64,000 nucleotides of DNA from Antedon mediterranea. Its lineage: Eukaryota > Echinodermata > Crinoidea > Comatulida > Antedonidae. The translations under genes were made by a program, and so were the position numbers. Shown one piece after another: positions 1-64,000 of the stretch. Under the pieces are notes generated by a model. It did not search any database and was not told the origin of the DNA. It worked only from the letters and a program-made list of their open reading frames with translations. The stretch's first letter is position 1, and every line of letters starts with the position of its first letter. Location: positions 2,753,001 through 2,817,000 of the forward strand of contig NC_092670.1 in the NCBI RefSeq assembly GCF_964355755.1, read 5' to 3'.

Positions 1-844
1 TCGATTATTCAATAAATATACTGTTACGTTTATTGGTTACTGTGAGCTCGTATTATACAGACTATGAATTAAGTAAACAACAATCGTGTAACTCAAACTT
101 GAACTATTTATTCAACAACAATATGGCTGCCAGTTGGCAATGTATGTGCTAACCTAATGAGGGCGGTATACAGTAGCATCTCATGACATCCCTCTTTCTC
201 AGCTTTAACATTCATGTGTAAATTGGAATGTTACGATTATGTATATTATTAAAAGATTTAATAATTATTAAATTGCAGTATGCTTATCTGAGATATGTGT
301 AGTATTTATACAGTAGTATTATTTTTAATTGCATATTTTATATTTAGCATTGATCTTCTGGTTGGTGTACATTAATTATGGTACCTGTGCTATATTATGA
401 ATTATGATAACTAGAGGGTGAGCTCGCTTCGCTCGCTCCCCCTCTAGGAAGTGTAGACGATGGTTCTCGGAATGATAATGTTCTCCTTATACGTTTTCTG
501 TCGGTTACCAATATTGAAACTGCTTGACATTCGTAAAACTAAACTACTTTGTTTCACAGTGTTTTAGATGATTAATAACATTTTAAAGTATAGTTTTTAT
601 TGTTTGGTAGGGCCCTTTGGGGAGGCAGAGGTCATTTGAGGGAGGTGCTTATTCGAGGGATATATGTTAAATTTTTTAGTTTTAATAATATGGTAACATT
701 TATAATCAAATGAAACCCTCTAATAGATATGAAAAGTGCTAAAAAAGAATAACAAATGCTTGGTAAATTGTAGATAACAGTGCGGTGAATTCTACTACAA
801 ATAGTATAATTTGTGTTATTATAAATATGTGGATGGACGTTTAT
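1..844. other. non-coding, no gene seen
   Basis: No ORF with protein-like composition is visible here. The only structure is a GC-rich imperfect hairpin near 412-448 (CTAGAGGG ... CCCTCTAG around GCTCGCTTCGCTCGC). This resembles the end of a dispersed element, since another element ends in a similar CCCTCTAGTT at about 37,117. I see nothing else. Confidence 0.5.
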
Positions 845-1000
845 TAGATAAGATAAGATAAGATAAGATAACTTTTATTGATCCTCAAAAAGGAAATTCA
901 TTGCTCGTCATAATAACAAAGAAAACACTATAAAAACAAATATAGCATAAAACCATTCATATAAAAACATCTAAAAAATTACAATATAAAATTATCTTCT
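845..1000 (-). mobile_element. LINE 3' end with (CTTAT)n tail
   Basis: Read on the minus strand, an A-rich segment runs through GGATCAATAAAAG into five copies of TTATC. A 3' end made of CAATAAA plus a short microsatellite is typical of CR1/L2/RTE-type non-LTR retrotransposons. Similar tails occur at 12,124 (minus) and 45,893 (plus). No coding part is retained. Confidence 0.5.
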
Positions 1001-1016
1001 TGACTTCCTGTTATAG

Positions 1017-1050
1017 TTGGGTTGGGTTGGGTGGGGGGGGGGGGAGGGTT
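1017..1050 (+). other. G-rich tract, possible G-quadruplex
   Basis: Three GGGTT-like units are followed by a run of about 11 G and then AGGG. This satisfies a simple four-run G-quadruplex pattern in otherwise AT-rich DNA. It is not next to any recognised gene, so a function is not supported. Confidence 0.5.
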
Positions 1051-1970
1051 ATTATTCAAAGTGATGTTTTATTGGAGAGGCGTTTATTCAAATGAATACC
1101 ATCCTAATAATTATTAATACATTATTTAATTTAATCATCTTTTGAAACTAACTGCCGTGACAGAGTGGGCCCAAGAAAGAAGACATTACGGCTTGCAACA
1201 TGGGCAGACATCTCGGTCCTAACGGGACACAGGAAGATAGCCTACAGTTATTCCTGCAAGCTTACTCAATAAAACTCAGCTATCGGGATTTCACTCGAAA
1301 AATGTCTTATCATCAAATCTCCCTATGTAATTTTATAATACTATTCCCCACAATATATTCTGATTCTTTATGGCGTATATTTAATTTGATCTTTATTAAT
1401 TTGCAGTATAATTCCTATTATTTAACTACTGTACCTTCACACATGCCTGGTATGTTTTCCAAAGGGACACTGTATTGATTGATGGAAAGTGCCTGTTTCC
1501 AGTCACCTTTAGGGTCAAATCTATTATTTTAACTGCTCCCTTGTGTATAAAAGAGAGAAAATATTTGAAACCAGGTTGTTGCAAGGTGAACTTATCTTAA
1601 ACCCGGAAATTACTATGACCAGGAAGAATTGAAATTGAGATGAAAATCTAATGTTGAAATCATAAATTGTGTTAAAAAACTCTTTATAATATCTTCCTAA
1701 TATAGAAATATGGAACAATAGCGTCGCTGTGAACACTAATGTTATCAAATCTACGTTTCGCGGTACATCTCAGATAGATAAGGTAGGTATCCAAGGCGGA
1801 GATTTGTACCGAAGTTTTTGCATTGTGCTCGCCTATGTTAGAATTAACCATAATTTATATATAGATGCTTTAATTTTAACTCCATAAACATTTAAAACAT
1901 TCATTATGGAAAAACAAGATGTTGTTTTATTATCAACACAATGCTTGTGATATCTTTATATCACACATCT
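1050..1970. other. non-coding, no gene seen
   Basis: AT-rich sequence without a convincing coding frame. The 92-codon open frame at 1,200-1,478 has no recognisable domain and an unremarkable composition. Confidence 0.5.
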
Positions 1971-1971
1971 T

Positions 1972-2532
1972 TTACAGATCTAGCCTGTTAGGCTTTTTAA
2001 CTGCTCTGCCTGATTTTCTTACATATACATTATTATCAATGTTGGGTATTTGTTGAGCAGGTTTATTAGTTACTGTCTTTCTGTCCTTTTTGTGCTCATT
2101 CTCACAACTCTCTTCCATTATATCTTCTTCGATCAATGGTTCTGTGAATTTGAACGATTCTCCAGTTTGGCGGATATGGCGTCTGTTTCTGCGGTATGTC
2201 CTGATGTAGTTTTCACAATGTAGGAACGTGGATGGTTTGTAGTACTTTGTACTACCGCTGGTTTCCATTTCTTTGAGCAATAGTCTTTTATTCTGACGCT
2301 TTCACCGACATCCAAATTTTTCAGTGGTCGTTCATGTTGATAGTAATTTAGATTCGCATCTTTTGACAATATTTTCAATGTCGCTGTCTATGCCAATCCA
2401 ATATACGCTTTCTCGCGCTCTCAGTCTACACTTTTCAATGCCTTGGTGGCATGTGTGTATTTGCTCAAGAATATCTTGCTTCATTATTTTTGGAATTACA
2501 ATACGATATCATTTTAGTACAATTCTGTCGTG
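1972..2532 (-). pseudogene. Ty3/gypsy integrase remnant
   Basis: Minus-strand translation from 2,530 shows an integrase N-terminal zinc-binding (HHCC-like) pattern: H-x3-H in HTCHQG, then the RARESVYW stretch, then a late C. It is followed almost directly by the C-terminal integrase/chromodomain-side sequence (DVGESVRIKDYC, then TYRRNRRHIR). The catalytic D-D-E core that should lie between is absent, so the protein is internally deleted. In-frame stops and a frame change also break it. It is the continuation of the pol remnant at 9,199-11,300, separated from it by the foldback insertion. Confidence 0.75.
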
Positions 2533-3883
2533 GACCGGCAGCCCAGAGACATTTGGTTAGATGAGCTAGGTACCAATATCTGACTATTTGAGTGTGTTGG
2601 GCATCACTTGAAGTGAATGAAAATGGGAGTCTGCTGGGTACCCCCTGCTGCGTCTAGACTGGGGGGACCCCGAAACGTGCTAAAAAATCGGCACAGGTTA
2701 GATGAGAGAGATACCACCTAATTTTACCACCATGGGATGCCCATTGGCATCCTTATAACAGTATCCAAAACGACAGACTTTTTCTCTGCTGCAAAAGGCC
2801 CACCAGACCCCCCGAGGGAGGGCCTAAAATGGGGTTAGCATAGATGAGTGAGGTACCACTCAAAATCAATTCCAAACGAACAAGTTGTGTTCATACAATA
2901 CTAAATGGATAACAACAGACTAATTGTCTGCTGCACCGCAAGTGCCAGACACCCTAAAGTTAGACTAGAGACCCCCCTTCCCCCAACTAACCCAGCTTAG
3001 ATATTGTAGATACCACCAGCAACCAATGTTATATGATTTACCACATTGTAAGCAATACCAAATGACCTATTACAGACTATCTGAACACTGCCCTGGCCCT
3101 GGCAGACCCCTCTAAAGTTAGACTAGAGACCCCTCTTTCCCCAACTAGCCCAGCTTAGATATTGTAGATACCACCAGCAACCAATGTTATATGATTTAGC
3201 ACATTGTAAGCAATCACCAAATGACCTATTACAAACTATCTGTACACTGCCTTGGCCCTGGCAGACCCCTCTAAAGTTCGACTAGAGACTCCATTCCCCC
3301 AACTGACCTATCTTAGACATTGTAGATACCACCAGCAACCAATGTTATAATTATGATTTAGCACATTGTAAGCAATACCAATTGACCTATAACAGACTAT
3401 CTGTACACTGCCTTGGCACTGCAGACCCCTCGAAAGTTCCCCCATTTACCCTAAGTATATAGGTACCTTAGATATTGTAGATACCACCAGCAGCAAAAAA
3501 AAAACACCCAAAACAACATGTTTAATTGAATAAAGTTTAACTTTAATCGAACTAACACAAAACAATTGAAAATATATCACATCAATGACGATAAAATGAC
3601 CATTACCATTCTAAAGGGAAAAATAGTTTAAGAGTTTCAATTAAACCTTATATATTATAAGCCAAATATATATAACAAGTATGGATTCGGGTAAATTTAG
3701 CATTCCTTGCCTTTGGATGTCAAAGATACATCCGTCTGTAACTCTTGGACATATTTTAAGAGAAAGCTTAGTAGTAATCATCCTAATCAAATTCAGGATT
3801 GTAGTAACTTAATCTAAAGTGATTTGATTAATTAATAGTGGGTAATTTTAAATGCTGTATATTATAATTTTAATCCTGTATTC

Positions 3884-3890
<7 letters not shown>
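2533..3890 (+). repeat. left arm of the foldback inverted repeat
   Basis: Inverted copy of 8,170-9,198. The outer 400 bases align closely, including the CCCTGCTGCGTCTAGAC and GCATCCCATGG-type segments. The arm is about 0.33 kb longer than its partner, mainly because of extra copies of an internal tandem unit (2,951-3,500). Confidence 0.8.
2951..3500 (+). repeat. tandem repeat of about 160 bp, 3.4 copies
   Basis: Units start at about 2,951, 3,111, 3,271 and 3,431. Each carries CTAAAGTTAGACTAGAGACC, GATATTGTAGATACCACCAG and the CAATGTTAT-ATGATTTA block. The opposite arm (about 8,580-8,790) holds far fewer copies, so the array changed size after the arms formed. Confidence 0.75.
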
Positions 3891-3937
<47 letters not shown>

Positions 3938-4106
3938 GGTTGAAATTTTCAGACCGTTTGGATAGAGTGCTCAATACCAAGGTAGAGCATAAATAAATAA
4001 AATAACAGCAGAAAACTTGGTTAATTCATTGTTTTAATCACTACAATTCGTACGAAACAAATTTGTAGTGATTAAAACAATGAAGTAACCAAGTTTTCTG
4101 CTGTTA

Positions 4107-4155
<49 letters not shown>

Positions 4156-4160
4156 CTCCA
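3888..4160. repeat. long hairpin flanked by (AT)n microsatellites
   Basis: (AT)n runs at about 3,891-3,934 and 4,120-4,153 bracket an inverted repeat. Positions 3,991-4,046 pair with about 4,063-4,118, leaving a loop of about 15 bases. The arms are nearly perfect over about 56 bases apart from small differences around TTAATTCATT/AATGAAGTAA. The arm sequence includes ACAGCAGAAAACTTGG. Confidence 0.75.
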
Positions 4161-4194
4161 AAGGCAAATTACTGAAAACAAGGCCAACAGCCAT

Positions 4195-4306
4195 TAAGTC
4201 GCGTGCTACAATGCATAGTGATACCGGACCGACAGACAAACAGACTGACAGACAGACAGACCGACAGACAGACGGACCGACCCACATAGTGAACTATACT
4301 GACCGA
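4195..4306 (+). repeat. GACAGACCG minisatellite element, copy 1
   Basis: GTCGCGTGCTACAATGCATAGTGATACCGG is followed by imperfect GACAGACCGACA units and then ATAGTGAACTATA. The same layout occurs at 4,855-5,004 and inverted at 7,736-7,826. Those copies end in GTCGC...GCGAC inverted ends, so this is a small dispersed element with an internal minisatellite. Confidence 0.65.
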
Positions 4307-4369
4307 AATTACTGAACATGTTTAAAAATGTTGAAATGTTTAAAAACATTTATATTTTTTTAATTTACA

Positions 4370-4830
4370 CGTGCGTAGCCTGTCACATTTGACGTGCTCG
4401 TATAACGTAATTTCGAGTTGAAAATTAAGTCAAGAAAACAGAAATCGGGCAAAAAGTGTGCGCAATAACATTTAACGCGCAGTGCGCGCGCAAAAATCTG
4501 CGCACTCATGGCAATTTTGTAAACGCTTAAAATTGCCTGAAACGTACTCTTATTTCATCGAAAATAAATTTTGAAAATTTTAAGCGCGCGTACGCATGCG
4601 TTACATGCGCTACGCACGTAATTGTATTGCCATATGATGATTTATGCCCTGAAATTTATGAGTACCAAATTTTATTTAATTGTGATTCATGGTTGTTAAG
4701 ATATGATTACAAACGTGATTTCGTTAAATCGTGCGTAGACCGCGTAATTTTTTATTGCGCACCGTGAAAACATAACCACATCGATTCCTGGCCATAAGGA
4801 ATATTCTGTGAAAAATTGACTTAGCTAGAT
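4370..4830 (+). repeat. dispersed CpG-rich repeat, copy 1
   Basis: A block rich in GCGCGC, ACGCATGCGT and CGTACG motifs. It matches the reverse complement of 27,575-28,085 over most of its length, including GATTTCGTTAAATCG and the CATCGATTCCTGGCCATAAG segment. Part of it recurs at 11,560-11,850. Such CpG density contrasts with the surrounding AT-rich DNA. Confidence 0.65.
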
Positions 4831-4854
4831 TAAACTGATATCAAGATAAGGTCA

Positions 4855-5004
4855 TAAAGCGACAAAACGCATAGTGATACCGGACCGACAGACAGACCGA
4901 CAGACAGACCGACAGACAGACCGACAGACAGACCGACAGACAGACAGACAGACAGACCGACCGACCGACTTAGTGAACTATAGAGTCGCTTCCACGCGAC
5001 TAAA
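4855..5004 (+). repeat. GACAGACCG minisatellite element, copy 2
   Basis: GCGACAAAACGCATAGTGATA leads into about 90 bases of 12-bp GACCGACAGACA units, then TAGTGAACTATAGAGTCGCTTCCACGCGACT (written in two overlapping parts in the sequence: ATAGAGTCGC and CCACGCGACT). The open frames over it on both strands are artefacts of the repeat. Confidence 0.7.
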
Positions 5005-5005
5005 A

Positions 5006-5165
5006 ATGACAATGCTGTGGGTATCAGTGGCTGGATCTCAATGGAGATACAAAAATAAAAAGCGAAAAGCTAAATCAAAACGATAAAGTAAACAGCCAGA
5101 AAAGTTAGCAGAGCTTTCGGGCAACACTAGCACTGATTAGCCCTTCATCAGTGCAAGTCTATATA
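5006..5165 (+). repeat. Penelope-like terminal repeat (pLTR), copy 1
   Basis: Contains GACAATGCTGTGGGTATCAG, CTCAATGGAGATAC, an A-run, GCGAAAAGCTAAATC and GCTTTCGGGCAACACTAGC, ending near CCTTCATCAGTGCAAG. The same roughly 175-bp unit is present at 5,450-5,640, inverted at 7,960-8,170, and alone at 60,863-61,040. A short extra piece (ACTAGCACTGATT) is inserted here. Confidence 0.7.
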
Positions 5166-5288
5166 TAAATATATATATAAACACAACAGGCATAGAAATA
5201 AATTCCAAACCGCCCGGTGATACACTGACAATTATTTAATTAATTTTTGAAACGATAAAGATGAGGAAATCTGGGAGAATGAGAAAAA

Positions 5289-5356
5289 GTCGCCCCAACC
5301 GAGACTCGAACTCGGACCGTCTGCTTAATATGCAGTTGCCCTAACCATTAGACCAC
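5289..5356 (-). repeat. tRNA-like sequence (SINE head or tRNA pseudogene)
   Basis: On the minus strand, a box A-like TGGTCTAATGGTTAG and a box B-like GAGTTCGAGTCTC are spaced as in a tRNA. Between them is a CTGC-loop-GCAG anticodon-like stem. The acceptor arm does not pair well and no CCA-side discriminator context is clear, so I call it tRNA-derived rather than a functional tRNA. Confidence 0.5.
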
Positions 5357-5449
5357 TAAATATATATATATATATATTTATAAGTCCAAAGGCAAATTAC
5401 TGAAAAAATGACAATGCTGCTGTATATATATATATATATATATATATTT

Positions 5450-5640
5450 ATAAATCCAAAGGCAAATTACTGAAAAAATGACAATGCTGTGGGTATCAGT
5501 GGCTGGATCTCAATGGAGATACAAAAAAAAAAGCGAAAAGCTAAATCAAAACGATAAAGTAAACACTAACAGCCAGAAAAGTTAGCAGAGCTTTCGGGCA
5601 ACACTAGCCCTTCATCAGTGCAAGTCTTATATAGATGCGT
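5450..5640 (+). repeat. Penelope-like pLTR, copy 2
   Basis: Starts at the AATCCAAAGGCAAATTACTG motif and repeats the full pLTR unit through TTCGGGCAACACTAGCCC. A short fragment of the same start lies just upstream at 5,385-5,412, so pLTRs are stacked here. With the inverted copy at 7,960-8,170 it brackets the coding remnant. Confidence 0.7.
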
Positions 5641-6052
5641 TGAGGCTGCAAACGTGCTCAATTGGAATCAAGAGCGAATTTTTATAAAGTAGATGGAACA
5701 CGGACGTCAGTCTATTACACGGTGTTTCACGTTAAACGATCTTCAGATAGACTGAACAATACCGTATCTCAATCGAAAAAAAATATTTAAAAAAAAAAAT
5801 TATAAATATATATAATTTTTTTTTATGTACTTTATTTATGTAGATATGTAGTACTGTATCTATTAAAAAAGGTATTTGAAAAAAATTAGAGATCTCAATG
5901 AGATCCAAATTGGCAATTGCCGCAAAATCCTCACTGAGTTTGACGTTGAAATTCACTCTAGAACTAAGAAGTTGAAAAGAGAACTTCCTGCATCCTAGTT
6001 TAAAAAAAAACTCAAGATTATCACCAATGACTGGCGTAAACAATCAACGGTA

Positions 6053-7703
6053 ATGGCCCGAAGGGAACATCACAAATTTGGTCTACCTGCAGACTTGGTC
6101 ATTTCAACACAAATGACTCTACCTTCGGATGACGACAGGGCTTTTAGGAAACCCTGCAGAAGGTTCGTTGGGACATATAACAAGAATCAGAGCAACACCT
6201 CTGATTCAGTTGTTGAAATTAATTGTCGACTTTCCGAAGGAGAGAAAAAACTTCTTTCCCGAGGACTTAAATTCTGCCCAAAACCAAGGCAGGTCGGCGC
6301 ACAACAACTATCTTTGGATATAGAGGCTTTTTCTAGAAGATTACGATTACGTGAATATTTTGCTGATTCAGACAGCAGCACCACGCAAAACGAAGGCAAC
6401 GTTAATAAATTTAAACCAAAAAGTTCCTGGAATCCACCTAAAAATCGTTGTCCAGCTTTAGAAACATTTATCCAGGCTATTGAGGAGGATGTACAAAACT
6501 ACGTCCCGAGTCCAGATAAACGTGACAATCTCAAAACAAGAGAGGCAGGCCATTGCCAAATTGCGTCAGCGTAAAGATATCATCATTAAACCCGCTGATA
6601 AAGGTTCTGCCACTGTTGCTATGGACATCAAATTTTATTAAGAGGAATCCTTAAGACAGCTTCATTATATATCGTAAACTCACAACGGAACCCACCCCGG
6701 AAATTGCGGATAAGGTGGCAAAATCTGTTTCTGTGATGGTAAAAAAAAACACTCCATCGATCCTAAGATTTACAGTTACCAAATCCACCAAATCCACTAG
6801 TAGCGTTGATTTTGTGGACACTATAGTGACCATAGAAAATGGTACTCTCAAAACTGACCGATTCCGTAAACCCACTGATAAAAATATGTACCTGCTCCCT
6901 AGCAGTTGTCATCCCCAACACTGTACTAAAAACATACCGAACAGTAAAGCATTACCTATCAGACGTATCTCTTCTTCAGATGATTTAGATTTTCTGAATC
7001 GTACCGAAGAACTAACCGGACATCTCCGGAATAGAAATTACAAACCTATCACCCTAGGTTGCCTCCATTACGGGGCTATTAATTTATTGAGAAACATATG
7101 CCCATTCTACAGTCCACAGAACGTCTCAGGACTGTTTTTCCGGGAACCACCCATTATTGCATTTCGTAGACCTCCCAACCTTTGTGATATATTAGTCAGA
7201 TCCAAATGTAAGAGTGAAATTAACTCTCATGACAGTCAAAATTTGGGCAGTCACCTTTGCGGCAAATCTTGCAAAACTTGTTCATTGGTTGATTCTACTG
7301 AAAAATTTAAGAGTAACCAAACTGGCCGCATTTTTCGGATAAGACAATCAATTAATTGTCTAACCAAAAACGTCATTTATCTCATATACTGTAATATTTG
7401 TGGCAAACAGTACGCCGGAGAAACAAAAAACACTCTCCGTATGAGAATGACACAACACAGATCAGCTATCAGTTCACATTAAAGCTTGTTCAACCTGTAG
7501 CCGAACATTTTAATTCAGCTGGTCACTCGATAACAAATTTCAGAGTTATTGCAATATTCCATGTGTCAAATGGAGCGACAAAACTCGCAAAGACAAGGAA
7601 AACCACTGGGAATTACAACTTAAAACCACAAAACCTTTTGTACTTAACATTAGAAACATACTCCCAGGTTGGTAAAATTATTCCATTGTCTACCAAAATT
7701 TAA
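6053..7703 (+). pseudogene. Penelope-like element ORF, internally deleted (GIY-YIG endonuclease)
   Basis: PLEs are retroelements coding for a telomerase-like reverse transcriptase fused to a GIY-YIG endonuclease. Frame 1 (6,053-6,574) shows the PLE N-terminal block: LLSRGLKFCPKPRQ, FSRRLRLREYF, then SWNPPKNRCPALETFI. A second segment (about 6,575-6,720) begins the RT region (IIIKPADKGSATV) but has stops. Frame 6,715-7,482 resumes far downstream in the ORF (YLLPSSCHPQHC, then the endonuclease VIYLIYCNICGKQYAGET). A frameshift near 7,482 leads into 7,485-7,703 (PVAEHFNSAGHS). Most RT fingers and palm motifs, including the catalytic aspartates, are missing, so it is dead. The protein is well below the usual PLE length. 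Confidence 0.85.
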
Positions 7704-7735
7704 GTTTCAATATTAACCACCATTTAAGCTGTTTT

Positions 7736-7826
7736 TAGTCGCGTGGACGCGACTCTATAGTTCACTATGTCGGTCGGTCGGTCTGTCTGTCGGTCCGGTA
7801 TCCATATGCGTTTTAGCACGCGACTT
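7736..7826 (-). repeat. GACAGACCG minisatellite element, copy 3 (inverted)
   Basis: Begins AGTCGCGTGGACGCGACT and runs ATAGTTCACTATGTCGG, a few CTGTCGG units, GGTATCCATATGCG, and ends TTAGCACGCGACTTA. Both ends and the minisatellite are retained in a short form. It lies directly after the PLE coding remnant. Confidence 0.65.
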
Positions 7827-7959
7827 ATGGCTGTTGGCCTTGTTTAGTTTCATTCCAAAATTGTTTATACTGTATCTCTACCAAGCTACCTTCTTTGTTT
7901 TCTACTCTTATTCAGACTCCACCCTGTCTCCTTTTGTTGTATTTCTTTTATTCCTGTCC

Positions 7960-8170
7960 ACCCAGGCAGCACTTGCCAGCTCTTATCCTTCACTTGCAAT
8001 GATGAAGGGCTAGTGTTGCCCGAAAGCTGTGCTAACGTTTCTGGCTGTTTTACTTTATCCTTTTGATTTAGCTTTTCACTTTTTTTTTGTATCTCCATTG
8101 AGATTCAGCCACTGATACCCACAGCATTGTCATTTTTTCAGTTATTTGCCTTTGGATTTATATATATAAA
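7960..8170 (-). repeat. Penelope-like pLTR, copy 3 (inverted)
   Basis: Reverse complement of the pLTR at 5,450-5,640: GATGAAGGGCTAGTGTTGCC, GCTGTGCTAACGTTTCTGGC, then CACAGCATTGTCATT. With the upstream copies it gives the PLE remnant inverted terminal units. Confidence 0.7.
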
Positions 8171-9198
8171 TATATATAGAGGATTAAGATTATAATATAC
8201 AGCAATTAAAATTACCAACTATTAATTAATCAAATCACTTTTGATTAAGTTACTACAATCCTGAATTTGATTAAGGTGATTACTAAAGCTTTCTCTTAAA
8301 ATAGGTTGCAAGAGTTACAGACGAATGTATCTTTGACATTCAAAGGCAAGGAATTCCAGATCCTCACAATTCTAGCAGGAATGCTAAATTTACTTGAATC
8401 CGTACTTGTTTATATTTGGCTTATATAAGTTTGAAATGAAACTCTTAAACTATTTTTGCCTTTAAAATGGTAATGGTCATTTTATCGTCATTGATGTGAT
8501 ATATTTTGTTTTGTGTTAGTTCGATTAAAGTTAAACTTTATTCAATTAAACATGTTGTTTTAGGTGGTTTTTTTTTGCTGCTGGTGGTATCTAAGCTAGG
8601 CCATACTTGGGGTAAATGGGGTCTTTAGTCGAACTTTAGAGGGGTCTGCCAGGGAGTGTACAGATAGTCTGTAATAGGTCATTTGGTATTGCTTACAATG
8701 TGCTAAATCATATAACATTGGTTGCTGGTGGTATCTACTAGCTGGGCTAGTTGGGGGAATGGGGGTCTCTAGTCTAACTTTAAGGTGTCTGGCACTTGCG
8801 GTGCAGCAGACAATTAGTCTGTTGTTATCCATTTAGTATTGTATGAACACAACTTGTTCATTTGGCTTTAATTTTGAGTGGTACCTCACTCATGCTAACC
8901 CCATTTTAGGCCCTCCCTCGGGGGGTCTGGCGGCCTTTTGCAGCAGAGAAAAAGTCTGTCGTTTGTAATACTGGTATAAGGATGCCAATGGGCATCCCAT
9001 GGTGGTAAAATTAGGTGGTATCTCTCTCATCTAACCTGGGCCGTTTTTTTAGCATGTTTCGGGGTCCCCCGGTCTAGACGCAGCAGGGGGTACCCGGCAG
9101 ACTCCCATTTTCATTGACTTCAAGTGACCCCCAACACACTTAAGTAGTCAGATATTGGTACCTAGCTCATCTAACCAAATGTCTCTGGGCTGCCGGTC
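8170..9198 (-). repeat. right arm of the foldback inverted repeat
   Basis: Inverted copy of 2,533-3,890, ending GTCTCTGGGCTGCCGGTC at the junction with the gypsy pol remnant. It contains fewer copies of the 160-bp internal tandem unit than the left arm. Confidence 0.8.
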
Positions 9199-11300
9199 TA
9201 TAGCTCATCGCGAAAATTTCAGAATGCGAGGATTTGCTCTGGACATTCGTTGCAATATTCAGGCCAACCTTTTGTTATAATTTTTTTAACGGCCTGCAAT
9301 TGCTCGTCATTTGTAGTTGCTTCTCTAATTTTCTCAAACCTGGAAGTGGATGCATTTACTATTTCGTCAATAGTGCAGTTAATTTCTTTGAACTCTTCAC
9401 CTTTGCCTGGTAATCTTGATAGTCCATCAGCTACTGGGATGAGTACGTATTTAACGGTATACTCGTACGGTTGTATCCTGAGTAGCATTCTCAATAATCT
9501 TGCTGGTACGTTTTTAGATTTTTCTTGGTGATCGACTCTAGCGGTTTGTGATCCGATTCTACTGTCACGTGTCGGCCATAAATGTAATGATGAAATCGTT
9601 CCAATCCATATACTACACCAAGCATTTCTCTCTCTTTCGATATTGCTGTAGTTACTTTCAGTTTCTGTGAGGCTTTTGCTCACATACGCTATAGGCTGCG
9701 AGACTTGCATTAGCGTTGCTCATAAGCCTTTCTGACTTTTGCGTCTGTCTGCACAGTAATTGGCTTCTTTGGGTTGAAATATGCTAGGAGTGGTTGTCTT
9801 CCTATCTCTTCCTTTATCTTTGCGAATGATCGATCATGTTCTGGACCCCAGATAAATTCGGAGTCCTTCTTTGTGAGATTGTGCAAGGGGCTTGTTAAGA
9901 TAGCTAATGTAGGTGTAAAACGTCCTAAGTAATTAACCATTCCTAGTAGCGAGAGTAATTCTGCCTTGCATGTAGGTGCATGCATCTCCTGAATTGCAGC
10001 AATTTTTTCGCTGTCTGGTTTCAGTCCTTCTGAGGTTAGATAATGTCCGAAAAAGTTAATAATTTGCTCTGCATTTGTCAATATTTAATCTTAGACCGAC
10101 CTGTCTAGTTTTCTCCATCACTTTCTTGAGATTCGCATCATGAGTTTTTTCATCTTCTCCAAAGACTACAATATCATCGGCTATCCCTACAACACCGTTT
10201 AGACCATCAAATGTTTCACCAACTTTCTTTTGGAACACGTCTTGTGCGGATATTAACCCGAAGGGTAAGCGCTTGAAACAGTAACGTCCATATGGGGTGT
10301 TAAATGTTGTCAGTGTTTCAGAGACGTCATCAAGTTTGATATTCCAATACCCTGATCGTGCATCAAGTTTCGTAAAATACTTTGCACCTTGTAGTCTAGG
10401 TAGTATGTCACAAGTGTCTGTGTATAGTATTGGGGTCTCTTGACCCATTTATTTAAGTCCCTGGTGTCAAGGCATATTCTCAGATCTCCTGATGGCTTTG
10501 TTACATAAACAATACTGTTAACCCAATCTGTGGGTTGATCTACCTTTCTAATGATGTCAAGGTCCATAATTCTGTTTAATTCTTTCTTCAGAGCGGCTCT
10601 TTGAGATTCTGGAACATGTCTGGGTGCGTGCACGACAGGTTCTGCTCCATCTTTTAGCTCAATTTTGTAATTTCCTGGGAATTTTCCTACGCCTTCGAAA
10701 CAGTCTGGATATTGTTTGGTTAGTATGCCTTTTGGTGAATCCAAAGTCACTTCAGTGATATCACAACGTTCTCCTGAACATTTACAGCTTGCTAAACAGT
10801 TCAGTGTGATACGGTTGAAGTCTAGACAGGCTCTCAGACTTAACATTGTCTTACCCTTGTCTTCTGTAACATGGAACTTCAATTTCTTGGTCATTGTACC
10901 ATGAGTAAAAGTGATATTTGTCGCTCCATACATTGTTGTTTTGTTACCATACCATAGGCTGTTAGCTTTATGTTTGTTTTCGTTAGGTCTATTGGGTTTC
11001 CGTCTTTGATTTTCTTGGGAAATTTGTATACTCGTAGTGGCATTACATTCACCTCTGCTCCGCTGTCAATTTTACATTTCACAGTTTTCTAGTTCATTAG
11101 CAGTGTCGCATGTGCCTGTGTGTCTGACCCATTTTCAATGGAGTCTAATGCAAATGAATCTGTTTCATCTGTTATCACTTTTATTTGTCTAGGTCATTGT
11201 TTTGGTCCAGATTTTCTTTCTTTACTTTTACTGAAGCACATTTTCGCTATATGCCCCATTTTGTCACAATGGTAACACTTCATATTCTTGGCTGTGCATT
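9199..11300 (-). pseudogene. Ty3/gypsy gag-pol remnant (zinc knuckle, protease, RT, RNase H)
   Basis: Read from 11,300 downward, the remnant shows a CCHC zinc knuckle (CYHCDKMGHIAKMC, about 11,240-11,285). Next is an aspartic protease start with DSGAEVNV (11,082-10,891). Next are reverse transcriptase blocks RICLDTRDLNKWV, LDARSGYWNIKLD and LPFGL, with the active-site box GIADDIVVFG (10,933-10,056). The RT/RNase H connection with FIWGPEHDRSF follows (10,081-9,710), then part of RNase H with SQPIAYVSKSL (9,710-9,219). Frame changes between blocks, a deletion at the RNase H start and a stop before 9,219 show it is non-functional. The integrase part continues at 2,532-1,972 beyond the foldback insertion. 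The first aromatic residue of the YxDD box is A here. Confidence 0.88.
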
Positions 11301-11925
11301 CGTTTTTTAGAATTTGCCGATAACTCCTTGTGATTGTACGAAATCGTCATCATCTTTTTTTTCTTTATCTTCTTTCTTTCTGTAATTTTTGTGTCACGCG
11401 TATCTGTAAAACTTGCAAACATAACATTTCGTAACTTTCTCAACATATCGTCATTCATATGAAGTTGTGCAGCGAACCTTTTCAGGATGTTTACAGTGTT
11501 TTATGAATTTCGCGTATTTAACATAGGTCAAAATCCAAATAACATTTTACATTGAAACTTTAAAATTCAAAATTCAAAATGTGCAAAATTAATTTATAAT
11601 CAACTTTCTACGCGTTTCATGTCATTTTAGGCATGTCAAAAATTCCCAAGCATGTGCAAATTTTTGCGCGCGCGGTGTGCACAAAGCGTGAAATAGTTAA
11701 TGTTTTGCGTAAATCATATTTTTCCAGCCTTTTATAGTAATTTTACCAAATTTGGAACCATTTCGACTTACAATTACGTCACACGAGCACGTCGAATTGG
11801 ACAATTTGTGCGCATTTTTTATGACAGTTGGAGAAACTTAACAAGAAGGTCGCAAAAGCAGACACGGATATCAATTTCTTAAAGAATTGTAAAACGTTTG
11901 GCATGTTTCCCAGATTTATTACATT
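11300..11925. repeat. gypsy 5' flank and partial CpG-rich repeat
   Basis: 11,300-11,500 continues the gag-side sequence of the gypsy remnant without a readable frame. 11,560-11,850 shares GCGCGCGC, TTACGTCACACGAGCACGTC and other pieces with the CpG-rich repeat at 4,370 and 27,575. Gene 1's homology with gene 2 stops just to the right, at about 11,930. Confidence 0.5.
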
Positions 11926-12123
11926 TAAATATTGTAAAATCAGTTATATTTTATAAATAATGATTTTACTGCAGCCAGAAAAAGATGGGTTTGTCACAAA
12001 AGAAACATTTGTAAACTTGTGTCGATAAATGCTGGTTGCTTTTGCCAGTATGCTTGGAATTATATCTGCCACAAACAATTTGTTAAACATCTATGAAACC
12101 ATTATTTCACCCATCTTAAGATG

Positions 12124-12677
12124 ATAAGATAAGATAAGATAAATTTATTGAACAAACGCTTTTGTATCAGCGGCACACGTTTACAAGGCAATGTAAAAAT
12201 AAAAAGAAAAGTATCAAAAATAACATTTAAGTCTTAAATAAGAAGCGAATTATACAAGTAAAATTAAATAGTAAAAACAAGGTAATCTTACAGATCGAAC
12301 AATACTTAACCTATATGATGGAGTTAATGTTATTATCTATTCATTATCAGTATTATTAACATTTTCAAGTTTAAAGCGAATATTATCATTATTATTATTT
12401 AAAAAAAATATAATTGATAATATATTTTATTATACTGTTATTATTAATATAAATGCAACTGTTATATGATTATTTGTTCTTATTATATTTAATTTTAATA
12501 GTTATTTGTAATTTAATTAAACGTGATACTATTTGTATTATACTATTTAGTCTTATTTTTAGTACTATATTATTTATTTATTTTATTTAGATTTAGGTTA
12601 CATTATATAATTTTAGAGAAAGAAAACACAATTTAAAAAATATATGATTAATATATTATTGAATTAGATAAATGTTT
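12124..12677 (-). mobile_element. LINE 3' fragment inserted in gene 1
   Basis: The segment is absent from the paralogous block, where AAGATGATA runs directly into the splice donor (about 59,060-59,075). On the minus strand it ends in TTCAATAAATTTATC and CTTATCTTATC units. It adjoins the donor GTAAGT at 12,678-12,683 of the G2 exon without disturbing it. The rest is very AT-rich and has no ORF. Confidence 0.7.
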
Positions 12678-12683
12678 ACTTAC

Positions 12684-12787
12684 AAGTGTCTGGTAGTTCT
12701 TCTTTCAATGTTGTTTCATCTGCATCATCTTGAGTGCATACCGTTGTTGTTGCTATGGAAACAGTTATTACATGAATTGGATTAAAA
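12684..12787 (-). CDS. gene 1 exon 5: Roc G2 segment
   Basis: 104 bases with acceptor TTTTATAG and donor GTAAGT. It continues the P-loop exon in phase (RKG|FNP...) and keeps the G2 threonines in IATTTVCTQDD. Compared with gene 2's exon (HDITDAIATT), this copy reads HVITVSIATT, so the acidic and small residues before G2 are replaced. The frame is open to the donor. Confidence 0.75.
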
Positions 12788-15700
12788 CTATAAAAGAAAT
12801 GTGATTAAATTAAATATCGGATGTCAAAACGGACAAGAAAAATATGCTTTCTTGGTTAAGAATATTTGTGTCGTATTATATTATTTAAGCTAAAAAAATA
12901 TGATTTTTTACAGAAAAAGCAAAAATACATTAAATAGGTATTTATGAATTCTTGGTATCAATGTCCGATGACTTAATGTGTTTGGTTTAAGGTTACAGCC
13001 TTTCATCCATCAATTTCACACTTCAAAAAATGTTTGTATAATAGGTATGTCTGTATGTGGTAAAATGTCATGATAATGAAATGGTATTTTTATATTTTCA
13101 GTGTTTGTAATGTTCACAATTCAATTCAATTCATCAGATGGAGGCACATGCATATTTAGTGACATGGTCCTTTACTTTTTTGGCAGCTGGTAAAGATGTG
13201 TTATAATTTAGTAAAATGTATCTTACATAAAACGTAAATAATAACCTTTAAACAATATTTTAACATAAAACTAAAAGAAAGTGCAAATACTTCTTTTTGA
13301 GAATTGTATTTTATTGTTACTTTATTTGAAAATCACTTTAAATTGTAATTTTATGTGTTTGCTATCTTTTGATTTGATAGTTTTAATAGATTTGCTTACC
13401 CTTTCCTTAACAAAGAATTGATAGTAGAAGTTTTTCCTACTCCTTCAAGACCTACAAAAATAACTCTACCCTGTTTAACTTCAGTTTTCCCTTCTTCCAG
13501 GGCTTCATTATATGCTTTAATTGCTTCTGGTCCTCGAGCCTGTATCTCCACAGGAGTTAAGTCTTGAAAACAAAAGTAATATAAATTAGTACACAATCAA
13601 TGTAATTTACCAAAAACATAAACTCAAAATACTATGACGATGCAGCGCATGGTCCTATTTTTTTTGTAATGTTAATGCACTAGTTTTAAATTGAAACTTG
13701 AAAATACCATAAAAATTGTAATGGTCTAATGATAGGGCAACTACATGAGGGCTTTATCCAGAATTTGGCAAAAGGAATCTTGCCTGTTTCGATAGTTGGT
13801 GTCATCTTTTGATCTTGTAGGGTAATTACTGGTTGTAGGGAGAATGTTGACATATCCCTTTCACACCAAAAGAACTCCAGAGTTCAAAACAGCGGGGTTG
13901 AACAGCTGAACGTTCTCCGGAGGGTGAACTGCAGGGACACACCGGTGTTTTGGTGTGAAAGGTACCAACATCAAATTTTTTAAGTCAAAGGGTCATCCTC
14001 ACAAGATCAATCATTGCTTTAGTTTTAAGTTTAAAAAAATATATAGTGGGATTAAAAAATAATAAATAATAATAATAAGACTCATGAGACTTTTGAAAAT
14101 AATTATTAAATTAAAAATATCCTCAATTAAAATGATTCTAATGATCGTCGCTATGTAAACAAACAAAACAGAGGGCGAAATATACAATTTTATTTTATAA
14201 ACCCCCCCCCCCACCCCTACTGTAACAGGTATGCTTATACCCAAATACTTGAATGATTTATCTGCTGAATTGAATCTGAGAAACCCATTAAAGGAAAAGC
14301 TGGAATGATATGTGACCATGCTATAAACAGATGAGTCACCTCATCCAAGTGGTGGGAAAATGGTCATGAATATTTAGTGTATAATGTTTCAGTATGGGTC
14401 AGTTCATAAATGGACAAAGGATTTTGTTAATTGATTACATTTTTAATAGTTTCTTTTTTTTTGTATAACCTAACTTTAAATTGATAATTACATGTGTATG
14501 ACTCGAGTTACAGTAATCGCTCTGTAAACCCACAAAAATGTTATGGTAAATGTATATATACCATTGGTTAAAAATTGTCATAGTACCCAACTGGGAATGG
14601 ATGACACTTACTAGTGCCTAGCCCAAAGTGAATCATCTCCTTCCGAGGTAAGCATCTATATTTTTATCTCTCTCAATTTTAGAATTGTTATACTATAGTT
14701 AATATAGTTGATTAGTTATTTGATTGTTATACAGACACACCGCAATAGTAGCCTACTATACACTGTCGTTAATGATACGATCGATTGATTACTGATTACT
14801 GATATGTTATTTAAATAGTAACACTGTTTTTGTTATATCTCCTTCCGACTGGTTACTAATACTAGCTTCAATAAAAGAATTTAACTTTTCCAAACCAAGA
14901 ACTGTTTTGTGGATGATTTTATTGTGTTTGTGCCAGTGCTGCAGCTCCAGAAAATACTACGCGATACAGCTACGACGCTAGTAGTACGAACCTGTTACAC
15001 TAGGTTGGTGTAAATGGGGTATCTCCGGAGTTTCTCAACGTTTTGATGGTCACAAACCCAGGGGTGTCTCCGGAGATCACTCCAGAGTTTTGGTGTGAAA
15101 GGGGTATAAGAAGGACTAAGGCTTCGTTTTTATTTAAAGTACTTTTAAAGCAAAGGTACAGGCATGAATTTTAAATATAATATCTGGTTAATTGTACATA
15201 AATCAAATATTTGTAACAGAAATCAAGACGAAAAACATGAATTTCCCTTAAAAATGGTCAAATACAAAATTTAACAAAATTTTGCTATAAAAACCAGGAA
15301 GACTTTTTTTCAGTAGTTAGGTAGTTTAACCTAATGTAATAACATGTCTGGTGACTCCCTAGAAGGTGAAAAAAGAGGGTGGATATATGGTGGATAATTT
15401 TTGCTATAGCATGAAAATAAAACTCTGAAGTTGAATAAAAATACCAGAAACGTAACATTATAGATCGATAATAATTATTGGAATGTACAGACGTATGTTC
15501 AATAGAAATTTTTTGCCCACACCTGGCTTGTAAGAATAGAGCCTTTTAACATCTGAAAGGCTCATTTTTGTGTAAAAAGCTTTTACCAGCCCTGCTTGGT
15601 AAAGTTTGCTGCTTGGTTTTAAGGATTGTATTTGACCAACTCCACACCATTTAGCAAATTTTATTGTTCGGTGATAGAAAGTGTTTTAACCTTGTCTATT

Positions 15701-18700
15701 TTTGTCTGGTTTGTGGTGCCACAGAGGAAGAGAAGAAAAAAATAAATAGAGTGAGACCGCTTCCCGCAAAGCCTCGGCTCACTCTATCTACACTTGTAAA
15801 CTTGTTAGCAAAGCCCTCTCCATTGTGGGAGATGAGTCACACCCTGGCAACGAGTTATTCTCATTATATCTACCAAAACAAATAGGTCATTAAACAATTA
15901 ATCATGTCAAATCTACGGCATTGCAAAGCTTGTACTTATCTGAAAAAGACTAGCAACATTCTTCCAAATGATGTTCAATCTAAACTATACAAATCCCTCA
16001 TGGCTCCACATCTTGGATATTGCCATGTTGAATGGGGACACTCAAATCAAATTCAAAGTAAAACGCTCTAAATTCTCCGAAACCGAGCAAACAAATCAAG
16101 GAGTGACTCTGCAAAGCCTTAAATGGATGAATTTGGATCAACGATTGTCTATAAATGAGGCTATTATGTTTAAATTTATGCACCTAATTATTTACTAACA
16201 AATTTAATATTAGAAATAATTATTATGATACAAAAACTAACCCAAAATTAACACTACCAAAACCAAGAAAAGCCTATCATATACGGCAATAAAGACTCAT
16301 CAACTTTATGTAGATATGAACACTTTAATATATAAACGAATATAATATCAAACGACACTATATAGAAAAAAAGGGACACCCGAGCATCCAAAGGGGGACA
16401 CCAGCAGAAAGCTGAACATCAGACGATAGGTGGCGCAATTCACCGAACTATGACGAATGACAGAACATCATGTCAACGTCATTTGCGTGAACAAGGCTAT
16501 TGAAATAGCTGAAACGTAGCAAGTAAGTACTTGTCAACTGGTTTAACTAAAAGTTAACCTTTATTTATTTAATATCCATTGAAACCAGATGAAATTTTTT
16601 GAGAAGACACTATACAGTATAAACACAAACCAACTAACAAAGAAAACAATATCTCTCGATAGGGCGCAAGGTTGCGCACTGTAACAACAATAATACACGA
16701 GGACGTGTGTGATGGTGCAACACCTCTTCCTTCCACCTTTCTTTCAAAACAGAATAAAGTAAAAACAAAATAAACGTCCAATGGTAAAAAATAATGCAAA
16801 GTCTCCAGTGTTTTGCCATCTAGGCGGCTGTTTGTTTCTAGTAGAACGACGTTGAGGATTGCCATTAAAAGTGTAAGTTTCAGAAGATAATTTGAGAGGC
16901 GGTGTAGTTATAGCAACTGATGGAGTGGTGTTGTCAACGTGCGAGTCGGACTCGGGATCGTTGGGTAGACCTCAAATGAGATCTTTTTGGTGAATGCAAC
17001 AACGATGTTGGTTGTACAGGATTGCAATCTGAGATTCGGACATCGTAGGAATTGGAATGGAACTGTGACTAAAGCCCCTTTCTCACAGAGCTGTGTGCCA
17101 GGAATATTGTGGGATTATACCATTACCATGCCGGTACGGTTTTCTGTGACAACGGGTCGTCTTGGCATCATGCCGGCATCGACATGACCTGCTTTAGACC
17201 TAGTAATATTCTAGGGATATTCCCCACAATGCCAGACGGGCATTCTGTGAGAACGTAACGCCGTTATATTCCTGGGTTATATAATTCCCCGTCGAGGCTT
17301 TGACACCTTGCGCGGTCAAGTGTATCACTTTGGCGCCGATTCAATTCAATTAACAATAATAATGTCGAACTGGAGGGATAATGAGATAAGAGAGCTGCTT
17401 AAAATAAGGGGACAAGAAGAAATTTGTAGCATAATCATAGACTATAGGCCATTCATAGCTCCTTGTTTGTTGGTGCCTGACCCTTCGTCGCCTTGTAAAT
17501 TGTACAGCCTTCTAAGGTGTTTTACAGATTGCCGATGACAGCTAATTAATTGCTGTACCTGTATAATATATGCACAATATACTGTACATAGCATGTATTG
17601 CATAAATATGCTATAAACATAGCCCGTCAGTATAACTAATTATCTAACTCAACTTAATTAGTAAACAGGGTTACATTAGGTGGTTAAAATCAGAACCGAA
17701 AAAACGAACAGACTTTTATACCATCAAGTAAAAATTTACCAAATTTTGCCCTTACGTAAATTATATATAGATACTTCAAATGGCATTTGATGGATATGTT
17801 GTAATTCGTTTGAATGGATTGTTAATCTGTTCAAATGAATTACTAATTCGGATTACGGAATACTGAAAAAAACATTTACTTAAAATAAGCTTTCGTACCA
17901 AACCATTTCTTTATTTTAAAAACAAATTATGACAACTTTGTAAAGATATAATGTGTATTGTAATGGAAACATTATATCTCTGCTTTTATTTTTAATTTAT
18001 TCAGTAGTTATTTTTAAGCATAAATGAACACCAAAAACAGTATTGTTGTATTTGTGCGAGCATGCGCGATACTATTAGTACAGGCTTCATTCTAGGCATT
18101 GGAGTTGTAAACAACCCAACAAAAGTGACAGTTAAGAGAATAATAGTTGTCGAATTCTTACAAATGGAGGATACCGCCTCTACCGCAGTAAGCAAGGTAA
18201 AACTACCGCAGATGGTGATGGTCAGACAAGACAACAGGCAAAGAGTAGTCTTTACCATGTAGGCCCACCCAAAGGCCTAGATCTGTGTTTGGTTAATAAT
18301 ATTTAAATAAATAAAGGTTAACTTTTAGTTAAACCAGTTGACAAGTACTTACTTGCTACGTTTCAGAGCCTTGTTCACGCAAATGATGTTGACATGATGT
18401 TCTGTCATTCGTCATAGTTCGGTGAATTACGCCACCTCTCGTCTGATGTTCAGCTTTCTGCTGGTGTCCCCCTTTGGATGCTCGGGTGTCCCTTTTTATT
18501 AAGTCATCGTAGATGTGGCTCAGTTCATGTCCTCCCTGGTCTCTGTTGATGTTCATATTCGTCTTTCTTATCCAAATGGCTTCTTTTATTTTTCTTGATA
18601 AGTAGTGTTGTTCTTTGTCTAATATTTTTGTATTTTGAAAATATGTGATTTTCTATGGTGCCGTGATCTGTGATAGCTGATTTGTGTAGAATTTTAGATT

Positions 18701-21700
18701 GTGAATGGCGAGCGCTCCTGGTTCTTGTCCCTACCATATTTTTTTCCACGTCTGTTTTGTGTTCTATTCTCTGCCCGTTTCCCCTATGTATACCTTCTTG
18801 CAGTTGTGGCAACCTACTTGGTAGAGACTTTCTCGTGATTTGTTTTTGGGAGTGATATATGTATTTATATTGTGCTGTTTCAATGTTCTTCTTAGCCTTT
18901 GAGTTCCTTCGACATATGGTAAACCAATGTTGACTTTTCTTTATCTGAATTGTTATTTCTTTGTCTTTGTTTGCTTTTCTATGTTCCCTTTTGTCTTTAA
19001 CTCTTTTAAAACTCCAGTCTGGATATCCGCATGTTGATAAAGCTGAAAGTAGCTGAAACGTAGCAAGTAGCATGCTACCAATAAGCAAAACGATCTACTT
19101 TTTCCCTCCAATAAATACACATAACTAATGAAAGAACGATAACACTTTTTTGCCGATTTCAATCACTCAGTATTTTGTTTTGATTGCGTTGCGTTCAAGT
19201 TCAATGCGAACGTATGTCTAGGGGAAGCCCCGAAAATTCAATGCTTATTATCAGTGGGACAGCCAGTCGACAAATCGTGTCAAATTTCGACTCGGAGAGG
19301 GCGCCCTACTTTTCTAATTTAGTTGAAAATTGCTAAATTTTAGGGTGTTGGGAAAACACAATATTTGTAAATTTAGCTGATTATCGGAAAAATATTGTTA
19401 GTGAAATAAATTCATAAATGGTTTTAATATATTGTCATGTAAAATTAAATGTATTTGAACAAAACGATAATCTGTAATTTAACGGCAAAATCAACCAATG
19501 TCTTTTTTCCGAAATTGTACCCTAGAAAATCATTAAAATAAAATGTTTAGAAAAATTGAACAGTCCTGAATTTAAAATCCCTGTTAGAAAAATTAATAAT
19601 CTACAGAATACGATATTAAGATACAAAATTCGGTGGTTGGGATGCAGCTCCGACTATTCAAACTAAAGGTACCACTATTTGTTCCATCGAAAACTAGCGA
19701 AACCGCCATTTTGTAAACTCATCGTCATCGTGTTTATGAATTTATTTATAGCGAACGATATACGCGATGTTTATAATTGTCCGCGTATAAGAATTCATAT
19801 AAATAAATACATTCCAATACAACGTATATTATTACTTGTTTATTTATCACAGTATACATTTTAGTTGAGGAATATTTATCATAACTATTATAATAGCTTT
19901 TATACGAGTCCGAGGCCTAGCCCTATTAGCGAGCGATTGTTCCAGGGGCGGAAAGTCACTTAGTGACGTTGTGATCGGGCGCGTCGGGCCTAGCTAATAC
20001 TGTATTAATAATATGACCTGAAATAAGCGGCTAACAAGAACTGTTATATACTTGCTTACAATTGTTTTGCTATTGATGAACAAACAAGCAATTAGATTGA
20101 ATAACAAATTATTTATTCATTTTTTTTTTGGGTAAAAACATGTACAAACTAGTACTGTATAATATAAATTAATACATTGTAGTATAAATATTAAACTAAT
20201 ACAGTATTAATAATAATAAAATATAAAATAGGCCTAACATACAATAAATATTCAATTTTTAAGGTCTACCACATGACAATAACATAATTTACAGAGTATA
20301 GTGTAGTAGGTTTGCATTCAACATAAATATTTGTATTGTAATATTCATCTAAATCCTCTGCAACATACATTTTTGTAATTCAACATTTTGTTTTAAATAA
20401 TTAAATTATAGTTTGGGTATGACAATGTCGGTAGGTACCGGTGTCATCTTTTTATCCACTTCACTCTCAGTTTGAAGTCACAAAGAAAAAGAACTCTGCA
20501 TCATCAACGATTCCTGAAAGTGTCAGAAAAAATAATAAATATTATTTAAAAAAATGTTAATGTCTGGTTGTATATATAATTATAACATTATATGATGACA
20601 TAAAAGTAAGGCAAATGGAAGCTGTATTTTATTAATTAAATTACAGTATTTACTATTATTATTTATAATCTAGGCCTAGGCCTACTAGTAGCCTAGCTAG
20701 GCATCTATTGAGCCTAATAAATCAAATAATATATTAATACTGATTGAAAAAAAGTATTTTTTTGGGGGGATCAGATCACCAGGCTAGGCCGGCCAGGACC
20801 AATGATACTCGTAATCAGTACAACTTAACGACTATCGGATCAGCATCAACACAGTACAACACACGTCTCGCTATCGCCTATACTGACACACGTGTCTCGC
20901 GTTGCCGAAACCACGCTCACAGCTAGAAAATGTACCTACCTTTCGAGGCCTGAGAATACACCAACAAATTTTGAACAGGATAGAAATATATCATACTCGA
21001 TTAAACTAATATTATTCTTGATAAAACAATTGATTATAATTGTTTTAATTTGTTGGGATGCACCTCCGACTATTCAGAAAATGGACAACAAAACAGTAGT
21101 CAAATCGTACCACATTTATAAATTTCACGAGTCCCGACTTCAGTCGCCGAATGTATTGTATTAGCTTCGGTTTCTTTGAAAGAAACCGATTGGTTATTCA
21201 ATTATACTTATTAGGAAATGCTTTTACCATAATAGGTAATGTTGGGCGGTTCTTAAATATTCATGAGAGCTTAAAATAAAACAGCACTTATTTGGTAGGC
21301 GACGAAAAATCGTGGTTTCAGTTTTCAACGATAGGTGGCGCTTCAAAATCGTCAATGCGGAAGTAAGTCGATTTTACACGATTTAACGGTCAAAACGCGA
21401 AGTGGCTTTCCCACTGTTATAGCTCAATATTTATTTACATCAATTGTTGAGGAAATTAAATATATATAAATAGGTATTGATACAGTTGAGTACGTATCGG
21501 TGGGTGGTCTAGAAAAAAAATTGGTTGCTATAATGTATACTACAGTACACAGTTACATAGTTACTGTAGTGTACTATATTATTATTAACGCCGTGGTTAG
21601 GATTCCGGCACCGGAACTCAACTGCACACCGTTAGGGAATCCGACACGCTATTGCGCATGCCCAGAGCTCTGGGAAGTGAATTATAGCTTGCACCAAAGT

Positions 21701-24700
21701 GCCACACCACGGAGAGTCGGAGTGTTATAGGGATTTACTGTAGCCTAGATAGTCGTTGCGCGAGCGAGAGAGCGATGGATGAAACTTGGCCAATGCCATA
21801 CATGAATTAATAATTAAAATATGACTACGCCACGCGTTAAAATAATTATAATGATATTAATAAGTATCAGTATCTATCTAAGAATCGTAATGCAGTTTTT
21901 AGCGCTGTCTTCCCGAACAGTTTTTTCACATCCACGCGGTGGCTGCCGTCAACAAAATCAACTTGTGATTGCATGTTGTATGTACAGTATATAATGCGTT
22001 ATACACTTTTGCAGCATTTACTATTTATAGAATAAAAATGTTATCTGCACTGAATAAGCCAGTGGGTAAATTCATTTAAAAGCAATATGTTATATAACAT
22101 TGAATGTGAAACATATAACAATAAAGAAACAAGTATAGAAAAATGGGTAGCTTTAAGAAATAAGATTATGATAATATAAATTCTAATTTGATACGATTAA
22201 CCGAAAAGGAATTACAGTGATACGGGTTACTGGTGGTACTGAGCTATTATTGTTTTTTTTTTTTATCATGTATATAAATATATTGTATAATCCGGGTTGT
22301 AAAATGAAAACAAACAAATGAAAATGTGTGAACTATTTTAAAACGAGATAGATGATAATGATGATCCTGTCAAGTGTATAACAAAATATAAGAAAATTAA
22401 TGAAAAAAGGAGTAATACAGAATTCATATATGTAAAAATGTTACTTATGAACTGTAACGACATTTACAAGTTAAATAATACGATTTTATGTAATATGAGA
22501 TAATATGAATGTGAATAAAAGTGGTGTTTGCGCCACAAAAGAGAAAAAAAAAAGTATCAGTATCTATCTAAGAATCGTAATGCAGTTTTTAGCGCTGTCT
22601 TCCCGAACAGTTTTTTCACATCCACGCGGTGGCTGCCGTCAACAAAATCAACTTGTGATTGCATGTTGTATGTACAGTATATAATGCGTTATGAAAAATC
22701 ATAAAACTAGTCATGTAGGCTATAATTATATAATTCATATGATATGAATTTTATATATGAATGAAGCAACCACTTTTTAATTACAAAATAAATACTATAG
22801 GCCCACTGGTCACGTAGTCTAACTGGTAGCCCTAGCCTAGATTATATTAGTGGATCCCATATTAGAAGAAGGCATCTAGGCTAGTTCGCCGTGTGGCGCA
22901 GCTTCCAGCTATGAAATAATCCATCGCTGTTGATAAGTATAGAGTCGCCGATTACCTCGCTCTGGGCATGCGCAATAGCGTGTCGGAATCCCTAACGCTG
23001 GGCAGTTGAGTTCCGGTGCCGGAATCCTAACCACGGCGTATTATTAACATATCCTCTCTATGATGGATGATGGATACTACACAGTATTCACTTTTAAATT
23101 TTCCCAGGTATTTATTATTGCTGTTTATTTTGTCGCTAGTTTAAAAAAATGTTTCCAGCAATGCATCCATAAACAATATAATAATTATCAGTATCAGAAA
23201 CCAGTTTATTAGTTTATAATAAAGTTTTTTTTTTCCTACCTTTATTGTCGCATAACATTTTTTTAACACAGTTAAATGACGTAATAAATGAATTAAAATT
23301 GTTAATTAATGAATGGTTTCTTAATATTGGTAAATGATTTTTGTTATTGGTTTGCTTCTTCTTGTTTGTTGTTTAGTTTAATTTACTGTTTAGGAGTTCT
23401 GAATTATTGTAAACTGTTTTTGTTTTTAAACCAAATAATAATATCGGTCTCCCTCTCACTCTTTGTTATAAAATAGTTAATTGTATGATAGTTAATGAAG
23501 TCTTTTTTTCTGTACAGTATTGAATTGTATAGACGGAATTATAGAGGGTGACAAACACAATTTGTAATACATCGGAAGGTAGTGTCGAACAGAAAATAAA
23601 GATGTTCACTGCCGGCCGTATCCTGTTCACTTTTATTGTAGTAAAAGTACTAAAATCTCCTAAAACCGTATAAAGTATCAAAGTGTTGTTATAATTTCTT
23701 GCCATTTAAATTCTGCCTCAATAACACAAAAGGTTTCATACCCGTCGACTGCATAGAGAGTATGCAGTGTTTAAATGCCATGATGAGAGGGAACATGGAC
23801 AAAATTAGTCTCCTTGTTCTAATTATTTTGTAAATGTTGTTTTGTGTTTTAGTCTGTAATGTAAGAATTTATATTGTAACTTAAAGTTCACATGGTAGTT
23901 AGTAGTAGTAGTTTTTGTAGATTATTATTGACTCTTTTTATGTAAGTCAGTGAGCAAGCGTTGTAAATGCAGATTAAAAAAATTAGGCTTCTGCTATCTC
24001 TGAGAGTAACATAATGTAGGCTTACTTATGTAAAATAGTAACCAATGCTTTTACATTTTTAAGCTTCCTATTACTGTATCATTGTTCATGTGGTCAAGTT
24101 AAACATATCAAAAAGGACTTTATTTCAATATATTGAAAGTTTTAATAACAGAAGCCACTAACCTGTTTCTGATTTACCCTCTTTTCGCATTCCTTGTTCT
24201 TCATTACTACTGGTTGCCACTTGTCCTGTTTAATAAATGACAGGACAAAATCTAAATTTACAATGATATTCTATACCTCTTTAAAAATATTATTGGGAGC
24301 ATTAATTCAACATGAATATGTTTCATTATGTATAAGAAACTAACATAACAAAATGCACTAATTAACTTACCTTCAGTCGAAGGTTTCACTCTTGATTCCA
24401 GTCCAATCTTTCTTAGATCGTTAATAAACTCTTCTTTTCTTTCTTTACAAAGTATGTTTCTGTTCTCCAAATCCCAAATCATACTCCAAGCACCTTCGTA
24501 ATTCTTTGCGGCACTACCATTGTACAGAGCATCAATTTTGTCAATATCTTCTTTTCCCAGTGCAATTCCTAAATTGACAATCCAGTGTCGATATGGGGCG
24601 AAATTTGTAATCTTTATTTCTTGTACATCGGGAAAAGATCGTTGGAGAACTTTGATGACACCAAATGTTTGAGTTATTTTGATTGTTTGGTAAAGTAACG

Positions 24701-24978
24701 ATAGCTCGCTCGAACTCAAATATCCCGATTTAATTAATTGGTGTAGTAAGTCTATCGTTTTACGTGCTTTGTCTATGTCCGTTACTGCAATTAAATCTCG
24801 GTATAAAACTTGCAGCTGTCGAAGGAGGTTGTGGTCATCATACCAAGTTGAAATATTCACTAAATTCACATTAAAATCTACGACATGGTGAAAACAGAAG
24901 ATTAGTAAACTAGATATTTTAAACTTGCCGTTACTCAATTGAACACAAAAAAAGACATTTTTCGTTACCTGTTGCCAT
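12684..24978 (-). CDS. gene 1: tandem death-fold + Roc P-loop protein, 3' part missing
   Basis: Predicted exons in transcript order: 24,978-24,969 (ATG), 24,877-24,371, 24,225-24,163, 13,562-13,400 and 12,787-12,684, about 282 codons. All borders are GT-AG and all phases agree. The start ATGG has a good context (AACATGG) and follows a splice-acceptor-like TTTTTCAG at 25,004. Protein order: a pair of helical death-fold-like domains (about residues 5-165), a polar linker, then the first part of a Roc GTPase with P-loop GLEGVGKTS and the G2-side IATTTVC. After 12,684 no G3, G4 or COR exon is found, because sequence below 11.93 kb is transposon. The gene is therefore truncated, uses an exon outside the window, or is a non-functional fragment. 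The reading frames are intact. Intron 3 is 10.6 kb and full of mobile elements. A role in death or immune signalling is inference. Confidence 0.6.
13400..13562 (-). CDS. gene 1 exon 4: Roc P-loop (Walker A)
   Basis: 163 bases, acceptor TTTTCAAG, donor GTAAGC. It encodes LTPVEIQARGPEAIKAYN, a charged helix, then RVIFVGLEGVGKTSTINSLL. G-x4-GKT/S is the Walker A phosphate-binding loop. It is nearly identical to gene 2's exon at 59,822-59,984 (differences such as S for A after IN, and T for A in GKTEVKQ). It enters in phase 1, matching the exon ending at 24,163. Confidence 0.85.
13613..14220. other. gene 1 intron 3: MITE and poly-C tract
   Basis: AT-rich intron. It includes the MITE at 13,855-13,964 and a 13-base C run at about 14,202-14,214 just before the candidate LTR. 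No exon is recognised. Confidence 0.5.
13855..13964. mobile_element. MITE with CCTTTCACACCAAAA ends
   Basis: The left end TCCCTTTCACACCAAAAG and the right end TTTTGGTGTGAAAGG are inverted repeats bracketing about 75 bases with ACTCCAGAG/CTCCGG motifs. The right half of a related copy lies at 15,001-15,107. No coding capacity, so non-autonomous. Confidence 0.7.
14221..14999. mobile_element. candidate solo LTR
   Basis: Begins TGTAACAGG and ends CCTGTTACA, a perfect 9-base TG...CA inverted terminus like many Ty3/gypsy LTRs. An AATAAAAG lies at about 14,872. The length (779 bp) fits an LTR, but the flanks (CCTAC and CTAGG) do not give a 5-bp target duplication, and no adjacent internal region was recognised. 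It abuts a MITE fragment at 15,001. Confidence 0.4.
15001..15107. mobile_element. right part of a CCTTTCACACC-type MITE
   Basis: Ends CCAGAGTTTTGGTGTGAAAGGGG, matching the terminal repeat of the MITE at 13,855, and contains CTCCGGAG motifs. Its left end is missing where the candidate LTR stops, so it may have been interrupted by that insertion. Confidence 0.6.
15108..16368. other. gene 1 intron 3, unannotated
   Basis: No exon or known element recognised. Open frames at 15,664-15,885 and 15,968-16,198 lack recognisable domains. 15,905-16,190 has a faint LINE-like feel (CHVEWGHSNQIQS in one frame, resembling the C-terminal tail of an RT ORF), but it is too broken to call. Confidence 0.4.
16370..16572 (+). 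repeat. PLE-associated inverted repeat, left arm
   Basis: AAAGGGACACCCGAGCATCC through AAAAGTTAACCTTTATTTATT. It is the inverted copy of 18,302-18,502. It contains AGCTGAAACGTAGCAAGTA, a motif found again beside the PLE ORF at about 19,047-19,065, so it is interpreted as a Penelope-like terminal repeat. Confidence 0.7.
17067..17620 (+). mobile_element. PIF/Harbinger-like fragment with Myb/SANT-like start
   Basis: Left end AAAGCCCCTTTCTCACAGAG follows TAA, as expected for a Harbinger TIR next to a 3-bp TWA site. At 17,362 an ATG opens MSNWRDNEIRELLKIRG, matching the start of the trihelix/Myb-SANT DNA-binding protein that accompanies PIF/Harbinger transposases. The frame ends soon after (17,538), so only the first helix region remains. 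The segment is duplicated at 61,704-62,217, where a 5-base deletion breaks the same ORF. Confidence 0.65.
17621..18301. other. between PLE arms, no gene seen
   Basis: Sequence between the Harbinger fragment and the right PLE arm. No coding frame with recognisable content; small complementary ORFs near 18,001-18,262 are shadows of each other. Confidence 0.4.
18302..18502 (-). repeat. PLE-associated inverted repeat, right arm
   Basis: Inverted copy of 16,370-16,572 with small indels. It sits immediately 3' of the PLE coding remnant on the minus strand, the expected place for a downstream PLE terminal repeat. Confidence 0.7.
18503..19088 (-). pseudogene. second Penelope-like element remnant
   Basis: Minus-strand frames carry PLE C-terminal landmarks: a CGYPDWSFKR-type motif (about 19,025), a block resembling NIGLPYVEG and RRTLKQHNI in the neighbouring frame (about 18,900-18,940), and the GIY-YIG-like segment KVYIGETGR (about 18,775-18,805). 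Several frameshifts separate them. No RT core is present. The fragment is a 5'-truncated, decayed relative of, but distinct from, the PLE at 6-7.7 kb, and ends in the terminal repeat at 18,302-18,502. Confidence 0.7.
19089..21588. other. gene 1 intron 3, unidentified repeats
   Basis: A short direct repeat occurs at 19,634-19,660 and 21,053-21,079 (GTTGGGATGCA then CTCCGACTATTCA). This suggests the ends of an unidentified 1.4 kb element or two solitary copies. 20,660-20,715 has clustered TAGGCCTA and CTAGGCC palindromes. No exon is recognised. Confidence 0.4.
21862..22002 (+). repeat. 141-bp perfect direct repeat, copy 1
   Basis: Identical, as far as I can read, to 22,552-22,692 in the same orientation (AAGTATCAGTATCTATCTAA ... 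ATATAATGCGTTAT). Both lie inside the 1.45 kb TIR element. The 549 bases between them have no relation to the repeat. Confidence 0.85.
22552..22692 (+). repeat. 141-bp perfect direct repeat, copy 2
   Basis: Second copy of the repeat at 21,862-22,002. Perfect identity while the host element's TIRs have diverged suggests a late duplication or an insertion of a small LTR-like unit. Confidence 0.85.
23048..24162. other. gene 1 intron 3, nothing recognised
   Basis: AT-rich sequence with no recognisable exon, element end or ORF. Confidence 0.4.
24163..24225 (-). CDS. gene 1 exon 3: polar linker mini-exon
   Basis: 63 bases, acceptor TTAAACAG, donor GTTAGT, phase 1 at both ends. It encodes a low-complexity polar linker (GQVATSSNEEQGMRKEGKSE). 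It joins the death-fold pair to the P-loop exon without a frame change. It resembles the mini-exon linkers of gene 2 in size and phase. Confidence 0.65.
24371..24877 (-). CDS. gene 1 exon 2: tandem death-fold (DED-like) domains
   Basis: 507 bases, phase 1 at both ends, acceptor after GTCGTAG, donor GTAAGT. It encodes two helical units. Unit 1 runs from NISTWYDDHNLLRQLQVLY to about FGVIKVLQRSF. Unit 2 runs from APYRHWIVNLGIALGKEDI to EEFINDLRKIGL, about 80 residues each. Spacing of hydrophobic residues and phrases such as SGYLSSSELSLL and WSMIWDLENRNIL resemble death-effector/Death domains. A clear DED RxDL motif is not visible, so the subfamily is uncertain. It is related to gene 2's exon at 40,567-41,118: the same two-unit layout, the same W after I/V-S, and YR opening the second unit. 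Confidence 0.7.
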
Positions 24979-25003
24979 GTTGTCGATTTTCTGTTTTCAT
25001 TTC
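24969..25003 (-). CDS. gene 1 exon 1 (start codon)
   Basis: The exon lies between an acceptor-like TTTTTCAG (25,004 onward) and donor GTAACG. The ATG at 24,978-24,976 gives MAT then joins G|AT of exon 2 in frame (MATDFN). An upstream ATG in the same exon is in a different frame and reaches a stop just after the junction, so it could act as a uORF. The upstream acceptor implies a further 5' untranslated exon that I cannot place. Confidence 0.55.
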
Positions 25004-25029
25004 TGAAAAATAGAAATGTTGTAATTAGG

Positions 25030-25460
25030 ATAAATGATGTCGCGTTGTGTAGGCCCTAGGGACAATCCAGCTAGTTTTGCAAAGTAGGATTTCTCATTTT
25101 AAATAAATTAGACTCTATTACAATCAGGCATTTAATATAAAAAAAGGTATTGCTAATCGGAATTTCATCAGCCCCAGTTTGGCTGACGATTCAGCTTTAA
25201 AAACGTGATAAATACCACAAAAAATGTATCAATAAATTGCAATAGTCCCCATCAGGGGTCTTGTTTATTATTTAATTATTAATAGTCACTGGTTGGAGGT
25301 ACACACCTAATTGGTGACAGTGGCTTGCTGCTTTTGCGCTTTCCTGGCAGCTAGTGACTATGATTTTTTCTGCTTTGTGTTTGTTTAATTTGTTGATTTG
25401 TATTATATTTTGTAAAATGTATCTTTTGCCTGAATAAATAATAATAATAATAATGATGAT
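25030..25460 (+). mobile_element. LINE-type 3' end with (AAT)n tail
   Basis: 25,370-25,455 reads TGTAAAATGTATCTTTTGCC then TGAATAAATAATAATAATAA, resembling the 3' end of a non-LTR element on the plus strand. 25,030-25,300 has no recognised feature and should hold the promoter side of gene 1, but no core promoter motif stands out. Confidence 0.4.
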
Positions 25461-25729
25461 GTCGATGCGCCTATTTTCTCTTAGCACCCACCTTTGAAGA
25501 GTGGAAAAGAAAGAACTAAAAATCAAACAAAACAGTATTATCGCTTGAAAAGCTGCCTATGATCTTTACTGTTATATAAGTCAATGGTTCAGGATATTTA
25601 ATATTCCATGCAAATTATATTGTACATTTCTCTATATGTTTATTCATTGGGTATCAAAGATTTGGAAAATTGATGTTGTCGACTTTGTAGCGCTTTTTAT
25701 GATTTTATAAACAAAATAATAAATGCTTT

Positions 25730-25955
25730 GGTTGTTTAATGTTTGTTTTTGTTTCATTTCAGAGAGACTATGGCTAACGATGCAAATAAAATAAAAAACT
25801 ATGAAAATGTGATTTGTTTTAGAAATATAAGAGCATAAAAAATTGCAGAGAATAATAATATTTTTGTCATGTAAACAAATTACACCTTCTGTTGGTGAAT
25901 GCATGATTACGTTAAATTTTCAAAATAATAATTGCATATAATTATGTTTTTAGTA
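25730..25955 (+). repeat. local duplication A, copy 1
   Basis: Matches 27,262-27,500: TTTCATTTCAGAGAGACTA, then AACTATGAAAATGTG, the TGTTGGTGAATGCATGA block, then TAATTGCATATAATTA. The copies are diverged with several indels. Confidence 0.7.
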
Positions 25956-26139
25956 TTTTATTTTATATATACTGTATTAACATTGAAACAATAAAAATAT
26001 GTTATTAAATGGAGTTCCACTTTTAAAAAATTGACATCTATCAACATGTATGATTAAAATATAAAACAAACTCATAAGGTCATCTTTGCACACAAGTGTG
26101 CCATAGTTTGTAATTTAATTAAGTATTTAAATATATTTG

Positions 26140-26366
26140 TCTTCGCAGTAAAGAAGAAATGATTTCAGATGTTCTACTGTGGCAGCCAAAACACGGATTT
26201 GTAAAACAAGAAAGGCCAGCTCTCACATACATTGATGTACTGGAGACGGATACAGTATGCAGAGTGAAGAAATGGCTGTCACAATGGCAGATAGGAAGTT
26301 ATGGAGGAATCTAGTCATAAGTTCGGGTATGTTCTGGAATAAGTAAGTAAGTAAGTAAGTAAGTAT
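26140..26366 (+). mobile_element. LINE ORF C-terminal fragment with (AAGT)n tail
   Basis: Plus-strand translation gives DVLLWQPKHG, then RPALTYIDVLETDT, and after a frameshift MADRKLWRNLV. This is the usual C-terminal end of an RTE-like non-LTR ORF2. It ends in a TAAGTAAGTAAG microsatellite. The related segment at 29,070-29,125 lacks it (empty paralogous site), placing the insertion between TATATTTG and TTGTAGAAT. Confidence 0.75.
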
Positions 26367-26504
26367 ATTGTTGTAGAATGCTATTCTTATGATAGGCCTA
26401 CACCAATCATTGTTTTGAATAAAAAGAAAATAGACTTCCTTGTGTACATTTTAATCAAGTAGTAGAAGATGTCATGACAGTTTGACCCGCAGTTTGACCC
26501 GCAG

Positions 26505-26780
26505 TTTGATTTATGTTCTGATGTGGTACTTTAGTGAATGATTTCAATGGCATTTTGCAAATTGTATTACAGTTTGGTTCTCGAAATTTACCAAAAATAA
26601 CACAAATAACAAGTTAAATCTTCAATATTTTATGTTGTTGATTAATTAAAAATGTCTCTTTGAAGTTTAAATAAAATGTTATATAGTAATCATCAACATG
26701 AATATTGTAATTACTGTAATACTTGTTTTTATACTAGGTAAACGATCAAGAAGTGAAGCTGGACCATAAAGTGCATTCCA
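26505..26780 (+). pseudogene. inverted copy of gene 2 mini-exon region
   Basis: 26,738-26,775 (GATCAAGAAGTGAAGCTGGA) matches, on the opposite strand, the mini-exons at 40,349-40,393 and 39,784-39,828. Its upstream flank (TTATGTTCTGATGTGG and CATCAACATGAATATTG) matches theirs too. The acceptor context is ACTAG rather than TATAG, and the donor GTATG after CAGAAA is lost, so it is a dead exon copy. Confidence 0.65.
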
Positions 26781-26944
26781 CCATAAAATAACTAATAAAT
26801 TCTTTAAATATAACATTTTAGCTTGTTAGTAACTATCCTTATTTTCTTTGTGGTAGAAAATTAGTACCTGTTTCTTCCTAATGTAAAGCTTGCACTATAA
26901 CACAGGTCAGTCATAAACAGTACAGGTGGTACAAGTTTGTCTTT

Positions 26945-27170
26945 TGGATCAGGTGATAAATGTATCAATGATAAATTCAAATATTTACAACAAATGCTAT
27001 AGAATACACCTTCAAGTATTTACATAAAGTTATTTTCAACAGCGCCACCAATGATTTGTAATATATGTAAGTTTGTGTTGTATCTTCTAGTTGTGTTCCC
27101 TTTCAATGTTTGTTTATTTGTATTTTACATCCTTCTATGCATTGATAAATAAATGTAGAGATAAGACATA
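26945..27170 (+). repeat. local duplication B, copy 1
   Basis: Close match to 35,020-35,235: GATAAATGTATCAATGATAA, TTTTCAACAGCGCCACCAAT, TCTTCTAGTTGTGTTCCC, CATTGATAAATAAATGT. About 8 kb separates the copies, in the same orientation. Confidence 0.8.
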
Positions 27171-27261
27171 AAGACAAGTAAAAACATCACTGTTAAATAC
27201 ACATTATTTTAACCCAAACATTGTCAATATTGTCATAGTTATCAGATGTGATTATGATTAT

Positions 27262-27500
27262 GCTTTAATTCATAGTTGTTAAATATTTGTTGTTTGTTTC
27301 ATTTTCAGAGATACTAGGGATAACAATGCAAAGAAAATAAATAACTATGAAAATCTGAATTGTTTTAAAAACACTAAACATTGCCGAAAATGATCATTTT
27401 TTTGCCATCTGAACAATTTCACCAAAATTACACCCTCTGTTGGTGAATGCATGAATTACGAATTTTTTCAAAATAGTAATTGCATATAATTACGTTTTTC
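27262..27500 (+). repeat. local duplication A, copy 2
   Basis: Copy of 25,730-25,955; the TTCATTTTCAGAGATACTA and TGTTGGTGAATGCATGA landmarks are retained. Confidence 0.7.
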
Positions 27501-27574
27501 TTGATTCTGTCAAAATATTTATTTATTCTTTCCTTAGCACTATTTTGTCCGTCAATTATCTTGATATCAGTTTC

Positions 27575-28085
27575 ATCTAGCTAAGTCAATTTTTAAGAGT
27601 ATATTCCTTATGGCCAGGAATCGATGTGGTTATGTTTTCACGGTGTGCAATAAAAAATTACGCGATCTACGCGCGATTTAACGAAATCACGTTTGTAATC
27701 ATATATTCACAAGCATAAATCACTTTTAAACACAATTTGGTACTCATAAATGTCAGGTCATATTCCATCATATGGCAATATAATTACGTGCGTAGCGCAG
27801 ATAACGCATGCGTACGCGCGCTTAAAATTGTCAAAATTATCAAAATTTATTTTCGATGAAATTAGAGTACGTTTCAGGCAATTTAAGCGTTTAAAAATTG
27901 TCCATGAGTGCGCAGATTTTTGCACGCACACTGCGCGTTATACGTTAATGCGGACTCTTTTTGTCCGATTTCTGTTGTACAACCTTTCTTTAATAATATT
28001 ATCATATTTTATTCACTTTTCAACTCGAAATTGCGTTATACGAGCACGTCAAAAGTGACAGGCTACGCACGTGTAAGTTAACAAA
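27575..28085 (-). repeat. dispersed CpG-rich repeat, copy 2 (inverted)
   Basis: Reverse complement of 4,370-4,830. Landmarks are CTAGCTAAGTCAATTTTTAA, CCTTATGGCCAGGAATCG, TTACGCGATCTACGCGCGAT, ATACGAGCACGTCAAAAG and TGACAGGCTACGCACGTG. The open frame at 27,750-28,058 is incidental. Confidence 0.65.
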
Positions 28086-28500
28086 ATGGTGAAAATATGC
28101 TAAATTTTAAAATTTATATAGATCGTTAGAATGCTACACCTATTTTTTATTTCATTTTCTTGAAGTGTATGTATCTTATGTATGATTTATTAATAAATTA
28201 AGGGAACAAAAGTTGATTAAGTCATCATTAATTGCATATTAAATTTTAAAAAATAATTTCGACAATCAAACAAATTATGACATTTTCTTAGGCCAAAATA
28301 ACAAACTTAACATTAACTTTCTTCCTTCAAAAGCTCATATATTAAAGTTAAAAGTATATAGTTTGACAGTGCATCATTTGTTTTACATTTTTAAAGATGT
28401 CATCATAGTAAAAAATTATAATTCATTGCGGTATGTAATAATCTATTTGCACCAAAGTGGTTACTGCATAGTAAATACAAGAAGGAATTTTTTTACAACT
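28086..28500. other. non-coding, nothing recognised
   Basis: AT-rich, no exon or element end recognised. Confidence 0.4.
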
Positions 28501-28507
28501 TTTAGTC

Positions 28508-28605
28508 AGTTGTATGGCTCGGTGGTCTGTGCTCGTGTCTATGGCATTCAAGGTACCGAGATCGAGTTTCACATTGGGAAACGAAATAAGATTTTTTTTT
28601 TATTA
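28508..28605 (+). mobile_element. tRNA-derived SINE-like fragment
   Basis: ATGGCTCGGTGGTCTGTGCT (box A-like) is followed about 40 bases on by GAGATCGAGTTTCAC (box B-like) and a poly-T stretch. Such promoter pairs mark tRNA-derived SINE heads. No tRNA fold is convincing. Confidence 0.45.
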
Positions 28606-28834
28606 TCCGTATTGTTTGTTTAAATTTATTTCTTAGTGTATAGATTATACACATGATTTATAATGAAATCTATATAAAAAGTAACTTTGTCTTTGTTATT
28701 ATGTAACAACAAATGTGGTTTATGACATTATACGCAGAGGGATCTTTGATCGGATTGTGATACCGACTATTGTATTCGCGTTAGCAAGGTCCTATCATAT
28801 TATATTATAAATAATTAAAGATTCTGAGAAAATC

Positions 28835-28930
28835 AATCAATCAATATATCTTTTAAAAATCAATTATCTTTATTTAAATCAATGTATATAACCTATAATT
28901 CGTCATAGTGACGAATTAAATCTAGTTTAT
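28835..28930. repeat. (CAAT)n and short perfect hairpin
   Basis: AATCAATCAATCAATATATC resembles a LINE 3' tail on the minus strand. At 28,896-28,917 AATTCGTCA and TGACGAATT form a 9-base hairpin with a 3-base loop. Confidence 0.5.
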
Positions 28931-29069
28931 TTTATATATATTATATATTGAACATTGGAATAAATTATTAAATTTCCACCTTTAAAATATAAAACAAACT
29001 TGTTGGAATTTACCTACTCCCCTCATCATGGACATCTTTAAACACTGTGTACAACCACTAATAGCTTAT

Positions 29070-29215
29070 TTAATTAAGTATTTAAATATATTTGTTGTAG
29101 ATTTATTCTTATGATAGGTCTACATCAATCATTGTTTTGAATAAAAAGAAAATAGACTTCCTTGTATAAATGTATAAATTTATATCAAATAGTAGAAGAC
29201 GTCATGACACCAGAA
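29070..29215 (+). repeat. empty-site paralogue of 26,120-26,460
   Basis: AAGTATTTAAATATATTTG is followed directly by TTGTAGATTTATTCTTATGA and GAAAATAGACTTCCTTGT, whereas at 26,120-26,460 the same flanks are separated by the LINE fragment. It gives the pre-insertion state. Confidence 0.75.
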
Positions 29216-30129
29216 ACAGTGCACCCATATAAAGTAACTACTAAAAAAAAGAAAATGTTATTACTAACCTTAATTTCTTTGTAGTATTATAGAGAAAAGT
29301 AGTACCATGTTTCTTCCTAATGTAAATCTTACACATGTAAATCTTACACTATAACACAGGTCAGTCATATACAGTAAGGTAATATGAGGTGTGGCTGCAG
29401 ACAGTGCATATTGATTTTATTCAATTTTATGATGCCTAAAATCACTCAGCCATGAACATAGTTATAATAACAATACAATGCTGTTTATACAATTTCTATT
29501 GGACCCTGCAAATATGAAACGCCAGAGAAGTATTAATTTATAAGAAATTTACTGCTGAACTAATAAATTCCAATTTCATCAAAAGTAGCAGTTTTGGTTT
29601 TTAAATGTTTCCTTAGTTTATGCTATATTCTCAGCCTATTATGTCTAAATTAGAAAGAACAAGTTATGGTATCCCTGAATGAGGTTCTTTCCAATGCAAA
29701 CTTTATAACTGTCAATCAATCAATCAATTTATTTGGAAATTGCACCTTCACATCGGTGGCACACACAGTAAGTGGTGCATCCATATGAAACACAATTAAC
29801 ATAAAATGACGGATACGGATACTAATTTACAAAGTTAAAAGATTTTTTTTAAAAATTAAAAAAACAAAAATTAAAAATTATTACTAAATATATACTGTGG
29901 CAATATTTGTCTGACATGAGTTGATACATCATTTTAGTTAAATATATTTATACAGTGCATAAAGAGGAAGTAGTTACAAAAATAATTGTTGATGATGCTA
30001 TTAAAATTATCATGATAGTTAATATTGAAATGGTTTGTTATACAGTATAGTAATAACAATAATACATAATGATACAAAATGAAATATATATTAACAAAAA
30101 CAAAAAACAAAAAAAACAAAAACAAAAAA

Positions 30130-30342
30130 ATACATTCACATAACGTCATAAGTTACTATGGAAAAAAAAAAAAAAAAAAAATACATTCACATAACGTCAT
30201 AAGTTACTATGAAAAAAAAAAAAAAAAAAAAAAAATACATTCACATAACGTCATAAGTTACTATGAAAAAAAAAAAAAAAAAAAAAAATACATTCACATA
30301 ACGTCATAAGTTACTATGAAAAAAAAAAAAAAAAAAAAAAAT
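30130..30342 (+). repeat. four copies of a 31-base unit spaced by long A runs
   Basis: The unit TACATTCACATAACGTCATA plus AGTTACTATG is repeated four times, each followed by 18-26 A. Identical units with variable homopolymer spacers suggest slippage or repeated templated copying. It lies in the presumed LINE 3' untranslated region. Confidence 0.85.
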
Positions 30343-30653
30343 CTTAACTATACTATACTTTATTTCGTTATAAAGTAAATATATTTAATGTAAGGTATAG
30401 CATGTTAATCATTACATTTACAGTTATACATTAGTAGTACCAGACTGGTATTTAAATATTTAACATTTTGGTACGTGAGGCCCATGCTTGTTTTAAATAG
30501 CTTTTGCAAAACATGTCAAATATTTCATTTACTTTATTAACAATTGCTGGTTGCGTTCCAGTAGGAAGGCTAGTGTCACTTCCTAGTGTTAATGTTAGTT
30601 TTAATACTGGGTTACCTAGTAGAAAGTACAACCAGAATGTATAGAGATTACTA

Positions 30654-32663
30654 TCATAATAGGTTACGCTCAGGTTTACAATATTCCGTTAAGCGTAGAT
30701 CATCAAAATATTTGCATTTGAACATAAAATGTATAATGTCTTCTTTATCATTTTTACATATAGGACATGTACCATCATTATCTTCTTCCCATATAGATTT
30801 CTTAAGGTTAAGTGCAAGTGTTTTTGATCTTGCCTTAAATTTAAGACTTGCCCCTAAGAAATCTAATTTATCTAAAAGATACGGCTCTATATATGGTGTG
30901 GATTTAAGTGTGACATAATTCATCAATGAAGTTTTCTTTCTGGCTTGATCAAAAATTTGGATACCATCAATACTTTTAATTATATTTTTTGAAATGTTTA
31001 CCCATTGATTGTTAGTATCTGTCGTTAATTTAAACCTGTGGCTCATTCCACACAAGTCTAGAGTATTTTGCATATGGTTGTACCATTTCCATTTAAATGT
31101 AGACGTATGACCAATGAATAGCATAGCACTAAAAGCCAATTTGGGCCAACGACTCATATCCATCTTTACTAAACGATTTAAGAAATCGATTCGTTTCATG
31201 TCTTGAATAGTTGAAATAGACTTCCAACCTAGATCACCGTACAAAGCTTCCTTACAAGTTGTACGTGGTGCTTTGAGTATCGCCTTTGCCATTTGGGTTT
31301 GTAATTTTTCCAGATTTTTAATATCACTTATACCACCACAGACATTTGTAGAGCACGCATAGTTAATTGAAGGAAGACCTAGAGTCTTCCACAACAAATC
31401 TCCATAAAACACTCTGTTATAATCATCTTGATCATTAATAATTGACTTTATATACGCTATAATTCTATATCCCTTCTTAATAACCTCTTCAATATGACAG
31501 TGATCGGAAAGAGATCTTGTAATATAGGATCCTAAATATTTGTAACTATTAACTTCTGAAATATAATCATCACTTAATGGCCATAATCTCTGTTTGTCTG
31601 TTCTTTTTCCAGTAATTAAAACATTGGATTTCTCATAGTTGAATTCTAATTTGTAGTCATTACTAAATTTTGTAGCTAGATCAAGCATTTCTTGTAACTC
31701 CCTTTCGTTGTTAGCTAGCAGAACAACATCATCTGCCCAGAATAGACCACTTAATTGAACATTACATATTTCTATGCCCATTTTATTTTCCCTTAGAAGT
31801 TTGGCAAATTCATTTATGTATATACAAAATAAAATAGGTGATAATGCACAACCTTGTTTAACACCTTCTTCAATTTCGAAATATTCTGTTTCGATTTCTC
31901 CAAATTTTACTTTACAGTGAACATTATTATATATATTAAATAACATTTTCCATACATTTCCTTTAATACCAATATCCCATGCTGTGGTTAACAATTTGTC
32001 TCTCCATACAGTATCGAAGGCCTTTCGAAAATCAAGAAAAGCCATATATGTATTTTTACCCTCTGCCTGTCTGGTTGAGGCTATACATTTAAGTGTGAAA
32101 ATATGATCATCACAGCGATGGTCTTTTCTGAATCCACCTTGGATTTCAGACAATATGTTGTTGCTTTCAAGAAACTTTGAGATATTATTAGATATAATAC
32201 GCGTGAATACCTTGGACACACATGAGTTGAGAGTTATACCTCTATAATTGTTTAAGTCATTTTTTGGACCTTTCTTGTGAACCGGGATTATTATACCTTT
32301 GTTCTATTCATCAGGGATAGTTTGAAGTTCTAACAGGCGATTAAATAGTTGAGAGAGAGATTGGATTAGTTTATCTCTTCCAAATTTGAGAAGTTCATTA
32401 GGAATGGTATCGGTGCCAGGTGCTTTGTGATTTTTACATTGGCCTAACGCCCATTTAATATCTAACATAGAGATATATATATTGCAAAGCTGAGGGGAAT
32501 TTTCATCACTTTTATTTCTTAGATTGTTTATTTCTTCTTTTGTTTGTTTAATTGAATAATCGTGAGTACCTAAGTTACTTTGTCCTAATGTCTTCCAATA
32601 TTGAAATATTGTCTCTTTTATTTTACATTTATCTGTTGTTGTCTGTACAAATAACGTAGTCAA
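30654..32663 (-). pseudogene. LINE reverse transcriptase ORF with one nonsense codon
   Basis: The N-terminal part (32,663-32,304) ends NHKAPGTDTIPNELLKF ... TIPDE. A TAG at about 32,303 interrupts, and the same frame continues through PVHKKGPKNDLNNYRG to the stop at 30,654. RT motifs in order: SEIQGGFRKDHRCDDH, FLDFRKAFDTVW, GVKQGCALSPILFCIYINEF, and the catalytic FWADDVVLLA. The C-terminus has a CPICKNDKEDIIHFMFKC zinc-knuckle-like motif (CX2C...HX4C). Apart from the single stop the roughly 670-residue frame is open, so the copy is young. The clade (CR1/Jockey group) is not resolved. Confidence 0.88.
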
Positions 32664-32672
32664 TGGTTACAA

Positions 32673-33120
32673 GCATTTGATATTGTATTGTTAATAATAA
32701 TAGAAACATCCAAGCAATATCATGGACCTGGTTATATGAACAAATAACAAGTATGAAACGCCAAAGAATTAAAAAGAATTGATTACAAGAAGCACACTGT
32801 TAAACCATGGATCTATACACATTGGTCCATGGTTTAACTGTGTACTAAAAATCTAAAAAGTGTATGTTTTTTATGAGGAGTAAAAGTAATGTTCCCCAAA
32901 AGTTTGCTATCAGTATGTTTTATGCTATCATTCTAAATTAAGAGTTACAGTATGGTATCAAGGTACTACCAATGCTTATATGAATGATGCGTTCTATCTA
33001 TTGATATTAATTGTATTGTTAATAATAGAACGATTTTAGCAATGTTATATGAACAAATAACAAGTATGAAACGTCAACAAATTAAAAAGAATTTATTTAA
33101 CTTTGTACTAAAAATCAAGC
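32673..33120. repeat. short dispersed repeats and a CCATGG hairpin
   Basis: TATGAAACGCCAAAGAATTA at about 32,753 recurs with changes at 29,514, 33,066, 33,862 and 62,751. TTAAACCATGGA (about 32,800) pairs with TCCATGGTTTAA (about 32,826). No gene is seen. Confidence 0.5.
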
Positions 33121-34070
33121 ATGTTTTTTATGAGGAGTAAAAATAAAATGTTCCCCAAAGCTTGCTCATTTGTTCATTTATTGTTAGTTCTTGATAAACC
33201 TTGGTATGATAAGTATGCTTTATTAATCAGGCTGCTCTCGTTTAACAAAGTTAAATCAATTTTTCTACCAATCCATATAATACAAAATTTTCCCAAACTA
33301 GCTGAATTGTTAAAAGCTGAATGATAATTTTAATTATAGGCTATTTATAGGCTATACAGTTTGAAATCCAACCCAGAATTGTTGTTTTGAAAATAGCACT
33401 AATTGTTTTTTTTATTTATTCTTCCTCACATCTCAAATCAATGTGCAATAAAAATGTACTGATTTTGTTAAGTGATACTTTATTAGGTTTGACTAATCAA
33501 TCAGAGATTTTTTTTAAAACAATGGCCATTTTTTCAATTTGTGCATTTTTTGGTATTGAGGTGTTTTTTTTACAAATTTTCTTCCGTTTTTTAAAACTCC
33601 ATACGGCTTATTTGTGTAAAATGTAAAACAGGTGCCTTTGTTTGTATGTACGTCAATGACTAGTTTTCCTAATTATTTCCTTTTGTTGTACCATTTGTGT
33701 AATACTGTTTAGAATTGGGATTGTGGTACAGGAGACATGCATAGTTGGTGATATTGTGTTCTTTCAACCAGTTAACAAAAGTGTGTAAAATCGTACCATG
33801 CTTACAATCCATTATGGTTCTTTCTTCCTTTCAACTCAACTATGAAAACAAATAAATTGTATGAAACGCCACAGAAGTGTATTGTAGAACTATCCTAAAA
33901 ATATTGTTTTTGTGTGGAATCAAAACTCAGTTTTATATCAATCAGAGAGATCTGTTTTAATAAAGTTAAATTTGTATAATTATTTTGAATAGAAACCTTT
34001 TTATTTTCAGTAATTTTATTCTCTATTTTTATCATTGATAAAAAAAAAACAATTGAGTTTTGGTGCTGTA
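33121..34070. other. non-coding, nothing recognised
   Basis: Open frames at 33,121-33,324 and 33,387-33,626 have no recognisable domain and lack neighbours with matching exons. I see no gene. Confidence 0.4.
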
Positions 34071-34079
34071 GAATTGAAA

Positions 34080-34185
34080 GTAGAATATCCCATTTGTATG
34101 TGAGATGCAATAGTGACATTATAGATTGACATGATATCCCATTTGTATGTGAGATGCAATAGTGACATTAGAGATTGATATGGTA
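34080..34185 (+). repeat. 49-bp direct duplication
   Basis: ATCCCATTTGTATGTGAGAT followed by GCAATAGTGACATTA occurs twice, starting at about 34,086 and 34,135. The second copy differs by only a couple of bases. Confidence 0.8.
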
Positions 34186-34275
34186 TCCTACAATTCAAGG
34201 AGTTTAATATATAAAATAGGCCTAATTTAATTTCTTAATTTAATCACTTAATTATTAACTATTTTTAATGATATA

Positions 34276-34356
34276 ATGTTTATTGTTCAAATAATTGTTC
34301 AAATCATTGTTCAAATCATTGTTCAAATCATTATTCAAATCATTGTTTAAATCAAT
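34276..34356 (+). repeat. 12-bp minisatellite (ATTGTTCAAATC), six copies
   Basis: Imperfect tandem units of ATTGTTCAAATC. Because 12 is divisible by three, an NNDL-repeat open frame arises on the minus strand; it is not a gene. Confidence 0.85.
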
Positions 34357-34359
34357 TTT

Positions 34360-35015
34360 GTAGGTTTTTATGTTTACTTTATGGTTTGTAATATTATGTT
34401 TCTTTATAAGAGATGTATGCAACGTTATTCCACATAGAGGAAATAAAGGAAGGAAATAATTGAGCATAATAAATCATACCTAGCTGATTAAGGAAATACC
34501 CAGCTTCCTCTACCTATTTTTTTTAAGATTAAAAAAAGAAAAGAATAAAAAAGAAAGATTTTGGGGGTGGGGTTTGATAGAGGGCGAGGCGGGGTTCTCG
34601 AGCCCACTAATAGTCACAAAAAAAACTTCAGTAATTATACACAGGGTATAGTGGGAGGAATTGAGGTCAGCCTTACAAAATTATAAATGATTATTGTAAT
34701 GAAAATTCTTTTCGGCATATCAATCTGTGTTCATTCAGCCGGGTCCAACCGTGATTGAGGTGGATGGAGATGTAGGTGTTAAAAAAACATTGTACACAAA
34801 ACGTTCTGTCAGAGTGCCATAATTCAGGGCATGTAGATGTCAAATTACACACTTTTTAGCACTGGTAGACCAGGGTGTGATTCTGCCTATTTTTTGGATG
34901 TTAATTCGGCCAATGTCTCGATGTCTAACATCAAAATTGTCTGTATGCATACTGCACTTCTGTGTGCACAATTTTCATAGTATTTGCAATGGTTTAAGAG
35001 TGTACATGTAACAGT
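34360..35015. other. non-coding, nothing recognised
   Basis: No exon or element end recognised; AT-rich with a short G-rich stretch at 34,560-34,600. Confidence 0.4.
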
Positions 35016-35019
35016 CTAC

Positions 35020-35235
35020 CAGGAGATAAATGTATCAATGATAAATTCAAATATTTACAACAAATGCTATTTATACACCTTCTATCAAGTATTTACATAA
35101 AGTTATTTTCAACAGCGCCACCAATGATTTGTAAGATATAGTAAGTTTGTGTTGTATCTTCTAGTTGTGTTCCCTTTCAATGTTTGTTTATTTGTATTTT
35201 ACATCCTTCTATTCATTGATAAATAAATGTCATAA
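35020..35235 (+). repeat. local duplication B, copy 2
   Basis: Direct copy of 26,945-27,170, with small indels near CACCTTCTATCAAGTATTT. Confidence 0.8.
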
Positions 35236-36420
35236 ATCGCATAAATAGACATAAAACTTAATGAGCAAACCAAGAATTTAATCATATCTGTTTAATTATG
35301 AAATATATTGAGGTAAAGATAAGTAAAAAAGAAGTGTGTGAATACACATTATTTCAACTAATCATAGTCAATATTGTCAAAGTTATCAGATGTGATTATT
35401 TGTGAGTTTTCATAATGATAACAGGCCTCAATTTTTGCATAATATATCTTGTAAATGGTGGATACCTATAACATTTACAAATTGCAAATTAATTTATATT
35501 TCAACTTTTTTACAATTTTTTTTACACATTGTTTTATAACTATAAAACTATCAATTAATTTCTTGGTTTCTATTGCTTCTTACAATTGATTGTATTTTTG
35601 TTATATAATTATATGTCATACAAAACCGTGATAAAACATAAACAAAATCTATTCACAATATATAATTTGTTTCACTTTTATTTACAAAAATATAAGTATT
35701 TTATCCTTATTTATTTATAGCAATCAAATTTACAAATATACAAAAAAAAACATGAAATAAACAAAAAGTAAATAGAAAAATAATACTTCATCAGATAATA
35801 GGAGGAAAGTAACCTGGGTTACATAATAATCAAATCAAATATGTAAAATACAAATATATATATTGTAACATGCAGTTGAGTGTACTTTGGTTCCATAAAC
35901 TATATGACCCAATCATGTGACCCAAGACAAATATATACGGACAAGATGGGAAATTCTAAAATCTTGATGCATAAATATACAATATAAATGTGCATGCCCT
36001 ACAAAACTGTAGATACAAAAAAAATCTGCAGGAAAAAAAATATATGAGTGAAGGATATAGTAAACAAATAAATTATACTTTGCCTTCTGGTTTAAACTAT
36101 TGGCAGACTTGCCTCCAAAGAGATACTACACTAGTTACTAATACTATAACTATTTGGAAGCACCGATCAACCCATAGTTTTAAATAGAAACTTAAGTAGG
36201 CAACCAAAGTGTATTTGTTTTTATATTATGAATCAAACATTTTATTTAAATGTTTAAAACCAAAGGTATTTTATCTGTCACTTCCACCTTGAATCAAATG
36301 CAAAAGGCTCTAGGCTACTTGGATTTTGGCAGCTGAGTAAAACAGATGGCGCACTCTACAGGTTGGTTCAACTACAAGAAAAGCTGGATGTGCAGTAGTA
36401 GTCATGTGAGGTCATATATT
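35236..36420. other. non-coding, nothing recognised
   Basis: AT-rich; the 65-codon frame at 35,990-36,187 lacks recognisable content. Confidence 0.4.
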
Positions 36421-36421
36421 A

Positions 36422-36479
36422 TTTGTTAAACAATAATCTAAAATATATTTAATTATATTTTAGATTATTGTTTAACAAA
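36422..36479. repeat. perfect 26-bp-arm hairpin
   Basis: 36,422-36,447 (TTTGTTAAACAATAATCTAA...) pairs perfectly with 36,454-36,479 around a 6-base loop. A third partial copy of the arm (GTTGTTTAACAATC) follows. It is AT-rich and probably an element remnant. Confidence 0.85.
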
Positions 36480-36553
36480 CAGTTGTTTAACAATCAATAG
36501 TAAATGGTTCAGCGTTGTTTTCTCACAAAATACTCCCATACCAATGGTTATTA

Positions 36554-37118
36554 CCTCCGCCAAGGAGGTTATATTTTCACCCCTGTATGTTTGTGTGTGT
36601 GTGTGTGTGTGTCTGTGAACAGCCTGGAGGCCACAGTTTTTATCCGATTCTCACCAAATTTGGCAACAATGATCTATGCCCCAAAAGCTCGGACGAGTTC
36701 GAATTTGAGGGGAAAAGGTCACAACTAACAAAAAATATTTTACTGCCTAGAGACCACAGTTTTTATCCGATTCTCACCAAACTTAGCCACAATGATCAAT
36801 GACACATCATATAATTGTGGTTAAATTTTGAAGGGTCAGGGTCAAAGATCAAGGTCCACAAAAAACTTTTAAAAAAGAAATAAAAAATAATAATAAAAAA
36901 AAAAACCTCAGTGGGACTTGAACCAGCGATCTCAACTGTGAGAGGCTGGATACATAACCATTACACCACACTGTCACCCACAACTTTGTAGTGTGCAGTT
37001 AACATATTTACACTTAGAACTAATACAAAAAATGTTTAAAAAATATTCAGGGGGAATTTTATGTAGGGGAATTTTACAGTAGGCGGAGGTTTGTACTCTC
37101 GGAGTACCCTCTAGTTAT
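36554..37118 (+). mobile_element. ACCTCCGCC-type dispersed element
   Basis: Starts TTACCTCCGCCAAGGAGGTT and ends GGCGGAGGTTTGTACTCTCG then CCCTCTAGTT; the ACCTCCGCC/GGCGGAGGT pair forms short terminal inverted repeats. TTTTCACCCCTGT, a (TG)n run, and two copies of CACAGTTTTTATCCGATTCT follow the start. A tRNA-like segment lies inverted at 36,905-36,976. A degraded relative lies in a gene 2 intron (50,158-50,432). Confidence 0.65.
36905..36976 (-). repeat. tRNA-like segment within the ACCTCCGCC element
   Basis: On the minus strand GTGTGGTGTAATGGTTATGT (box A-like) and TGGTTCAAGTCCCACTG (box B-like) are correctly ordered. Arm pairing is incomplete, so it is tRNA-derived rather than a gene. Confidence 0.5.
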
Positions 37119-37560
37119 TATTATTATTATTTATTCTTTCTTTATTCTGCAGGCACTTTCAGTGCACTGATTTCCAAAGTGGTACAGTAATTGAAAATAT
37201 AACAAACATAATAAAATAAAGACAAAGAGTAATTGAAATATACATAAAAATAGCAATCAATTTTAGAAAACAAAAAAATCTGTTAAAAATGTTGAGTACT
37301 AATTGTATTTTGGAATGAAGTTATTGAAAAATCTTTAAAGTTAATTTTTAATTCATTGGGAAGTTCATTCCAGCTTTTAGATGAACCAATTCTCCAAAAT
37401 AATACCCTCCTCCCCTATGGTGGGGCATTACATTTCAACTGGCTGTCTTTATAAACAAAACCCAAGTTAACTTCCCTTGCAAATAACTTTATACAAATAA
37501 GATAATTCAATACTGAAAGTTGATCCAGCATATTCACAAAACCACCAAAATTATCCTATT
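37118..37560 (-). mobile_element. LINE C-terminal fragment with (AAT)n tail
   Basis: Minus-strand translation shows REVNLGFVYKDSQL, a stop, then FWRIGSSKSWNELPNELK. This is the SWN-LP phrase found at the C-terminal end of many LINE ORF2 proteins. It ends with TTCTTTCTTTATTCTGCAGG reversed and (AAT)n at 37,118-37,135. Only the last part of the ORF is present. Confidence 0.6.
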
Positions 37561-37649
37561 CCAATGGTTGAGCAGATTTAGCTCCTATTTATGTAACACT
37601 AGGATAACGTATCTCAACGTATCAATTTCTATTCTAGTCTTCTTGTAGC

Positions 37650-38100
37650 CTAGAATAACGGCTTGAAACGTATCTCTTATTTTCTATTTTAGGGAACACC
37701 CTAAAATAACGGCTTGAAACGTATCTCTTATTTTCTATTTTAGGGAACACCCTAGAATAACGGCTTGAAACGTATCTCTTATTTTCTATTTTAGGGAACA
37801 CCCTAGAATAACGGCTTGAAACGTATCTCTTATTTTCTATTTTAGGGAACACCCTAAAATAACGGCTTGAAACGTATCTCTTATTTTCTATTTTAGGGAA
37901 CACCCTAGAATAACGGCTTGAAACGTATCTCTTATTTTCTATTTTAGGGAACAACCTAGAATAATGGCTTGAAACGTATCTCTTATTTTCTATTTCAAGG
38001 AACACCCTAAATAACGGCTTGAAACGTATCTCTTATTTTCTAATTTAGGGAACACCCTAAAATAACGGCTTGAAACGTATCTCTTATTTTCTATTTTAAA
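37650..38100 (+). repeat. 51-bp minisatellite, about 9 copies
   Basis: The unit GGGAACACCCTAGAATAACG then GCTTGAAACGTATCTCTTAT and TTTCTATTTTA repeats about nine times with few differences. Its length (17 codons) leaves a minus-strand frame open for 123 codons (repeated KIENKRYVSSRYSRVFP), which I consider non-coding. One further unit lies at 38,275-38,330. Confidence 0.9.
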
Positions 38101-38450
38101 GATCCCTCAAAAATATCTATTTTCAACGAATCATTGATAGCAAAGCCTGTACTAATTCACGTATTTCCCTTCTGGCGTGATGACAGAGTACAACACTTAG
38201 CTTTATTATCTTTGTTTTCTTAGTAGTTCAACTGAGGAATTCCAGGAACATCGGTTTCTATTCTAGTCTTTTCCTATCCTAGAATAACGGCTTGAAACGT
38301 ATCTCTTAATTTCTATTATAGGGAACACCCTAATATCGATTTTCAACGAATCACTGATAGCAAAGCCTGTACTAACTCACATATTTTACTAGCGTATAAC
38401 AGAGTACGACACTTCGCTTCATTATCTTATTTTTTTCCACTCAGGAATTC
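38100..38450 (+). repeat. larger duplicated unit downstream of the minisatellite
   Basis: TTTTCAACGAATCATTGATAGCAAAGCCTGTACTAA-type sequence occurs at about 38,123 and again at about 38,340. Each is followed by an ACAGAGTAC-ACACTT...CTTTATTATCTT block, so a minisatellite unit plus flank was duplicated as a roughly 220-bp unit. Confidence 0.7.
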
Positions 38451-38638
38451 TTCAGTTCGTTTCTTGTTGACGTACACACAACAGTGTTAAAAGAAATTAT
38501 GACAATCTGAGGTAGGTGTGTCTCATTAGAGTGCAATGTTGAATGAACTATACCCTAACAGGGGTTGCTATGGTTATTTATGGTAAAATTTTTGTAATAT
38601 TTTCCACTCTTCGGGGAGAGAGGGGCTATCCAGGTAAG

Positions 38639-38825
38639 CAGTGGCATAATGCAGAGGCCCCTGGTTTAGGAAACCTAAGTGGTCCTCGGCCAAGTTCCAA
38701 TGCTGGAAGCCTTGAACGTTTTAAGCCTTTTTGGCATATTTTAATGCCCATTTTTCCTCTGGGCCCCCATAAGCTCCAGGGACCCTGGGTTTAGCCAGTG
38801 AGCGCTCATAGCCATTACGCCACTG
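38639..38825. mobile_element. 187-bp hAT-like MITE with 8-bp target duplication
   Basis: Terminal inverted repeats CAGTGGCATAATG and CATTACGCCACTG bound the element. CAGGTAAG is present directly before (38,631-38,638) and after (38,826-38,833). CAG-starting ends and an 8-bp duplication are hallmarks of hAT DNA transposons. There is no coding capacity. Confidence 0.85.
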
Positions 38826-38985
38826 CAGGTAAGTTGCACTCATAGACTACCAACACCACAGTTGGTTTGTGTAGTCTAACATGGGTCATTGATGGAATGG
38901 AAATAAATTATATAAACTCGTCAATGCATTAACTTCATTAATCATTTTCTTTTCATCAAGTTTCTTAAATTCTGAATTCTTGAAT

Positions 38986-39102
38986 TCAGTCATCTTGTCT
39001 CCTACTCTTGAACTTGAGCTCGCTGATTGCCATTTTGTTTAGATTTCCTTGGGCATGTTCGTTACACCATTCAGACACTGTTAACAATCCGTGTTGATAA
39101 TT
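38986..39102 (-). CDS. possible terminal exon or fragment, death-fold related
   Basis: After an acceptor-like TTTCTTGTAG the phase-0 frame reads YQHGLLTVSEWCNEHAQGNL, then a basic stretch, and stops at TGA (38,988-38,986). LLTVSEW..E...GN resembles the start of the death-fold exon at 41,118 (LLVEVSDWWKENGN). The incoming phase (0) does not match the phase-1 exon at 40,349, so it may be a fragment of a third copy rather than the real 3' end of gene 2. Confidence 0.4.
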   Translation of the reverse strand, partial: NYQHGLLTVSEWCNEHAQGNLNKMAISELKFKSRRQDD

Positions 39103-39324
39103 CTACAAGAAAGTAAATACAAATTGCTATGTTTTTGGTTTTATATATATAAAGTTATATAAATTTGAAAAATATAAGAAATAAAAAAAAGTTTTTATCA
39201 AAATACCATAACAATTTTTTAATTCAATAATTTAATTTCGCCATGATATTCATTGCTGGCCTAGGTACTTTCACTTGTGCGCTCGCATCGTGCGGTTTAT
39301 AGCGTAAGCCTTCCTGGAGGAGGC

Positions 39325-39830
39325 GTAGAATGTAAGACCACAGCGTTGATAGTCTTAGGCTTAGAATTAAACGCAACTGATTCGCAACAAGTTTATTGTT
39401 AAATTTTTACTCATGTTTTATGGCGTTCTCTTTCTGTTTTATAATTTGTTACCTTTTGTATTGTTACATATTTTTATATATCTGTAAAACGAGCAATGAA
39501 TTTCGGAAAGGATTAGTAAAAGATTTGAATTTTTATTAAGCCAGTGGTTTCATCTTGGGCTTAAGTCTAGGCTTACGACCTTTATTACAATCTGCCTCTC
39601 ATATTTTCACCCATGAGTTAGATGTATATATACCATACTGTAAATAGAAAATGCCTCAATACAATCGAATAACTGTAACTCACAATTAATAAATATTAAT
39701 GTGAACTAGGAATTACAATTCTGCAATAAAAGTCTAAATAAGTAGAATATTATGACCCCCAACTCTATTGAAATAAAACATACTTTCTGCATTGCTTTAT
39801 GGTCCAGCTTCACTTCTTGATCATTTACCT
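39325..39830 (-). pseudogene. decayed mini-exon copy (39,784-39,828) and flank
   Basis: 39,784-39,828 is 45 bases with acceptor TTTATAG and donor GTATG, homologous to the linker exon at 40,349-40,393. Read in the incoming phase 1 it gives S-K-stop. It could thus be a decayed duplicate, or the natural stop-bearing exon of gene 2. 39,330-39,350 (AAGACCACAGCGTTGATAGT) recurs at 61,388. Confidence 0.5.
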
Positions 39831-40084
39831 ATAAAAAAAAAGGATTTTATATATATCCATGTTGATGAATGCTATTACTATATAACATTGTGTGTTAATA
39901 AATATGTTGAAATATTAACCCGAGTCTTGATTTTTCATCAACATTATTTAAACGTCTAAGAGACATTTTAAATATAAACATAAAATATTAAGTACCACAT
40001 CAGAACATAAATCTTAACTGCACCTTATTAAACTTTATTTATATAGCAGTTTAATAAGTTATAAACATATTTGACTACTATACA

Positions 40085-40275
40085 GTAAATGCTATAAAAG
40101 TATAGATTAGGTTAAAAAATATCAAAATCAATCAATCAATATTTATACCGTTTAAAGACGAAAACATTATAGGCCAATATAGTATTTATTTTTACATTAC
40201 ATTCAGTTTGTGACCTTATTAGATCGAAAAAACGTATACAAATGCTATTAAATAAGTACAATACTCAAAGTGAAT
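40085..40275 (+). repeat. direct duplication shared with 61,495-61,703
   Basis: TATAGATTAGGTTAAAAAAT, AAAGACGAAAACATTATAGG and TGCTATTAAATAAGTACAAT are shared in order. The 61.5 kb copy ends exactly where the PIF/Harbinger-like fragment begins. Confidence 0.8.
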
Positions 40276-40348
40276 TTGTAACACAATGTTGACTTACAGA
40301 TTGCAATAACAGAAAAATCACTTTTTGAAAAAAAATGTAAAAACATAC

Positions 40349-40393
40349 TTTCTGTATTGCTTGATGGTCCAGCTTCACTTCTTGATTGTTCAA
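40349..40393 (-). CDS. gene 2 linker mini-exon (VEQSRSEAGPSSNTE)
   Basis: 45 bases, phase 1-1, acceptor TTTATAG, donor GTATGT. It encodes VEQSRSEAGPSSNTE. It is the same length and has the same donor as the exon at 46,349-46,393, and related (decayed) copies lie at 39,784-39,828 and 26,738-26,775 (opposite strand). Confidence 0.65.
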
Positions 40394-43300
40394 CTATAAA
40401 TAAAGTATTTTAGTACAGTATTACAACATCCATGTTGATGAATATAATATTATAAAGCCTTTTATCAATAATATAATTTGTTTCCCTAAAACCATTCAAC
40501 TACAGACTTATATCATGTTATTTCTGCTGTATTTGTGAATGAGCTAATTATACTGCTTTGGTTTACCTTTTAGTGTTGTCAATGCCTCCACTTCTTTCGT
40601 CATCTTCTCATCTGTAAGCAGTTTAATGAATTTGTCCATCTTCTCTCCTTCTGCAAGTGTGTCTTTCATTTCCAATTTTAAGATTAACCAAAACGGATCC
40701 GTTTTGTTATTGACCTTAATGCCTTTAAGGCGGCCAATTCTTAAAATGTTCTCTGTATGCAATTTCTGACCAAACGCTATCAATTTTCTTCGATACTCTG
40801 AAAAATGTGTGAATGGAACGCATTTAAAGTCTGGTAATTTCACAGTTTTTGCAATGACGTCTTGCACTCCCTGAAGTCCACATATATTAGTAGCTTCAAC
40901 AAGGATACCAATGTCTGCCGCTTTGAGAAGTCCAGGACCCTCAAGTAAACTAATCAGATCATAGGGTGTATTTTCACTCTCTATTTTTTTCAAAGTAATG
41001 GTTGTATCACGATTCGTGAACTCGCTAAGTAACACTCTCAGCATGTGAATGTTTCCATTTTCCTTCCACCAGTCTGATACCTCTACGAGCAGTTTATTGT
41101 AATCGTCTTCATTCCAATCTAATAATAGTAATAATATGATTCATTAATAATAATATCATTACGTGTTAAAGAGTCAAAACTGTACCATATAAATAATATG
41201 TGGTAAAATAATGTATTGATTTTATATTTATTCTGACATTGTATTTAAGGCACTTAATTCCTGCTCCTGTCCATCAGTCACATTCAATTTACCAGGGACA
41301 AAAAGTAGTGAGCCCTCTATTGGCTGCGAATCGTTTTCTATCTATCAAGACAGCATGAACAAATTGTAATTTTGCAAACTGGCCAATTGGAACTTTTGGT
41401 TTTATTTACTAATGAATAATTCATGAAAACATTTGACACGGCATCTACGAACCACGTGATATTGTTTTTTAATCAACAAAGCCATTATATTTGTGTCAAA
41501 CAAGGGTGAATGACACCGATGTTTAAAAAAAAATGTTAGGCTATTCATCATGGAGGTATTATACCTCCATGGGCTATTCGAATGTTAAAATTTCGTCTAA
41601 TTTGTTGAGGCTGTAATAAAACAATGCAATTTTTGAGAAGGTGGGTTTTATAGTTTCTGGATATTTGATTTTTCAATAGTAGTTAATAAAAAAATCTTGT
41701 TTGGTGTAGTATTTTTTTTAATAGCTGCTTAAACATGTGCCTGTCACGATAAATATGGTCCGGGGCCAAAATCGGTCCGGCCGGACCAGTTTTGGCTCTA
41801 AAATTGTGGCCAAAAGCAGTCCGCCACTGCCAAAATCGGTCCGGGCTTTTCTTCTGTCGATTTTAATTGAATTACTAGGCCTATGATGCTGTTTTAAGTT
41901 GTTTATGGCTAGAAAAATATCCCATGATATATATTAGTAAGTTATCTTGTCGGATAAATACTATATAAATAAATGTATTTTTTCTAGAAACATGACTTAG
42001 GTGTTAACTCATATTTCGGCCTGCCACACACTCACATGAACGGGTATGAGACGCTGATATTGCCAGCTAGATTTTATTTATGATTGAGGCCTTTTTCCTT
42101 CCTCAACCTAATCAATATTGGATAATTGTTTTATAATAATTTTATTGAATTTATTGATTGATTAACCATAAATAATTAATAAATTAAATTGTTTTTAACA
42201 TCATGGGGAAACGAAGATGTTAAAAAAGAACAAAATGGATTGAAAACAGGCAGAGATACATATTGTATACAAAAAGCCTAACAATTAGTACTAATTATTG
42301 ATGAGTTACTACTAATAATGATAATTAAAAAAACAGGCTTAATTTATAATATTAAAATAGCAAATAAAACCCCGTAGTTTTCAATATAATGACTTTTTTT
42401 AATGATATATACATTATGACTCATTTTGCGCACCATATATTTGTAAGACCGGACCATATTTGGCGGCCAAAAACAGTCCTATTGCCCGGACCGATTTTAT
42501 CCAGGCCGGACCAGTTTTGGCGGCCAAAATTGGTCCGGCCGGACAGGTTTTGGCAGCCATAAATGGTCCCCCGGACTGATTTTGGCAGCCAAAACTGGTC
42601 CGCCGGACCGATTTTGGCCCGGACTGATTTTGGTTTGACATGCCTTCTTGGGTATTGTACTGTTGAAAATGGAACACATAAAATCATTTTTACGCCATAA
42701 GATTAAAAATGTTGCTTTTTAAAATAATAAGAGCAATATATATATAGGGAAACTGTTTTTAATCATAAAACTTTACAAAGCCTCTTTGTTTTATTTATAA
42801 ATAAACAGATCAGTTAGGAGACCCAGGCTAATAGTGGGGTAGTGCGTGCAATGTTGGCGCGTGTTCATTGTTGGGCGCGCGTTATTTATATAGGCCTAAG
42901 AAAATAACAATAAATGATTACAAATATAACTAAATAATGATTATTATTAATTTAATGTTGTTTTGTTTTTTACAGACCACAGAAGGTTGTTCTTATAAGC
43001 TTTCTGCATTCTTCAATACAATAGCATTAAATCAACAACAATTTCTCCTATTAATTTACCGGCATATGTGAAACAACACTATTAATAATACAGTAATAGA
43101 GAGAAATGGCGAACCGCGATGACGTCACTCAAATTTCACTGAGTGGGTATAGATTGTAAACAAACCATTTCGCCACATGTTTTTGTATGGGAAATTCCGA
43201 TGGGTTGAGTTAAAAAAGTAGTTAGAAAAGAACGTTTAAAACACACATAATAGCAGTATCTTTTTTTTTTTGGCAACCCCTTAACAATTTTAATGTTATA

Positions 43301-46300
43301 TGGGCAAATCTTAACATATTTTATTTTAATTTGGATTGAATTAAGACGCGTTTTTGTTATATACTGTACCCAGCTCTAGGCCCTAGTTGGCCTGTATATG
43401 CTGTAGTACCTCGACGAGTACTCGAGCCTAGCACGGATTATCGGTTATTATAATAATAATAATAATAATAATCATAATAATAATAATATTGGAAATTCGT
43501 TATTGCATACTGTACTACTACTATACTAATTTAGCTAGGGTGCTGCAAGCCTCTCCTAGCTAGGTAGTAAGACTAAATAGAGCATCTCTAGTAGATGTAG
43601 GCCTAGCATTAGTTTCAGCTTGACAACTGCCATTTTGTTATGTGGCTAGTGATCGCTTCCTTCCTGCAGGGGGCTATCGCCAGTAATGAATACTTGATAA
43701 CACCATTCTACTATAATACTATAGGCCTAGTCTAATGTAGACCTACAGATATGAGATATTTTTAGGAATATGATTGTGAATGATGGATGACTTTTATACA
43801 TAACAAGAATTATGAGCGTTAACAGCAACAACATAATAATTGGTTAGACGACGCCATGATTCACGTGTATAAACATAGGAAATGTGCCGCCCTCAAAGGT
43901 TTGTTATGATTTTATACCCACTCGGATTTTAGACGCCGGTTCGCCATTTCTCTCTATTATGGATATCTATTTTTATTGCCAAAGGACATTTAATTTTTTA
44001 AATCTTTAACTTATCCTAATTTACTTATTTAAAGATTCAAGCGGAGGTTGGTTGTTGTGCGGTACAGTGAAATTTCATTTGGGCTCTGATAAAAAGTAAT
44101 AATTTACAGCATATACTTAAATCAATCATACTTTAGTGACAGGTGACATTAGCATGTAGTTATTAGGAAATTACTAGTAAGTCCCCACTTCACCCAATTC
44201 TTAATAATTTTAAGAAAAATAATAAATAATTTGTTTCACAATTTATAAGCCCTGTGTCCCCATATATTAGATTAGATTATAAATCAGCCACTTAACAAGA
44301 ATTACAATCGAGGGGCCAATGATTCTTTTCGTCTAAGGAAACAATTATTCCAGCTCTGCCGCGTCTTCATAGGCCTACACGCACCATGCTTTCGCTAAAA
44401 ACAAACCTATATTCCTTATAGAATTTATTTGAAAAATAACACCAAGCTTATATTTATGTTTATCTTAGAATTCGAATAAATGAATCCACAACTAAAATTG
44501 GTACTGTTGTGGTTTTAATATATGAATGTTCCTAATAAACCGAAATCAATCAAACAACAATATAATTTAATATAAACGAGTTAAAACGGAAATTTAGACA
44601 GCCTATAAAACATGGAACTCGCGCTGTCGTGACGTCATTGTATGGCCACACGAATGTAAAATATGGGATTTGTATCTCTATCGTTATTGCTCATCACATT
44701 CAATAGAGCGCATCTCGCTTATCCGTATTGCATTTCCCCCGATATTTTAATACTGTCTAGGTCAATCAACTATTTTTCGCATGAGTTAAAAATATTTTTA
44801 TTTTTATGACGTCATCATGCCTAAAAATTTAAATTACGTGGGTCATTAATTTCATCTTTACAGTATTTTTTAATCTGTTATAGCTCGTAAGAATAAAATG
44901 TGATAATCACGATTAAAACGTTTTCTGGAAGCTATTGGATTGCAGATATGAAATCATGTGAACATTTTGCCAATCGGATGTTGTGATGTCATCATATGGC
45001 CAGTTAAATAAAAAAAGTTGTATTTTCATCTTTTGCGTCATAATTCATTACATTAAAAAGAGCGCGCATCTATATATTACGTATTCAAATTTCTTCTACA
45101 CGTTAATATGTTGTTGCTGAGATAATTTCCTTCCGAAATTGCTATCTTAGTGTTTCATTTTGATACCTTCGCAATGTTAAAAATTGGAATAAATGGCGGG
45201 TCCCGTAATTTCACCTATTCTACACTGTATGTAATATGTATACACATTATACTAGCTCTGTATACTACTGTATATGACACATAGACAGAATTCAGCACTA
45301 ACAACATGTCATATTCTTCATTTCAGGTCATAATGCCATAATCTTTATCTGTGTGCAATATTCCAACATATGACGTGCATGAGGCGTTTGTCGTGCGGAT
45401 AACCTAGTTAAATATTATATTGCTATACTAAGAATGACTGGTTCTGGTTTTAGATATAGCAACAATAACATAATGTTAATAATAAATGTTAATATATAAG
45501 AAATAGTTCATTATTATAAGAAATAGTTCATTATTTAAAACCACATGATCTAATTATATGTATGCATTTTAGAAGGATCAAAAATATTATTTAAGTCTAT
45601 CCTACTGTACCTGATAATAAAGGACATGCATAGTCTGTTCTATCCATTTGTGGCGGTTGTCGTGGTAGATTTGAAGATGTAGATGGCGCATCTAAAATTA
45701 CAAAATATATTAATACTCTAATTTATTTATTTGTTGACCATTCATCTTTGAAAAGGTTGCACTCACAAAATGCGGTGAGGTCCAGTAAATAAAAACCAGA
45801 ACATTTTGAAAAAAAAAAATTATTCATTAACCAATTTCATGTTCGCCTTGTTGTGTTCATGACAATAAAGATTCCTCTTATCTTATCTTATTAAAAATAA
45901 CGAAGTTGAAATATATCCATGCAACAATACAAGCAATCATCTTTTATCTAATTTTGGTAATTGTTAATAATACTGTACAGTGGAACTTCCTGTAGTGTAG
46001 ACACCTCTTATAACAGCATAGGTGGATCCATAGGTGGATCCAGGTGAGGGAGAGGACAGTGGAGTTAGAGCCATTAATGTATTAAAATTGTCCACCAATG
46101 TAAATATTTATTTTGTTCGATCTTGGAATAAAACTGTCAATGTTTTAGGCCATTTTAAACATTTCATAACTTGCCACAGACACACAGATTTTTGTGAATC
46201 AATTTGTATACTGTATTGGTTGAAATAACAAATTATTTTATTTTGATTATGTGTTTGTGGATAACTTTGATATTAAGGTCTGCGAAAAAAATAGTATATG

Positions 46301-49300
46301 TCATCATTGCCTCTTTACGTATAATGTTATGGATAATTTAAAACATACTTTCTGAAAGGCTTGGTGGTCTACCCGTTATGCTTGATTGGGTCTCTGTAAA
46401 ACCAAATTGTATACACAGTAGTTCACACTTTTGAAGCTAAACCAGTTTCTCAATTACCATTCATTACAAAAAGTAGTACTAATATAGAATTTGATGTGCA
46501 TAAGAAAAAGAATTTCTTTATTGCAATTTTGAAATTTGTTTAATCTGGATAGAATCCAAACTATTAAAAGAACTATTAGAATTATTAGTGTTAATTGGAG
46601 ATTAAGGAATGGTATGCTGGAAATGATTATTATTTTATCTGTATGTAATACAGTTTTATATTATAATAGTAAAGTCATTTGTGTAGGCTCTGAAAATTCT
46701 TAGTAGAGTAGAGTTACATTTGAGGGTACCACTGTACTGATGCTTAAAATAACTAAATTATAACATACCCAAGCCTTGATTTGGTATTCCAAGTCTCCCT
46801 GCGAAAGTAAACAACAAGACTCTTTAGCTTTGATTGAACGGTCTTTGTTTGCTGTAACCACATTTAATTATTGAAAGTATTTCCAGTTGATCTGTGCTAT
46901 GACAGCAAGATTAAGAATAATTTAATTTGCTAACATATGCTAAGAACTGCTGGCAATCAAACAAAACAATCTTTGTACACTGTATCTCTTCCCATGGCCC
47001 TCAACCGAAAGCTGTAGTTTAATACTTACATTCAAATGGTAACTGGTATATTTGGTATCGTGTTTGTACTGTTAATATCTTTGCCTTAAATACATCTTTT
47101 CGTGGATCCTTTCTTTTTACAGAAAATTTGCTCCACGTTTTTGCTTGCCATATTTCATTAAATCTTACATTCTGTAAACAAATTTACCTCTTTTACAGAA
47201 TTTAAAATGAAAGTAGGATAAAATATTTAAAGAAAGTTTAGAGTTAATGACAATGCCTAAAGTCTATGTAATGCCTAGCTTTCCTGGAAAAACTGTTAAA
47301 TAGCCTATTTTTCTTGAAGAGCGAAAATTCATCAACCACCCTGGCAAGTTCAAATCTGTTTTACTTCTGTTAATATTAAAATTATTATACCTGTGTTGGT
47401 GGGGTTACATCCCATCCTTCATCTTCTTTTTGTACTGTAATGTTCATATCGTTGTGCAATAAATCTATGCATTTTGGCATTTCTATGGCCGTCTCCCCAT
47501 ATTCTTTTTCCTCGCTCAATACCCTCTGAAATATGAATAAAGTATATCAGAAAACATTACATATTCTGTAGTGCATGTGTGCTTCAGCAGTGGATTTTTT
47601 ATTTTATAACACACCTGATTGTATTCTTGCAATTTGATTGATCAATTAGGCATCACGTTTCATTTTGAATTTGCCCTATCTAATGAAAAAGTGATATCTA
47701 CAGTAATGGTGATAATGAACGACTCTAATGCATGTTCAGCTTTGTGTAAACATTAATTGAGATTTTTTGCCATGCAATGTTGACTGATTCAGATCGGAAA
47801 TCAACTTGCTGGGTGTGCCGTCCAAAACTGTTCTACTCCACGTCTAAAGTTGACTGCCTTTTTTAATTTCCCTAGCTTCCCAGCCTAGCATCGTCAATGA
47901 TTTACAATGGATAACTTGAATAAAAGTAGGGGTGTTATAAAACAAATAATGAATGTTTGTATTCGTTGAATGGAGAGAATATTTCATTTGTTGAAAAATT
48001 GATTTCTCTATTTAACGAGGCATAAACATTAATTATTTGTATAGTATCTTAATTCAAAATTATTATATAGTTATAACATCAACAACATTACCGTTTCTTC
48101 CTCGCTGTCCCAGGTTCTTACTCGAAGTTGTAATTCATTATTCAGCACTTTTCCAAATACACCTAACATTACTCTCTTTTTAGCATAACAAATATTTTTT
48201 ATAACAGCTACAAGAAGATAGTCAGAAAAATGGTTTAAACGTATACAACATTGACCCTTGTGTAAAGAAAAGGTTATGTCAACTTCATTTCTGTCCAGTT
48301 TTATTTTTTGCCATTCTCCTTGACTGGATTTTTTAACAAGTAAAGTGAATTTCCAACACTCTTCATTTACAGCATTATGTGGAAATGACAGCAAGCAGTG
48401 GTTTCTAAACACTGTGCCTGGTGGTCCACATCTAACAGCAGATGAAACTATTGTTTCAAGAGGATTAGATAAAGAAACAGTAGGAAAGGAAATGTTCTCT
48501 AATGAGACTTTAACATTCTTTCCTTCTTCAATTGCTCCAGGATTTATCACCAATTTTATGTCTTTATCCTTAAGATAGAGAGTTCCACCTTCAGAGTTCA
48601 CAATTAACTCCATAATTTGACCTGTGGGATGAAAATGTTTAGCATTATTTTATTACTTTTATTATTGGTTTATTTATTAACAATTATAGTAACTGCCAGA
48701 GAGGTTTACAATGTCACTGGAACGTTGTGCCATAAAAAAAATACCTATTAGTTTAGTTTGTCTTTATGAAGTTAGTTTACCATTTTAATTGACTATTTTT
48801 GTGTAAATGCTATAGCTATACCTGGTTCCGATTTAACATTTTTATGTGTTTCTTGAAACTCTTCAATGCTGATCAATGACTTCTCAGGTGATTTATGGAA
48901 TGAACCTGTTTTATAAAAGAATAATGATAAATAACTGAACAAAATAGTCACTTGATCAGCCAGTATATAGTACAGGATAGATTTGAAGGACAATTTTGAA
49001 GGTGGGTTGGAAAAGAGGCTGATGGCTGGGCTTTCTAGAGCATTAGGCATTTCTCTCCCTTAGCAGAATCAGTCCATTTCAGGTGAAGAATATATATATA
49101 TATATATATTTCGATATACATTTTACTTAAGAATTAAATAACTAAAATTTATGATGATTAAAAAGTATGTTATGCCTATGTTTTCTTTCCTGTGTGTGTG
49201 GTATTTCCATCAAGTGTGTGCCACAATTGTTTTGAGGTAAACAATTGACAACAAAATAGGACATTTTAAGAAAAAAGTAAAACTGAGGCGGTTGAACATG

Positions 49301-52300
49301 GCATCTAAATGAAAGACATCTTGTGTTTGTATTGTATAACCTTGACTGGTTGAACATGTACTGTATTCGTAAACACATTTTCTTCCACATGACTCCAGTG
49401 GGATAACCACTACACATACCACTGTACATTTATAAATATTCACACAGAGTAATATCAAAGAAACTAATATGCCTAATTAATGTGTTTATCTTTCCTCTTT
49501 CTCTTCTTTCTTGGCCCTTGTATGTTTTCCCTGTAGTATTTAAAGCTCTCAACTGTGTTTTATCGATATTAAACATTACACATTTTTATGATGGTGGTCC
49601 TGAAATTTGTAATTAGTAATGTATACCTTCATCATCCTTGATCTGAATCATATTAGCAAGGTCTATTTGGCCATGATCATTTAGGGCAATACACAATACA
49701 TCAAGTTGATTCACATCATTACTTATCTTGTTCCTCCAATATATCATCATTTCTTCAGCACCATTAATTAGATTTTTACCAAACTCAACCACCTTTGACC
49801 AGCTAAGACCCAAATTATAACCAAACGGTTGCCAATCAACGATTTCCTCAGACACTTTTCTGATGGTTGGATCATCCGCATATCCTGTGATAAGGAACAA
49901 ATTCAGTGTTTACTTAAGCTATACAAGCTATATTATTAAACTGATAACATTAAAATTTATTATGATCTTTTAATTTTATTATGATGGAAAACCTATTAAA
50001 ACTGCTTACCTTCATTATGATTCTGTGATGGTTGTATAGCTATAAAAAACAAAACAAAAACATACAAATTTCAACAAACTGTGTACATATTTATTTTTAA
50101 TTAGTACTGTATCTCAACTTTAATCAAAACATCCAAATTAAACTGTAATTATCTCTCCTACAAAGTATTTTTTCACCCCTGTTTGTTTGCCTATTTGTGG
50201 ATTTATGTGTGCACAGTATAATAGGCCTCATTTTTATGCAATTCTTGACGGAATTTGAATTTGATGGGGCAGGGTCACATTTTCAACAACAAAAATATTT
50301 TATATAAATTTTTTACCGGTTACAAGCTACACTTTTTATCTGAATCTTGCAAAACAATGATTCAGATAAAGTAGTAGTTCAAATAAATCTTGGTAGAAGT
50401 ACAGTATGCACTCTCATAATGCTTTCTAGTTAAACAAATTATTTTGCATTGTGCCAAAACACTAAAACTATATTAAAAAACTTACTTTCATCTTGTGACT
50501 TTAAAGTTTCTATAAAATAAATATATGTAAATTAATCAATAATTTAATTGTACATTGTTATTATTTTTTGCATTTATATTTGATTATTCTGTAAAACTGT
50601 TGGAAAGTAGCCATTAGAAGTGTTCTCGTTTGTTTAGAGAAGGAAATCACTAAAAAAGTAATTAATATTAAGTCTATTTATTTATACTGTATAATTTATG
50701 TCATGCATTGAAAAGAAATGCATTTACCTTCAGGTAGTACATCTTCCCCAAACAATTTACGGTAAAGTTTAACTTCCATTTTATTGCTTCCACAAGGTAA
50801 CTCATCTTTGTCAAACTTGCGAATAAGATGCATATGAGCATTTTGAATGTTTGGACTAGATGCACAAGGGATGTACATCCTTACTTCAAGACCTCGGGCA
50901 TCCTTCTGACTGAATACTTTCAACTCTTTTTGAAGAAAATGAAGAACCTAAAAAACATATATATAACAATCATAATAATTTTCCTTTACTGTATGTACCC
51001 CAAGTGTTGAAAGATGAACAAGGTTCTTTAAAGTGCACTGGATCTCCAGTTTTAAACCCTTATTCAAGAAGACTTGTTCTACCACCAGGACTATAGTCAA
51101 GGAGTTCTTTGAATTTGTGTTTATTTTATAGGTCTGATTTAAAGCTCCCCTGCCTCTCAACAATTGAAGTTGTTCCTGTATTATCACTTTCATATCTACT
51201 AGCCTACCTTCTTACATACTTCAGGTAGTGGCTTAATGTTGTCTTCTAGAGAACTATCAGCCTTGATGCTTTTTGTTCTGACTATCGTTGTCTGCAATAT
51301 ACAATAATGAACCTTGTGAATGATAGTCTTGTATTTTTTTTAATAGATTACATGTTATTTCATTTGTCAGAGGTGAACACATTTTACAGATTATAGCAAT
51401 CCATACAATAGACATGCTCTTGATATACAATATTGTACAGATATATTTAAAAGGTTATTATGTGGTGAACTTAACCAAGGCATGGATTAAAGAATAGAAG
51501 GATATGCATCAGTTTGAGATCAAAGCTTCCATGACTCTAACCTACAGAGCGTGGACCGCCCACAATGTATACAAAGTAAACACAGTTTAATTAACCGTCG
51601 TAACAACGAAACAGTCGCGTGCCTAATATATTGTTTACTGCAAATGCTCAACAACCTTTAACCTTGTTGGCTATGCTTTCGCGCTCTTGCCTTGGTGGCG
51701 TGATTATTTTATATTTTTAGCGCTAGCTGCTATGGTGACGAAACAAACTTTATGCGAACAATATGATATATAATTCAAATATAAAAATTGCATATTTTAT
51801 TAATATTACCAACTACTTAAAATTACCAGTCGTAAGAAAGTGAACTTTTCGTAGTCCGATTGTGATGAAAACTGAAACAGAATTGTTCAGCAGTATATTG
51901 TTGTTGTCAATTAATCATCGATGCATGTCAATAGAACATTTGGACTGCGCATACGATTTCTACATGGCTACGTTTTATTCTCAAAAAATGTAACAATTGA
52001 TTCGCAGCGTGCTACAGAGGGCCGCAGTTAGAGACACGGAGTTCAATGAGCGTGTTTGTTTGATTGGCAGCATTGCTTTAGTATATATTGCAAGCACGTT
52101 GGAAAATCGTATGATATCACCGATGCATATCCGTCTATTCTTTAATCCATGGTCAAGGCAAACCTTTAGATAATTTTACCTTTCATAAATTGTGTTTTTA
52201 ATGTAGAAAATATGTGATTAAAATTGTTTTAATGAAAGTTATTGGTTATTTTTGGTGTAGAATACTTTGTAGATTATAGGCATTAAAATTTAAAAACTGA

Positions 52301-55300
52301 TGACATGGCACTGGGTCTTTTATTTATTGATTTTTCTACTATATATATTAAATACTGTACCAATTTTTAAAATGTACCTGTAACATACGGCAATGCTTAA
52401 TGGTAGCCACATATAGAATGACTAAATGTTCAGCATCAATATTCAATTCTACATGCTCATACGATAGGCGAGGTTCAAAATCTTCCATTTGGAATTTCTC
52501 AATGAATTTGGTTGCAGCACGTTGAAAGAGATCATCTGGAAGATAGCTACCAAAATCATGAAAGAGTGAAATTGCATACTTGTCTTCAAATTGGGGCACT
52601 GGTAAGGCTTCTGGTTTAAGACGTGAGAGAACGTAGAAAATTTGTTCGTCATTCTATAAAATGAAAAGGAATATGTCTAATAGATGGATAGTTTTGTAAA
52701 GAAGATTAATTTAATAGTTGAAGGCATTCCTGGTTTCAATATCAATACCTTTTTACTAGCACACATTAAACCAAACTTTTCCATTAGAGACACAAAGAAG
52801 TCAAAACTCTCAGAATCACAGAACTCTTTCCACAGATATTTTAACAAACCAACTTCTAAAATGCCAGTGTCCAGTCTTTGCCAAGCTTTCCACATTACTG
52901 GCTCCTATTAAAAAATAAATAAAATTCTGTGTAGTTTTCAATTAGTCAAATTATTTAGGAATATTTAATAAGGACATTAGTAAGAAGATTTTTTAGTAAC
53001 TCTGAATATAATTAGGATATTGAGAATATTGTTTCTTGTATACCTGTATATTTATTTGTACAGTTAAATACAGTATAACAAATTTCACAAAATTGTTATT
53101 GTAATGATTGTACACTGTACCTGTTGTTACTGAAGTAAAAATTTTTTTGAAATAAAAATCTTACTTTTTGCTTTTTAGCATGATGCATACTGAATTTATA
53201 TATTAGATACTAGAATAAGAATACAGATTGGAGAGAGCAGTGTCAAAATATTTATTTGCTAACCATATTTTCAGGCTCTTTAACAGTAATGAATGTTTTT
53301 GACATGTCAACTAGTTTCATCAAATCTATAACTATTATATCTCTTAGTGCCTCATCATCTGGGTAGTAGAGAATCTCGCCAATGTCATGTAAATACTCAA
53401 GCAGGAATCGCTGATTTTCTGTAACTTCACAGTCTTTTAGTAAAATGTGTACCTGTAAGAAAATAGGTTCATAATAAAAATTTACAATCTGAAATAACTC
53501 TAATTACTTTATTTTCATCATTTTTGTAATTAATTTATGAATTGCATTTCACTAAATGTTCATGAAATTTAGATGCAAGTGTCATGATTTATCTATTATA
53601 AAGCACTTTATAAATTTATAATATCATCAGTACAATGGAGATGCAACAGTACAGTCAAGTCTTTCCAAATACAGATCAAAATGGTAATAAATTTTTTTTA
53701 AAGCAAGTAATATTAATTCTTTATAAAATACTTCGTTTTCCATATTGCATTGATCATTTATAAAAATAATATTTGAATTTACAGAAGCGTGTTTTGCTTT
53801 TCAGTGTGTACCAATTTCTATGTTATTATTACATCAGCATATTTTTAAAACGATTATTTTCATGCTTGTATTTAACCTTAGAAGTTGATAAATAGATGTG
53901 CTCTTTTTTGAAGCTTTGGATTTCCTGCTGTCCTCGCAGCCATTTTATTGGTAAAGTGCGAATCATTTTTTTGGAAAAGTCCAGTATATGTTTCATGATG
54001 ACAGAAGCATTGCTCTGTTTAAATGGTACACTGTTTTCAATGGTAAAGATAGTTGAAAACACCATAGCCTCAAATGGTTTGTCTTTTAGGGCTTGCCAAA
54101 TTGTTTTCTTTATTTCTGCAATCTGAAAAGAAACAAATTATACATGTTTCATACATGATATTCATACAAGTTATCTGGGTGTCTCAACATTTAGAAATAT
54201 GGCAGTAAACATAATGAATGATCTTCCTGTTTTATACTAAAATAAAACACTGAAATTAAAAAATTGAATGGTGCTACCACTGTCAAGTGTTTCCCAACTT
54301 GACCCAAGTTGTGGCACAAAATTCATTAACAAATATCACTATTGTTTTTTTTTGCACCACCCTGTGTATTATTCACTCATTTCCGTTTCTCAATGGCAGA
54401 TCTTGAATTCACCTTTTGTTTCTTTTCTTCTTCATTTCCTTTAAGGTCATTTAAATGTGTACCTATAAGTAAGACATGAGGAAAAAGCAGACCGTCTTCT
54501 GTCTTTGCGTCAGGTCTACTGTTTGTGTATATAGAACGAATCCAAGAAAGAATGAACCCCAGATTTGTCAATCGATGTGGATATGTTTCACCCTAAATAA
54601 TACAATAGTACATTATTGACAACATAATAACATTTAAATCTCAATCTCTTTGGTCGACTATTTTAATGTACTTGTTTACTTGTTTCCGGAGCTCAGCGGT
54701 GCTGGGCCCTTAGTCGAGGCTAGGCTATGCCTATAATCCCCTCTTGATAATTACATCAACTCTTGAATATGGCGCAAATTTAATGTAGCGAGAGTTTTTA
54801 AATTTAATGTTTAAACTGAATAGACAGTAACAAGTTTGAGGCTTGAAGCAATTTCACCAGAAGAGAGGTATTGCTAACATTTTTTTAAGGAATGAAATAA
54901 TGTTAGTTTTCTTTAAGTTTGTTTAAGCTAATAGTATAAGTACAGTGTAATTGTGACCAAATTATAAGTATGAAAAAAAAAAACTTATTATAATACAACT
55001 TACAGTTGTTGGATTCAAAACCTTAGCTGGAACATTAAGATCATCACAAAGGTTGAATACTACACAAATAACAGCAAAAGATACCATGAAGATCTATGAG
55101 ATCAATTAAACAGTGACATTCAATTAATTGTAAAGTATAAAAAGATTCTTGACTATCAATCAAATTTAATTTTTGAATTGTCTTTGTGTTTCATAGTGTT
55201 TTACATTTAGATTAGGAAACGCCTTGTCTAAATTTATTACAGATTTACCATAGTACTAGAATTCTTAACAATAAAATTTTACTTGTTAATTTTTTTACTA

Positions 55301-58300
55301 TATATAGTGTCTTTTCCTAACCTTTGGGCGCGTTTATACAACACGCTATTACACGCATATTCAACACGCCTACGAGAAGTGTGTTGTATAACATCGAAGA
55401 GATTCCGTGTAATGAGATTTTAATTGCAAAAAAGGCTACTTGGCTGAATCCTAACATTTTGTGGAGACCCGGTTGCTGTTGGTGTGTTGGAAGTGTCCTC
55501 AGGGTATTGTTTTGACCTCTCGTTAAATAAAAGTATGTGCTGTGAAAATGTTGACCAAATCTAGTAGATAATTGTGATTTTTTGGCATATTTTAACCTAT
55601 TTAGCACTTAAAATTAACGCTAATCAAATGTTGGCATAATTTGGCAAAATGTAGCATAGTTTTATCCTAATTCTAAAACATTTTTTTTCTAATTTCAAAA
55701 GCAAATTAAAAAAATCAATAATTGAATAAACTAAATTTTAAACGAAATCATCCTTTATTAAAATCCTTAATATAAACTCATATTAATTCATAATGCATAC
55801 AAGTATATATACAACTTAGGATTATGAAATATGGTATAACACGGTATTACGATTTCATGTATAACTGCAAGGTTTTTGTGGGGTTGACCTCGGCCCGTGC
55901 AACACGCTAAAAATTAAACATGTGTTCAAATTTAGGGTGTTGTATAAACACAGCCCAAGTGTGTCTTAATAGATGACCTGTACACGTATAACTATCCCTT
56001 TACTCCTTTTCTCACAGAACTGTGTACTGGGAATATGTGGGAATAACTTATTACCATTCTAGTCTGATTTTCTGTCAGAATGGGTCATGCAGGCTCCATG
56101 CCAGCATCAGGTAGAATATCCAATATATACTAACTGAAAGTTAGTATACTGAATATTCCCAGCAGGATTGATTGCTATATGCTGGTAACAATGCTGGCAT
56201 CCATACCAGCATTTTACTTCCACGTCTGTGAGAAAAGGGCTTTGTGTAATAAAATGTAACCACTTTACCCGCTGCATCACATGATAAATTGGTTGTCCTC
56301 CAAAATCAGAGATGTTCATCACAAACTTGTCGCTTGTCGCCTTGTCTTCACTTCCTTCTTTCTGAAACTCAATCTCTATTAATTCTTCAATTTTTGAAGG
56401 AATCTTTGTCTGGTCATCACTTCCTTCTTTCTCAAACTCTATCTTTGAAGGAATCTTTGTCTGGTCACCACTTACTTCTTTTTGAAACTCAATCTCTATC
56501 TTTGAAGGAATCTTTGCCTGATGTTTTTCTTGCTCTATATTTAAAAATGTTAAAATATTGTACTAAATTCATAAAAATAAATTCATTAGTTAACAAGTAA
56601 AGTATCCAATATTATGTTTCTGAATGTAATATATCATTTGAAGGTTTGCATGGCAAAATCAAATGTTGTTATAAAGTTTGCAGTACAGCATGTTATATTT
56701 AGTTCTGTTGGGTTTCTCTACATTTCTATCAATATAATAATAAACTTTCTGTATGTACTTTTTATAGGCTTTTTATTAGGATAATTTATTATAGGATTCT
56801 AATTATTTTATCAATGGTAATTAAAATTAATAATTAAATGTAGAAAAATACATTGTCAGACAATTTCATTTTTAGAAATGAAAGTGAAAAGGATAAAGGA
56901 ACGACAGAATATCAACATTTCCAATGATTTCAGGTCCTGGATTTGTTTCCCTAATGATTCTACGCGGCTTTTCGTTTCCTGATTGAAAAAAGAGAAAGAA
57001 AACCTTGTCAATTAGTAAGAGGAGAATTTAGCACATGCCTCTTAAGATGTTCCTCTTTCAATGAGTTTGTTTTGAGAATAATAACAAATATATTTTCTGG
57101 TTAAAACATGAGCAGAGGTGCCTTGAAAATAGTAGGTCTAGTTATTTCGACACAGAGAGGCCCATAGTTTTAACAAAACAAACAAAAAATTGAAATAGGC
57201 AAAGTATATTTGTTTTGTATTATGGATCAAGCATTTGAAGAAACCAACTGTTCTAAAGTAAACTTCTTCTCAATTTAACCACCTCTTCCATCTTTTTATT
57301 TTATCCGTCAACGGTTATTTTTATTTCAATATGACATGAATACAGAAAAAGTTTACATGATAGACAACAAAGCAACTAGAATCATATTGAGGATCTACAC
57401 TAGAAGAATAAATTATTCTTGTCATGTATAAGACCCTTTTTAAACTAAAATAATATAGTTAGCTAAGTAAACATATAAAGAAAAAGAGACAATAAATAAA
57501 ATATCGAATAAGTGAGAACTAATTATAACAATAAATCGAATATCAAAGCCCAGGCCACAAGTCAGTCCATGTAAAATTCAGTGCTTAGTTTTGGTAGAGC
57601 AGACAGTGAAATATTAGGTGTGAAATGTAATAATGATATGCCTTGCACTTGAAATTTCTATAAATATTTTTGATTACCCTCATCCATTTTGCTTTCTTCT
57701 GTTTTAGTTGATTGTGCTGGATTTTCTTTTGACTGTTCTTCTATTCTGTCTTCTTTCACATGCTTCATGGGAGCATTTTCATAATTGCCATAAGCCTGTT
57801 TTGTAGATGCTGTTGCATTTTGTTTTCCTTTCACTTGTTTCACCACTTCTCTAGCAATTGCTTTCTCATACATTTTAGAAGCTTTAAAAAAAGTGTACAG
57901 TAGTTTGTTTTTGTATATTATTGTTTTTGTGTTTGTACACTATGAATATGTTAATTATTTATTAAAATGTTAAAAAGGAAGAAACACACATTTAATTGAT
58001 TCATTTGCTGTGCCAGCTCAGGAGTCGCAAAAGCAGGAAACATGAAGGACGTGTGGCTCCCTACAACAAACCAACAAATGCAATATTGTACAAAGCTTTC
58101 AAAACAAAACATACATCACACACATTTGAATAATGAATATATCCATGATAAATAAATCCAGTTCTGTGTTATAAATAAATAATTTAGGTAAAAAGAAGCA
58201 AGTTATCAATTTATTTAAAATTTGTTTGAATTGAAGTAGTAATCAAGAAATTGTATGTAAAACAAATTATATAAATAACATCCATAAAACAAGACAATAC

Positions 58301-59984
58301 AACTACATAATAAGATTAAATAAATAAATATTAAACAAGAATCATACATTGTCTCTAAAACAACACAGGATTTAACATGGGATTTTTAAAGCAATAAAAG
58401 AGAAAAAAAATTACTATTTAATCACGGTGGATTGATTTGAATATTAGCCACTTGTATGAACTAATTTTCAAAGTTTTATGTTTTACGATTGTCACCCAGT
58501 TTTATTTCATTAATTTATTTTTATTTATTTATTTGATTATTTTAATGATGACGACCATGACTTTAAGTTTGTCTCCAAACTTATTTTGGCCTCCTTCTGC
58601 ACTCTCGTATTTTTCTACTCTTGTAATTTTGTTCCTTGTAAATTTTAAATGTGTGTGAAGAAAAGCAGTTATTAGATTTAGTTTAAAATTTAGTTTCATC
58701 AAAGTTTTTGTAGTTTTTACTTGTTTTATATATATGGTTATTAACATTTTCCTTTTGTTTACCATTACAGCATAAATAATTGAATAATCACTGATTATGC
58801 AATACACCGGCCTGGCTTACCCTTTTCTGTATTTGTGACATATATATGAAGGTTAATGTATTTTTTTAAATCTTGTAAAATCAGTTATTATATTTTATAA
58901 ATAATGATTTTACTGAAGCCAGAAAAATATGGGTTTGTCACAAAAGAAATATTTGCATACTTGTGTCAGTAAATGTTGGTTGGTTTTGACAGTATACTTG
59001 GAATTATATGTGCTACAAACAATTTTTTTAACATCTATGGAACCATTATTTCATGCATCTTAAGATGATACTTACATGTGTCTGGTAGTTCTTCTTTCAA
59101 TGTTGTTTCATCGACATCATCTTGAGTGCACACCGTTGTTGTTGCTATAGCGTCAGTTATGTCATGCTTTGGATTAAAACTATAAAAGAAATGTTGATTA
59201 AATTAAATATCGAATGTCAAAAATGACAAGAAAAAATGCCTTCTTGGTAGAGAATACTGTATTTGTTTATACTACGTCATATTATATTTGTTAAGTCTAC
59301 AAAATATGCTTTTTTTGTAGAAAAGGCAAAATTACATTAAATAGGTATTTATGAATTCTTGGTATCAATGTCCGATGACTTAATGTGTTTTACACCCTTT
59401 CGTCAATCAATTTCACACTTCAGAAAAATGTTTGTATAATAGGAAATGTGGTAAAATGCGATGGTAATGAAATGGTATTTTTATATTTTCAGTGTTTGTA
59501 ATGTTCACAATTCAGTTCATTAGTGGAAAAAACGCTGGTTTTCAGACGGAGGCACACACATATTTAGTGACATGATCCTTTATTTTTCTGGCAGCTATTG
59601 AAGATGTTAAGTTGTTTATAATTTTGTAATGTGTATCTTACATATAATGTCAATAATAATAACCTTTAAACAATATTGTAACATGAAACTAAAAGAAAGT
59701 GCAAATACTTCTTTTGAGAAGTGTATTTTATTGTTACTTTATTTGAAAATCACTTTTAATTGTAATTGTATGTGTTTGCTATCTTTTAATTTGATTTGAC
59801 AGTTTTAATAGATTTGCTTACCCTTTCCTTAGCAAAGCATTGATAGTAGAAGTTTTTCCTACTCCCTCAAGACCTACAAAAATAACTCTGCCTTGCTTAA
59901 CTTCAGCTTTCCCTTCTTCCAGGGCTTCATTATATGCTTTAATTGCTTCTGGTCCTCGAGCCTGTATCTCCACAGGAGTTAAGT
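40349..59984 (-). CDS. gene 2: Roc-COR-Death-ZU5-UPA-death-fold protein (ROCO family)
   Basis: 25 exons with GT-AG borders and matching phases, about 1,396 codons from the first visible exon (59,984) to 40,349. Order: Roc GTPase (59,984-54,413), COR (54,122-52,378 and following), linker, Death domain (49,884-49,627), ZU5 (48,621-48,092), UPA (about 48,180-47,030), four small linkers, tandem death-fold exon (41,118-40,567), linker (40,393-40,349). ROCO proteins (LRRK, MFHAS1, DAPK1) are GTP-regulated scaffolds. ZU5-UPA-Death modules occur in PIDD, UNC5 and ankyrins. The first exon seen starts in phase 1, so upstream coding exon(s) are missing from my model. The stop codon is also uncertain: read-through of 40,567 gives TAG at 40,544, and splicing to 39,828 gives TGA. 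All G motifs and hydrophobic cores are intact, so it looks functional. Death or immune signalling in the cytoplasm is inference. Confidence 0.85.
40567..41118 (-). CDS. gene 2 tandem death-fold (DED-like) exon
   Basis: 552 bases, phase 1-1, acceptor TATTATTAG, donor GTAAAC. Two helical units: DWNEDDYNKLLVEVSDWW to about GVQDVIAK, and FSEYRRKLIAFGQKLHTENI to FIKLLTDEKM. The phrase PYDLISLLEGPGLLKAADI is typical of DED/Death helices 2-4. It is homologous along its length to gene 1's exon at 24,371-24,877. If the donor is not used, the frame stops four codons later (TAG at 40,546-40,544). It lies at the C-terminal end of gene 2 but at the N-terminal end of gene 1. Confidence 0.75.
41757..42630. 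repeat. CCGGACC/TTTTGG palindromic repeat clusters
   Basis: Clusters at 41,757-41,850 and 42,425-42,630 are built of AAAATCGGTCCGGCCGGACC, CAGTTTTGGCGGCC and similar units, so every unit is close to its own reverse complement. About 580 bases of unrelated AT-rich DNA separate them, as in a transposon with palindromic ends. Overlapping minus-strand frames (WSGL, FGRQ repeats) are artefacts. Confidence 0.7.
43096..43957. mobile_element. 862-bp MITE with 21-bp perfect TIR, TA site
   Basis: Ends ATAGAGAGAAATGGCGAACCG and its exact reverse complement, each flanked by TA (43,094-43,095 and 43,958-43,959). A subterminal GAGTGGGTATA/TATACCCACTC pair extends the symmetry. TA duplication plus short TIRs fits Tc1/mariner-derived MITEs. 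There is no transposase. Confidence 0.8.
45611..45691 (-). CDS. gene 2 linker exon, Pro/Ser-rich
   Basis: 81 bases, phase 1-1, acceptor ATTTTAG, donor GTACAG. It encodes APSTSSNLPRQPPQMDR followed by TDYACPLLS, a flexible linker between UPA-side exons and the death-fold exon. Confidence 0.7.
45838..45895 (+). mobile_element. LINE 3' end with (TTATC)n tail
   Basis: ATGACAATAAAGATTCCTC runs into TTATCTTATCTTATT on the plus strand, the same family of tail as at 845 and 12,124. It lies within a gene 2 intron, opposite to the gene's direction. Confidence 0.55.
46349..46393 (-). CDS. gene 2 linker mini-exon (ETQSSITGRPPSLSE)
   Basis: 45 bases, phase 1-1, acceptor TTTTACAG, donor GTATGT. It encodes ETQSSITGRPPSLSE. 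Similar in length, phase and pattern to 40,349-40,393 (both E-x-Q-S ... S-x-x-E), suggesting duplicated linker exons. Confidence 0.7.
46769..46798 (-). CDS. gene 2 micro-exon (WRLGIPNQGL)
   Basis: 30 bases, phase 1-1, acceptor TTTCGCAG, donor GTATGT, encoding WRLGIPNQGL. Small, but it fits both neighbours in frame and has good splice sites. Confidence 0.6.
47030..47171 (-). CDS. gene 2 UPA C-terminal exon
   Basis: 142 bases, phase 0 in and 1 out, acceptor TTTACAG, donor GTAAGT. It encodes VRFNEIWQAKTWSKFSVKR and then VFKAKILTVQTRYQIYQLPFE. The alternation of beta-strand-like stretches and its position after ZU5 fit the end of a UPA domain. Confidence 0.75.
47391..47525 (-). CDS. gene 2 UPA middle exon
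   Basis: 135 bases, phase 0-0, acceptor ATTTCAG, donor GTATAA. It encodes RVLSEEKEYGETAIEMPKC, then an aspartate/glutamate-rich EDEGWDVTPPTQ. The GW phrase near the end is common in UPA domains. Confidence 0.75.
48092..48621 (-). CDS. gene 2 ZU5 domain exon (with UPA start)
   Basis: 530 bases, phase 1 in and 0 out, acceptor CCCACAG, donor GTAATG. Residues of this exon: SEGGTLYLKDKDIKLVINPG (the ZU5 GG-L ... IPPGA-like core, here INPGAI), SSAVRCGPPGTVFRNHCLL (the CGP-G-F phrase of ZU5), and CCIRLNHFSDYLLVAV (the end strand H-F-S). UPA begins at KKRVMLGVFGK. Family members use ZU5-UPA to bind a Death domain intramolecularly. Confidence 0.92.
48822..48905 (-). CDS. gene 2 linker exon between Death and ZU5
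   Basis: 84 bases, phase 1-1, acceptor AAAACAG, donor GTATAG. It encodes FHKSPEKSLISIEEFQETHK and a short tail: a charged linker without a recognised domain. Confidence 0.7.
49627..49884 (-). CDS. gene 2 Death domain exon
   Basis: 258 bases, phase 1-1, acceptor ATCACAG, donor GTATAC. It encodes a complete Death domain: VSEEIVDWQPFGYNLGLSW (helices 1-2 with the conserved W and LG), EEMMIYWRNK (helix 4 W), VLCIALNDHGQIDLANMI (helices 5-6, L-x3-L-x2-HG-x2-DLA). Death domains form oligomers with other Death domains; the partner is unknown. Confidence 0.9.
50010..50039 (-). CDS. gene 2 micro-exon (TIQPSQNHNE)
   Basis: 30 bases, phase 1-1, acceptor TTTATAG, donor GTAAGC. A polar linker. Confidence 0.6.
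50158..50432 (+). mobile_element. degraded ACCTCCGCC-type element in intron
   Basis: CTCCTACAAAG, TTTTTTCACCCCTGTTTG, then GGGGCAGGGTCACATTTTC and the end CTCTCATAATGCTTTCTAGTT parallel the element at 36,554-37,118. It lies between two gene 2 micro-exons. Confidence 0.5.
50486..50509 (-). CDS. gene 2 micro-exon (ETLKSQDE)
   Basis: 24 bases, phase 1-1, acceptor TTTATAG, donor GTAAGT. Its size makes it uncertain, but the phases and splice sites fit both neighbours. Confidence 0.55.
50728..50947 (-). CDS. gene 2 exon after COR
   Basis: 220 bases, phase 0 in and 1 out, acceptor TTTTTAG, donor GTAAAT. It encodes VLHFLQKELKVFSQKD, LEVRMYIPCASSPNIQ and VKLYRKLFGEDVLPEG. It probably closes the COR-B lobe or begins the linker to the Death domain. 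Confidence 0.75.
51208..51291 (-). CDS. gene 2 exon in COR C-terminal region
   Basis: 84 bases, phase 0-0, acceptor TTGCAG, donor GTAGGC. It encodes TTIVRTKSIKADSSLEDN followed by IKPLPEVCKK. Confidence 0.7.
51300..52377. other. gene 2 intron, nothing recognised
   Basis: AT-rich intron, no element recognised. 51,480-52,150 is less AT-rich and has no open frame of note. Confidence 0.4.
52378..52653 (-). CDS. gene 2 COR domain exon (COR-B)
   Basis: 276 bases, phase 0-0, acceptor TTTATAG, donor GTACAT. It encodes NDEQIFYVLSRLKPEALP and then FHDFGSYLPDDLFQRAATKF, the characteristic COR-B phrase F-LP-GLF-R. It ends with a beta-rich stretch, LVILYVATIKHCRMLQ. Confidence 0.88.
52749..52904 (-). 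CDS. gene 2 COR exon (COR-A winged-helix part)
   Basis: 156 bases, phase 0-0. It encodes EPVMWKAWQRLDTGILEVGL then LWKEFCDSESFDFFVSLMEK and FGLMCASKK, matching the COR pattern G-L-...L-W ... LLE-FGL. Confidence 0.88.
53264..53452 (-). CDS. gene 2 COR exon (COR-A start)
   Basis: 189 bases, phase 0-0, acceptor CTTACAG, donor GTTAGC. It encodes LLEYLHDIGEILYYPDDEAL then RDIIVIDLMKLVDM. L-x-LH-x-G-x-I-x-YY...L-x-D-x-V-I/V-D is the signature of COR in ROCO proteins. Confidence 0.92.
53877..54122 (-). CDS. gene 2 exon joining Roc to COR
   Basis: 246 bases, phase 0-0, acceptor TTTTCAG, donor GTTAAA (weak). It encodes IAEIKKTIWQALKDKP, FSTIFTIENS (the Roc strand with a conserved N, in the G5 area) and TLPIKWLRGQQEIQSF, the LP..W phrase opening the COR linker. 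Confidence 0.85.
54413..54592 (-). CDS. gene 2 Roc G4 exon
   Basis: 180 bases, phase 0-0, acceptor TATTTAG, donor GTGAAT. It encodes FILSWIRSIYTN and LLFPHVLLIGTHLNDLKG. GTHLND is the G4-type (T/N-H/K-x-D) guanine-recognition motif, used as TH-x-D in Roc domains. Confidence 0.92.
55004..55093 (-). CDS. gene 2 Roc exon after switch II
   Basis: 90 bases, phase 0-0, acceptor CTCATAG, donor GTAAGT. It encodes IFMVSFAVICVVFNLCDDLN, the Roc strand FM-x3-A-x2-VV-F-L. It joins directly to the preceding DFGGQ exon. Confidence 0.88.
55322..55968. mobile_element. MITE with TTTATACAACAC inverted ends in intron
   Basis: Left TTTGGGCGCGTTTATACAAC and right GTTGTATAAACACAGCCCAA are inverted repeats about 25 bases long. 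The interior is AT-rich with repeated TTTGGCAT phrases. It lies between gene 2 exons at 55,093 and 56,269. Confidence 0.7.
56003..56247. mobile_element. CTTTTCTCACAGA-type MITE in intron
   Basis: Left CCTTTTCTCACAGAACTGTG and right CACGTCTGTGAGAAAAGGGC are inverted ends like those of the PIF/Harbinger-like fragments at 17,067 and 61,704. Internal GCTGGTAACAATGCTGGC and CATGCCAGCAT phrases are repeated. It has no ORF, so it may be mobilised by that family. Confidence 0.7.
56269..56534 (-). CDS. gene 2 Roc switch II exon with internal repeat
   Basis: 266 bases, phase 1 in and 0 out, acceptor AATATAG, donor GTAAAG. The end encodes VMNISDFGGQPIYHVMQR; DFGGQ is the Roc G3 (DxxGQ) motif, followed by the usual Y-H. 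The upstream part has three in-frame units of about 17-20 residues each containing KIPSKIE and EFQKE/EFEKEGS, joined by GDQ/DDQ. This low-complexity insert lies between G2 and G3, where Roc domains often carry a variable loop. Confidence 0.9.
57678..57864 (-). CDS. gene 2 exon in Roc variable insert
   Basis: 187 bases if the acceptor is at ...TATGAG, giving phase 0 in (to match the exon ending 57,990) and phase 1 out with donor GTAATC. A stronger-looking acceptor at 57,882 (TTTAAAG) would add 17 bases but arrive in the wrong phase. It encodes AIAREVVKQVKGKQN then a hydrophilic stretch rich in K, E, N and S (KHVKEDRIEEQSKEN). Confidence 0.65.
57990..58060 (-). CDS. gene 2 Roc exon between G2 and G3
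   Basis: 71 bases, phase 1 in and 0 out, acceptor TTTGTTGTAG, donor GTGTGT. With the incoming T it encodes WSHTSFMFPAFATPELAQQM then NQLN. It fits immediately after the exon ending DT at 59,076. Confidence 0.75.
58070..59075. other. gene 2 intron
   Basis: The lower part is AT-rich without recognised features. 58,873 upward is the gene 1/gene 2 duplicated block. Opposing open frames at 58,437-58,807 are shadows without domain content. Confidence 0.5.
59076..59179 (-). CDS. gene 2 Roc G2 exon
   Basis: 104 bases, acceptor TTTTATAG, donor GTAAGT, phase 2 in and 1 out. It encodes FNPKHDITDAIATTTVC then TQDDVDETTLKEELPDT. The threonines of IATTT provide the G2 residue. Paralogue of 12,684-12,787. 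Confidence 0.85.
59822..59984 (-). CDS. gene 2 Roc P-loop exon (first exon seen)
   Basis: 163 bases, acceptor TTTTCAAG, donor GTAAGC. It encodes LTPVEIQARGPEAIKAYNEA and RVIFVGLEGVGKTSTINALL with Walker A GLEGVGKTS. It enters in phase 1, so a preceding exon is required, but I find none between 59,985 and 64,000. Near-identical to 13,400-13,562. Confidence 0.88.
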
Positions 59985-60224
59985 CTTGAAAATAAAACTT
60001 ATTAAAATTAGTACACAATCAATGTAATTTACCAAATAGGGCATTCCACAGTATTTGGTCCGTGGGTTGAACAATTGTATTTACTGATTTTGATATAACT
60101 CTATCCATTTCTCAAAGTAGAAGTTTATTAAATAACATTTTTTTTATTTTTCTGATATATAGTTTCTAAGTTATTGAATATTATGAAAAACCATATTTCA
60201 ATCAATCAATTCAATCAATCAATC

Positions 60225-61345
60225 AATTTCACGGACAGGACATTTTAAAATTCTATTTATTTCATAAACTATGCATCTTATTACTGTTTTATCAACAGAT
60301 ATAGTTACTTTATGTCTCAATAATACATAATTCAAGTATTTAATTAAAATGTTGTTGTTTATTAATTCCATACATGTATTTCAAATTCATAAATGTCCAC
60401 GACGTTTTAAGCAGTTTTTTTACATTTATTTTAATGATGCCAAAAATCTTGATATTTCATTTTCTCCTGAGGACTATCATTAGATTATTAACACATTTGT
60501 TAAAAATGTTATATTTTGATGAAAGTATCAGATTAAAAAAATATATTGTTACAGACGGGACATTTTTGTTATGGACGAGACATACAGTATCATTTAAATC
60601 CTAATTATTTCACAAACCATGAATCTTTTAAACATTTTTTTGCCAGATAGGCCTATAGTTACTCGATGTCCCTATTGTACATGGTAAAGCATTTTATAAG
60701 ACATATTGTGTTTATTAAATTTCATATATGCATTTAAAAATTCATAATTGTCCCGTCCTTGCATAGTTTTGTGGTGTTTTTTACATTTCAGTTAAAAGTA
60801 TTAATACCACAATTTATATTTTTGTTTTCTCCTTTTAAGAACTATATGTAATACATTATAAATCCAAAGGCAAATTACTGAGAAAAATGACAATGCTGTG
60901 GGTATCAGTGGCTGGATCTCAATGGAGATACAAAAAAAAAAAAAAAAAAAAAAAGCGAAAAGCTAAATCAAAACGATAAAGTAAACAGCCAGAAAAGTTA
61001 GCAGAGCTTTCGGGCAACACTAGCCCTTCATCAGTGCATTTGTAATACATTATAAACAAATATTTTGAAACTATCATATTTAAAAAAAATATATTGATGA
61101 CATTTTTCGTAGGAACTTAACGGGACAGACATTTTTGTTACGGATGGGACATATTATTTAAAAATATTTTATTTTATGCATCTTGTTAACATTTTTTCCC
61201 ATACATATACTGTACTATTACTTTTTATTTTACAGTAAGCTCCAATTGTTCATAATCAAGTATTTTATTAAAATTGTTTATTAATTTCATACTTGAATTT
61301 AAAAATGCATAATTGTTAATTCTGAGACATTTTGATTAGGTTTTT
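60225..61345 (+). repeat. diverged tandem repeat, three units of about 330 bp, split by a PLE pLTR
   Basis: Units begin near 60,235, 60,550 and 61,130 with GGACATTTT/GACGGGACATTTTTGTTA. Each then carries an ATGCATCTT- or ATGAATCTT-containing stretch, a TTTATTAATTTCATA phrase and a CATAATTGT phrase. A (CAAT)n run lies at 60,195-60,228. The pLTR at 60,863-61,040 interrupts the second unit. Confidence 0.65.
60863..61040 (+). mobile_element. solitary Penelope-like pLTR with 16-bp target duplication
   Basis: The unit TCCAAAGGCAAATTACTGAG through TTCATCAGTGCATT matches the PLE terminal repeats at 5-8 kb. TGTAATACATTATAAA is present on both sides (60,847-60,862 and 61,041-61,056). An internal A-run has grown to about 24 bases. 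No PLE coding sequence accompanies it. Confidence 0.85.
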
Positions 61346-61494
61346 CCTCACTTTTCCTCAATTATTGAAGTAATGGCTAGAATCTAAGACCACAGCGTTG
61401 ATAGTCATTTTGTGTTACTTTTTGGTAACTTTATAGAACAAAACTGTAATACAAGTTGCAAAATGGCATTGGAATCATTCACTAGAGCGTTAAA

Positions 61495-61703
61495 ATTATA
61501 GATTAGGTTAAAAAATATCAAATTGCGTGTGATGCATGCAGGTATGCATGGCAGGCCTTTTAAATTATTAGAATCGACTTATTTATTTATACCATTTAAA
61601 GACGAAAACATTATAGGCCCTAGTATTTATTTTTACATATAATGCAGTTTGTGACCTTTCGTTAAAATGCATACGAATGCTATTAAATAAGTACAATACT
61701 CAA
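61495..61703 (+). repeat. direct duplication of 40,085-40,275
   Basis: Shares TATAGATTAGGTTAAAAAAT and following landmarks with the gene 2 3' intron; it ends at the PIF/Harbinger fragment. Confidence 0.8.
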
Positions 61704-62217
61704 AAGCCCCTTTCTCACAGAGCTGTGTGCCAGGAATATACCATTACCATGCCGGTATGGTTTTCTGTGAGAACGGGTCGTCTTGGCATCATGCCGGCAT
61801 CGACATGACCTGCTTTAGACCTAGTAATATTACTAGGGATATTCCCCACAATGCCAGACGGGCATTCTGTGAGAACGTAACGCCGTTACATTCCGGGGTT
61901 ATATTTAATTCCCGTCGAGGCTTTGACACCTTGCGCGGTCAAGTGTATCACTTTGGCGCCGATTCATTCAATTAACAATAATAATGTCGAACTGGAGGGA
62001 TAAGAGAGCTGCTTAAAATAAGGGGACAAGAAAAAATTTGTAGCATTAGGCCATAGCTCTTTGTTGGTGCCTGACCCTTCGTCGCCTTGTAAATTTTACA
62101 GCCTTCTAAGGTGTTTTACAGATTGCCGATTGACGGCTAATTAATTGCTGTACCTGTATAATATATGCACAATATACTGTACATAGCATGTATTGCATAA
62201 ATATGCTATAAAGGAAG
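61704..62217 (+). mobile_element. PIF/Harbinger-like fragment, second copy
   Basis: Starts AAAGCCCCTTTCTCACAGAG and matches 17,067-17,620 nearly throughout, ending at ATGCTATAAA. ATGTCGAACTGGAGGGATAA retains the start of the Myb/SANT-like ORF, but a 5-base deletion relative to 17,380 puts it out of frame. Confidence 0.65.
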
Positions 62218-62335
62218 ATAATAATCTGTAACCTAACATTCGCCGCCATATATCCCTAGACAAAAATAATAACAATAAAGGACGCCCTCAATAATTATTT
62301 TGTCAGAGACTTTTTATTGGCCGAATATGCCCGAC

Positions 62336-62480
62336 TCCTTTCTCACAGAAAGCCGGTATATACCGGTTATATTTCCGGCACGATAGTCCGATGAGAATGG
62401 GTATATGCCGGTAACGATACCGGCACGACGCCAGCACTGTACCGGTATATTGCAGACGGGTGTGTAGAAAGCGACGACCT
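62336..62480. mobile_element. CTTTCTCACAGA-ended MITE fragment
   Basis: ACTCCTTTCTCACAGAAAGC is followed by repeated CCGGTATATACCGG and CGGTAACGATACCGGCACGA palindromic phrases, in the style of the Harbinger-like MITE. The right end is unclear. 62,480-62,545 holds three AACGACC-TCGAATTG tandem units. Confidence 0.5.
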
Positions 62481-62721
62481 CGAATTGGACGACCCCAACG
62501 ACCCGGGAGACCTCGAATTGAACGACCTCGAATTGAACGACCCATAACACGAAACCGACGACCCCTATAGCCTAGCCTAGCCTAGGCCTAAGTGTGGTAT
62601 AACATCCCAAAGCCGAACATAGCCAAAGATCTTTAAACTATACCTTATTTTATCATACTCGCAAGCAAGAAATTGATTGAAAAAATACAGAAATATCGCC
62701 ATTTGATACTGATTGTGTCGA

Positions 62722-64000
62722 CACGAACAAACGAAAAGATATGGAACGCCAAGAGTGCATCATTAAAACTGCATTCGACATATTAAAAATAAATTAAAAA
62801 GAAATAAATATTATACAATACATGGTTAAACCATGGACGTATAATTACATCTCGTCTTCTTATAACGAACACTATAGGCCTACCAAGCAGAGTAACATGT
62901 GCATGGGGAAATATGACCGGTTGGGCCGCCGACAAGTTGAGCCGCCGGTAATTTCTATGAAACGGCCAGTGCGTCTTTTACGACATTTCGCGTAGTGATA
63001 GAGTGGTGTCCTAGTAGGCCCTACATAAGTTCATGGTCTTTAGGTTTATTGTGTCATGAAAATAAATAATAATTACATACTACAATTTTGTTGGTTTGAA
63101 ACAGCAAAGGATCGTAGTCCTATTTAATAATTTAATTGTTTTTAATCTTTCAAGGTAAAAATGCAGTGCACTCCATAAATATTTTTCTCGCGTGTATGCC
63201 TACCACGTAAAATCACGTCTCTCAGGAGGACTAATAGAGTATTGATATTCTTCGAATGAGGTTAAATAATTATTATTTTTTATTTACTATCTTTTAATAT
63301 CATATTTTATTGAATTTTACAATGTTAATACACAAAATATTTTACTAAAAAACGGTGATTTTATGCAATTATTTTACTTCAACTGCCGCCTGAGGGGGCA
63401 ACATGTTTACGTCATTTTTGGCTAAAAACGATCATTTTCGGTCATGTTTTAGGCCTTATATTTTGGAATCTACAAGTCAGATATTCATAATTATTTCTCT
63501 TTAATTATAATATTTAATAATATATACTAAAAACCGTGATATATAAACTTTGGAATATACATCGTTATATCTAATAATTAATATAAATAGAACTTCTATT
63601 AAATAGAAACGAGCACCGGCGAAAGTAAGCATTTGGCGTTTCATAGAAAATAACGTTTTTCTGGCGGCGCCTCAACTTGTCGGCGGCTCAACTTGGCCTA
63701 ATCCTGCATGGGGAGGGCCATAAGAAAGCTTTACATTTCACACATGCATTGTATACGGTCAAACCAGGGAGTTGTTATCTAATAACAACTCCCTGGTCAA
63801 ACCATGGAGGTATACAAATATTTTTATACCTCCATGGTCAAACCATGGAGCTGGTAAAACCATGAAGTACCTCCATGGTCAAACCTCACCTGCCGCTGAA
63901 AAAGGGGCCTGGTTTGCCATGTTTATGATATTTCGTGTGCTAATCGAGTCGAATGCAGTTTTAATGATGCACTCTTGGCGTTCCATATCTGTTCGGTTGT
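62722..64000. mobile_element. TIR element with palindrome cluster, runs off window
   Basis: 62,722-62,779 (GATATGGAACGCCAAGAGTG, CATCATTAAAACTGCATTCG) is the inverted match of 63,948-64,000. Inner inverted pairs are 62,935-62,990 and 63,610-63,700 (GCCGCCGACAAGTTGAGCCG against CTTGTCGGCGGCTC). Near the right end, 63,757-63,890 holds nested CCATGG/ACCTCCATGG hairpins. No transposase is seen. The right terminus lies beyond the window. Confidence 0.7.

Follow-up and report, generated by a model that had tools for sequence, protein, structure and literature searches.

A ROCO-type gene with a candidate tandem-DED tail behind ZU5-UPA, in a genome-wide family of the crinoid Antedon mediterranea

We analysed a 64,000-bp stretch of the Antedon mediterranea genome (the window; C1:2753001-2817000) and searched the whole genome, 354 Mb in 18 contigs, for relatives of the genes that it contains. 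Positions are those of the window unless a contig is named, and other loci are referred to by L numbers. Two ROCO-type genes lie here, both on the minus strand. The larger part in the window belongs to gene 2, which extends from 59984 to 39824 in 21 exons whose compatible phases give the order Roc-COR-Death-ZU5-UPA-linkers-DED-DED-stop. Roc exon 1 (59822..59984, phase 1 in and 2 out), supported by its borders and by Pfam, carries the P-loop GLEGVGKTST. Roc exons 2-6 and an acidic insert occupy 53877..59179, on the evidence of borders, phases, the Pfam Roc match and motifs: 59179-59076, 57881-57678 (the insert), 56534-56269 (with DFGGQ), 55093-55004, 54592-54413 (with THLN) and 54122-53877. Four COR exons follow (53452-53264, 52904-52749, 52653-52378 and 50947-50728), identified by Pfam COR-A and by paralogues in L004, L006 and L018, and then a Death domain exon (49627..49884) matched by PF00531. 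The next exon (48092..48621) holds ZU5, an HFS site (LNHFSDYLLVAV) and the start of UPA, as indicated by Pfam ZU5 and by alignment to UNC5B; two further UPA exons (47525-47391 and 47171-47030) are indicated by the same alignment and by a Pfam UPA match below the cut-off.

Behind UPA we placed three linker exons, all of phase 1-1, at 46798-46769, 46393-46349 and 45691-45611 (tl2). The proposed tail is a tandem-DED exon of the type that we call DEDb (40567..41118, phase 1-1, identified by profile, AlphaFold and VIA-align; the 41-kb exon below), then a linker exon (VEQSRSEAGPSSNTE; 40349..40393, phase 1-1) resembling the one behind head DED pairs, and a candidate last coding exon (39824..39828), a decayed linker copy that encodes S-K and then TGA. 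An exon like this last one ends at a stop in the same codon in L017 and at a stop eight codons later in L020. A reading of exon 46798-46769 in phase 0 or 2 was dropped because its neighbours fit phase 1 only, as they do in L019 and L022. Also rejected was a 51-bp repeat (37649-38098) considered as a coding C-terminus: its 17-residue repeat frame is open in the window and L017 and is not open over any length in L018, L020 and L021, so we treat it as 3' flank. This repeat is a minisatellite of 8.8 copies, and it occurs with other copy numbers in the 3' flanks of several ROCO tails. Between repeat and tail lies a decayed DEDb-like remnant (38885..39102, minus strand), which resembles the end of a DED exon in L018 and has broken frames.

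AG/GT borders were checked by script for 19 of the 21 window exons of gene 2, and Roc4 and the last exon were placed from the sequence itself. Joined to two head exons from L012, outside the window, the model has 1505 codons with no stops and every junction in phase, and the codon after it, in the window, is TGA. The Death exon, the whole ZU5-UPA block, the linkers and the DED pair are each in phase 1 at both ends. A frame like the 198-amino-acid frame of the 41-kb exon occurred in none of 60 simulated windows (first-order Markov), the largest frame there being 189 amino acids.

The gene 1 part of the window begins with a candidate first coding exon, ATGGCAACAG followed by GT (24969..24978), which is conserved upstream of a second type of tandem-DED exon, DEDa. 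The same start exon is found in L013-L016 (with one change in L015) and, with one change, in L081; within the window it has a single match, at 24.97 kb, when up to two mismatches are allowed. The DEDa exon itself (24371..24877, phase 1-1) is identified by Pfam DED, AlphaFold and a caspase-8 match, and a candidate linker exon behind it (24163..24225, phase 1-1) by a five-locus alignment, with no evident counterpart in L014. Roc exon 1 (13400..13562) encodes protein 96% identical to that of gene 2 (dN 0.016, dS 0.136), and after Roc exon 2 (12684..12787) the rest of gene 1 lies below the window (L003, L004 and L017). An initial annotation of the window had described intact frames, GT-AG borders and compatible phases across about 25 exons of the two genes; this applies to gene 2, with its 21 exons, and to gene 1 inside the window only.

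Pfam searches of the 1505-residue gene 2 model found ZU5 (E = 1.2e-14), COR-A (4.8e-14) and Roc (1.1e-8) over their cut-offs, with Roc directly followed by COR as in other ROCO proteins, and UPA at the expected position below its cut-off (2.6e-4). The ZU5-UPA region of UNC5B aligns with that of gene 2 over 244 residues (E = 2e-12). The Death exon of the window scored 20.8 bits against a cut-off of 22.6 (E = 4.3e-4, PF00531). We aligned 19 of the 22 Death matches in the genome, 17 of them distinct and with C1:3264795, C1:2674213 and C5:13014564 left out, and PF00531 matched all 19 rows at E <= 0.1, the best at 3.2e-11; the closest solved match of the resulting profile was the death domain of PIDD (E = 9.2e-9), then THOC1 and RIPK1. 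The domain assignments of the initial annotation are thus borne out by these searches, with UPA and the window's Death exon matching below their cut-offs. Its statement that all Roc and COR motifs are present holds for G1 (GLEGVGKTST), G3 (DFGGQ) and COR-A but goes too far for G4. The consensus of G4 is THxD, and against it we read THLN in five of seven copies, gene 2 included, and THMD in two. The THLN variant makes GTP binding uncertain, and we count it against our preferred interpretation. No kinase or ankyrin match appeared at E <= 1 in the 1505-residue model, which may lack the start of the gene, and the same model gave no Pfam match to LRR or to a caspase domain.

We aligned DED-pair exons twice, once with 56 hand-chosen exons and once with 51 (some near-identical ones left out and L081 added). 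PF01335 matched 40 of the 56 exons at E <= 0.1; the 41-kb exon itself was not matched at that threshold, and DEDa was matched at E = 1.4e-4, below the cut-off. Compared with solved structures, the DED profile found caspase-8 (E = 1.3e-4) and then c-FLIP and FADD (0.003-0.004); as a single sequence, DEDa had no direct PDB match. AlphaFold modelled both exons with high confidence (pLDDT 92.1 and pTM 0.88 for the 41-kb exon, 92.5 and 0.87 for DEDa), and Foldseek ranked the tandem DEDs of caspase-8 and cFLIP first for both, with E values of 2.1e-3 for the 41-kb exon (TM up to 0.69, no match at E <= 0.001) and 4.0e-4 for DEDa. For the 41-kb exon we also ran VIA-align, which superimposed caspase-8 over 166-169 residues at 2.8-2.9 A with Z 16.8. 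Whole tandem DEDs of caspase-8, c-FLIP and the vFLIPs scored Z 12.5-16.8 there; the rows listed beyond DED proteins were only weaker FADD, CARD and other helical structures, with the CARD rows at 5.5 or less. From these models and the caspase-8 matches of both exons, the two pairs are predicted to be tandem DEDs of the caspase-8/c-FLIP kind, which agrees with their earlier description as paired death folds.

The 41-kb pair might end gene 2 or begin the next gene. It could be the N-terminal exon of gene 1, which lies downstream, with gene 2 stopping after UPA, and this was how a like linker and the 81-85% protein identity to head pairs in L005, L009 and L012, where DED pairs precede Roc, had first made it appear. 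The two copies of gene 2 described below also fall from 98.6% to 89% identity about 200 bp before the 41-kb exon. The exon in front of the pair and the flank behind it overturned that assignment. A tl2 exon followed by a DED pair stands after a ROCO C-terminus in the window, in its recent duplicate L011, in L021 and in L006/L020, in the last of which an insert interrupts tl2; with the window and L011 counted as one, these are three independent places. The 3.2 kb behind the 41-kb pair has counterparts, at 82-93% for the most part, behind the pairs of L020 and L017, although the L017 match misses the first 140 bases and belongs to a pair of another type. Partial counterparts are present in L018 (starting at 2.1 kb) and in L021 (the first 120 bases and the repeat region). 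The head pairs, in contrast, share with this flank only about 430 bases and a linker-like piece. Behind the L021 tail pair we found no linker match; this and the merely partial flank matches of L018 and L021 count against our interpretation.

Further points argue against a head of gene 1. The Roc exon of gene 1 is 27 kb away from the 41-kb pair, no start-exon match lies upstream of that pair in the window, and the tails in L011, L020 and L021 have no Roc within 100 kb downstream among the Roc matches listed. We therefore consider assignment to gene 1 very improbable. The 41-kb pair most probably forms the tail of gene 2, given that both the preceding exon and the 3' flank agree with those of other ROCO tails, and the proposal of a death-fold tail after ZU5-UPA is upheld. 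Judged by exon order, Death-ZU5-UPA-DED-DED also appears in a second branch of the family, in the near-duplicate loci L019 and L023, where UPA2, linkers, a DED pair and a linker lie inside 3.0 and 3.6 kb.

The initial annotation had placed the two pairs at opposite ends of the two genes, but this contrast is an artefact of the window. A DEDb pair with a linker like VEQSRSEAGPSSNTE lies upstream of Roc in L005 (on C3, at 1.4 kb), in L009/L010 (8.4 kb) and in L012 (44 kb). The last of these would be the head pair of gene 2 itself, at C1:2857312 (about 104 kb in window coordinates), and gene 1 has a DED pair after COR, below the window at C1:2729107 (L017). With a head-type pair upstream of gene 2 and a tail pair below gene 1, both genes are probably paired at both ends. 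We searched for a start exon for the head DEDb pairs and found none, and we count this, like the 44 kb between the gene 2 head and Roc, against our interpretation. In DNA, the gene 2 head pair is 95% identical to the C3 tail and 89% identical to the tail of its own gene, and in a tree of 12 DEDb exons and two outgroups heads and tails interleave, with several low supports. Instead of a two-gene locus with one swapped end, as had been proposed, the window is one stretch of a genome-wide family. The drop in identity before the 41-kb pair may be read as an exchange of DED cassettes.

The size of this family can be stated as lower bounds for Roc and DED exons. Our searches found at least 138 matches to Roc exon 1 (that of the window included; the best 150 of 159 candidates were scored), at least 84 to COR-A (best 150 of 188), 22 to Death and 51 to ZU5, and the union of two genome searches (best 150 of 346 and best 150 of 338) gave at least 210 DED-pair exons. 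Of these 210 listed pairs, 59 have a listed ROCO core exon no more than 15 kb away. In every case pair and exon share a strand, and none has an opposite-strand core exon within 15 kb; with random strands, 1000 trials gave a mean of 29.4 same-strand pairs and a maximum of 40. The core exon is on the 5' side of the pair in 49 of the 59, on the 3' side in 16 and on both sides in 6.

These counts bear on the alternative in which each DED pair is an adaptor gene of its own, DED-only and set within a same-strand ROCO array. Most of the listed pairs (151 of 210, both lists being incomplete) are more than 15 kb from any listed core exon, and tandem arrays of one orientation also yield same-strand neighbours, so that the strand excess would be expected under either reading; the bias to the 5' side would not. 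For the 41-kb exon, the compact UPA-linker-DED-linker arrangement in L019 and L023 and a COR-DED-ZU5 order spanning about 3.6 kb in L008 speak against a separate gene, and for the pairs as a whole we regard DED-only genes as unlikely.

For DEDa in gene 1 the same alternative is strong. DEDa relatives, at 60-87% identity, occur on several chromosomes with their own start exon, and many have no Roc nearby among the matches listed (members on C1, C2, C4, C7, C9 and C10), which makes a DED-only gene a live rival for the gene 1 head. Against it stands L081, where the start exon, a DED pair that is a 60% relative of DEDa and, about 1.5 kb further on, a Roc exon in matching phase lie within 2.3 kb, so the order start-DED-DED-Roc does exist. 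On this exon order we consider it likely that the DEDa pair at 24877..24371 is joined to the Roc of gene 1. The earlier claim that gene 1 places a death-fold pair before Roc is accordingly plausible from the L081 order and weakened by the frequent lack of a listed Roc in the DEDa family. DEDa-type exons are scattered singly, and some have equal scores on different chromosomes (C1:11829372 and C10:12304297), which gives the impression of a recent spread.

The locus shows signs of duplication and decay. Gene 1 is a broken copy, with an insert of 3.4-3.6 kb in each of two exons, Roc6 and COR4 (C1:2731.6-2742.7 kb; L004 and L017). The ends of the COR4 insert form an inverted repeat (365 bp at 96.7%, against 0 of 40 random intervals), as would those of a DNA transposon; in the 3580-bp Roc6 insert, the 400-base ends gave no inverted repeat at E 1e-3. 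Most of gene 2 is duplicated: window positions 41324-62300 correspond to C1:3256.5-3278.7 kb, about 0.46 Mb away, at 98.5-99.7% identity (C1:3264001-3267000 left out). Within this genome, that duplicate fits the description of the locus as recently built. The near-identical copy (L009/L010) lacks 4 bases of Ins1 and is therefore damaged, while the window copy is intact.

Such features might suggest a graveyard of decaying duplicates, with gene 2 unexpressed or non-functional. The interrupted Roc6 and COR4 of gene 1, the Ins1 frameshift, the decayed DED remnant at 39.1 kb and the split tl2 in L006 all favour this, but gene 2 of the window runs over its 1505 codons without a stop or frameshift, and dN/dS, computed by exon pair with a Nei-Gojobori script, was 0.12-0.47 in six Roc and COR exon pairs. 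We judge the graveyard reading to be quite unlikely, somewhat more so than DED-only genes. Values for the other domains were 0.62-0.63 for ZU5, 0.48 for Death, 0.37-0.80 for 15 pairs drawn from six DEDb copies and 0.36-0.55 for three wider DEDa and DEDt pairs. Three comparisons at dS 0.01-0.05 (DEDa with L013, DEDt between L019 and L023, and tl2 between the window and L021) gave 1.0-1.4, which counts against our preferred interpretation.

The interpretation that we prefer starts from the end of ZU5. We read this end in 25 of the 51 ZU5 matches (some near-identical, as in L019, L023 and L087, and one distant, L106 at 33%), and in all 25 it is H or S, then F, then S, C or T: HFS in 12, HFC in 8, HFT in 4 and SFT in 1. 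Five other columns of the 155 in the alignment also contain S, C or T only, although none has all three; what counts is the likeness to a known cut site, not column statistics. According to PMC3210808, PIDD is cut at HF/S, CARD8 and NLRP1 at SF/S, and the nucleophiles in such reactions are given as serine, threonine or cysteine. PMC7794386 reports that UPA lowers the threshold for CARD filaments.

On this basis we propose, with a probability of about 0.52, that gene 2 encodes a ROCO switch with self-cutting like that of PIDD, NLRP1 and CARD8, which would free a UPA-tandem-DED fragment to seed caspase-8-like filaments. The product would be a cytosolic ROCO GTPase of the order (DED-DED)-Roc-COR-Death-ZU5/UPA-DED-DED. 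Its ZU5 would cut itself between HF and S, as in those three proteins, and the N-terminal part (DED pair, Roc-COR, Death and ZU5) would stay bound to the C-terminal UPA-DED-DED. A trigger sensed by Roc-COR, or loss of the N-terminal part, would then free UPA-DED-DED; UPA would cluster the freed pieces, the tandem DEDs would form a filament, and the filament could recruit a caspase-8-like caspase or a FLIP-like protein. What we infer is transcription as one mRNA (most of all where the head pair is concerned), together with cleavage, the formation of filaments, control by GTP, the caspase target and the immune role. Cleavage is evidently not the rule of the family, since few of the listed Roc loci are near a listed ZU5 (34 ZU5 matches, the 17 weakest of the 51 having been dropped, against at least 138 for Roc).

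Candidate partners are present in the same genome: we found 33 exon-level caspase matches, eight of them in C5:22.03-22.14 Mb. In L084 (C5:22070001-22080000) a caspase-domain exon (7186-6135 of that locus, minus strand, E = 1.4e-43) has its end some 350 bp ahead of a Roc exon, and the donor and acceptor that face each other across this gap are both of phase 1; three Death exons follow COR. This exon has SDG and QAS where two other copies in the cluster have SHG and QAC, which we take to be the caspase catalytic motifs. With SDG and QAS the domain may be inactive and FLIP-like, and a FLIP-like gene of the order caspase-Roc-COR-Death-Death-Death is possible from the exon arrangement.

Among known proteins, NLRP1 and CARD8 resemble gene 2 in having ZU5-UPA followed by a C-terminal death-fold effector, with S, C or T at the cut position. 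NLRP1 carries a NACHT-LRR part. Unlike both, gene 2 has Roc-COR and Death in front, and its C-terminal fold is a tandem DED instead of their CARD, so that a cut would leave UPA-linkers-DED-DED where they leave UPA-CARD. PIDD1 shares HFS at the end of ZU5, UPA and a death domain (the best match of our Death profile), whereas gene 2 has one ZU5, no LRR match and a DED pair at its end. In both PIDD and UNC5 the death domain is placed differently from that of gene 2, where it precedes ZU5-UPA, and we count this against our interpretation. UNC5B is a receptor with a different domain order; its ZU5-UPA is alignable and has no HFS at the aligned place. Caspase-8 and c-FLIP likewise have two adjoining DEDs, which gene 2 encodes within one exon, but the gene 2 model has no caspase domain, and the C5 relative has its caspase-like exon before Roc.

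DAPK1 and the Trichoplax ROCOs share Roc-COR and a death domain with gene 2. The kinase and ankyrin repeats that precede Roc-COR in DAPK1 are missing from the gene 2 model, and compared with Trichoplax gene 2 adds DED pairs and ZU5-UPA, in a family of far more copies. For Trichoplax, with at least 17 reported ROCO genes, PMC4104024 describes ROCOs with CARD and death domains. The brown algal ROCO genes are alike in forming an enlarged set that varies by shuffling of same-phase exons: according to PMC11378527, there are up to 47 in one of four brown algae, the shuffled exons encode LRRs in phase 2 where ours encode death folds in phase 1, and animals have up to forty combinations of domains in ROCO proteins. 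PMC8195603 describes large expansions of DED and TRADD-N and fusions of UPA-ZU5 in other animals, as well as bacterial conflict proteins in which GTPase-COR is combined with variable effectors at the C-terminus. None of the papers listed in our search of the non-subscription literature pointed to a ROCO protein with a tandem DED and ZU5-UPA.

By its exon phases, the Antedon family seems to vary by the movement of phase-1 exons (DED pairs, linkers, Death and perhaps caspase-like exons) between genes and between ends. Among the chains built from the matches listed, one reads DED-ROC-COR-Death-ZU5-DED and one DED-ROC-COR-DED. The former, which is the damaged copy of gene 2, is the only one with DED pairs at both ends of Roc-COR-Death-ZU5. 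In L008 (C11:20704501-20714500) the DED pair between COR and ZU5 takes the place that the Death exon has in gene 2, possibly another exon swap. Since gene 2 belongs to a family with more than 100 similar pieces, it may be one of many switches for cell death or immunity. More tentatively, as an idea that we hold to be possible and somewhat doubtful, the crinoid might use a large ROCO-based immune or death repertoire instead of NLRs, with perhaps at least 100 Roc-COR genes, a self-cutting ZU5-UPA subset and same-phase exon exchange diversifying the outputs. If our reading of gene 2 is true, it would join three subjects so far studied separately, namely ROCO GTPases (LRRK2, DAPK1), the FIIND self-cleavage of NLRP1, CARD8 and PIDD and the tandem-DED filament of caspase-8, and would bear on what ROCO GTPases sense and on whether they can stand in for NACHT sensors upstream of caspases. 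The same reading would give a strong animal example of death-fold exon shuffling, comparable to that of LRR exons in brown algal ROCO genes. Predictions now exist for the cut site, the freed fragment and the effector fold, and they are open to testing by mutation.

The window also contains sequence of other kinds. A 549-residue open frame on the minus strand (30657-32303) has a reverse transcriptase domain (E = 6.7e-36), positions 9222-10084 hold pieces of RNase H of the reverse transcriptase type, and an open frame on the plus strand at 6655-7479 has a weak GIY-YIG match (E = 3.4e-4, below the cut-off).
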